NCBI GenBank assembly: GCA_020445945.1
Contig: JAGRFQ010000074.1
Location: 6,432 to 43,714 of the forward strand
DNA length: 37,283 nucleotides
Direction of reading: 5' to 3'
Origin: Rhodocyclaceae bacterium
GTDB lineage: Bacteria > Pseudomonadota > Gammaproteobacteria > Burkholderiales > Rhodocyclaceae
Shown: one piece after another, positions 1 to 37,283 of the stretch
Layout: each line of letters starts with the position of its first letter
Numbering within the stretch: position 1 is the stretch's first letter
Position numbers and translations under genes: made by a program
Notes under the pieces: model-generated
What the model saw: only the letters and a program-made list of their open reading frames with translations
Database searches by the model: none
Told to the model about the DNA's origin: nothing

Positions 1-1
1 C

Positions 2-352
2 TACTCGTCGCTCAGCTACCTCAAGCACTTCCCCTTCAACGCCATCAAGATCGACCGCGAGTTCGTGCGCGACGTGGCCGTCGACCCGGACGACCGGGTG
101 CTCGTCGACACCGCCATCCGCATGGGCAAGAGCCTTGGCCTGGCGGTGATCGCCGAAGGCGTCGAGACGCTTGAGCAGCTGCAGATCCTGCGCACCCTGG
201 AGTGCGATTTCGTGCAGGGCTACTACTTCAGCCAGCCGGTGCCGGCGGACGCCTTCTCGCAACTGCTCGACGCTACCGCCGCATCCGCCGACGGCGCATT
301 CGTGCTGCCCGGCAAACCGCCGCGGCAGCTGCAGGGCAGCGTCGCCACCTGA
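2..352 (+). CDS. EAL-domain cyclic-di-GMP phosphodiesterase, C-terminal end only
   Basis: This is the 3' end of a gene that begins before the window; the reading frame is open from base 2. The visible part matches the last third of an EAL domain. It contains YSSLSYLKHFPFNAIKIDR at the very start, then the loop-6 signature AEGVET, then QGYYFSQPVP near the domain end. EAL proteins hydrolyse cyclic di-GMP to pGpG in the cytoplasm. The DDFGTG-type metal motif and the EAL motif itself lie outside the window, so activity cannot be judged, nor whether a GGDEF, PAS or membrane domain precedes it. After the domain there is only a short tail of about 35 residues. It is not obviously linked to the genes that follow. 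Confidence 0.9.
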   Translation, partial: YSSLSYLKHFPFNAIKIDREFVRDVAVDPDDRVLVDTAIRMGKSLGLAVIAEGVETLEQLQILRTLECDFVQGYYFSQPVPADAFSQLLDATAASADGAFVLPGKPPRQLQGSVAT

Positions 353-447
353 GCCCGGCACCCCGCCCGCAAGCCCCCGGAACGATGCATCGTGGCAGGC
401 CTGCCGATGACGCGTGGGGCTGGCGTGAGCGTATCGACACGACATGC

Positions 448-476
448 TTGCCGATTCGTTTTTTCTTTGATAAATT
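448..476 (+). promoter_or_regulatory. Candidate sigma-70 promoter for the TetR-RND operon
   Basis: TTGCCG (448-453) is followed after 17 bases by TAAATT (471-476), a plausible -35/-10 pair in a short AT-rich stretch. It lies 75 bases before the TetR start. The -10 overlaps the palindrome at 474-493, so a bound repressor would block it. This is a pattern match only. The rest of 353-550 shows no gene. Confidence 0.4.
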
Positions 477-493
477 ACCGACCAGTCAGTAAT
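474..493 (+). promoter_or_regulatory. Palindromic operator-like site upstream of the TetR gene
   Basis: The 20 bases read as an imperfect inverted repeat: left half ATTACCGACC, and right half, read on the other strand, ATTACTGACT (8 of 10 positions identical). The GACCAGTC-type centre resembles sites bound by TetR-family regulators of efflux pumps. It overlaps the candidate -10 and lies 57 bases before the regulator's start codon. Autoregulation of the whole tetR-MFP-RND operon is inferred. Confidence 0.6.
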
Positions 494-550
494 TAACAGT
501 CGCGCCCGGTGCTTGATCCGCACGCCGGGGCGCGCCAGAAGGAGTGGTCG

Positions 551-1210
551 ATGGCAAAATCCGCCCCCGCGACAGCACGCCCGACGCGCCGGCGGCGCAA
601 GGAGGCGCGCCCCCAGGAGCTCACCGCGGCGGCCTTGTCGCTGTTTGTCGAGAAGGGCTTCGCGGCCACCCGGCTGGACGAAATCGCAGCCCGCGCCGGG
701 GTCTCCAAGGGCACGCTCTACCTGTACTTCGACAGCAAGGACGCGCTGTTTCTGGCGGTCATCCGCGAAGGCGTGCTGCCGGTGCTCGAAGAGGGGCGCA
801 AGCTGCTCACGATCTACGCCGATGACCCGGTGCGCATGCTGCGCGAGTACCTCTTCGGCTGGTGGGCGCTGTTCGGCAGCACCGAGCTCGGCGGCATTCC
901 CAAACTGATGACCTCCGAGGCGCAAAATTTCCCCGAGGTCGCCGACTACTACCTCAAACAGGTGATCCAGCCCGGCAAGGCGATGATGCGCGAGATCCTC
1001 GAGCGCGGCGTCGCCAAGGGCGTATTTCGCCGCGTGAACACCGAAACCACCACCCACATCCTGATGGCGCCGCTGCTCCATCTGGCGCTGTGGCGGCACT
1101 CGTTTGCGGTGTGCTGCCAGGTGCCGGACATGGACCCGCAGCTTTATCTGGAATCCTTTTTCGATCTGGTGCTCAAGGGGCTCAACCCGGTGCCGGGGGA
1201 GGTTGCGTGA
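551..1210 (+). CDS. TetR/AcrR-family transcriptional repressor
   Basis: A 219-residue protein with the family's usual length. An Arg-rich N-terminus leads into the DNA-binding domain (about residues 20-65), where the recognition helix region reads AGVSKGTLYLYFDSKDALF. The rest is a helical ligand-binding domain, more like the AefR/TetR_C group than TetR proper; the ligand is unknown. ATG at 551 was chosen because an AGAAGGAG ribosome site lies 6 bases upstream; a GTG at 509 in the same frame has no such site. Its TGA overlaps the ATG of the lipoprotein gene by one base, so it is the first gene of an efflux operon and probably represses it through the palindrome at 474-493. Confidence 0.92.
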   Translation: MAKSAPATARPTRRRRKEARPQELTAAALSLFVEKGFAATRLDEIAARAGVSKGTLYLYFDSKDALFLAVIREGVLPVLEEGRKLLTIYADDPVRMLREYLFGWWALFGSTELGGIPKLMTSEAQNFPEVADYYLKQVIQPGKAMMREILERGVAKGVFRRVNTETTTHILMAPLLHLALWRHSFAVCCQVPDMDPQLYLESFFDLVLKGLNPVPGEVA

Positions 1211-2304
1211 TGCGTGCTACCCATGTTCTGCCGCTTCTCGTGGCGCTCGGGCTGTCGGCCTGCACGCCGTCCGATGCGCCCGAAACGCTGCCCGCCGCCG
1301 TGCTGGTGAGCACCGTTGCCAAGGCGGGGGCGTCCGATGGGCGCTATTTCACTGGCGAGATCGTGCCGCGACATGCCTCCGATCTCGGTTTCCGGGTGGC
1401 CGGCAAGCTGCTCGCGCGTGAGGTGGATGTCGGCAGCGTGGTGCGCAAAGGGCAGCCGCTGGCGCGCCTCGATGGCGCCGACATGCGCCTGAACGCCAGC
1501 GCCGCACAGGCCCAGCGTTCGGCCGCGCAGTCGGACCTCGCACTGGCCCGGGCCGAGCTGGCCCGCGTGCAGGCCTTGCGCGCGCGCAACTTTGTGAGCG
1601 ACTCGGCGGTGGACAGCCAGCGCACCGCCATGCAGGCCGCGCAGGCCCGCCTCAAGCAGGCGCAGGCGCAGGCTGCGCTGGCCGGCAATCAGAGCGACTA
1701 CACCACGCTCGAAGCCGACGCCGACGGTGTGGTGACCGCGGTGGCGGCCGAGCCGGGGCAGGTGCTGGCGGCCGGGCAGACGGTGCTCACGCTGGCCCAC
1801 ACCGGGGCGCGCGAGGTCAGCGTCAACCTGCCGGAAGGCCTGGCTGCCGCGGTGGCGCCGGGTGCGCCGGCCAAGGTGCGGCTGTGGGCCGCGCCGGAGC
1901 GGGTGTTCGACGCCACGGTGCGCGAAGTGGCGCCGGCCGCCGATGCCACGACGCGCACCTTCGCCACCAAGGTGACGGTGCATGCCGGCGGCGAGGATGT
2001 GCCCTTGGGCGCCACCGCCACCGTGGCGCTGGCGGGCGCGGCGGCGCCCGGGGTGAGCGTGCCGCTGCGCGCGATCGGAGAGCGCGAGGGCGCGGCGGTG
2101 GTGTGGCGCTTTGACCCGGCCAGCAGCAGCGTTGCGCCGGTGCCCGTCGAGGTGGTGCGTTTCGACGAGCGCGGGGCCACGCTGCGCGGGGGGATCGCAC
2201 ACGGCGCGCAGATCGTCGTCGCCGGTATTCACCTGCTCCAGCCGGGGCAAGTGGTGCGTGCCGTGCCGGCCACCGCGCCGGTGATGCTGGATGCGCAGCG
2301 ATGA
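1210..2304 (+). CDS. RND efflux membrane-fusion (periplasmic adaptor) lipoprotein
   Basis: A 364-residue periplasmic adaptor that would link the RND pump to an outer-membrane channel. A lipoprotein signal ends in ALGLSAC, with the lipidated Cys at residue 18. Then come the barrel-sandwich half (GFRVAGKLLAREVDVGSVV), a long Ala/Gln-rich helical hairpin (about residues 95-160), the second lipoyl half (ADGVVTAVAAEPGQVLAAGQ), and beta-barrel and membrane-proximal domains. ATG at 1210 overlaps the tetR stop, and its own end overlaps the RND start by 4 bases, so the three genes are translationally coupled. The longer open frame starting at 862 lies inside tetR and is not needed. Substrate cannot be told from the sequence. 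Confidence 0.93.
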   Translation: MRATHVLPLLVALGLSACTPSDAPETLPAAVLVSTVAKAGASDGRYFTGEIVPRHASDLGFRVAGKLLAREVDVGSVVRKGQPLARLDGADMRLNASAAQAQRSAAQSDLALARAELARVQALRARNFVSDSAVDSQRTAMQAAQARLKQAQAQAALAGNQSDYTTLEADADGVVTAVAAEPGQVLAAGQTVLTLAHTGAREVSVNLPEGLAAAVAPGAPAKVRLWAAPERVFDATVREVAPAADATTRTFATKVTVHAGGEDVPLGATATVALAGAAAPGVSVPLRAIGEREGAAVVWRFDPASSSVAPVPVEVVRFDERGATLRGGIAHGAQIVVAGIHLLQPGQVVRAVPATAPVMLDAQR

Positions 2305-5300
2305 GCCGCTTCAACATCTCCGCATGGGGGCTGCGCCATCCCGCGCTGGTGCTCTATCTGCTGATTGCGCTGACCGCGATCGGGCTGCTCTCCTACAAGG
2401 GGCTGGGCCAGTCGGAAGACCCGCCGTTTACCTTCAAGGTGATGGTCGTGCGCGCCGAATGGCCGGGCGCGACGGCGCAGGAAATGGCCGAGCAGGTGAC
2501 CGACAAGCTCGAGAAAAAGCTGCAGGAGATCGCCCAGGTCGACACCATCCGCAGCTATTCCAAGCCCGGCGAGGCGCTGATTTTCTTTGAGGCAAAGGAT
2601 TCGACGCCGACCGACGAAATGGCGGACATCTGGTACCAGGTGCGCAAGAAAGTCGGCGATATCCGCCACACCCTGCCGGCCGGGGTGGTCGGGCCGAGCT
2701 TCAACGACGAGTTCGGCGACACCTTCGGCAACGTCTTCGCGCTGGTCGGCGACGGGCTGAGCTATGCCGAGCTCAAGCGCTACGGCGAGGCGGTGCGCGC
2801 CGAGCTGCTGCGCGTGCCGGACGTGGCCAAGGTGAGCTTCATCGGGGCGCAGGCCGAGCGCGTGTTCATCGAGCTGTCGAACACCAAGCTGGCGACCTTC
2901 GGGGTCTCGCTGGCGGACGTGGCCGGTGCGCTGGCGCAGCAAAACGCGCAGGCCGAGGCCGGCTTTTTCGAGACCGACGCCGAGCGCATTTACCTGCGCG
3001 CCGACGGTGCCTACGCCGACGTTGAGGCGCTGCGCGACACCGTGATCCGCGCCGGCGGGCGCAGCTTCCGTCTCGGCGACGTGGCCGAGGTGCGGCGCGG
3101 CTTCGAGGACCCGCCTTCCGACCAGATGCGCTTCATGGGGCGCGAGGCGCTCGGCGTCGGGGTGTCGATGCGCGCCGGCGGCGACATCATCGCGCTGGGG
3201 CGGCATCTTGACGAGGCCGTGGCGCGCATCGACGCCCAATTGCCGGTGGGCGTCGAGCTGGCGCGGGTGGCCGACCAGCCGCGCGCGGTGCAGCGCTCGG
3301 TCAACGAGTTCGTCAAGGCGCTCACCGAGGCGGTGCTGATCGTGCTGGTGGTGAGCCTGCTCAGCCTCGGTCTGCGCACCGGCATCGTGGTGGTGGTGAC
3401 CATTCCGGTGGTGCTGGCGATCACCTTCCTGCTGATGCGCGAATTCGGCATCGGGCTGCACAAGATCTCGCTCGGTGCGCTGATTCTGGCGCTCGGCCTG
3501 CTGGTGGACGACGCCATCATCGCGGTCGAGATGATGGCCACCAAAATGGAGCAGGGCTGGGACCGGGTGAAGGCGGCGAGCTTTGCCTACACCTCCACCG
3601 CCAAGCCGATGCTGTCGGGCACGCTGGTGACCGCGGCGGGTTTTCTGCCGATTGCCACCGCGGCGTCGAGTACCGGCGAATACACGCGCTCGATCTTTCA
3701 GGTGACCGTCATCGCGCTGCTCATTTCGTGGATTGCGGCGGTGCTGTTCGTGCCCTATCTGGGCTACCACCTGCTGCCGGATTTTCGTCAGCAGAAACAG
3801 CGACCGGGCTGGTTTGCCCGCGCACTCGGCCGCCTGTGGCCCGCGGCGGGGCGGCGGCTGGCGGCCCGCGCCGAGGCGCATGGCGCGCAGCACGACGAGT
3901 ACGCGATCTATCACACGGCCTTCTACAACCGCTTTCGCAGCGTGGTGAACGCCTGCGTGGCGCATCGCTGGTGGGTGATCGCAATCACGCTGCTCGTCTT
4001 TGCCGGGTCGATCTTCGCTTTTCGTCATGTGCCGCAGCAGTTCTTTCCCGACTCCACCCGGCCCGAGCTGCTGGTCGAGCTGGAACTGCCCGAGGGGGCC
4101 TCGCAGGTCGCCACCGAGCGCGCCGTGATATCGCTCGAAACCCTGCTCGACACGGCGCCCGGCATCGAAAACTACGTTGCCTACGTCGGCGCCGGCAGCC
4201 CGCGCTTCTACCTGCCGCTGGACCAGAAACTGGCGCAGCCCAATTTCGCCCAGTTCGTGATTCTCACCGACGGCAGCGCGGCGCGCGAGGCCCTGCGCCA
4301 GCAGCTGATCGAGCATTACGCCACCCACGCCGGCGACGCGCTGGCGGTGATCAAGCGACTCGAGAACGGCCCGCCGGTGGGTTTCCCCGTGCAGTACCGG
4401 GTCAGCGGGCCGGACTTCGACATGCTGCACACGATCTCGGCGCAGGTGGCCGATGCGATGCGCGCCAGCGCGCACCTGTCGAACGTGCATCTGGACTGGG
4501 AGGAGACCTCAAAGGTGGTGCGCCTGCACGTCGATCAGGAGAAGGCGCGCCTGCTCGGGCTGTCGTCGGCGCAGATCGCGGCCTTCCTCAACGCCTCGCT
4601 GCACGGCATGCCGGTGACCGAGTTCCGCGAGGGCACCGAGACCATCAGCGTGCGCCTGCGCGGCGCCCGGGCCGAGCGCACGCGGCTGTCGCTGCTCACC
4701 GATCTGGCCATTCCGGTGGCCGGCGGCAAGAGCGTGCCGCTGGGGCAGGTGTTGACGCCGGAGTACGGCTTCGAAGACGGCGTGATCTGGCGCCGCAACC
4801 GCGTGCCGACGGTGACCGTGCGCGCCACGCTCTACGGCAGCGTCCAGCCGGCGGTCGTGGTCGGCCAGCTGACGCCGCGCATGCAGGCGATCGGCGCTGC
4901 CTTGCCGCTGGGCTACCGCTTGGAGGTGGGCGGCGCGGTCGAGGAAAGCGCGCAGGGCGGCGACTCGGTCGCGGCCGGCATGCCCTTGTTTCTGGCGGTG
5001 GTCGTCACCGTGCTGATGATCCAGCTGCAAAGCTTTTCGCGCGTGGCGATGGTGTTGCTGACCGCGCCGCTGGGCATCATCGGGGTTACCGCCGCGCTGC
5101 TGCTGTTCAACAAGCCTTTTGGTTTTGTCGCCATGCTCGGGACGATCGCGCTGTCCGGGATGATCATGCGCAACTCGGTGATCCTGGTCGACCAGATCCG
5201 TCAGGACCTGGCCGAAGGGCGCACGCCGTGGGCGGCGATTGTCGAGTCCACGGTGCGCCGCTTCCGGCCGATCATGCTCACCGCCGCGGCGGCGATTCTG

Positions 5301-5480
5301 GCCATGATTCCGCTCACCCGCAGCGCCTTCTTCGGCCCGATGGCGGTGGCGATCATGGGCGGGCTGGCGGTCGCCACGGTGCTGACCCTGATCTTTCTGC
5401 CGGCACTCTACGCGGCCTGGTACCGGGTGCCGCCGGATGATGTCGCTTCAGCGCCCGACGCGACGCATCAACTGGGTTAG
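2301..5480 (+). CDS. RND (HAE1/AcrB-type) multidrug efflux permease
   Basis: A 1059-residue inner-membrane pump, the normal length for a hydrophobe/amphiphile RND transporter. The first membrane helix is near residues 12-30, followed by a porter domain and then a helix cluster. TM4 carries the proton-relay pair in LLVDDAIIAVE (Asp403-Asp404). A second large periplasmic loop follows, and a C-terminal helix bundle contains AMLGTIALSGMIMRNSVIL. The start overlaps the adaptor gene by ATGA. It should exchange protons for drugs, solvents or metabolites, and would need an outer-membrane channel; the TolC-type gene 1.1 kb downstream is a candidate partner. No terminator is obvious after the stop. Confidence 0.95.
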   Translation: MSRFNISAWGLRHPALVLYLLIALTAIGLLSYKGLGQSEDPPFTFKVMVVRAEWPGATAQEMAEQVTDKLEKKLQEIAQVDTIRSYSKPGEALIFFEAKDSTPTDEMADIWYQVRKKVGDIRHTLPAGVVGPSFNDEFGDTFGNVFALVGDGLSYAELKRYGEAVRAELLRVPDVAKVSFIGAQAERVFIELSNTKLATFGVSLADVAGALAQQNAQAEAGFFETDAERIYLRADGAYADVEALRDTVIRAGGRSFRLGDVAEVRRGFEDPPSDQMRFMGREALGVGVSMRAGGDIIALGRHLDEAVARIDAQLPVGVELARVADQPRAVQRSVNEFVKALTEAVLIVLVVSLLSLGLRTGIVVVVTIPVVLAITFLLMREFGIGLHKISLGALILALGLLVDDAIIAVEMMATKMEQGWDRVKAASFAYTSTAKPMLSGTLVTAAGFLPIATAASSTGEYTRSIFQVTVIALLISWIAAVLFVPYLGYHLLPDFRQQKQRPGWFARALGRLWPAAGRRLAARAEAHGAQHDEYAIYHTAFYNRFRSVVNACVAHRWWVIAITLLVFAGSIFAFRHVPQQFFPDSTRPELLVELELPEGASQVATERAVISLETLLDTAPGIENYVAYVGAGSPRFYLPLDQKLAQPNFAQFVILTDGSAAREALRQQLIEHYATHAGDALAVIKRLENGPPVGFPVQYRVSGPDFDMLHTISAQVADAMRASAHLSNVHLDWEETSKVVRLHVDQEKARLLGLSSAQIAAFLNASLHGMPVTEFREGTETISVRLRGARAERTRLSLLTDLAIPVAGGKSVPLGQVLTPEYGFEDGVIWRRNRVPTVTVRATLYGSVQPAVVVGQLTPRMQAIGAALPLGYRLEVGGAVEESAQGGDSVAAGMPLFLAVVVTVLMIQLQSFSRVAMVLLTAPLGIIGVTAALLLFNKPFGFVAMLGTIALSGMIMRNSVILVDQIRQDLAEGRTPWAAIVESTVRRFRPIMLTAAAAILAMIPLTRSAFFGPMAVAIMGGLAVATVLTLIFLPALYAAWYRVPPDDVASAPDATHQLG

Positions 5481-5500
5481 AATGTGGCAGTTTTTCGCAC

Positions 5501-5530
5501 ACCTATAAATTAGTGTATTCTAATATTTAA
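5501..5530 (+). promoter_or_regulatory. AT-rich promoter region with an inverted repeat upstream of the methyltransferase-rhodanese-tolC genes
   Basis: Only about 63 bases separate the RND gene from the next start, and 5501-5530 is conspicuously AT-rich for this genome. It holds a perfect ATTAG (5509-5513), 6-base gap, CTAAT (5520-5524) inverted repeat, with further A/T symmetry outside it. TATAAA (5504-5509) or TATTCT (5516-5521) could serve as a -10; no good -35 is seen. A promoter and possible regulator site are inferred. Confidence 0.4.
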
Positions 5531-5543
5531 TCTGGGAGCCGAA

Positions 5544-6197
5544 ATGGACTTTGAGCGCGCACGGTTCAATATGGTTGAGCAGCAGGTTCGTCCGTGGGAC
5601 GTGCTGGATCAGGATGTCCTCGAATCGATGATGGCAGTCAAGCGCGAAGAATTCGTGCCTGCCAAGTTCAAGGCGCTGGCATTTTCCGAAGCCGAGATTC
5701 CCATCGGCGGCGGGCAGATCATGCTCTCGCCGGTGATCGAAGGCAAAATCATGCAGGGCCTGCAGGTCAAGAAGACCGACTCGGTGCTCGAAATCGGAGC
5801 CGGCTCGGGCTATTTTGCCGCCTTGCTGGCCGCTCGCGCGGACTGGGTGCGCAGCATCGAGATCGATCCGGCATTGGCCCAGGTGGCAGCCGACAACCTC
5901 AAGGCCGCGGGCGTCGAGAACGTGATCGTCGAGCAGGGCGATGGCGCCGATGGCTGGCCGGCCAACGCACCCTACGACGTGATCGTGGTCTCCGCCGGCA
6001 TGCCGGTACTGCCCCCGTCGTTCAAGGCCCAATTGGCCGTGGGCGGACGTCTGCTGGCCTTCATCGGCGAAGCGCCGCTGATGGTCGCGCGCCTGGTCAC
6101 CTGCGTCGCCGAAGGCGAGTACGAGACCGTCGACCTGTTTGAAAACGTGGTGCCGCCGCTGCGCAACGCCAAGCGCATCGACGAGTTCCGTTTCTGA
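5544..6197 (+). CDS. Protein-L-isoaspartate O-methyltransferase family protein
   Basis: A 217-residue cytoplasmic SAM-dependent methyltransferase. SAM motif I is VLEIGAGSGYFAAL (from residue 81), followed by an acidic motif after SIEID. The N-terminal pattern GGGQIMLSPVIEGKIM (from residue 55) occupies the place of the usual GQTIS-type segment of Pcm enzymes, so it belongs to the family but is not a textbook copy. Pcm repairs isoaspartyl residues in aged proteins. A GGGAG ribosome site precedes the ATG. It is followed after 9 bases by the rhodanese gene and then tolC. The real substrate is uncertain. Confidence 0.85.
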   Translation: MDFERARFNMVEQQVRPWDVLDQDVLESMMAVKREEFVPAKFKALAFSEAEIPIGGGQIMLSPVIEGKIMQGLQVKKTDSVLEIGAGSGYFAALLAARADWVRSIEIDPALAQVAADNLKAAGVENVIVEQGDGADGWPANAPYDVIVVSAGMPVLPPSFKAQLAVGGRLLAFIGEAPLMVARLVTCVAEGEYETVDLFENVVPPLRNAKRIDEFRF

Positions 6198-6206
6198 GGG
6201 GTGGCG

Positions 6207-6527
6207 ATGCGTCAGATGCTGCCCGGCGATCTCAAGGCACGGCTCGACGCCGCCGAGACGCCGCCCGTGTTGCTCGATGTGCGCGAGCCGTGGGAGTTCG
6301 ACACCTGCCACATCGACGGTGCGGTGCTGATTCCGATGGCGACGGTGCCGGCGCGTGTCGGCGAACTCGATCCGGCGGCCGAAACGGTTGTCATCTGCCA
6401 TCACGGCGGACGCAGCATGCAGGTCGCGATGTTCCTGGAGCAACGCGGTTTTGCGAATGTCATCAATCTTGCCGGCGGCGTCGCCGGCTGGGCGGCGCAG
6501 GTCGACCCTTCGATGGCCCAATACTGA
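6207..6527 (+). CDS. Single-domain rhodanese-like sulfurtransferase
   Basis: A 106-residue protein that is one complete rhodanese domain. LLDVREPWEF is the N-terminal signature. The active-site loop is CHHGGRS, with the persulfide-forming Cys at residue 64, and VINLAGGVAGWA closes the domain. It would carry sulfane sulfur in the cytoplasm; the acceptor is unknown. ATG at 6207 was chosen because GAGGGG lies just upstream; a GTG at 6201 in the same frame would add two residues. It sits between the methyltransferase-like gene and tolC in a probable operon. Confidence 0.9.
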   Translation: MRQMLPGDLKARLDAAETPPVLLDVREPWEFDTCHIDGAVLIPMATVPARVGELDPAAETVVICHHGGRSMQVAMFLEQRGFANVINLAGGVAGWAAQVDPSMAQY

Positions 6528-6553
6528 GCGGCGATGCAGGTACGGAGACATAA

Positions 6554-7864
6554 ATGAAGCGCAGCATGAGTGTGGTGTTGGCGAGTGTGTTGTCGGCCTC
6601 TGCGTGGGGCGCCGACCTGCTCACGGTGTATCGCGACGCGCTGCAGAACGATGCGCAGTTCATGGCCGCCAAGGCCGCGCGTGAGGCCGGGCAGGAGAAG
6701 GCGGTCCAGGGGCGTGCCGGTTTGCTGCCGGGCATCGGTCTGTCCGCCAGTACCAGCTGGAACACCAATACCTACACCGGCACCGATCGCGACTTCAACG
6801 CCAACGCCTACGGCGCTGAACTGCGCCAGCCGGTGTTCAATCAGGCCAACTGGGCGCAGTTCAGGCAAGGCCAGCTGCAAACCGCGCTGGCCGACATGGA
6901 GTTCGAGGCGGCCCGCCAGGACGTGATCGTGCGCGTGGCCGAACGCTATTTCGCGGTGCTCAACGCGCGTGACACCGTGACCTCCTTGCGTACCCTGCGC
7001 GAGGCGGCGGCGCGCCAGCTCGAACTGGCCAGGAAAAGTTTTGAAGTGGGCACCGTGACGGTGACCGACGTGCACGAAGCGCAGTCGCGTTTCGACCTGA
7101 CCTCGGCGCAGGTGATTGCGGCCGAGAACACGCTCGAAGTGGCGCGCCAGAGCCTGGCCCAGGTAACCGGCAAGGCGCCGGAGGTGCTCAATGGTTTGCG
7201 CGACGGGGCGAGCCTCACCCGCCCCCAGCCCGACGACATCGTGCAGTGGGTCGAGGCCGCGCGCGAGCACAGTACCGGGGTCCAGATCCAGCAGATTGCA
7301 ACGCGCATCGCCGAGCGCGAAGTGTCGCGCAACCGGGCCGGTCATCTGCCCACTCTGGATGTGGTGGCGCGCTACAACCAGAACGACGCGGGCGGCAGCA
7401 GTTTTGCTTCCGGGCGCTCCGAAACCACCTCGCGCAGCGTCGGGCTCGAACTCAATGTGCCGCTGTTCCAGGGCGGGGCGGTGTCGTCGCGTACGCGCGA
7501 AGCCGCGGCGCTGCTGACCAAGGCCGAGGCCGATCTCGACGATGCGCAGCGCACCGCGGCGCTGGCCGCGCGGCAGTCCTACCTCGGCGTGACCAGCGGG
7601 CTGGCGCAGGTCAAGGCGCTTGAAGCGGCGCGGGTGTCGTCGCTGTCGGCGCTCGAGGCCAACCGGCTGGGGTATGAAGTCGGGGTGCGTATCAACATCG
7701 ACGTGCTCAACGCGCAGAGCCAGCTCGCCGATGCCGAACAGCAGCTGGCCAAGGCGCGTTACGACACCTTGGTTGCGCAGCTCAGGCTCAAGGCCGCTGC
7801 CGGCGCATTGAGCGAGGATGACGTGGCGCAGATCAACGCGCTGCTCGACGCCCAGGCCAGGTAG
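6554..7864 (+). CDS. tolC: TolC-family outer-membrane channel protein
   Basis: A 436-residue outer-membrane efflux protein. A signal peptide ends near AWG, before ADLLTVYRDAL. Two repeated OEP units follow, with long heptad-rich helices (ADMEFEAARQDVIVRVAERYF in the first, ADLDDAQRTAALAARQSYL in the second) and TolC-type wording such as EVGVRINIDVLNAQSQL. It forms the trimeric exit duct for RND pumps and type I secretion systems. A GGAG site lies 6 bases before the ATG. The stop at 7862-7864 directly abuts the waaA stop on the other strand. It may also serve the RND pump at 2301-5480. Confidence 0.93.
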   Translation: MKRSMSVVLASVLSASAWGADLLTVYRDALQNDAQFMAAKAAREAGQEKAVQGRAGLLPGIGLSASTSWNTNTYTGTDRDFNANAYGAELRQPVFNQANWAQFRQGQLQTALADMEFEAARQDVIVRVAERYFAVLNARDTVTSLRTLREAAARQLELARKSFEVGTVTVTDVHEAQSRFDLTSAQVIAAENTLEVARQSLAQVTGKAPEVLNGLRDGASLTRPQPDDIVQWVEAAREHSTGVQIQQIATRIAEREVSRNRAGHLPTLDVVARYNQNDAGGSSFASGRSETTSRSVGLELNVPLFQGGAVSSRTREAAALLTKAEADLDDAQRTAALAARQSYLGVTSGLAQVKALEAARVSSLSALEANRLGYEVGVRINIDVLNAQSQLADAEQQLAKARYDTLVAQLRLKAAAGALSEDDVAQINALLDAQAR

Positions 7865-9133
7865 TCAGTCTGCGCTGACGAGCGGCGCGATCAGCGCCAG
7901 CGTGCGCGCCGTGGCGCCGCCATGCTGTTGCGCAAAGCGCTTGCCGGCGGCCCCCATCGCCTCCCGTTCGGTCCCGGCTGCGAGCAGCGTGCGCGCTACG
8001 CGCAGGGCGTCAGCGGCATCGTTGCTGCGCCGTGCCGCGCCGGCTGCAATCGCCTGTTCGCTGGCTTCGAGAAAATTGTAGGTGTGCGGACCGAGCAGCA
8101 CCGGCGTGCCGGCGGCGCAGCATTCGATCAGGTTCTGCCCGCCAAACGGCAGCCATGTGCCGCCCATCAGGGCGACATCCGCGAGGGCGTAGTACGCCGC
8201 CATTTCCCCCATCGAGTCGCCGAGCCAGATCGCGTCGTGCGCGTCAGGGGCGGAGCCGGCGCTGCGTCGGCCAAATCTCAGACCGGTCGCGCGGATTTGC
8301 TGTGCCACGGCGTCAAAGCGTTGCGGATGGCGCGGTACGATGACGAGCAGCGCGCCGTCGGCAATGAGCGCGCGCGCCGCGTCCAGTATCTGCGCTTCTT
8401 CACCCTCGCGGGTGCTGGCCGCGAGCACCACCTGACGTACGCCGATCGCGGCACGCCATTGCATGCCGAGCGCGATGCCGGCGGGGGTGGGCGCGATGTC
8501 GAACTTGATGTTGCCGGTGACCTCGACGCGCGTTGCGCCCAGCGCGGCGAAACGCCGGGCGTCGGCATCGGTCTGCGCCGCGACCACCGCGAATCCGCCA
8601 AAAGCTGCCCGCGCCAGCGTGCCCAGGCGCGCATAGCGCTGCGCCGAGCGCTGCGACAGTCGGCCGTTGGCGAGGATCAGCGGGGTCGCGCGCTGCGCGC
8701 AGGCGGCCACCAGGTTCGGCCACACCTCGGTCTCCATGACGATGCCGAGCGCCGGGCGAAAGTGCGCCACAAAGCGTGCCTGCAGCCACGGCAGATCGTA
8801 AGGCAGATACACCGAATGCACGCGTTCGGCCATGTCGGCGAACAGTGTCTGCGCGGTCGCGCGACCCGTTGGCGTCATGTGGGTGAGGACGATGTGATGG
8901 GTCGGATAGCGTGCCAGCAGCGCCGTCACCAGTGGCTGGGCGGCGCGGGTCTCGCCCACCGATACGGCGTGAATCCACAGGCACGGGCGTGGCGCAGTGC
9001 CGGTGTAGCGGCCAAAACGCTCGGCGATGTCGGCGCGATAGGCGGGTTGGCGGCGCCCCTTCCACCATAGTCGCGCGCCTACCACCGGCAGGGCGCATGC
9101 CCACAGCGTGGTGTACAGGTGGCGCATCAGCAT
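7865..9133 (-). CDS. waaA: 3-deoxy-D-manno-octulosonic acid (Kdo) transferase
   Basis: A 422-residue GT-B glycosyltransferase that moves Kdo from CMP-Kdo to lipid A precursor at the inner membrane. An N-terminal hydrophobic anchor is followed by the catalytic-base segment IHAVSVGE (Glu61), then [28 protein letters not shown] and, near the end, [13 protein letters not shown]. All are typical of WaaA/KdtA. Two start codons are possible, ATG at 9133 or ATG at 9127, and neither has a clear ribosome site. It is the only gene on the minus strand in the window. It converges on tolC with no bases between and diverges from the polysaccharide locus. Confidence 0.95.
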
Positions 9134-9226
9134 GGGCGGAGCGGGCGGGGTGTCATAGGCCCCGGATTATACGTTGCGTGCCGCGTCGCGAAATCATCTC
9201 GGCGCGCCACCTCATCTGACGACACC

Positions 9227-9246
9227 TTGGCGCGATATGCGACAAT
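9227..9246 (+). promoter_or_regulatory. Candidate extended -10 promoter of the polysaccharide locus
   Basis: TGC directly before GACAAT (TG at 9238-9239, hexamer 9241-9246) forms an extended -10 about 31 bases before the epimerase start at 9278. No convincing -35 is seen; TTGGCG at 9227-9232 is too close. It lies in the 144-base divergent gap between waaA and the first polysaccharide gene, which would be the natural place for a locus promoter. Confidence 0.35.
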
Positions 9247-9277
9247 AGCGGCCTCAATACGCATCAGGAATTTGACG

Positions 9278-10288
9278 ATGAAGGTGCTGGTTACCGGTGC
9301 AGCCGGATTCATTGGCATGCACACCTCAGAGCGCTTGTTGGCGCGCGGCGATGAAGTGGTCGGCCTCGACAACCTCAACGACTACTACGATCCGCAGCTC
9401 AAGCGCGATCGGCTTGCGCGCATCGAACCGCACCCCAACTTCCGCTTTGTGAAAATGGATGTGGCCGACCGCGCCGGCATGGAAGCGCTCTTCGCCGCCG
9501 AAAAATTCGACCGCGTCATCCACCTCGCCGCCCAGGCCGGCGTGCGCTACTCGCTCGAAAACCCCCACGCCTACATCGACAGCAACGTGGTCGGCTTCAT
9601 GAACATTCTGGAAGGCTGCCGCCACAACAAGGTCGCCCACCTGGCCTACGCCAGCAGCTCCAGCGTGTATGGCGGCAACACCAAGATGCCGTTCTCCGAG
9701 CACGATTCGGTGGACCACCCGATCAGCATGTACGCCGCCACCAAGAAGGCCAACGAGTTGATGGCCCACACCTACAGCCACCTGTTCGGCCTGCCCACCA
9801 CCGGGCTGCGCTTCTTCACCGTGTATGGCCCGTGGGGTCGGCCGGACATGGCGCTGTTCTTGTTCACCAAAGCGATTCTCGACGGCAAGCCGATCAACGT
9901 GTTCAACCACGGTAAAATGCAGCGCGATTTCACCTATGTGGATGACATCGTCGAAGGCGTGATCCGGGTCGTCGACCATACCGCCGAACCCGACGCCGGG
10001 TTCAATTCAAGCCAGCCCGACCCCGGCCGCAGCGCCGCGCCGTTCCGGGTGTTCAACATCGGCAACAACAATCCGGTGATGCTGATGGATTTCATCGCTG
10101 CGATCGAAAAATCGCTCGGCCGCGAAGCGGAGAAAAATTTCATGCCGCTGCAGGATGGCGACGTGCCGGAAACCTACGCCAACACCGACGAACTCAACGC
10201 CTGGACAGGCTTCGTGCCGGCGACCAGTGTGACGGACGGGGTGGGGCGGTTTGTGGATTGGTATCGTTCGTACTATTCGGTATCGTAA
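9278..10288 (+). CDS. NAD-dependent sugar epimerase, UDP-glucuronate 4-epimerase type
   Basis: A 336-residue extended short-chain dehydrogenase/reductase. It has the NAD-binding GAAGFIG (residues 7-13), the [14 protein letters not shown] region, the catalytic Tyr152/Lys156 in MYAATKK, and [15 protein letters not shown]. The combination of [16 protein letters not shown] and the YGGN loop is what I associate with UDP-glucuronate 4-epimerases (CapI/LspL group), which make UDP-galacturonate for capsule or LPS. ATG at 9278 has AGGAA 7 bases upstream; the open frame extends further upstream without a better start. It is the first gene of the long locus and lies 82 bases before pseC. UDP-Glc 4-epimerase is the main alternative. 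Confidence 0.88.
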
Positions 10289-10370
10289 GCGCATGCGCCG
10301 CGGTTGCGCCGGGCGCTTGTCGTTGGGCCCGGCTTGAAACGTACAGGTCTTCATAAGGCAGTCGATATTC

Positions 10371-11543
10371 ATGATTCCCTATGGCAAGCAGAATATTTCG
10401 GATGAAGACATTCAGGCGGTCGTCGATGTCTTGCGCTCCGATTTTCTGACGCAGGGGCCCGTCCTCCCCGCCTTCGAGAAAACGGTGTCGGCCTATTGCG
10501 GCGCGAAGCATGCAGTGGCGGTTAACAGTGCCACCAGTGCATTGCATATCGCGTGCATGGCGCTGGATGTCGGGCCGGGTGATCTGGTGTGGACCTCGCC
10601 CATCACCTTTGTCGCCAGCGCGAATTGCGCGCGCTACTGCGGCGCCGATGTCGATTTCGTGGACATCGATCCGCGCACCTTCAACCTGTGCGCGGAGCGG
10701 CTGGCGGAAAAACTGCAGCGCGCCGAGCAATCGGGCCGCCTGCCCAAAGTGGTGATTCCGGTGCACATGTGCGGCCAGTCCTGCGACATGGAAGCCATTG
10801 GCCGGCTGGCGAAACAATATGGCTTCCGTGTCATCGAGGACGCCTCTCACGCCATCGGCGGCACGTACAAGGGCAAAAAGGTCGGCGGCTGTGACTACAG
10901 CGACGTGACCGTATTCAGCTTTCATCCGGTCAAGATCATCACCACCGGCGAGGGCGGGATGGCGCTGACCAACGATGTCGAACTGGTCAAACGCATGGCG
11001 CGATTGCGCAGCCACGGGATCACGCGCTACCCGGCAGAAATGACGGCGCCGCCCGACGGGCCCTGGTACTACCAGCAGATCGGCCTGGGCTTCAACTACC
11101 GGATGACCGAAATCCAGGCCGCGCTGGGCATGAGCCAGATGAGCCGGCTGGATGAGTTCGTGACCCAGCGCCACAGTGTTGCCGCGCGCTATGCCGAGTT
11201 GCTGAAGAACAGCCCGGTCAGCACCCCGTGGCAGCATCCCGACGCCTACTCCAGCCGCCATCTGTATGTCATTCGCCTGCAAGGCCCGGGGGGCATGGCC
11301 TTGCGTCGTGAGGTGTTCGAGCGGATGCGGGCCTCCGGCATTGGGGTGAATGTGCATTACATCCCGGTGTATCGTCAGCCCTACTACGCGCGCATGGGGT
11401 TTGATCCGGCCGATTTTCCTGCCGCCGAACAGTACTACGCCGAGGCGATCACGCTGCCGCTGTTTCCCGATCTGACGCTGGAGCAGCAGCAAGCGGTGGT
11501 CCGGAGTCTGACGTCGCCGGTGGGCTATCAGACCCTCTTCTGA
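10371..11543 (+). CDS. pseC: PseC-type UDP-4-amino-4,6-dideoxy-N-acetyl-altrosamine transaminase
   Basis: A 390-residue PLP-dependent DegT/DnrJ/EryC1 aminotransferase. It opens with IPYGKQNISDEDI, the usual PseC start. Asp157 in VIEDASHAIGG would contact the cofactor, and Lys188 in SFHPVKIITTGEGG would form the Schiff base. The C-terminal part VNVHYIPVYRQPYY is also PseC-like. PseC aminates C4 of the 4-keto, 6-deoxy L-sugar nucleotide made by PseB, the second step of pseudaminic acid synthesis. No PseB precedes it here; instead there is an epimerase upstream and an FdtA/FdtB pair downstream. The ribosome site is weak (AAGGCA, about 10 bases upstream). Confidence 0.88.
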   Translation: MIPYGKQNISDEDIQAVVDVLRSDFLTQGPVLPAFEKTVSAYCGAKHAVAVNSATSALHIACMALDVGPGDLVWTSPITFVASANCARYCGADVDFVDIDPRTFNLCAERLAEKLQRAEQSGRLPKVVIPVHMCGQSCDMEAIGRLAKQYGFRVIEDASHAIGGTYKGKKVGGCDYSDVTVFSFHPVKIITTGEGGMALTNDVELVKRMARLRSHGITRYPAEMTAPPDGPWYYQQIGLGFNYRMTEIQAALGMSQMSRLDEFVTQRHSVAARYAELLKNSPVSTPWQHPDAYSSRHLYVIRLQGPGGMALRREVFERMRASGIGVNVHYIPVYRQPYYARMGFDPADFPAAEQYYAEAITLPLFPDLTLEQQQAVVRSLTSPVGYQTLF

Positions 11544-11593
11544 GGCGGCCGCCGCGCGAGCCCACCCATCTGCATAGTCGAGGTCAGCAAAAC

Positions 11594-11962
11594 ATGGCGC
11601 ATTTTACCGTCCTGACGCTTCCCACCTTTACCGATCCGCGCGGCTCCCTGAGCGTGCTGGAAGGCGCGTTGCCCTTCAGCGTGGTGCGCAGCTACTGGAT
11701 TTACCAGGCCGATGGGCAGACGCGGGGCGGCCATCGCCATCGTCATACGCGCCAGGCGCTGGTGGCGGTCGCGGGCGAAGTGAGCATTCACATGAACGAT
11801 GGCATCACCGAAGAGGATGTGGTGCTCAATCGGCCGGATCAGTGCCTGCTGGTCGAACCGAAGGACTGGCACACCATGACCTTCGGCCCTGGGTCGGTGC
11901 TGCTGGTGATGTCGTCCCATCCGTACGATCGCAACGAGTACATCGACACGCCGTATGAGTGA
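11594..11962 (+). CDS. fdtA: FdtA/QdtA-type dTDP-4-oxo-6-deoxyglucose 3,4-ketoisomerase (cupin)
   Basis: A 122-residue single-cupin protein, the full length of this family (WxcM-like C-terminal domain). The start has DPRGSLSVLE; the metal-free active-site strand reads GGHRHRHTRQALVAVAGEVS with His47 and His49 in the usual H-x-H positions; and NRPDQCLLVEPKDWHTM follows. FdtA and QdtA move the keto group of dTDP-4-keto-6-deoxyglucose from C4 to C3. The galacto or gluco configuration of the product cannot be read by eye. It overlaps the next gene, an FdtB-like aminotransferase, by 8 bases, which supports the pairing. No rmlA/rmlB for the precursor is in the window. Confidence 0.85.
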   Translation: MAHFTVLTLPTFTDPRGSLSVLEGALPFSVVRSYWIYQADGQTRGGHRHRHTRQALVAVAGEVSIHMNDGITEEDVVLNRPDQCLLVEPKDWHTMTFGPGSVLLVMSSHPYDRNEYIDTPYE

Positions 11963-13073
11963 CGCTGCACCGATCGAATACGAGAGTCTGGCGCGATCCA
12001 ATCACGCCTTCATGGCCGACCTTGAGGCCGCCGCCAGCCGGGTCATCCGGAGCGGGTGGTACGTGCTGGGTCAGGAGGTCGCCGCGTTCGAGGCCGAGTT
12101 TGCCGCTTATGTCGGCGCGCGGCATTGCATCGGCGTCGGCAATGGGCTGGACGCGTTGCTGCTGTCGATCGAAGCGCTCGACTTGCCGCGCGGCAGCGAC
12201 ATCCTGGTCGCATCCAACACCTATATCGCAACCATTCTGGCCATTGTCCGCGCCGGACATCGGCCGGTGCTGGTCGAGCCCGATCCCGACACCTTCAACC
12301 TCGACCCCGCCGGCCTGCCCGCGGCGATGACCGCGGCGACGCGGGCGATCTGCGTCACCCATCTCTTTGGCAAAAGCTGCCGGATGGACGCCATCGGCGC
12401 GTTTGCGCGGGCGCATGGGCTGAGGGTTGTAGAAGATTGCGCGCAGTCGCACGGCGCGCGCTTGGGCGCGCAGATGACGGGCACTTTTGGCGACGCCGGC
12501 TGCTTCAGCTTCTATCCCACTAAGAACCTGGGCGCTATTGGCGATGCGGGTGCGATCGTTACCAACGACGATGCCCTAGCCGACCGCCTGCGCCACACTC
12601 GCAACTACGGCTCTAAACAGAAATACGTGAACCGCTACGTGGGCGTGAACTCCCGCCTGGATGAACTACAGGCGGCGTTGCTGCGTGTCAAGCTCCGCCA
12701 TCTGGACGCCATGACGGCCCACAAGCGTACACTGGCGCAGATCTATTTCGAGCAATTGCCCGATTGGGTTGCCAAGCCGATACGCCGGCCGGACGAATAC
12801 GACGTATTCCACATCTTCGGCATCCGTCATCCTCAGCGTGATGCCTTGCGCCAGCACCTGCTGGACCATGGCGTCAAGACCGAGATCCACTACCCCATAC
12901 CCCCGCACCGGCAGGAGGCCATGCGGGGCATTCTGGCGGGAAGCTATCCCGTTGCCGAGGAGTTGCATGCTACGGAGATCAGTCTGCCGATATCCGCAGG
13001 GCACACGGCAGGTGATGTGGGTCGCGTCGCCGCGCTGGTTGGCGAGTTCGCCCATAAGGACGCCGCATCATGA
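11955..13073 (+). CDS. fdtB: FdtB-like dTDP-3-amino-3,6-dideoxyhexose transaminase (DegT family)
   Basis: A 372-residue PLP aminotransferase. Asp161 in VVEDCAQSHGA and Lys190 in SFYPTKNLGAIGDAGAI are the cofactor residues; NYGSKQKYVN and VNSRLDELQAALL are shared with FdtB, QdtB and DesV types. It would aminate C3 of the ketosugar made by the FdtA-like protein, giving a dTDP-Fuc3N or dTDP-Qui3N precursor. The usual acetyltransferase partner (FdtC/QdtC) is not visible. The first two thirds are very GC-rich (80% and 68% in two 60-base samples), while the last third falls towards 57% and uses codons such as CTA. The change sits near 12.5 kb. Its ATG overlaps fdtA, and its stop overlaps pseF. Confidence 0.82.
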   Translation: MSDAAPIEYESLARSNHAFMADLEAAASRVIRSGWYVLGQEVAAFEAEFAAYVGARHCIGVGNGLDALLLSIEALDLPRGSDILVASNTYIATILAIVRAGHRPVLVEPDPDTFNLDPAGLPAAMTAATRAICVTHLFGKSCRMDAIGAFARAHGLRVVEDCAQSHGARLGAQMTGTFGDAGCFSFYPTKNLGAIGDAGAIVTNDDALADRLRHTRNYGSKQKYVNRYVGVNSRLDELQAALLRVKLRHLDAMTAHKRTLAQIYFEQLPDWVAKPIRRPDEYDVFHIFGIRHPQRDALRQHLLDHGVKTEIHYPIPPHRQEAMRGILAGSYPVAEELHATEISLPISAGHTAGDVGRVAALVGEFAHKDAAS

Positions 13074-13771
13074 GGGTGGCCGTCATTCCTGCGCGCGGTG
13101 GCAGCAAGCGTATTCCGCGCAAGAACATCAAGCCCTTTTGCGGCAAGCCCATGATTGCTTGGTCGATTGAGGCGGCTTTGCAGAGCAGCTGCTTTGACGA
13201 GGTGATTGTGTCCACCGACGACACCGAGATTGCGTATGTTGCCAGACAGTGGGGGGCGCGCGTGCCGTTCATGCGACCGGCGGCGCTGGCCGATGACCAT
13301 GCGGGAACCATTCCTGTTATTTGCCATGCTATAGAGTGGTTGCGACAGGGGGGCAAGCAGCCATCGCAGGTCTGCTGTATCTACGCCACCGCACCTTTCG
13401 TTCAGGTTGACGACTTGCGGCGCGGGTTGGATTTGTTGCTGGCTAACGATTGCAGTTATGCCTTCTCGGTTACCAGTTATCCGTTTCCAATCCAGCGGGC
13501 TATACGCATCGCAGCGCAGGGGCGCGTCGAAATGTTTCACCCCGAACACTTCAACACCCGGTCGCAGGATCTGGAAGAGGCCTGGCACGATGCAGGTCAG
13601 TTCTACTGGGGGCAGGTGCAAGCCTGGCTGGAGAATGCGGTGTTCTTCTCTCCACTATCCATTCCTGTTCGGTTGCCTCGTCATCGAGTGCAGGATATAG
13701 ACACGCCTGAAGACTGGCTGCGCGCCGAATGGATGTTCAAGGCTATGCAGAGCCAGGCAGGGCTGTTGTGA
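13070..13771 (+). CDS. pseF: Pseudaminic acid cytidylyltransferase
   Basis: A 233-residue CMP-sugar synthetase. The nucleotide-binding start is AVIPARGGSKRIPRKNI (residues 4-20), followed by VIVSTDDTEIA and IYATAPFVQVDDL. The middle carries FNTRSQDLEEAWHDAGQFYW, typical of PseF rather than NeuA. It couples CTP to the free nonulosonic acid, forming the CMP donor. It overlaps fdtB by 4 bases (ATGA) and pseG by 4 bases (GTGA). By family this is the last cytoplasmic step before transfer. Confidence 0.92.
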   Translation: MRVAVIPARGGSKRIPRKNIKPFCGKPMIAWSIEAALQSSCFDEVIVSTDDTEIAYVARQWGARVPFMRPAALADDHAGTIPVICHAIEWLRQGGKQPSQVCCIYATAPFVQVDDLRRGLDLLLANDCSYAFSVTSYPFPIQRAIRIAAQGRVEMFHPEHFNTRSQDLEEAWHDAGQFYWGQVQAWLENAVFFSPLSIPVRLPRHRVQDIDTPEDWLRAEWMFKAMQSQAGLL

Positions 13772-14865
13772 AGATTGCCTTCAGGACGGATGCTTCGCGG
13801 GAAATCGGGACTGGGCATGTAATGCGCTGCCTGACCCTTGCCGATGCATTGCGGGCCAAGGGGGCGCAGTGCCAATTTATCTGTCGCCCTCATCAAGGCA
13901 ATCTGATCTCAACCATACGAACACGTGGCTATGACGTGAGTGAGTTGCCGCCAATGGCTCTTGGCGGTAGCCTCGCTTCTGAGATGCATATGTTCCAGCT
14001 GGCGCATGCCCCATGGTTGGGGTGTGACTGGACGCAGGATTCCGAGCAAACGCTCGCGGCGGTGCGGACCATCAAGCCAGACCTGCTGGTGATCGATCAC
14101 TATGCCATCGACAGTCGCTGGGAAGAGGTTCTCCGGCCCCATGTGCGCAAGCTGATGGTCATAGACGATCTAGCGGATCGCAGGCATCTGTGTGATTTCC
14201 TGCTGGATCAAAACTGGTTCGGCGACGACATGTCTCGCCGGTATCAATGCATGGTTTCTGATCATTGCGTTTCCATGCTCGGCCCTGGCTATGCACTTCT
14301 GAAGCCGGAGTACACAACCCTGCGCAACCTCATGCCGCCACGTGATGGCGAGGTTAGGCGGGTTCTGGTATTCATGGGAGGCAGTGATCCGACCAATGAA
14401 ACCGGCAAGGTCATCGATGCGCTGGCGCAGCCCGGACTTGAGCATCTGGTCGTGGACGTGGTGCTGGGCGTCAATCATCCTGACCCTAGGGGCATAGCCA
14501 GTAAAGCAGAGGCGCGCCTTGCGACGAATCTGCACAGCGGACTGTCTTCCTTGGCAGGGTGGATGGCTCGTGCTGACGTGATGATCAGTGCGGGCGGCTC
14601 GACCAGCTGGGAGCGCATGTGTCTTGGCTTGCCGGCGATCGTGATCAGCATTGCCGAAAACCAGACGGCGACAAGCAAGGCCATGATGGAGGCTGGTTAT
14701 ATCGACTTTCTGGGCGACAGGTCCGATGTCGAGGTCCAGATGATCGCTGCGGCCGTTCGCCGTTGCCTGGCTGACTCTTCGAGATTGCGGCGGATGAGTC
14801 GCACATCGCAAGACCTAGTGTCCGGATCAGGGGCCGAGCGCGTGTGCGAAATTGTGCTGGGATGA
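13768..14865 (+). CDS. pseG: UDP-2,4-diacetamido-2,4,6-trideoxy-beta-L-altropyranose hydrolase
   Basis: A 365-residue GT-B-fold inverting hydrolase that removes UDP from the bis-acylated altrose. It has FRTDASREIGTGHVMRCL at the N-terminus (the GTGHVMRC loop holds the catalytic His), LLVIDHYAID, FLLDQN, VLVFMGGSDPTN, and ISAGGSTSWERMCLGLPAI in the UDP-binding half. The start is the GTG at 13768, inside the end of pseF; an ATG at 13729 in the same frame would add residues not found in the family. In P. aeruginosa and Campylobacter it sits among the same set of genes. The stop overlaps a possible ATG of the next gene. Confidence 0.92.
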   Translation: MKIAFRTDASREIGTGHVMRCLTLADALRAKGAQCQFICRPHQGNLISTIRTRGYDVSELPPMALGGSLASEMHMFQLAHAPWLGCDWTQDSEQTLAAVRTIKPDLLVIDHYAIDSRWEEVLRPHVRKLMVIDDLADRRHLCDFLLDQNWFGDDMSRRYQCMVSDHCVSMLGPGYALLKPEYTTLRNLMPPRDGEVRRVLVFMGGSDPTNETGKVIDALAQPGLEHLVVDVVLGVNHPDPRGIASKAEARLATNLHSGLSSLAGWMARADVMISAGGSTSWERMCLGLPAIVISIAENQTATSKAMMEAGYIDFLGDRSDVEVQMIAAAVRRCLADSSRLRRMSRTSQDLVSGSGAERVCEIVLG

Positions 14866-14879
14866 GCGCAGGAGAGACC

Positions 14880-16079
14880 ATGGCATTCACTCCGCTGAAA
14901 CAGATACCGTACCCGTTGCCCCAGGCTTGGTCCGATGCGATCCGCGACGGCTATGCCTTGTTGCAACGCCAGGTTATGGGGGGGCGCGAGCTTGCCAACT
15001 GGCTGCGGCATGAAGCAGTGGGCGGCCAGTCGCATATATATTTGTACTCTGATGAGGCGGGGATCGCGCAAGGGGCGTTCATCGTGACGGAGCCGTGTGC
15101 AGGCAGCCATGATGCGCAGGTGGCTTGGGTGGTTGCCGGAGATGCCACTCGCCGCGGGATGAGCCAGATGATGTTTGAGGGCATCGAGTTGGCTTTGTCG
15201 GAGCCCACCCGCACCCGGGTTACCTGGGCGCTGGTCGCCGACGAGGCGCTAGATATTGACCGCTACCGGAAATTCGGCTTTTTGCTCGAGGGAATATCCC
15301 GGGAGAATTATCAAGACGGCCACATCCGTCGGGATGTGTTCAGTCTCGGGCTTCTGCGCAGTGACTGGCTGGCTGTCCGGGATGGCTTGGCTTATCGCTT
15401 GACCCGATCCGGGCAGAAAACGAGTGCAGGGAGGACCTATACCATCCAGGTGCTGACGGATGCTGGCTCCTGGATCGCGCCCTACGTGGAAGAGCTTGCG
15501 TTGGAGTGGGAACTGGCGGGGCATTCCGTTCGGGTATCGCACGGCGTGGAGCAGACCCTGCCGGCTGATTTCTGCTTCTGCCTGAGCTTCAGCCGGATTG
15601 TTCCCGCTGTCACCCGACAGCAGTACCGGCATACGCTGGTCGTGCATGAGAGCGATCTGCCACAAGGACGTGGCTGGGCGCCCATGACGTGGCAGATACT
15701 GGAGGGGAAAAATCGCATTCCCATCACGTTGATAGAGGCGGTCGATGCCGTGGATGCCGGTCCGATCTACCTGCAGGAGTGGGTCGAGTTGAACGGCACG
15801 GAACTCAATCCGGAATGGCGGGCCTTGCAGGCGCAGACAACTATGCATCTGTGCCTGCAATGGGTGCAGGCCTATCCGGCCATAACCGACTCCGTACGCC
15901 ACCAGGAGGCGGGGGGCAGTACATATGCACGGCGTAGGCCTGCGGACAGCAGGCTAGACCCAGCGAAAACACTGGCTGAGCAGTTCAATCTGCTCAGGGT
16001 GGTGGACAATGAAGGCTACCCCGCCTTTTTCGAATTCAACGGGCGCCGGTATCGAATCAGAATCGATCCTCAGGACTGA
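14880..16079 (+). CDS. GNAT acetyltransferase fused to a formyltransferase-fold domain
   Basis: A 399-residue two-domain protein. Residues about 15-165 look like a GNAT N-acetyltransferase of the PseH/RimL kind: RYRKFGFLLEGISRENYQDGH is followed by RDVFSLGLLRSDW. Residues about 185-399 look like a formyl-H4-folate-dependent transferase, with HESDLPQGRGWAPMTWQILEG, ITLIEAVDAVDAGPIY, and a C-terminal NLLRVVDNEGYPAFFEFNG. His256 and Asp292 keep the 36-residue spacing of the His/Asp pair in methionyl-tRNA formyltransferase, but the Asn expected two residues before His is Val254. The GNAT half would supply the missing PseH step (N-acetylation at C4); the second half may formylate an amino sugar. 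ATG at 14880 has AGGAG 5 bases upstream; an ATG at 14862 is an alternative. Confidence 0.8.
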   Translation: MAFTPLKQIPYPLPQAWSDAIRDGYALLQRQVMGGRELANWLRHEAVGGQSHIYLYSDEAGIAQGAFIVTEPCAGSHDAQVAWVVAGDATRRGMSQMMFEGIELALSEPTRTRVTWALVADEALDIDRYRKFGFLLEGISRENYQDGHIRRDVFSLGLLRSDWLAVRDGLAYRLTRSGQKTSAGRTYTIQVLTDAGSWIAPYVEELALEWELAGHSVRVSHGVEQTLPADFCFCLSFSRIVPAVTRQQYRHTLVVHESDLPQGRGWAPMTWQILEGKNRIPITLIEAVDAVDAGPIYLQEWVELNGTELNPEWRALQAQTTMHLCLQWVQAYPAITDSVRHQEAGGSTYARRRPADSRLDPAKTLAEQFNLLRVVDNEGYPAFFEFNGRRYRIRIDPQD

Positions 16080-16086
16080 AGCGGAA

Positions 16087-16791
16087 ATGACGGCAAATGG
16101 CTATATCGTGGCAAGCTGCAAATCTTGGCACAGGTCGGGGTTCGAGGCCCTGAAAAGCCAGGAGGACGGCCTATGGTCCTGGGGGGCTTCTCCCAAGGAA
16201 CTTTTGCGTTGCGTAAAAGAGATTCCCACTCCCCGGTATATCTTCTTTCTGCACTGGAACTGGCATGTGCCGAAAGATATCTGGGCGCAGCATGAGTGCG
16301 TGTGCTTTCACATGACGGATGTACCATACGGCCGCGGAGGCAGCCCCCTGCAAAATCTTATTGTGGCCGGGCATAAAAGCACGAAGCTTTCGGCATTGCG
16401 GATGGTCGACGAAATGGATGCCGGCCCCGTCTATGCCAAGAGGGAGATGGCGCTGGATGGGCGGGCGGAAGATATCTATATGCGGGCTGGCGCACTGAGT
16501 TTCGAGATCATCCGGTGGATGGTCCGCAATGAGCCGGTGGCGGTGGCACAGCAAGGCGAGCCGGTAATGTTCAGGCGGCGCAAGCCCGAGCAGAGCGTGT
16601 TGCCGATGGATGGATCGTTGCAGGCGGTATACGACCATATCCGCATGCTGGACGCGCCTACCTATCCGCCTGGATTCATTGAGCATGGCGGCTTGCGTCT
16701 TGAGTTTTCAAATGCGCAACTTCAGGGTGACGAGATCGTTGCCCGCGTTGTGATCCGAAAGAAACCGATAGATCAAGAGACCGAATCATGA
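16087..16791 (+). CDS. Formyltransferase-family protein of the pseudaminic-acid cluster
   Basis: A 234-residue protein with the core of a formyl-H4-folate-dependent sugar transferase. It has FHMTDVPYGRGGSPLQNLI (residues 74-92), then MVDEMDAGPVYAKREM. His75 and Asp111 are 36 residues apart, as in FMT, but the residue two before His is Cys73 rather than Asn. This H-x-T-D-x-P-x-G-R-G form is close to the C-terminal half of the preceding protein (H-E-S-D-L-P-Q-G-R-G), so the two are likely relatives. It probably acts on an amino group of the Pse pathway, with 7-N-formyl as a guess. A start further upstream (16009) lies inside the previous gene. The end overlaps pseI by 4 bases. Confidence 0.8.
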   Translation: MTANGYIVASCKSWHRSGFEALKSQEDGLWSWGASPKELLRCVKEIPTPRYIFFLHWNWHVPKDIWAQHECVCFHMTDVPYGRGGSPLQNLIVAGHKSTKLSALRMVDEMDAGPVYAKREMALDGRAEDIYMRAGALSFEIIRWMVRNEPVAVAQQGEPVMFRRRKPEQSVLPMDGSLQAVYDHIRMLDAPTYPPGFIEHGGLRLEFSNAQLQGDEIVARVVIRKKPIDQETES

Positions 16792-17834
16792 CTTATGCAA
16801 TCGATGGCCGGCCTATTGGTCCGGAACAACCTCCTTACATCATTGCCGAGCTTTCGGCCAATCACAATGGGTCGCTGGAGCGTGCCCTCCAGACAATTGA
16901 CGCCGCACAACGCTGCGGTGCCAGTGCCATCAAGCTGCAGACGTACACGGCTGACACCATGACGATTGATTGTGATCGTCCGGACTTCATGGTCAAAGGT
17001 GGGCTCTGGGACGGGTTCAAGCTTTATGACCTGTACAAGTGGGCGCAGACACCGTTTGAATGGCATCAGGCCATGTTCGAGCACGCCCGAAAGATCGGGG
17101 TCACCGTTTTCTCGACACCATTTGATGAAAGTGCAGTCGACCTGCTTGAACGTCTCGATGCACCCGCCTACAAGATTGCGTCTTTCGAGAACACAGACCT
17201 GCCATTGATGCGTTACGTGGCGCGCACTGGCAAGCCGATCATTATGTCGACCGGGATGGCGACTGAGTCGGAGATCGCCGAAGCTGTTGACGCGGCCCGG
17301 AGTGCGGGCTGCAAGGACTTGGTGCTTCTGCATTGCATCAGTAGCTACCCCGCTCCCATGGAGCAGGCCAACATACGCCAGATGCAGGAGCTCGCGCGGC
17401 GATTTGGCATCATCCCCGGGCTTTCTGATCACACGATTGGAACGACTGCATCGGTGGCCGCTGTGGCGCTGGGCGCCTGCGTGATTGAAAAGCACTTCAC
17501 CCTCAGTCGTGCAGACAAAGGGCCCGACAGCGAATTTTCGATCGAGCCGCAGGAGCTGGAGCGTCTGTGCCGCGAGGCGCAAGACGCTTGGCTGGCAATT
17601 GGCAAGGTAGGCTACCAGCGACAGACCGCTGAGGAGGGCAGCAAGGTGTTTCGGCGCTCAATCTACTTCGTGCGCGATCTGCGCGCAGGTGCGATCGTGC
17701 GTGCTGAGGACATACGGCGCATACGTCCCGGCATGGGGTTGCCGCCCAAACACTTTGATGACCTGATCGGAAAGCGTCTGTGTGTGGATGTGGTCCGCGG
17801 GACAGCCACTAGTTGGGACCAGTTCCATGAGTAA
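16788..17834 (+). CDS. pseI: Pseudaminic acid synthase
   Basis: A 348-residue NeuB-family synthase. The TIM barrel opens with YIIAELSANHNGSLERAL. The segment KLYDLYKWAQTPFEWH is characteristic of PseI and differs from LegI/NeuB. FSTPFDESAVDLLE, STGMATESEI and VIEKHFTLSRADKGPDSEFS line the metal and PEP sites. A C-terminal SAF antifreeze-like domain begins near residue 285 (RRSIYFVRDLRAGAIV). It condenses PEP with the free 6-deoxy-altrose to give pseudaminic acid. It overlaps the formyltransferase gene by 4 bases and the PIG-L gene by 8. It is the firmest evidence that this locus makes a Pse-type nonulosonate. Confidence 0.94.
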   Translation: MTYAIDGRPIGPEQPPYIIAELSANHNGSLERALQTIDAAQRCGASAIKLQTYTADTMTIDCDRPDFMVKGGLWDGFKLYDLYKWAQTPFEWHQAMFEHARKIGVTVFSTPFDESAVDLLERLDAPAYKIASFENTDLPLMRYVARTGKPIIMSTGMATESEIAEAVDAARSAGCKDLVLLHCISSYPAPMEQANIRQMQELARRFGIIPGLSDHTIGTTASVAAVALGACVIEKHFTLSRADKGPDSEFSIEPQELERLCREAQDAWLAIGKVGYQRQTAEEGSKVFRRSIYFVRDLRAGAIVRAEDIRRIRPGMGLPPKHFDDLIGKRLCVDVVRGTATSWDQFHE

Positions 17835-18498
17835 CTCTGTACTGGCGGTGGCCGCGCATGCGGACGACGAAGCCCTGGGGTGCGGGGGCAGCCTTGCCAA
17901 ACATGTCGCCGCGGGCGACAAGGTACATGTCATCTTCGTGGCCGACGGAGTGACTTCCAGGGGAGGGGCTGGGCAGGATGATCTGGTGCGCCGCCAGCAG
18001 GCTACAGAGAAAGCGCGGCAAATCCTCGGTATCAGCACCATGACATTTCTGGACTTGCCCGACAACCGGCTCGACAGTTTGCCCCGGCTGGACATCGTCC
18101 AGCCGCTGGAGACACTCATCGGCAAGCTCCAGCCGGAAATCATCTACACGCATCACTATGGGGATCTGAATGTCGACCACCGGCTTGTCCACCAGGCAGT
18201 CATGACGGCTTGTCGGCCATTGCCAGGCAGCACGGTCCGGGAAATTCTTGCCTTTGAGGTGATGTCCAGCACGGAGTGGAGCAGCCCGGGACTGGCCCCA
18301 TTTCTTCCCAATTTTTTTGTCGATATCAGTGCCCAGATGGAAATCAAGATGCAGGCGCTGCAGGCCTACGCATTGGAGATGCGTGTTCCACCCCATTCGC
18401 GTAGCGCGGAGCACGTGCGCTGCTTGGCGAAGCATCACGGATATTGCGTGGGTGTTGATGCTGCAGAGGCATTCATGGCGATGAGAGTTCTCAGGTAA
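17827..18498 (+). CDS. PIG-L/LmbE-family de-N-acetylase
   Basis: A 223-residue zinc-dependent deacetylase. The metal site is visible as AHADDEALGCGG (His11, Asp14) and later DLNVDHRLVHQAV (His118, with His122). In this family the proteins remove N-acetyl groups from GlcNAc-containing lipids, mycothiol precursors or antibiotic sugars. Its place directly after pseI (8-base overlap) and next to two formyltransferase-like genes suggests it removes an acetyl from a sugar or nonulosonate so that another acyl group can be put on; that is an inference. The stop overlaps the following FkbM gene by one base. Confidence 0.85.
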   Translation: MSNSVLAVAAHADDEALGCGGSLAKHVAAGDKVHVIFVADGVTSRGGAGQDDLVRRQQATEKARQILGISTMTFLDLPDNRLDSLPRLDIVQPLETLIGKLQPEIIYTHHYGDLNVDHRLVHQAVMTACRPLPGSTVREILAFEVMSSTEWSSPGLAPFLPNFFVDISAQMEIKMQALQAYALEMRVPPHSRSAEHVRCLAKHHGYCVGVDAAEAFMAMRVLR

Positions 18499-19202
18499 TG
18501 AAGCAAATAATCAAGTCGATCGCCAGACGTTTGTTGCGGGGGAAATATTTCAGTCTGAACCAGTTGGACCGCAAGCTGGAAAAGTACGTTGACTACGACA
18601 ACGGCTATTTTGTTGAGCTCGGGGCCAATGACGGCGTGACCCAGTCCAACACCCTGTACTTCGAGAAGCACCGCAACTGGCGGGGTCTGCTGGTCGAGCC
18701 TGCGCCACAGAACTTCCTGAAATGCCGGCAAAACCGGTCCTCACGAGACAGCATCTACTGTGCGGCCTGCGTGTCCTTCGATTACGACCAGGAGTTCGTG
18801 CGCATCGCCTATTCCAACCTGATGTCCACACCGGTCAGCCTGGAGTCGGATATCCAGGATCCGCGTGCGCATGCGAAGTTGGGCGACCAGTTTCTGGGGA
18901 ACGGCGAAACTGTGTTCGAATTCGGCGCCGTGGCCCGCACCCTCAATTCATTGCTGCTGGATGCTCGTGCCCCCAAGCTGATTGATTTTCTGTCTCTCGA
19001 TGTGGAAGGGGCTGAGCTGGAAGTGCTGAAGGGCGTGGATCACCAAGTATTTCGCTTCAAGTACATCCTCGTCGAATGCCGCGACTTCCCCCGCCTGAGT
19101 GCCTACCTGGTAAGCCAAGGTTACTGCTTTGCCGAAAATCTGTCCGGGCAGGATTACCTGTTCGTAGGTGTTGAGCAGGCGGATGCGGTTCGTGGTGCCT
19201 AA
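18498..19202 (+). CDS. FkbM-family methyltransferase (first copy)
   Basis: A 234-residue SAM-dependent methyltransferase. The SAM loop is FVELGANDGVTQSNTLYFEK (residues 38-57), the acidic strand is LLVEPAP, and FLSLDVEGAELEVLKGVD is the diagnostic FkbM motif. FkbM enzymes usually O-methylate hydroxyls of sugars or polyketides. The ATG overlaps the PIG-L stop (TAATG). No signal peptide; cytoplasmic. The target sugar is unknown, but its position among Pse genes favours a nonulosonate or a neighbouring residue. Confidence 0.88.
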   Translation: MKQIIKSIARRLLRGKYFSLNQLDRKLEKYVDYDNGYFVELGANDGVTQSNTLYFEKHRNWRGLLVEPAPQNFLKCRQNRSSRDSIYCAACVSFDYDQEFVRIAYSNLMSTPVSLESDIQDPRAHAKLGDQFLGNGETVFEFGAVARTLNSLLLDARAPKLIDFLSLDVEGAELEVLKGVDHQVFRFKYILVECRDFPRLSAYLVSQGYCFAENLSGQDYLFVGVEQADAVRGA

Positions 19203-19212
19203 GGTGTCGGCC

Positions 19213-20817
19213 ATGTTTGAGAAAGTGGTCCGGTTGTTCTCCCACTATCCGGAAGAGCCAGGGGTGCGGCCTCAGTCTTTTACCGGCATGCGCAACACCC
19301 CTCCGGCGGGGACTGGCGGTGCATTGCTGTCGTTCCAGTCCGTCCCTGACAAGTTCTACTTCTTGCTGTTCGGCGCCATCCGCGCGCGTCTAGCATCGCA
19401 TGCTGCTATCCGTGCGGAGCTGGTCATCGTGCGTGCTGTCAGCGGTGCCGTGGGCACGAATTGGAGTGCCGAACTCAAGCGCAGTGCACCGGTGGCCTGG
19501 CTCTGGAGCAGCCGCTGGGTAAGGGCCTATGGTGACCTGATCGATGGCGTGGCCTATCGCTGCGCGACCTGGGCGCATCCATTTCGCGATCTGATGGATT
19601 GGTTCAGGTCCGGGTCGCTCTGGCGGCAACTGCAGCAGCAGGGGGAGGCGCTGTCACTGAAGATCGATGGCATCGAGGTGGCCGATCTGCTGGTGGATTC
19701 CTACCTGCGATTCAAGCCCTCACCGGAGTTCGACGCGAAGGATCCCTTCGTTCGGCGCCTGGTGTGGCAGGCGCTGCGCGATGTACGGCAGGCGCAGGCC
19801 TACTTCGGAAGGCACAGGCCGAGCTGGTATCTGACTTCCTATACGACCTACCTGGAACACGGCATACCCGTGCGTGTGGCCTTGCGTCAAGGTGTAGAGG
19901 TCTGGTCCTTTGGAAACCTGAATGGTTTCGGTAAACGCCTGAGGCAGGAGGATGATTTCCATACCCAGAACTTTGCAGGCTACAGGGCTGGGTTCGAGGC
20001 GCTGGATCGGCAGGAAGAAAGACTGGGCGCCGCGCACCAGCAACTGGAAAACCGGCTTTCTGGCGGGATCGATGCCGCTACCAGCTACATGCGCAAATCA
20101 GCGTACGGGCAATCTCAGGTCGAGTTGCCGCCCGGCTTGGACGGGGCGGTCGTGATCTTCCTGCATGATTTTTACGACAGTCCGCACGTCTATCCGGATC
20201 TGGTGTTTCAGGATTTCTGGCGTTGGGTCTGTTTCACGGTCGAGGTCTTGCAGAAGTCAGGCACACGCTTTTTTCTCAAGCCGCACCCCAACCAGATTGC
20301 CCTGAGTGACGAGGCTCTGGGACGGTTGCGACGGACGTATCCCGACCTCAAGTGGTTGCCGATAAATGCGAGCAATGTGCAATTGGCCCGGGCCGGTATC
20401 GCCTGTGGCGTCACAGTCTATGGCACGGTGGCGCATGAGCTGGCCTACCTGGGCGTGCCCAGTATTGCTTGTGCGCGTCACCCGCATTACACCTTTGATT
20501 TCTGCCGCACCGCCCGCACGCAGAAAGAGTATCGGGAGATGCTGCACTCCTATCAACGCATGCCGCTGGACAAGGAGGCCTTGCAAAAGCAGGCGCTGGC
20601 GTTCTACTACATGCACAACCTGCATGGCAGCGATGCTGTCCGCGAGTTGCAGCAAACCTATGTTGCGCTGTGGCGTGCATGTAATGTGGGTGACATGGCC
20701 GAAGATGAAATCCTTGAGCGTTTCCGGGCGCTCACCGCGTTGCCTGCGTTTCATCAGTTTGTCGATGCGATGGCGGCGTATGAGATGGGGCTGGATAGTC
20801 TGGAGAAATGTGCGTGA
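19213..20817 (+). CDS. Surface-polysaccharide protein with GT-B-like C-terminal half, candidate nonulosonate transferase
   Basis: A 534-residue protein that I cannot assign firmly. The C-terminal half reads like a GT-B donor-binding domain of capsule proteins: FFLKPHPNQIAL, then GVTVYGTVAHELAYLGVPSIACARHPHY. The N-terminal half has no motif I recognise. No signal peptide or membrane segment is visible. It stands between a Pse/FkbM block and the O-antigen ligase, which makes it the best candidate for the transferase that uses CMP-Pse; this is inferred only from position and fold. ATG at 19213 was chosen for the AAGGTG site 7 bases upstream; several upstream starts overlap the FkbM gene. Confidence 0.6.
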   Translation: MFEKVVRLFSHYPEEPGVRPQSFTGMRNTPPAGTGGALLSFQSVPDKFYFLLFGAIRARLASHAAIRAELVIVRAVSGAVGTNWSAELKRSAPVAWLWSSRWVRAYGDLIDGVAYRCATWAHPFRDLMDWFRSGSLWRQLQQQGEALSLKIDGIEVADLLVDSYLRFKPSPEFDAKDPFVRRLVWQALRDVRQAQAYFGRHRPSWYLTSYTTYLEHGIPVRVALRQGVEVWSFGNLNGFGKRLRQEDDFHTQNFAGYRAGFEALDRQEERLGAAHQQLENRLSGGIDAATSYMRKSAYGQSQVELPPGLDGAVVIFLHDFYDSPHVYPDLVFQDFWRWVCFTVEVLQKSGTRFFLKPHPNQIALSDEALGRLRRTYPDLKWLPINASNVQLARAGIACGVTVYGTVAHELAYLGVPSIACARHPHYTFDFCRTARTQKEYREMLHSYQRMPLDKEALQKQALAFYYMHNLHGSDAVRELQQTYVALWRACNVGDMAEDEILERFRALTALPAFHQFVDAMAAYEMGLDSLEKCA

Positions 20818-22235
20818 TGAGGCTGGCCGTTGAAGTCCGCAGGCACTGGACCGAGTTAATCGGTCATGGCCTGTTACTTTCACTGATCTTTACGCTCTAC
20901 CTTGCGCCCGATGAAGCCAAGTACGTTGTTGCAGACGTGCTGGTTGTAGCATGGTTGGGGGTCTGGGGGCTCTCCGGCCGAGTTGGCGGGCGAGTACTGT
21001 TGGACGCGTTCAAGCCCTTGTTGCCATTGCTGGCCCTGCTCGCCTATGCCCAGGCGTTCGATGTCGGGCGAGGGGTGTGGGAAAGTCGTGACTACACCCA
21101 AACGGTGTTGATCAGCATCCCGCCTTTTTTCTTGATGTACCTCCTTTTTCAGGGGCTCTCTCCCCGTCGGGCGGCCTTGTTGAGTGTGGGCGTGTTGATC
21201 CTCCCGGGCTTGGTACATTTGGGGTACATGTATGTCGACATCCTGCGCGCCGTCAGCGATGGGCATGTCCCCTTCCTGACGTCTTCAAAGCACGGATTGC
21301 TCGAATACATCAAAGACACACCCCGGGTTGGCCGGCGCTACGTTTCGCTCGCATTGGTGCACCTGCTTTTCGGGAGTGGCTTGCTGGCTGTCATGCTCCG
21401 TGGTGTTGAAGCACGTTACTGGGCATGGGGCTTGTCAGGGGTGTGCCTGATTTCGCTGGCATTGCTCGATGCACGAGCGGCCTATTTTTCGCTGATTGTC
21501 GGCGCGGCCCTTCTTTTCGTGGTGACTGGCCCGGTCGGGGGGGCAAGAGTGTTGAGGCAACTGGTTGCAAGCGGGCGACCGTGGTGGCGATTGGCGACAG
21601 TGGGTGTGCTGATGGTTGTGGCTGTTCTCGGCTATAGTGCCGGCAAATCGCGCTGGACAGCACTGACATATAGCGTGAACGCTGCGGTGCATGACGTCTC
21701 CGAAACCGCTGTCCCGCCAGTTCAGCGCGCGTATGTGAGTACAACGTTCTGGAGCGCACCGATTGGGGATGTGGCTCAGTGCTATGCGGACGAGTTGTTC
21801 CGCTGCAAGTCGGATCAATCGGCATATTTGCGCTTTTCCTGGTTGCTCGAAGGACTCCGGAGCTTGCTGGTGCATCCCGCTGGGATCGGCATGTCGGGCG
21901 ATTACATGGGGCGTCTGTGGGGTGTGGCGGGCCAGAGGAATACATACCAGCGAACCGATAGCTTCACGGTCGAACTGATGGTTTCGTTCGGATTCGTGGG
22001 GGTCTTTCTGTTTGCGTGCCTCTGGTGGCGTGTTGGTAAAACCTTGCGTGATGCAATCAGCTCGGAGCACGTTAACCGGGCGGCGCTGGTTGCAGTGGGG
22101 GGGTTGCTGTTCGTGTGCGTGGGGCGTGGCGTGGTGGACATGATCTCCGATGGCCTTTGGCGCTACGTGCTTGCGCTGCTCGGGATGTATTACGGACTGT
22201 TGAATTCAGGTGTTGACCGGATCAAGGAGGGCTAG
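20817..22235 (+). CDS. O-antigen ligase/polymerase family membrane protein (WaaL/Wzy-like)
   Basis: A roughly 472-residue polytopic inner-membrane protein with about ten to twelve hydrophobic segments. A large periplasmic loop between about residues 285 and 365 includes LLVHPAGIGMSGDYMGRLWG and TDSFTVELMVSFGFVG, the pattern of the PF04932-type ligase/polymerase domain. Such proteins either polymerise undecaprenyl-linked repeats (Wzy) or move glycans to lipid A core or to proteins (WaaL, PglL). The sequence alone does not decide between them. ATG at 20817 overlaps the upstream stop by one base; an ATG at 20808 would add three residues. The composition is still low-GC here, and the stop is followed by a strong ribosome site. 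Confidence 0.82.
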   Translation: MRLAVEVRRHWTELIGHGLLLSLIFTLYLAPDEAKYVVADVLVVAWLGVWGLSGRVGGRVLLDAFKPLLPLLALLAYAQAFDVGRGVWESRDYTQTVLISIPPFFLMYLLFQGLSPRRAALLSVGVLILPGLVHLGYMYVDILRAVSDGHVPFLTSSKHGLLEYIKDTPRVGRRYVSLALVHLLFGSGLLAVMLRGVEARYWAWGLSGVCLISLALLDARAAYFSLIVGAALLFVVTGPVGGARVLRQLVASGRPWWRLATVGVLMVVAVLGYSAGKSRWTALTYSVNAAVHDVSETAVPPVQRAYVSTTFWSAPIGDVAQCYADELFRCKSDQSAYLRFSWLLEGLRSLLVHPAGIGMSGDYMGRLWGVAGQRNTYQRTDSFTVELMVSFGFVGVFLFACLWWRVGKTLRDAISSEHVNRAALVAVGGLLFVCVGRGVVDMISDGLWRYVLALLGMYYGLLNSGVDRIKEG

Positions 22236-22238
22236 CAG

Positions 22239-23453
22239 ATGCAGGACATATCCACACAGATGATCAGCGGTTACCGTGCGCACCCGAAGTTCAGTTTCCC
22301 GGCGCCGTCCTGGGAGATTCCGTCGGACGTTCTCGATACGTTTAACCAGGCGTATTCCGTGATCCATGCAATGGGCTACAAGCTGACCGAAAAAAGCTTC
22401 GGCGCGCTACGCCGTTCATGCTCGGAGTCTCTGGCCGCCATTTTCTCGGCGATGCACGCGCAGTGCGCGGATGGGCATGAGACCCACTTCCTCAATGAAC
22501 TCAAAGGCCAATGCGATCGCCTGCTGGCCGAAGAGCTGGCGTGGTATGGCAAGAAACGCCCGGCGATGCAGGTTGACCTCAGCCCTCAGGCCAACCGTGA
22601 AAATGCGCTCCTGCTGGATGCGCAGCGGCATTATTTTGGCCAGTTGCCCAAGGCGGCCGTCGATGAATTGCGCGCCATTGCGGCGGAGCAGGTCGACATT
22701 TTTCGCGCCAACGCCGCCGCGGGGAAATTGACCCGCAATGACTTGTCGGTGAATACCGGGCCGGTGGTGGCGCGTATTCGCGCGGTGTTGAACCGGGAAT
22801 TCAAGGCCCTGGGGGTGATGGACGCCCTGGGCGCTTATACCGGCCGAAAACTCAAGGTGGTCGGTCTGGCGCTTGAGCTCAGCGTGCCGCAGGCGACATG
22901 GTGGCGCAATGCGATCGACGGCATGGAGCGGCCGCCCGACACCCTGTACGCGCATCTTGACGAGACGGTCTCCTGCCCGAAATCCATCGTTTATCTGACC
23001 GATGTGCGGCCCGAGAATGGGGCCACAAGCTGCTACCCGAAGGCGTACGAAGCCATGCGCCTGAGCCCGCTGCAGGAACTGATCGGTCGGGTGGTGGGCT
23101 ATATCGGCGCGAATGCCAACTCGCCGCTGCATGAGTACTACGCCAAAAACTATCACCAGTCGGTGAACTCGGAGCGCTTCCGTCGCCACTTCATGCGCTT
23201 GCCCGATGCGCTGCGTTTCAATTCCCACATGGGCTGGGATGTGGTGCCAGGCAGCGAGCTGGAGGCGGCGCTCGCCGCGCAGGAGATGACCATGACCGGG
23301 CCGGCGGGCACATTCATCATTTTCGACGGCGGGCGCCTGTTCCATCGGGGCGGCATGGTTCAACAAGGCGAGCGCGTGGCGCTGCAGGTGATTTTCTCGG
23401 ATTTGACCCTGCCCCAGCGCGTTCTGGGCAAACTGACAAGGATGCTGGCATGA
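22239..23453 (+). CDS. Phytanoyl-CoA dioxygenase-like Fe(II)/2-oxoglutarate oxygenase
   Basis: A 404-residue protein. The C-terminal part shows a jelly-roll iron site: His239-x-Asp241 in YAHLDETVS, then distal His369 in GGRLFHRGG, followed by Arg379 in GERVALQV, which would hold 2-oxoglutarate. The linking segment VYLTDVRPENGATSCYP is typical of the PhyH group. The first 200 residues are helical with no recognised domain. Such enzymes hydroxylate small molecules; in this locus a sugar, lipid carrier or glycan substituent is possible, but nothing shows which. It has the clearest ribosome site of the region (AAGGAGG, 8 bases upstream) and starts where the base composition rises again. It overlaps the next FkbM gene by ATGA. 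Confidence 0.72.
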   Translation: MQDISTQMISGYRAHPKFSFPAPSWEIPSDVLDTFNQAYSVIHAMGYKLTEKSFGALRRSCSESLAAIFSAMHAQCADGHETHFLNELKGQCDRLLAEELAWYGKKRPAMQVDLSPQANRENALLLDAQRHYFGQLPKAAVDELRAIAAEQVDIFRANAAAGKLTRNDLSVNTGPVVARIRAVLNREFKALGVMDALGAYTGRKLKVVGLALELSVPQATWWRNAIDGMERPPDTLYAHLDETVSCPKSIVYLTDVRPENGATSCYPKAYEAMRLSPLQELIGRVVGYIGANANSPLHEYYAKNYHQSVNSERFRRHFMRLPDALRFNSHMGWDVVPGSELEAALAAQEMTMTGPAGTFIIFDGGRLFHRGGMVQQGERVALQVIFSDLTLPQRVLGKLTRMLA

Positions 23454-24391
23454 GCGTTCGCGCGATGGTCTCGCGGCTGGTGCCGCAGTCGGCAAAGAAC
23501 TTCCTGCGCCAGCGGACGCTGCCGTGGCGGATCTCCGGCTTGATCAGCCCGGGCCTGCCGACGACAGTGTGCGTCGATGTGGGCGCTTCGCATTACCCGC
23601 ACGTGCGCTGGCTGGCGTTTCTCAATGCGCCCGCCACGCAGTGGCTGGCGGTCGAGCCGAACGAGGCCAACCTGGGGTATCTGAAGTCGTGGGCCTGGCC
23701 GTGTCAGGTGAGCGCGTGCACCACCGGCCTGAGCCAGACCGGCGGGGCGCAGACGCTGCATGTCACCAACGTGGATACCGGTTCCAGCCTGCTGCCACCG
23801 GAAATTCCCGATTCGATGAAGCATCGGGTGAACAATCTGGATTACTTCTTTCCGGTCACCGAGCGGGTCATCGATACCTTGACCCTCGTGCAGGCCATGG
23901 CGGCGCTGCCCGCGTCGGCGCCAGTGCTCGTCAAGCTGGATACCCAGGGCACCGAGCTGTCGATTCTGCAGGGCGCGGCCGAGTTGTTCGAGGCCCGGCG
24001 CATCGTCGGCATCGAGATGGAGTCGACCCTGCTGGCCAAGCCCTTGATGCGCGGGTCGGGCAAGTTCTGGCAGGCCTGCGAATACCTTGAAGGACAGGGG
24101 TTCGAGCTCATGCACATCAAGCCGATTCCGGCCATTCCGCGCTCGGGGCGGCCGCTGGTCGGGCGCAACATGTACCTGAACGAGTGCGACGCGGTGTTTG
24201 CCCTGCGCCGTGACGTGGCGGCCGGCTTGCCGGTGGAATATCGTGCCTGTCTGCTGGCGTTCTACCTGACCTATTTCTTTTACGAAGAGGCGGCGTCGAT
24301 GCTGGACGACGATCTGGCGCTGGGCGAATTCCTGCAGCAGCGCGGCTGCGCGCTGGAGCCGCTCAAGGCACTGGTCAAGGCCGCATCGTGA
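23450..24391 (+). CDS. FkbM-family methyltransferase (second copy, longer)
   Basis: A 313-residue protein with the FkbM pattern: CVDVGASHYPHVRWLAF as the SAM loop, VEPNEANLGYL, and VKLDTQGTELSILQGAAEL. It differs strongly from the first FkbM of the locus and carries about 80 extra C-terminal residues, helical and ending in LLAFYLTYFFYEEAASML. It is presumed to O-methylate a sugar hydroxyl in the cytoplasm. It overlaps the oxygenase gene before it and the ABC exporter after it by 4 bases each, so the three products are probably made together. Confidence 0.85.
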   Translation: MSVRAMVSRLVPQSAKNFLRQRTLPWRISGLISPGLPTTVCVDVGASHYPHVRWLAFLNAPATQWLAVEPNEANLGYLKSWAWPCQVSACTTGLSQTGGAQTLHVTNVDTGSSLLPPEIPDSMKHRVNNLDYFFPVTERVIDTLTLVQAMAALPASAPVLVKLDTQGTELSILQGAAELFEARRIVGIEMESTLLAKPLMRGSGKFWQACEYLEGQGFELMHIKPIPAIPRSGRPLVGRNMYLNECDAVFALRRDVAAGLPVEYRACLLAFYLTYFFYEEAASMLDDDLALGEFLQQRGCALEPLKALVKAAS

Positions 24392-26106
24392 TCGTTCGCG
24401 GCATCCGGGCCTTCTCGACGCTCGCCGGGCAGATTCTGGTCTATGTGGCGTATCTGGCGCGCAACTATCGCGCCTTCTACGTCGTGCTGGGCCTGACCGC
24501 GATTGTGCTGCTGCTCGAATACGTGGCGACCAGCCTGATGATTCCGATGGCGCCGGGCCAGGGGTCTGCCAATTCGAAGGTGACCGTGGCGTGGACCGCC
24601 GTTGCCGAGAGCATCGGGATGGCGCCCACCTCCCGAACCTGGCTGTGGCTGTTTTTCGTGGTGATGATCATTCGCCTGGTGCTGGGCTATGGGCTGTCGG
24701 TGCTCACCACCTGGCTAGGCAAGCGCGTCCATGAAGCGATGAGCGGCAAGATCTTCAGCCATATCCTGTTGATCGAACCCATGGGGCGGGTGTACACGCG
24801 CTCGGTCGGCCACTACATCACCATGGCTGGCGACGATACCTTCAAGTGCGGCACCATCGTCAGCGCGCTGCTGCAGACCGCGGTCGGTTTCTTTACCGCC
24901 GTGGTCGGGGTCGTGGTGCTGTACCAGTTTTCTCCCTGGGTCTTTGCCGGGGTCATGCTGTTCCTGCTGATCTGCATGCTGCTGACCGGTGCCTTGCTGC
25001 GCCGTGTGCTGCGACTGAACGTGGCGGCCATTGAACTGTCGCGCGAACTGGGCACCACCTTTGTCGAGGCGCTCAACAGCCTGCGTTCGATCCGCTCCCT
25101 GCACGGCGAGCGTTTCGTGATCGGCACCTACGGCGGCCAGATCCATCGCTACATCCGCATGCTGGTGGAGATGGACGCCATCAAGCTCGGGGTCAAGGCC
25201 TTTCCGGCGGTGGTGTTGCTCCTGCTGGCCACGGTTGGGCTGCGCCCCGGGGCCGAGGTGGAAATGTCCGATGCCGCGCTGTTTGGCGGGACGATCATTA
25301 TCATCCGGATTTTTGCGGCACTGGGGCAGATGGTCACTGCCGGTTCTTTGTTGCTGACGGACATTCGCGCCGTCAAGAACATCGGCGCGATGGTTGCGCT
25401 GGCCGAGGAGGTGCCGGTCGTCGAAACCGCACCCGCACCGGTCAAGGTCTGCGCCGTGACGCTGGAAGGCATATGTTTCGGTTACGGGGAGCGGGGACAG
25501 GTGCTCGACAACGTCAGCTTCAGCTTTCAGGCCGGTCACACCTACGCCATCGTCGGTCCGTCCGGCGCGGGCAAGTCCACCCTCGCCGACGTGTTGCTGG
25601 GGCTCAGCACGCCGGACAGCGGCACGGTGCGCATCAACGACGGCGGCATCGCCCTCGACCGCGCCCGCACTCGCTTCACGCTGGTCGAGCAGCAGCCGAA
25701 GATTTTTTCCACCAGCGTGCGCGAGAATTTGCTGCTGGGCGACAGCGCCAGCGAAGAAGAGCTGTATCGCGCGCTGGAGGCGGTCAATCTGGCCGACATG
25801 GTGCGCGCGCTCGACCAGGGGCTCGATACGCGGCTGAGCTATCTGGGAGAGAATTTCTCCGGCGGTCAGCGCCAGCGGCTGGGCATTGCCCGGGCGCTGA
25901 TCCGCAAGCCGGATGTGCTGATTCTCGATGAGGCCACCAGCGCGCTCGATCCGCAGACCCGCGTCGAAGTGGTCGACAAACTGCGCATGCGGATGCGCGA
26001 CGGCATCATCATCTTCATCACCCACGACCCGGATATCGCCGCGCTGGCCAGCGAGGTGTTGCCGATCGGTCAATTGCAGGCCGAGCTGGCCGCGGGGAAC
26101 CCGTAA
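24388..26106 (+). CDS. ABC exporter (fused membrane and ATPase domains), candidate lipid-linked glycan flippase
   Basis: A 572-residue half-exporter. Residues 1-330 are a six-helix membrane domain. The ATPase domain follows with Walker A GPSGAGKST (390-398), Q-loop VEQQPKIF, signature SGGQRQR (from 491), Walker B VLILDEA (510-516) and the switch His in FITHD. This type I exporter layout is shared by MsbA and by PglK/Wzk, the flippases of undecaprenyl-linked oligosaccharides. No Wzx-type protein is visible in the window, so flipping the glycan of this locus is a reasonable but unproven role. It overlaps the FkbM gene, and the next glycosyltransferase starts 2 bases after its stop. Confidence 0.87.
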   Translation: MIVRGIRAFSTLAGQILVYVAYLARNYRAFYVVLGLTAIVLLLEYVATSLMIPMAPGQGSANSKVTVAWTAVAESIGMAPTSRTWLWLFFVVMIIRLVLGYGLSVLTTWLGKRVHEAMSGKIFSHILLIEPMGRVYTRSVGHYITMAGDDTFKCGTIVSALLQTAVGFFTAVVGVVVLYQFSPWVFAGVMLFLLICMLLTGALLRRVLRLNVAAIELSRELGTTFVEALNSLRSIRSLHGERFVIGTYGGQIHRYIRMLVEMDAIKLGVKAFPAVVLLLLATVGLRPGAEVEMSDAALFGGTIIIIRIFAALGQMVTAGSLLLTDIRAVKNIGAMVALAEEVPVVETAPAPVKVCAVTLEGICFGYGERGQVLDNVSFSFQAGHTYAIVGPSGAGKSTLADVLLGLSTPDSGTVRINDGGIALDRARTRFTLVEQQPKIFSTSVRENLLLGDSASEEELYRALEAVNLADMVRALDQGLDTRLSYLGENFSGGQRQRLGIARALIRKPDVLILDEATSALDPQTRVEVVDKLRMRMRDGIIIFITHDPDIAALASEVLPIGQLQAELAAGNP

Positions 26107-26108
26107 GC

Positions 26109-27245
26109 ATGCGTATCGCGCTGCTCGACACCTACTACCCCCGCTTCCTGGCCACGCACTATGCGGCCAACCCGCAACTGGCCGCTGGCGCGTATGACCA
26201 GCAGCGGCAGTCCTTGCTGGATCAGGGGTTTGGGACCTCGGATTTCTATTCCCGCCATTTGCGCGCGCTCGGTCATGACGTCGAAGATCTGATCGTCAAT
26301 TGCACGCCGCTGCAAAGCACCTGGGCGCGGGCGCATCGCGTGCCGTTCAGCGCGCTGGCGCTGGGCTTGCCGCAGCGCTTGCTGCGCCTGCCGCTGATCG
26401 GCCCGCCGCTGTCGGCGCTGCCCGGGCTGGTCCACATTGCGGTCGAGCAGATCAAGCGCTTTCGCCCGGATGTGCTGTACTGCCAGGACTTGTGGTTTCT
26501 CGCGCCGGCACAGTTGGCGGCCCTGCGCCCGCACGTCAGGCTCATCGTCGGCCAGATCGCCAGCCCGCTGCCGCCGGAGAAGTATCTGGCCGGCTACGAC
26601 CTGATCATGACCTCGTTTCCCCATTTCGTGCCGCGCCTGCGCGCCATGGGGATTGCGTCGGAGTACTTCCGCATCGGCTTCGATACGCGCGTGCTGGATT
26701 TGCTCGGCGAGGTGACGCCCGACATCGAGGCGAGCTTCGTCGGCGGCATCAGCCGCCATCATGGCAAGGCGCTGCCGATGCTCGAGGCGCTGGCGCGCAG
26801 CACGCCGATCGAGTTCTTCGGCTACGGGGCGGACCGGCTGGAGCGCACGTCGCCGATCGTGGCCCGCCATCATGGCGAGGTCTGGGGGCTCGACATGTAC
26901 CGGGCGCTGGCACGCAGCCGGGTGACCCTGAACCGGCACATCAACGTCGCCGAAAATTTTGCCAACAACATGCGCCTGTACGAAGCGACCGGCGTGGGGG
27001 CCTTGCTGATCACCGATCGCAAAGACAATCTGGGCGACCTGTTCGAGGTGGGGCGCGAAGTGGTCGCCTACGCCAGCGCCGAGGAGGCGGCCGAACTCAT
27101 CCGCCATTACATCGCGCATCCCGACGAGGCCCGCCAGATTGCCGCGGCGGGGCAGGCGCGGACGCTGCGCGATCACACCTACCGACGGCGGATGGAAGAG
27201 CTGGCGCCGGTGCTTGAGCGTTACCTGGAGGGGGCGGAGCGATGA
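26109..27245 (+). CDS. GT-B glycosyltransferase of the CgeB-like group
   Basis: A 378-residue protein. The N-terminal MRIALLDTYYPRFLATHY and the donor-side motif HINVAENFANNMRLYEATGVGALLITD-type segment (about residues 278-304) match glycosyltransferases often labelled CgeB or glycosyl_trans_1_2. FRPDVLYCQDLW and SFVGGISRHHGKAL are also in the places expected. Donor and acceptor are unknown. No membrane segment is clear. It overlaps the following methyltransferase by 4 bases. Confidence 0.8.
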   Translation: MRIALLDTYYPRFLATHYAANPQLAAGAYDQQRQSLLDQGFGTSDFYSRHLRALGHDVEDLIVNCTPLQSTWARAHRVPFSALALGLPQRLLRLPLIGPPLSALPGLVHIAVEQIKRFRPDVLYCQDLWFLAPAQLAALRPHVRLIVGQIASPLPPEKYLAGYDLIMTSFPHFVPRLRAMGIASEYFRIGFDTRVLDLLGEVTPDIEASFVGGISRHHGKALPMLEALARSTPIEFFGYGADRLERTSPIVARHHGEVWGLDMYRALARSRVTLNRHINVAENFANNMRLYEATGVGALLITDRKDNLGDLFEVGREVVAYASAEEAAELIRHYIAHPDEARQIAAAGQARTLRDHTYRRRMEELAPVLERYLEGAER

Positions 27246-28045
27246 AGGCGAGACTGCGCGCGCTGCTCAACCGTTTCCCGCGTCTCAAGGCCGTGCTCAA
27301 AGGCGTGAAGCGCCGGATGGTTCCGGATGACGGTGTGTCCACCCATTATGTGGAACTGGCCGGCGACCAGGCCGGCAGCGAATCGGTGCGTTTGCGTCAG
27401 GCCTGGCAGGATGACAGCCTGCCCGCCCGGCAGCGCCACCTGGTCGACGCGGAACTGGCCCAATTCCGGTCCGGTACGCCGGTGCCCGTGTTCGACGTGC
27501 TGGTCCGTAGTCTGCGCGACCTTACCGATGGCCCGGCGCCCTTCAGCCTGCTAGAAATCGGCTGCTCCAGCGGCTATTACGCCGAGGTGATGCAGATCGC
27601 CAATGTGCCGGCGCAGTACACCGGTTGCGACTATTCGGCGCATTTCATCGCCATGGCCCGCGAGCGTTATCCCGAACGGCAGTTCGATGTCGAAGACGCC
27701 ACCCGGTTGCGCTACGACGATGCAGCCTTCGACGTGGTGGTCTCCGGCTGCTGCCTGCTGCATATCCCGGAATACGCAAAGGCCGTGGCCGAAACCGCCC
27801 GGGTCGCGCGGCGCTACGTCATTTTTCATCGCACGCCGGTGGTCGTGGGCCAGCCCGACAAGTACTACCGCAAGCTGGCGTATGGCGTGGAGACCATTGA
27901 AATCCATTTCAACGAGCCGGCCTTTCTCGCACTGCTGGATCGCCACGGACTGGAGCGAGTGGCCACCCACACCCTCGACGAGACCATCCGCCAGGGCGTC
28001 GGCAGCGCCAGCCGGACCTACGTGTGTCGCAAAAAGGCCACTTGA
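27242..28045 (+). CDS. Class I SAM-dependent methyltransferase
   Basis: A 267-residue protein. The SAM motif is LLEIGCSSGYYAEVM (from residue 103), then GCDYSAHFIAMAR, DVEDATRLRYDDAAFDVVV, and ISGCC-type strand 4 ending in LLHIPEYAKAVAE. This is the Methyltransf_11/25 pattern. The first 90 residues are basic and have no recognised domain. It may methylate a sugar or a nucleotide sugar in this locus. The start overlaps the glycosyltransferase gene before it. Confidence 0.85.
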   Translation: MKARLRALLNRFPRLKAVLKGVKRRMVPDDGVSTHYVELAGDQAGSESVRLRQAWQDDSLPARQRHLVDAELAQFRSGTPVPVFDVLVRSLRDLTDGPAPFSLLEIGCSSGYYAEVMQIANVPAQYTGCDYSAHFIAMARERYPERQFDVEDATRLRYDDAAFDVVVSGCCLLHIPEYAKAVAETARVARRYVIFHRTPVVVGQPDKYYRKLAYGVETIEIHFNEPAFLALLDRHGLERVATHTLDETIRQGVGSASRTYVCRKKAT

Positions 28046-28047
28046 GC

Positions 28048-29019
28048 ATGCATTACTTCTGCACTTTGTTTGACAGCAACTACTTGCTCAAGGGCGTTGC
28101 CATGCTGCGCACGCTCAAACAGCACTGCCCCGACGCGCAGGTGCATGTGCTGTGCATGGACGCGCAGACGCAAGCGCTGCTGGAGCAACTGGCGCTGCCC
28201 GATGTGCGGTGCATCGCGCTGGCCGATGTCGAGGAGCCGGCGCTGCTGGCGGTCAAGCCCGGGCGCAGCGTGGCGGAATATTGCTGGACGCTCTCGCCGT
28301 GCCTGCCCTGGTATGTGCTGCAACACAATCCGGACATCGATTTCATCACCTACCTCGACGCCGACCTGTATTTCTTCTCGTCGCTGCAGCCGCTCTTCGA
28401 CGAGATCGCCGACGCGTCGGTGGTGATCATCGAGCACCGTTTCCCGCCTCACCAGAAGCATCTCGAAAAGAACGGCCGCTTCTGCGTCGAGTGGGTCGGG
28501 TTCCGGCGCGACGAGAGCGGCACGGCCTGTCTGGCGCGGTGGCGGGAGCAATGCATCGAGTGGTGCTTTCATCGCCTTGAAGGCGACCGCATGGGCGATC
28601 AGAAATATCTCGACGCGTGGCCGAGCGCTTACGCCGGCGTGCATATCCTGCAGCATCCCGGTGCGGGGGTTGCGCCCTGGAACTATGGCCAGTACGCCTT
28701 CGGGGTGAATGCGGCCGGGCAGCCGACGGTTGGCAATGCGCCGCTGATTTTCTACCATTTCCACCAGTTTCAGCTTCTGTCCGATGGCAGCTTCGACCGC
28801 CTCTCCGGCTTCTACACGGCCCGAGCGCCCGAGCCTGCGCTAGTCTACGAGGCCTATGAAGATGCAATGACGCGCGGTTTGCAGGAAATACGGGCGATCC
28901 GGCCGGGTTTCTCGGCTGGGATCAAACCGTTTTTACGCATCAAGTCGCAGCGGCTGGCGCAGAAATATCTGCCCGAATTTGCCAAACGACTGCTCAAGAA
29001 ATTCGTCAGCGCCGTTTGA
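28048..29019 (+). CDS. GT-A-type glycosyltransferase-like protein with a DxD motif
   Basis: A 323-residue protein opening with HYFCTLFDSNYLLKGVAML, the start of GT8-like or nucleotide-diphospho-sugar transferase proteins. The metal motif is Asp104-Ala-Asp106 in FITYLDADLYFFSS. Later GDQKYLDAWP and PLIFYHFHQF resemble acceptor-side segments. It probably adds a sugar from a nucleotide donor in the cytoplasm. ATG at 28048 lies 2 bases after the previous stop; a GTG at 28024 in the same frame is possible but overlaps. The C-terminus is basic (KSQRLAQKYLPEFAKRLLKK), perhaps for membrane contact. Confidence 0.78.
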   Translation: MHYFCTLFDSNYLLKGVAMLRTLKQHCPDAQVHVLCMDAQTQALLEQLALPDVRCIALADVEEPALLAVKPGRSVAEYCWTLSPCLPWYVLQHNPDIDFITYLDADLYFFSSLQPLFDEIADASVVIIEHRFPPHQKHLEKNGRFCVEWVGFRRDESGTACLARWREQCIEWCFHRLEGDRMGDQKYLDAWPSAYAGVHILQHPGAGVAPWNYGQYAFGVNAAGQPTVGNAPLIFYHFHQFQLLSDGSFDRLSGFYTARAPEPALVYEAYEDAMTRGLQEIRAIRPGFSAGIKPFLRIKSQRLAQKYLPEFAKRLLKKFVSAV

Positions 29020-29062
29020 CCCCCGGCCCGCAGCGCCGACACGCAAGGATATGCAGGACGCT

Positions 29063-30091
29063 ATGTTTACAGACAAGGTGTTGTTGATTACCGGCGGCAC
29101 GGGTTCATTCGGCAACGCCGTGCTGCGTCGCTTTCTCGATTCCGGGCTGCGCGAGATCCGCATTCTCAGCCGCGACGAGAAAAAGCAGGACGACATGCGC
29201 AAGCGCTACAACGACGCCAAGCTCAAGTTCTACGTTGGCGACGTGCGCGACTACCAGTCGGTTGTCAATGCGGCGCGCGGGAGCGACTTCATCTTCCACG
29301 CCGCAGCGCTCAAGCAGGTGCCGTCCTGCGAGTTTCATCCGATGGAAGCGGTCAAGACCAATGTGCTGGGGACCGAAAATGTGCTGGAGGCGGCGATTGC
29401 CTGCGATGTGGCGCGGGTGATTTGCCTGAGCACCGACAAGGCGGTCTACCCCATCAACGCGATGGGCATCTCCAAGGCGATGATGGAAAAAGTCGTGGTC
29501 GCCAAATCCCGCAGCAGCAACGCGACGGTGATTTGCGCGACCCGCTATGGCAACGTGATGGCATCGCGCGGTTCGGTGATTCCGCTGTTTGTCGAGCAGA
29601 TCCGGGCGGGTGCGCCGATCACCATCACCGATCCGAACATGACGCGTTTCATGATGACGCTCGACGATGCGGTCGATCTGGTGCTGTATGCCTTCGAGCA
29701 TGGCCGCCCCGGCGAAATCTTCGTGCAGAAGGCGCCCGCCGCCACGATCGAGACGCTGGCGCGCGCGCTGACCGGACTGATGGGCGCGCCGGAGCATCCC
29801 ATCAATGTCATCGGCACGCGCCACGGCGAAAAACTGTTCGAGGCCTTGCTCAGCCGTGAGGAAATGGTGGCGGCCGAAGATCTGGGCAACTACTATCGCG
29901 TGCCGCCGGACTTGCGCGATCTCAACTACGGCAAGTTCGTCGAGCAGGGCGAAGTGAGGATCTCCGCCGCGGACGACTACAACTCGCACAACACCACCCG
30001 GCTGGATGTGCCCGGCATGCAGGCGCTGTTGCGGCAGCTTGCCTTCATTCAGGCGATCGAGCGGGGCGGAAACGTCCAGCTAGAGGAGTGA
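29063..30091 (+). CDS. capE: UDP-GlcNAc 4,6-dehydratase/5-epimerase of L-FucNAc synthesis
   Basis: A 342-residue SDR protein, the length of CapE/WbjB/FnlA. NAD loop GGTGSFG (11-17), AALKQVP with Lys84, LSTDKAVYP, and MGISK in which Met134 stands where most SDRs have the catalytic Tyr (with Lys138). A Met there is known in WbpM-type dehydratases. The enzyme dehydrates UDP-GlcNAc and inverts C5 to a 4-keto-6-deoxy-L-sugar. Two ATGs are possible: 29063, with AGGA 4 bases upstream, or 29051. The direct followers capF and capG confirm the pathway. Because PseB makes an equivalent keto sugar and is missing from this locus, CapE could feed both branches. Confidence 0.92.
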   Translation: MFTDKVLLITGGTGSFGNAVLRRFLDSGLREIRILSRDEKKQDDMRKRYNDAKLKFYVGDVRDYQSVVNAARGSDFIFHAAALKQVPSCEFHPMEAVKTNVLGTENVLEAAIACDVARVICLSTDKAVYPINAMGISKAMMEKVVVAKSRSSNATVICATRYGNVMASRGSVIPLFVEQIRAGAPITITDPNMTRFMMTLDDAVDLVLYAFEHGRPGEIFVQKAPAATIETLARALTGLMGAPEHPINVIGTRHGEKLFEALLSREEMVAAEDLGNYYRVPPDLRDLNYGKFVEQGEVRISAADDYNSHNTTRLDVPGMQALLRQLAFIQAIERGGNVQLEE

Positions 30092-30092
30092 C

Positions 30093-31199
30093 ATGCGCGT
30101 TCTGGTCACCGGTGCGCAGGGTTTTATCGGCAAGAACCTCGTGGTTCGGCTGGGCGAGATGCCCGGCCACGAGGTGCTCGCGTTCACCCGCGCGGATGCT
30201 CCGGACGCGCTTGCGGCACAGGTCGCCCGGGCCGATGCCATCGTGCATCTGGCGGGCGAGAACCGCCCGCCAGATGTGGCGGACTACGCGCGTGTCAATG
30301 CGGGCCTGACGCAGACGCTGTGCGAGCAGGTGCGCGCCAGCGGCCGGCAGATTCCACTGATTCTGGCGTCCTCCACGCAGGCCGCGCTGGACAATCCGTA
30401 CGGCTTGAGCAAGCGTCAGGCCGAGCGCGCGGTGGAGCAACTGGCGGCCGATACGGGCAATCCGGCGATCATTTACCGCCTGCCCGGCGTCTTCGGCAAA
30501 TGGTGCCGGCCCAACTACAACTCGGTGGTGGCCACGTTTTGCCACAATATCGCCAACGATCTTCCCATCCAGATCAACGATCCGGACGCCGTTGTGCGGC
30601 TGGTCTATGTGGACGACGTGGTCGGGGCGTTCATTGCGCAGCTCGGCGCGGCGGGCAACGGCGTGCAGCGCGGCGATGTCCAGCCGGTGCATGCGATTTC
30701 GCTCGGCGACCTCGCCGCCCGGATCGAAGCCTTTCGCACCTGCCGCACCGCGCTGACCATCGAGCCGGTCGGGACGGGGCTGGTGCGGGCGTTGTACTCG
30801 ACCTATGTCAGCTATCTGCCAACGTCGCGCTTCGTCTATGACGTGCCGCAGCACACGGACAGCCGCGGGGTGTTCGTCGAAATGCTCAAGACCCGCGACA
30901 GCGGCCAGTTTTCGTATTTCACCTCGAAGCCCGGCGTCACCCGCGGCGCGCACTACCACCACAGCAAGACCGAAAAGTTTCTGGTGATCCGGGGGACGGC
31001 GCGGTTCGGCTTCCGCCATATCGTCACCGGTGAGACCTACCAGGTGGTGACCTCCGGCGAGACGCCGCGGATTGTCGAAACGGTGCCGGGGTGGACCCAC
31101 GACATCACCAACGTGGGCGACGATGAGATGCTGGTGATGCTGTGGGCCAACGAAATTTTCGATCGCGACAACCCCGATACGATTCCCTGCAAGGTCTGA
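30093..31199 (+). CDS. capF: Bifunctional epimerase-reductase of UDP-L-FucNAc synthesis
   Basis: A 368-residue protein with the CapF two-domain layout. The N-terminal SDR domain has GAQGFIG (7-13) and Tyr/Lys in NPYGLSKRQAE. The C-terminal cupin (from about residue 245) has RGVFVEMLKT, GAHYHHSKTEKFLVI and PGWTHDITNVGDDEMLV. In S. aureus CapF the cupin inverts C3 and the SDR domain reduces C4. It starts one base after the capE stop and ends one base before the capG ATG. Confidence 0.94.
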   Translation: MRVLVTGAQGFIGKNLVVRLGEMPGHEVLAFTRADAPDALAAQVARADAIVHLAGENRPPDVADYARVNAGLTQTLCEQVRASGRQIPLILASSTQAALDNPYGLSKRQAERAVEQLAADTGNPAIIYRLPGVFGKWCRPNYNSVVATFCHNIANDLPIQINDPDAVVRLVYVDDVVGAFIAQLGAAGNGVQRGDVQPVHAISLGDLAARIEAFRTCRTALTIEPVGTGLVRALYSTYVSYLPTSRFVYDVPQHTDSRGVFVEMLKTRDSGQFSYFTSKPGVTRGAHYHHSKTEKFLVIRGTARFGFRHIVTGETYQVVTSGETPRIVETVPGWTHDITNVGDDEMLVMLWANEIFDRDNPDTIPCKV

Positions 31200-31200
31200 C

Positions 31201-32331
31201 ATGAAAAAGCTCAAGGTGTTGACGGTGGTTGGAACGCGGCCCGAAATTATCCGGCTGTCTCGGGTACTGTCTGCACTGGATGCGCACTGCGACCATGTGC
31301 TGGTGCACACCGGCCAGAACTACGACTACGAGCTCAACCAGATTTTTTTCGACGATCTGGGGATCCGCAAACCGGACCATTTTCTCGATGCGGCGGGCGC
31401 CACCGGTGCCGAAACCATCGGCAAGGTGATCATCGCGGTCGATGGCGTGCTGGCTGCAGAGCGCCCGGATGCCGTGCTGGTGCTGGGCGACACCAATAGT
31501 TGTCTGGCGGTGGTGCCGGCCAAGCGGCGCAAGACCCCGACGTTTCACATGGAGGCGGGGAACCGCTGTTTCGACATGCGGGTGCCCGAGGAGATCAACC
31601 GCCGCATCGTGGATCACACCGCGGACATCAACCTGACCTACAGCTCGATCGCGCGCGAGTACCTGCTGCGCGAGGGCCTGCCGCCGGACATGGTGATCAA
31701 GACCGGCAGTCCGATGTGCGAGGTGCTGACCCATTATCGCCCGCGCATCGACGCCTCCGACGTGCTGCAACGTCAGGGCCTGACGCCGGGCGCCTACTTC
31801 GTGGTCAGCGCGCATCGCGAGGAGAACATCGAGCCGGAGCGCAGCTTCAACAAGCTGGTTGGCGTGTTGAACGGCATGGCGGATACGTTCGACCTGCCCG
31901 TCATCGTGTCGACCCATCCCCGAACCCAGAAGCGCATCGACGCCGCGGGTTGCCGGTTCAGCGAGCGCATCCGTTTGCTCAAACCGCTGGGATTCACCGA
32001 TTACAACAAGCTGCAGATCAACGCCAGAGCGGTGTTGTCCGACAGCGGCACGATCAACGAGGAATGCTCGATCCTGAATTTTCCCGCGCTGAATCTGCGC
32101 GAGGCCCACGAGCGCCCCGAAGGCATGGAAGAGGCGGCGGCGATGCTGGTCGGCCTCGAACTGGAGCGGATTCTTCAGGCCCTGTCCATCCTGGCAGCAC
32201 AGCCGCGCGGCGAACAGCGCCTGCTGCGGCAGGTGGGCGACTACAGCATGCCCAACGTCTCGGACAAGGTCGTGCGCATCATTCACAGCTATACCGACTA
32301 CGTCAATCGGGTGGTGTGGAAGCGCTACTGA
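31201..32331 (+). CDS. capG: UDP-N-acetyl-L-talosamine-type 2-epimerase giving UDP-L-FucNAc
   Basis: A 376-residue GT-B-fold epimerase of the WecB family. VVGTRPEIIRLSRVL, HTGQNYDYELNQIFFDDL, LVLGDTNS, HMEAGNRCFDMRVPEEINR, SAHREENIE and LSDSGTINEECSIL cover the family motifs. In this context (directly after capE and capF) it is the CapG/WbjD/FnlC step that inverts C2 of the 6-deoxytalose intermediate, rather than WecB for ManNAc. The downstream WbuB-like gene begins 7 bases after its stop. Confidence 0.93.
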   Translation: MKKLKVLTVVGTRPEIIRLSRVLSALDAHCDHVLVHTGQNYDYELNQIFFDDLGIRKPDHFLDAAGATGAETIGKVIIAVDGVLAAERPDAVLVLGDTNSCLAVVPAKRRKTPTFHMEAGNRCFDMRVPEEINRRIVDHTADINLTYSSIAREYLLREGLPPDMVIKTGSPMCEVLTHYRPRIDASDVLQRQGLTPGAYFVVSAHREENIEPERSFNKLVGVLNGMADTFDLPVIVSTHPRTQKRIDAAGCRFSERIRLLKPLGFTDYNKLQINARAVLSDSGTINEECSILNFPALNLREAHERPEGMEEAAAMLVGLELERILQALSILAAQPRGEQRLLRQVGDYSMPNVSDKVVRIIHSYTDYVNRVVWKRY

Positions 32332-32338
32332 TCCCCGA

Positions 32339-33595
32339 ATGAACATCCTGGTCGTCAGTCAGTATTTCTGGCCGGAGAATTTCCGGGTCAACGAACTGGT
32401 CGCCGAACTGGTCGGGCGCGGTCACTGCGTGACGGTGCTGACCGGCCAGCCGAACTACCCCGACGGCGTTGTCTTCCCACCGTACCGGCAAAATCCGCGC
32501 GACTTCGACCGCTACATGGGCGCGCGGGTGTTGCGGGTGCCCATGCTGCCCCGCGGGCAAGGCGCGCTCCGGCTGGCGTTCAACTACCTGAGCTTTGCGC
32601 TGAGCGGCTGCCTGATCGGGGCGTGGAAGCTGCGCGGGCAGCCGGTCGACGTGATCTTCACCTTTGCGCCGTCGCCGGTCACGGTGGGCATCCCCTCGGG
32701 CTGGCTGCGCCGGATCAAGCGCGCCCCGCAGGTGTTCTGGGTGCTCGACCTGTGGCCCGACACGCTCAAGGCCGTTGGCGTGGTGAATTCGCCGCGGCTG
32801 CTTGGGGTGGTCGGATGGCTGGTGCGGCAGGTCTACCGGCACTGCGATCTGGTGCTGGGGCAATCGCGCAGCTTTATCGACAATATCCGCCATTACGCGA
32901 CCGAGCGCACGGCGGTTGAATATTTTCCCGGCTGGGCGGAAGCCGGGCTGCAGCAAGAAGACGTGACGCCCGCGCCGGAACTGCCCCGCCGCCCGGAGGT
33001 GTTTACGATCGTGTTCGCCGGCAACATCGGCGATGCGCAGGATTTTCCCGCCATTCTCGACGCCGCCGAACGCTTGCGGTCGCGGCAGGACATTCGCTGG
33101 GCCATCGTCGGCGATGGGCGGATGGCACCATGGGTGCGTGAGCAAATCGACGCGCGCCAGCTCGATCTGTCCGTGGTCATGCTCGGCCGTCATCCGTTGG
33201 AGCGCATGCCGGCCTTCTTTGCCCATGCCGACGCCTTGCTGGTCAGCCTGAAAGACCGGCCGGTGTTCGCCATGACGATTCCCGGAAAACTCCAGGCCTA
33301 TCTGGCCACCGGCCTGCCGGTGCTCGCCATGCTCAATGGCGAAGGCGCCCGGATCGTGCAGGACGGCAACGCGGGGCTGGTGTGTGCGGCGGGCGATGCG
33401 CAGGGTCTCGCCGACAACGTTGTCCGGCTGGCGCAAATGTCAGCGCAGGAGCGGGCCGCGTTCGGCACCAATGCGCGCCGCCTGTGCGCCACCGAATTCG
33501 ATCGTGCGGCCTTGATCTCCCGTCTGGAGGGCTGGTTTTTCGAGTTGACGGCCGGTTCGCAAGAACGCGCCGATGCGCAGCGGGAACGCGGATGA
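32339..33595 (+). CDS. wbuB: WbuB/WbjE-like L-FucNAc glycosyltransferase (GT4)
   Basis: A 418-residue GT-B transferase. The start ILVVSQYFWPENFRVNELV and TGQPNYPDG are the WbuB/WbjE signature. FWVLDLWPDTLKAVGVV, LGQSRSFIDNI, FAGNIGDAQDF and a C-terminal AMTIPGKLQAYLATGLPVLAM follow. WbuB (E. coli O26) and WbjE (P. aeruginosa O11) are encoded next to the FucNAc genes and are thought to add L-FucNAc from UDP-L-FucNAc as the second sugar. The same gene order here supports that role. No signal peptide, but a hydrophobic stretch near residues 80-100. Confidence 0.88.
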   Translation: MNILVVSQYFWPENFRVNELVAELVGRGHCVTVLTGQPNYPDGVVFPPYRQNPRDFDRYMGARVLRVPMLPRGQGALRLAFNYLSFALSGCLIGAWKLRGQPVDVIFTFAPSPVTVGIPSGWLRRIKRAPQVFWVLDLWPDTLKAVGVVNSPRLLGVVGWLVRQVYRHCDLVLGQSRSFIDNIRHYATERTAVEYFPGWAEAGLQQEDVTPAPELPRRPEVFTIVFAGNIGDAQDFPAILDAAERLRSRQDIRWAIVGDGRMAPWVREQIDARQLDLSVVMLGRHPLERMPAFFAHADALLVSLKDRPVFAMTIPGKLQAYLATGLPVLAMLNGEGARIVQDGNAGLVCAAGDAQGLADNVVRLAQMSAQERAAFGTNARRLCATEFDRAALISRLEGWFFELTAGSQERADAQRERG

Positions 33596-33638
33596 TGCAA
33601 TCGACCGGACACAACGTGGGCACAGGAGTACGACCGGC

Positions 33639-34604
33639 ATGAGTGCTCGTGTCCTCGTCACCGGCGCCAGCGGGTTTGTCGGCAGCGCGCTGGTCCGCCA
33701 GTTGCTCGACCGTCGCGATGTGCCGGTGCGCGCTGCGTTCCGGAGCGTACCCGCGGCCCCGCCGTCCGGCGCGGAGATGTGCCGTGTGGGGGATCTGGGC
33801 GTTGACACCGACTGGCGCGCCGCGCTCGATGGGGTGGATACCGTGGTGCATTGCGCCGCGCGGGTGCACGTGATGCACGACACGGCGGCCGACCCGCTGG
33901 AGGCGTATCGCCGCAGCAACGTGGCGGGCACCTTGCAGTTGGCCCGCTCGGCGGTCGAGGCGGGCTGCCGGCGGCTGGTGTTTCTCAGCTCGATCAAGGT
34001 CAATGGCGAATCCACGCCGCCAGGCGGCGCGTTTTCCGAGGCGAGCGCGCCCGCGCCGCTGGACCCCTATGGCGTGTCGAAACTGGAAGCCGAGCAAGCC
34101 TTGTTCGCGCTGGGCCGGGCGCAGGGTCTGGAGATTGTGGTGGTCCGGCCGCCGCTGGTGTATGGCCCCGGCGTCCGGGCCAATTTCCGCACCATGATGC
34201 GCGCGGTCGAGCGCGGCATGCCGCTGCCGTTTGCCGCGGTGGACAACCGGCGCAGTCTGGTCGGCCGCGACAATCTGGTCGATCTGGTGTCGCTGTGCAT
34301 CCGCCACCCGGCCGCCGCCGGCGAGGTGTTTCTGGCGGCCGACGGCGAAGACCTGTCCACCCCGGCGCTGCTGACCCGCATTGCCGATGCGTTCGGCCGG
34401 TCGGCACGTTTGTTCCCGGTGCCGCCGGCGCTGCTGGCGGGGGCGGCGTCGGCGCTGGGGCGTCGCGCGTTGTATGTCCGCCTGTGCGGTTCGCTGGCGG
34501 TCGATGGCGGCAAGGCGCGCACGGTGCTGGGCTGGCGCCCGCCCGACTCGGTGGATGCGGGCTTGCGCAAAACGGTCGCGGCTTACCGCGCCGAACCACG
34601 CTAG
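33639..34604 (+). CDS. SDR-family UDP-4-keto-sugar reductase/epimerase, WbpV-like
   Basis: A 321-residue protein. NAD loop TGASGFVGSALV, then CAARVHVMHD, LSSIKVNGEST, Tyr144/Lys148 in DPYGVSKLEAEQ, and RPPLVYGPGVRANF. This set, followed directly by a WecA/WbpL-like transferase and a WbpM-like dehydratase, is the layout of wbpV-wbpL-wbpM in P. aeruginosa O6, where WbpV reduces the 4-keto product of WbpM to UDP-QuiNAc or a related sugar. UDP-glucose 4-epimerase is a looser alternative. ATG at 33639 was chosen because AGGAG lies 10 bases upstream; the frame is open back to 33573. Confidence 0.84.
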   Translation: MSARVLVTGASGFVGSALVRQLLDRRDVPVRAAFRSVPAAPPSGAEMCRVGDLGVDTDWRAALDGVDTVVHCAARVHVMHDTAADPLEAYRRSNVAGTLQLARSAVEAGCRRLVFLSSIKVNGESTPPGGAFSEASAPAPLDPYGVSKLEAEQALFALGRAQGLEIVVVRPPLVYGPGVRANFRTMMRAVERGMPLPFAAVDNRRSLVGRDNLVDLVSLCIRHPAAAGEVFLAADGEDLSTPALLTRIADAFGRSARLFPVPPALLAGAASALGRRALYVRLCGSLAVDGGKARTVLGWRPPDSVDAGLRKTVAAYRAEPR

Positions 34605-34617
34605 CAAAGGCGCAGAC

Positions 34618-35628
34618 ATGGCATTGTGGCTTCTCCCCGTGCTGGCCGTGGTCGCCTTCGGCCTGACCGCGCTGGTGCGCCGTTATGCGCTGTCCCGCCA
34701 GTTGCTGGACGTGCCCAATGCGCGCTCCTCTCATGTGGCGCCGACGCCGCGCGGCGGGGGGGTGTCGATCGTGCTGTGCTTTCTTGGCAGCGTGCCGCTG
34801 CTGGTCGGGGCCGGTGGCCTGACCGCGGCCTGGGGCTGGGCGCTGGCCGGCGCGGGGGGCGGGGTGGCGCTCGTCGGTTTTCTCGACGATCACGGCCATA
34901 TCCCCGCGCGCTGGCGCTTGCTGGCGCACTTTGCCGCGGCGTTCTGGGCGCTGTGGCTGGCTGCGGCGTCGATGCCGCTGGCGGTGGGGGGCGCATGGCT
35001 TGGCGTCGGGTTGTCGGCGTTCTACCTCGTGTGGATGCTCAATCTGTACAATTTCATGGACGGAATCGACGGGATCGCCAGCGTCGAGGCGATCACGGTC
35101 TGCGCGGGCGCGGCGCTGATCTACTGGCTGCGGGGGGACGCCCCGGCGGTGCTGATGCCGCCCCTGGCGCTGGCCGCCGCGGTGGCGGGTTTCCTTGTGT
35201 GGAATTTTCCGCCGGCGAAGATCTTCATGGGGGATGCGGGCAGCGGTTTTCTCGGGATCGTGCTGGGTGTCCTGTCGCTGCAGGCCGGGGCGGTGTCGCC
35301 GGCGCTGTTCTGGAGCTGGGTGATTCTGCTCGGCGTGTTCATTGTCGATGCCACCTATACGCTGTTGCGACGCCTGCTGCGCGGCGAGCGGGTCTATGAG
35401 GCGCATCGCAGCCACGCTTACCAGCACGCCTCACGACGCTTTGCCAGCCATCGGACGGTGACGCTGGGGGTGGTGGCCATCAATGTGCTGTGGTTGCTGC
35501 CATGGGCGGTCGCGGTCGGGCTGGGCTGGGTGGGCGCCGGTACGGGGCTGGTCCTTGCCTATCTGCCGCTGGCGCTTGTCTGCCGGTTCTTTGATGCCGG
35601 TGCGGCGGAGCGCGTCCGCCCTCAATGA
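34618..35628 (+). CDS. Undecaprenyl-phosphate sugar-1-phosphate transferase, WbpL/WecA-like (MraY family)
   Basis: A 336-residue polytopic membrane enzyme with about ten hydrophobic segments. The family motifs are present: PNARSSHVAPTPRGGG, GFLDDHGHIPARWRL, NLYNFMDGIDGIA (catalytic Asp pair), FMGDAGSGFLG, and HRSHAYQHASRRF (the HxxH-like loop). It puts the first sugar phosphate on the lipid carrier and so starts the glycan. WbpL of P. aeruginosa, which takes D-FucNAc or QuiNAc, is the closest functional match by neighbours. ATG at 34618 has AAAGG 7 bases upstream. Confidence 0.9.
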   Translation: MALWLLPVLAVVAFGLTALVRRYALSRQLLDVPNARSSHVAPTPRGGGVSIVLCFLGSVPLLVGAGGLTAAWGWALAGAGGGVALVGFLDDHGHIPARWRLLAHFAAAFWALWLAAASMPLAVGGAWLGVGLSAFYLVWMLNLYNFMDGIDGIASVEAITVCAGAALIYWLRGDAPAVLMPPLALAAAVAGFLVWNFPPAKIFMGDAGSGFLGIVLGVLSLQAGAVSPALFWSWVILLGVFIVDATYTLLRRLLRGERVYEAHRSHAYQHASRRFASHRTVTLGVVAINVLWLLPWAVAVGLGWVGAGTGLVLAYLPLALVCRFFDAGAAERVRPQ

Positions 35629-35661
35629 GCGGCCGTCGGCCAGACGGTCGCGCTATGCATC

Positions 35662-35707
35662 TATAATCGCGGGAAGGAAAACCGTCTCGCGATTGCCTCC
35701 CGATCCA
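35662..35707 (+). promoter_or_regulatory. Candidate promoter of the wbpM-like gene
   Basis: A perfect TATAAT (35662-35667) lies in the 78-base gap after the wbpL-like gene. No good -35 is seen about 17 bases upstream. Transcription would begin near 35674, giving a leader of roughly 33 bases before the ATG at 35707. GGGAAGGAAA at 35671-35680 is too far from that ATG to be its ribosome site. This suggests the dehydratase can be expressed apart from the rest. Confidence 0.4.
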
Positions 35708-37283
35708 TGTTGACCATGCCGCTACGCACCGCTCTGATAGTCCTGTTCGATCTGGTGACCGCTGCCGTCGCCTGGATCGCCGGGTTGATGCTCCGCTTCA
35801 ATTTCGAGATTCCGCCCGAATATGGCGCCAAGATTCTGCTGAGTCTGGCGATGCTGCTGGTCGTGCATGCGCTGGCGTGTCGCTGGGCGGGCCTGTATCG
35901 CGGCATGTGGGTGTTTGCCAGCCTGCCGGACCTGAAGCGGGTGCTGAAGGCGGTGGTGGTGTCGTCGATGGCGCTGCTGGCGCTGCTGGCGATCGACCGA
36001 CAGGCGCCGGCCATCCCGCACTCGATGATGGTGCTCTATCCCTTGCTGCTGATCACCATCATGGGCGGCGGGCGGGCGGCCTGGCGGATGTGGAAAGAGC
36101 ATCGCCTGTACGGCGGCCTGCGCGCGGCGGGCAAGCCGGTGGTGGTGGTCGGCGCGGGCACGGGTGGGGCGATGCTGGTGCGGGAGCTCGAACGCAGCCC
36201 CGACTGGCGGGTGGTGGCGCTGGTCGATGACGCCCCGTCCAAGCGCGGGCTGGACCTGTACGGCTGCCCGGTGGCGGGATCGGTCGACGAACTGGCGCAG
36301 GTGTTGCGCGATTTCAAGGCGCAGCATGTGATTCTGGCCATGCCGTCGGCGGCGGGGCCTGCCTTGCGGCGGGCGGCGGATCTGGCGGTGCGGGCGGGGG
36401 CGCATACCTTTACCGTGCCGGGGCTGGAAGACCTGATGAGCGGCAAGGTGGCGATCAACGCGATGCGGCCGGTGGAGATCGAGGATCTGCTGGGGCGCGA
36501 ACCGGTGTCGATCGACACCGAGCATGTGCAGGCGATGATCGGCGGCAAGACGGTGCTGGTGACTGGCGCGGGCGGGTCGATCGGCAGCGAGCTGTGCCGG
36601 CAGCTGGCGCGCTTCGCGCCGGCCCGGCTGGTGCTGTTCGAAGCCAGCGAGTTCGTGCTCTACAACATCGAGCAATGGTTCGTGGGCCAGCAAACCGGCA
36701 TCGAGATCATCCCGCTGGCAGGCGACGTGAAGGACGCGCAGCGTCTCGACGAGGTCTTCACGCGCTGGCGTCCGGCGCTGGTCTTTCACGCGGCGGCCTA
36801 CAAGCATGTGCCCTTGATGGAGGTGGGCAATGCGTGGCAGGCAGTGCGCAACAATGTGCATGGCACCTTGCAGGTCGCGCAGTGCGCGCAGCGCCACGGC
36901 GCCGAGCGCTTCGTGCTGGTGTCGACCGACAAGGCGGTCAACCCCACCAATGTGATGGGTGCCACCAAGCGGCTGGCGGAGATGGTGTGCGAGGCGTTGC
37001 ACTCGCGGGGCGGGCAGACCCAGTTCGAGATGGTGCGCTTCGGCAACGTGCTGGGCAGCACCGGTAGCGTGATCCCCAAGTTTGCCGAGCAGATCGCCCG
37101 CGGCGGGCCGGTGACGGTGACCCATCCGGACATCAACCGCTTCTTCATGTCGATCCCCGAGGCGGCGCAGCTGGTGCTGCAGGCGGCGAGCATGGGGCGC
37201 GGCGGCGAGGTGTTCGTGATGGACATGGGCGAGCCGGTGAAGATTGTCGATCTGGCGCGCAACATGATTCGCCTCTCCGGCTA
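35707..37283 (+). CDS. wbpM: WbpM-like membrane-bound UDP-HexNAc 4,6-dehydratase, 3' end missing
   Basis: At least 525 residues, cut by the window edge; full WbpM proteins have about 620-670. Four hydrophobic segments occur in the first about 130 residues. Then comes a CoA-binding-like Rossmann domain (VVVVGAGTGGAMLV), and from residue 286 the catalytic SDR domain: TGAGGSIGSELCRQL, HAAAYKHVPLME, LVSTDKAVNPTNVMGATK. Met417 replaces the usual Tyr and Lys421 is kept, as known for WbpM. It converts UDP-GlcNAc to the 4-keto-6-deoxy-D-sugar needed by the WbpV-like reductase. No other start lies between the candidate promoter and ATG 35707 in this frame. Confidence 0.93.
   Translation, partial: MLTMPLRTALIVLFDLVTAAVAWIAGLMLRFNFEIPPEYGAKILLSLAMLLVVHALACRWAGLYRGMWVFASLPDLKRVLKAVVVSSMALLALLAIDRQAPAIPHSMMVLYPLLLITIMGGGRAAWRMWKEHRLYGGLRAAGKPVVVVGAGTGGAMLVRELERSPDWRVVALVDDAPSKRGLDLYGCPVAGSVDELAQVLRDFKAQHVILAMPSAAGPALRRAADLAVRAGAHTFTVPGLEDLMSGKVAINAMRPVEIEDLLGREPVSIDTEHVQAMIGGKTVLVTGAGGSIGSELCRQLARFAPARLVLFEASEFVLYNIEQWFVGQQTGIEIIPLAGDVKDAQRLDEVFTRWRPALVFHAAAYKHVPLMEVGNAWQAVRNNVHGTLQVAQCAQRHGAERFVLVSTDKAVNPTNVMGATKRLAEMVCEALHSRGGQTQFEMVRFGNVLGSTGSVIPKFAEQIARGGPVTVTHPDINRFFMSIPEAAQLVLQAASMGRGGEVFVMDMGEPVKIVDLARNMIRLSG

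Follow-up and report, generated by a model that had tools for sequence, protein, structure and literature searches.

CapE probably feeds both the pseudaminic acid and the L-FucNAc branch of a polysaccharide locus devoid of pseB

The DNA analysed here, called the window, is a 37,283-nt stretch of the genome of Rhodocyclaceae bacterium GCA_020445945.1 (contig JAGRFQ010000074.1, positions 6,432-43,714 of the forward strand), an assembly of 3,115,112 bases in 114 contigs that is 86.84% complete. The features that matter for the argument are the following (scores in bits are given with the cut-off of the curated model).

10371..11543, + strand: pseC, UDP-4-keto-6-deoxy-L-AltNAc 4-aminotransferase, with no pseB upstream (TIGR03588, 568.6 bits, cut-off 423.5)
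11594..11962, + strand: FdtA-type cupin (3,4-ketoisomerase family), inside the pse operon (PF05523, E 3.8e-31)
11955..13073, + strand: another DegT-family aminotransferase, paired with the FdtA-type gene (PF01041, E 8e-100)
13070..13771, + strand: pseF, CMP-pseudaminic acid synthetase (TIGR03584, 356.7 bits, cut-off 205.7)
13729..14865, + strand: pseG, UDP-sugar hydrolase (TIGR03590, 296.9 bits, cut-off 153.55)
14844..16079, + strand: protein in the PseH position, with a weak GNAT-like N-terminal part and a formyltransferase-like C-terminal part (PF13420, E 0.18; NF007527, E 0.0066; PF00551, E 5e-9)
16009..16791, + strand: second formyltransferase-like protein (PF21553, E 1.5e-20)
16788..17834, + strand: pseI, pseudaminic acid synthase (TIGR03586, 512.6 bits, cut-off 340.25)
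29063..30091, + strand: capE/fnlA-type UDP-GlcNAc 4,6-dehydratase/5-epimerase with Met134, the proposed shared first enzyme (TIGR04130, 648 bits, equivalog cut-off 730 not reached)
30093..31199, + strand: capF, 3-epimerase/4-reductase, opening the L-FucNAc branch (NF047837, 585 bits, cut-off 500)
31201..32331, + strand: capG-like UDP-sugar 2-epimerase (TIGR00236, wecB, 224.4 bits, cut-off 210.15)
32339..33595, + strand: glycosyltransferase following capEFG, which I take to be WbuB-like (NF007640, WcaI family, 134.6 bits, below the cut-off of 276)
35707..37283, + strand: long dehydratase, presumably of the WbpM type, extending past the window end (PF02719, E 6e-104, preceded by a CoA_binding_3 region)

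The pseC, pseF, pseG and pseI genes named in the original prediction are thus all present, each scoring above its curated-model cut-off. PseC retains all 97 columns that are near-invariant among 120 PseC rows labelled as coming from PseB-containing genomes, which themselves retain 96.6 of the 97 on average (minimum 92). The PseH-like GNAT domain predicted along with them is the one weak item: there is a faint GNAT signal, but a profile search with residues 1-199 of the protein at 14844..16079 gave no PseH match, only the PF13420 and NF007527 scores listed above, and the remainder is formyltransferase-like. Homologues of this protein in three other loci (L114, L228, L231) match its formyltransferase part only. 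The FdtA-type cupin gene occupies an equivalent place in L114, L115, L124, L098 and L099, and the aminotransferase that follows it scores below all the NCBIfam cut-offs listed for it.

No protein reaches the cut-off of the PseB model (TIGR03589, 407.75 bits) in the window or in the rest of the 86.84% complete genome. The six genome-wide matches to this model are the CapE gene (311.4 bits), the WbpM-type gene (163.2 bits) and four weak ones below 40 bits. Likewise, tblastn with 14 PseB proteins detected no pseB remnant in the window or in 27 loci of PseB-less genomes, its matches being CapE, WbpM-type and generic SDR genes only. The window therefore bears out, by model and by tblastn, the claim that no PseB-type protein precedes pseC, and the genome-wide search uncovered no genuine pseB within the limits of an 86.8% complete assembly. 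The SDR gene upstream of pseC (ORF 9119-10288) was considered as a hidden PseB and rejected: its best model is GalE and it is absent from a syntenic locus.

The putative substitute lies about 19 kb downstream of pseC. CapE was predicted to carry Met134 instead of the catalytic Tyr, and this was borne out by alignment: the listed open reading frame begins at a TTG (28979), CapE is a 342-residue protein counted from the ATG at 29063, and it carries K126, M134 and K138, a Tyr standing at the Met134 position in all four PseB rows aligned. On the two PseB criteria tested, CapE falls short of the TIGR03589 cut-off (about 312 bits) and has no active-site Tyr; its closest relatives and its Met-type active site place it in the CapE/FnlA group. 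The nearest solved structures are 4j2o (568 bits) and S. aureus CapE 3vvb (467 bits), with FlaA1 at 234 bits, and the protein is 77.8% identical to an annotated E. coli fnlA. The TIGR04130 cut-off was reached in none of the 180 PseC-bearing genomes searched. The UDP-L-FucNAc gene order capE, capF, capG is complete in the window, and WbuB-like homologues lie close to capE in several loci.

CapE and PseB are assigned one and the same product in PMC7439481, and FlaA1 and CapE are said to catalyse "the same enzymatic reactions" (PMC3699295), in agreement with the equivalence of the CapE and PseB intermediates stated in the original prediction. Membership of the family is nevertheless no guarantee of C5 inversion of UDP-GlcNAc: Pdeg is 46% identical to PseB and yet non-inverting (PMC4514872), and the Met-type SpsM is non-inverting in vivo (PMC7439481).

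The relationship between PseB loss and CapE was quantified in three genome samples (order, class and phylum), together amounting to 179 genomes whose PseC exceeds the cut-off; of these, 169 have PseB and only 10 lack it. CapE/FnlA-type enzymes occur in 4/5 PseB-less versus 4/61 PseB-containing genomes of the order sample and in 3/3 versus 0/43 of the class sample; the phylum sample (0/2 versus 1/65) displays no association alone. After pooling, the figures are 7/10 versus 5/169 (Fisher p 8.5e-8), and removal of the window's genome leaves 6/9 PseB-less genomes with CapE (p 8.9e-7). Restricting the count to PseC proteins of at least 510 bits gives 4/4 versus 5/127 (p 1.1e-5). One genome, G824, was excluded from the 179 since its PseC is sub-cutoff (with it, CapE is found in 7/11 PseB-less genomes), and G001 was entered as PseB-containing because its two partial PseB matches were read as a single gene split by contig ends.

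G638 (2 contigs) and G320 are both 100% complete, lack PseB and have CapE. PseC and CapE lie on separate contigs in G320, G508 and G629, so that a single locus is not demonstrated in these, and in G897 PseB has been kept alongside CapE within one locus. Among PseB-less genomes without CapE, G769 has no further gene like the pse genes of the window in the 20 kb around PseC and G802 has only weakly similar ones near it; given these poor surroundings, both may not make pseudaminic acid. In G090, a Met-type relative sharing about 40% identity with CapE is encoded next to WbuB-like and CapG-like genes.

A second set comprised the best 80 PseC loci by match among named genomes, in which PseB was initially called from blastp scores versus CapE and then checked genome-wide with TIGR03589. 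Three loci (L130, L153, L190) seemed PseB-less because of contig edges only: the genomes of L130 and L153 contain an over-cutoff PseB, and L190 has a 131-bit PseB fragment at a contig end. Nine of the 80 are PseB-less genome-wide, and in eight of these nine CapE is encoded on the pseC contig, on the same strand, 9-36 kb from pseC, and is 67-79% identical to the CapE of the window. One of them, the isolate Herbaspirillum sp. SJZ106, has no over-cutoff PseB, contains capE and keeps the gene order of the window from pseC to the WbuB-like gene. The locus L116, from a 2.5 Mb MAG, lacks both PseB and CapE, its contig stopping after PseG. TIGR03589 matches nothing but CapE at E<=1e-30 in three of the PseB-less genomes. 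An RmlD-like reductase occupies the place of CapF in some loci. The same combination is found on a Mesorhizobium plasmid, which carries pseC-F-G-H-I and capE without pseB; among 25 PseC plasmids, the single PseB-less one has CapE in the same cluster (p 0.04).

The PseB-less state is scattered over the PseC tree, at several distinct points, and requires 5 changes there. This is a quick tree in which G638 and G508, both on long branches, come together, as flagged by its own warning, and 4 of its 17 PseB-less rows are a divergent PseC type that retains 74-79 of the 97 near-invariant columns. An independent-pairs sign test on the tree found 3-4 pairs, too few for significance.

Taken together, these data make it very likely that CapE feeds both PseC and an L-FucNAc (or RmlD-type) branch, in a variant of the known pathway. 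CapE would be the first enzyme for both pathways of the locus. Part of its product would be aminated at C4 by PseC, which would draw on this pool in the cell, and then processed by an acyl or formyl transferase, PseG, PseI and PseF to give CMP-pseudaminic acid, while another part would be converted by CapF and CapG into UDP-L-FucNAc. A CapE encoded within the cluster would make pseB dispensable, and no pseB was found. Gene content, the failure to find PseB in these genomes, the CapE association and the PseC tree are observed, and the shared product is taken from the papers cited above; since PseB-less bacteria usually carry CapE and the intermediate is reported to be the same, one enzyme probably feeds both sugars. 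The enrichment of CapE in the PseB-less genomes of the three pooled samples thus supports the original idea of one dehydratase for two branches. A branch point drained by PseC and CapF agrees with the presence of capE on the pseC contig in eight of nine named genomes, but the RmlD-like reductase indicates that L-FucNAc is not the second branch in every locus.

Could the unassembled portion of the genome, roughly 13%, contain a genuine pseB, CapE then serving L-FucNAc only? The fragmentation of the assembly and the presence of PseB in the great majority of PseC genomes, in one case split over contig ends, speak for it. However, eight named genomes, Herbaspirillum sp. SJZ106 among them, have no over-cutoff PseB genome-wide and all have CapE, as do the complete G638 and G320; a chance gap would not select CapE-bearing genomes, and this explanation is very unlikely. 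It is only a little less improbable that the product is not pseudaminic acid but a 4-amino-L-altrose sugar, made by CapE-fed PseC and used directly in the polysaccharide. L115 would fit: the DNA examined there encodes PseC and CapE, whereas PseF, PseG and PseI are missing from it. Against this, PseI was seen in the window and in 7/9 named PseB-less loci (the L116 contig ends too early to tell), and it is over cut-off in 6/7 CapE-bearing PseB-less sample genomes, the exception being G629, whose PseC lies at a contig end.

The WbpM-type gene encodes a PF02719 enzyme within the same locus, yet it is not expected to feed PseC, and such a role is extremely improbable. The WbpM class is C5-retaining and gives the wrong epimer for PseC; the gene that accompanies PseB loss is CapE; and in three genomes with PseC and no PseB (G1116, G1118, G1119, completeness not given) no match of the WbpM type reaches E<=1e-30. 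A two-enzyme system or another SDR might also stand in for PseB, as Pen and Pal perform its first step in Bacillus thuringiensis according to PMC7439481. Besides the SDR gene directly upstream of the window pseC, three such genes precede pseC in G508 and one in L115, with an SDR-like fragment in L120. The window SDR nevertheless scores below the cut-off of GalE, its best model, and the 10 kb preceding pseC in the syntenic L114 contain no counterpart of it; a coarse motif scan, which overlooked the L120 fragment, found none in L114, L118, L119, L120 and L124. I therefore consider this substitution highly unlikely.

If CapE is indeed shared, the locus clearly shows a single nucleotide-sugar enzyme at work in two pathways of one polysaccharide, which would help in glycan structure prediction and in making both sugars enzymatically from a single intermediate. 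PseB-based screens for pseudaminic acid producers would miss such loci, and a rule of thumb follows: where a PseC locus has no pseB, look for capE/fnlA. Sharing of CapE between pseudaminic acid and L-FucNAc is not described in the accessible text of the open-access literature searched, most subscription journals lying outside it. A reasonably probable generalization is that this is a recurrent architecture, absent from that literature: a polysaccharide with pseudaminic acid and an L-FucNAc-type sugar, in which one CapE feeds PseC and CapF, pseB is prone to loss and the supply of both repeat-unit sugars is coupled, with several origins and plasmid mobility.

Among known systems, the PseB/FlaA1-PseC pathway of Helicobacter and Campylobacter (FlmA/FlmB in Caulobacter) uses the same PseC, PseG, PseI and PseF families in a single locus; unlike there, no PseB was found here, and the first step is ascribed to a Met-type CapE encoded about 19 kb downstream. 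The UDP-L-FucNAc systems CapE-CapF-CapG, WbjB-WbjC-WbjD and FnlA-FnlB-FnlC have the same three genes in the same order, but the CapE of the window would supply a second pathway too. According to PMC7439481, Pen/Pal is a precedent for substituting PseB at the start of pseudaminic acid synthesis, with two dedicated enzymes in contrast to the one shared enzyme from another sugar pathway proposed here, and SpsM of Bacillus subtilis is a Met-type CapE relative that starts a nonulosonic acid pathway, but without C5 inversion and towards legionaminic acid.

The window (G000:C19:6432-43714) lies in a 3.1 Mb genome assembly of 114 contigs that is 86.84% complete. Its genes of interest are arranged as follows, in window positions.

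Genes of the pse and cap groups, in order within each group
From 10371: pseC, over the curated cut-off
11594-13073: FdtA-type cupin gene, then a second DegT aminotransferase gene
Next: pseF, then pseG
14844-16791: gene for a protein that is weakly GNAT-like at its N-terminus and formyltransferase-like in its C-terminal part, then a second formyltransferase-like gene
Next: pseI
From 29063: capE, capF, a capG-like gene
Next: glycosyltransferase gene that I take to be WbuB-like, an SDR gene, a WecA-type transferase gene
Last: WbpM-type dehydratase gene, its reading frame extending past the window end

As originally noted, pseC, pseF, pseG and pseI are all present, each over its curated cut-off, and pseB is missing: the window holds neither PseB nor a pseB remnant, and a search of the whole genome found no PseB. 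The PseH-like GNAT domain was recovered only in part, as a weak N-terminal signal in a protein whose C-terminal part is formyltransferase-like. The proposed replacement of Tyr in CapE is borne out by alignment, position 134 being Met in CapE and Tyr in four PseB proteins. Window CapE is 77.8% identical to annotated E. coli FnlA; the protein itself looks ordinary, so that no special enzyme seems required.

A branch point at a product common to CapE and PseB, as taken from print (PMC7439481), is chemically sound, since FlaA1 (PseB) and CapE both catalyse 4,6-dehydration and C5 epimerisation, with the key FlaA1 Tyr replaced by Met in CapE and the later C3 epimerisation and reduction assigned to CapF (PMC3699295), while PseC aminates the PseB product, an L-arabino-hexos-4-ulose (PMC3120886). 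Two further published cases caution against reading C5 inversion from family membership: Bacillus cereus Pdeg is 46% identical to PseB, yet does not invert C5 (PMC4514872), and the Met-type SpsM behaves as non-inverting in vivo (PMC7439481).

The relation between PseB absence and CapE was examined in genomes with PseC over the cut-off, which were then searched for PseB and FnlA: 66 of 399 in the order sample, 46 new ones from 369 in the class sample and 67 new ones from 398 in the phylum sample. G001, whose two partial PseB matches sit at contig ends, was scored PseB-present, and G824, with PseC below cut-off, was excluded. CapE/FnlA-type proteins were called by a score gap (lowest counted, 421.8 bits; next in the order sample, at most 275 bits, mostly PseB genes themselves). 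PseB was missing from 5/66, 3/46 and 2/67 genomes (order, class, phylum), and a CapE/FnlA-type protein was present in 4/5, 3/3 and 0/2 of these PseB-less genomes, versus 4/61, 0/43 and 1/65 of those with PseB. The phylum sample by itself thus displays no association. Pooled, the proportions are 7/10 and 5/169 (p 8.5e-8), or 6/9 PseB-less genomes without the window's own (p 8.9e-7), by Fisher tests that ignore kinship; G060 and G330 are of one genus. Restricting PseC to at least 510 bits gave 4/4 against 5/127 (p 1.1e-5; 1.6e-4 without the window's genome). PseC and CapE are on one contig in G000 (the window's genome), G060, G330 and G638, and lie on separate contigs in G320, G508 and G629. PseI exceeded its cut-off in six of these seven, the exception being G629, where PseC sits at the end of its contig; in G508 the PseI match is on the contig of CapE.

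Window PseC was also used to scan a species-level collection. Of the best 80 loci, classed by blastp against window proteins, 68 hold a PseB-like ORF; three more were contig-edge cases, PseB-positive on genome search or with a PseB fragment. The remaining nine were PseB-less, with no PseB over cut-off in any of the whole genomes. Eight carry CapE (67-79% identical to window CapE) on the pseC contig, on the same strand and about 9-36 kb off: Herbaspirillum sp. SJZ106, an uncultured Pseudomonadales, Herbaspirillum lusitanum P6-12, Herminiimonas sp. KBW02, an uncultured proteobacterium, Polynucleobacter sp. UK-Kesae-W10, Burkholderiales bacterium PBB3 and Pseudogulbenkiania subflava DSM 22618. 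Neither enzyme is present in the ninth genome, a Herminiimonas MAG of 2.5 Mb. CapE is the sole TIGR03589 match at E<=1e-30 in three of the eight (H. lusitanum, the uncultured proteobacterium and Polynucleobacter; completeness not given), and hence no WbpM-type enzyme that could feed PseC was found there. In the genomes of loci L130, L153, L190, L138 and L126, no match scored within the range of CapE. SJZ106 has the window's gene order from pseC through the WbuB-like gene, with one difference, a PseH-position gene devoid of the GNAT part. In KBW02 and H. lusitanum, another SDR (RmlD-like by Pfam in the latter) precedes capE in place of capF and a capG-like gene follows; the second sugar may therefore be of L-QuiNAc type.

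Of 25 plasmid records that match PseC at E<=1e-120, 24 also match PseB at no less than 54% identity (among the matches listed, 60 of 100), and none of these appears among the CapE-bearing records listed (30 of 31). The twenty-fifth, Mesorhizobium sp. 113-3-3 plasmid MesoLj113b2 (NZ_AP023244.1, locus L238), is annotated pseC-pseF-pseG-pseH-pseI, two genes, CapE, RmlD-like SDR, wecB. Its CapE is 84.8% identical to the window's and is the only PseB-like match in 41 kb around the cluster. This plasmid is typed as conjugative.

A quick tree built from 137 PseC rows calls for five changes to explain the PseB-less state, four of them on well-supported branches. The main PseB-less group (window, L114-L120, L124, G060, G330) has four PseB-positive Bacteroidota rows nested within it; the other places are G320, Pseudogulbenkiania and a divergent group (G090, G508, G629, G638). 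Only 3-4 independent pairs are available, so a sign test is unable to reach significance; over 200 random pairings, PseB loss and CapE co-changed in a mean of 2.6 of 3 pairs. The window keeps 97/97 near-invariant PseC columns and other main-type PseB-less proteins 93-97. The divergent group keeps 74-79, which makes its assignment as putative PseC weaker.

Other arrangements occur. G897 has PseB, PseC and CapE in one locus, indicating that both can be retained; its capF (L237:6709-7814) reads as two overlapping ORFs. G316, G037, G134 and G293 have PseB on one contig and CapE on another. Both canonical enzymes are absent from G090, where a Met-type relative sharing about 40% identity with CapE adjoins WbuB-like and CapG-like genes. 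Near the PseC of G769 no further gene resembles the window's pse genes. Loci L115 and L225 have PseC and CapE but, within the DNA fetched, lack PseF, PseG and PseI; a 4-amino-L-altrose sugar may be used directly there.

The cupin/DegT pair 3' of pseC recurs in L114 (SJZ106), L115, L124, L098 and L099, an order common to several PseB-less loci. Formyltransferase-like genes stand at the expected PseH position in the window, L114:14661-16003, L228:2314-2982 and L231:14104-14742; that these three relatives match the formyltransferase part alone suggests, from sequence, N-formyl pseudaminic acid as product. A PIG-L type deacetylase gene is kept beside pseI and the formyltransferase gene (window 17782-18498; L096:3046-3714; L114:17054-17725), neighbours that possibly reflect deacetylation followed by formylation. 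Three genomes have an aldo/keto reductase gene after a divergent pseC (L104:11765-14676, L108:10314-11192, L100:4117-4992), perhaps for an unusual nonulosonic acid; in L104 one gene separates the two, and the next gene encodes a fusion of a cytidylyltransferase with a class-III aminotransferase.

The association of CapE with PseB-less PseC genomes is strong and recurrent. CapE most likely supplies PseC as well as CapF, by a hand-over that I infer to take place in vivo. Such a CapE-fed pathway is a variant of the known one and not a system of a new kind.
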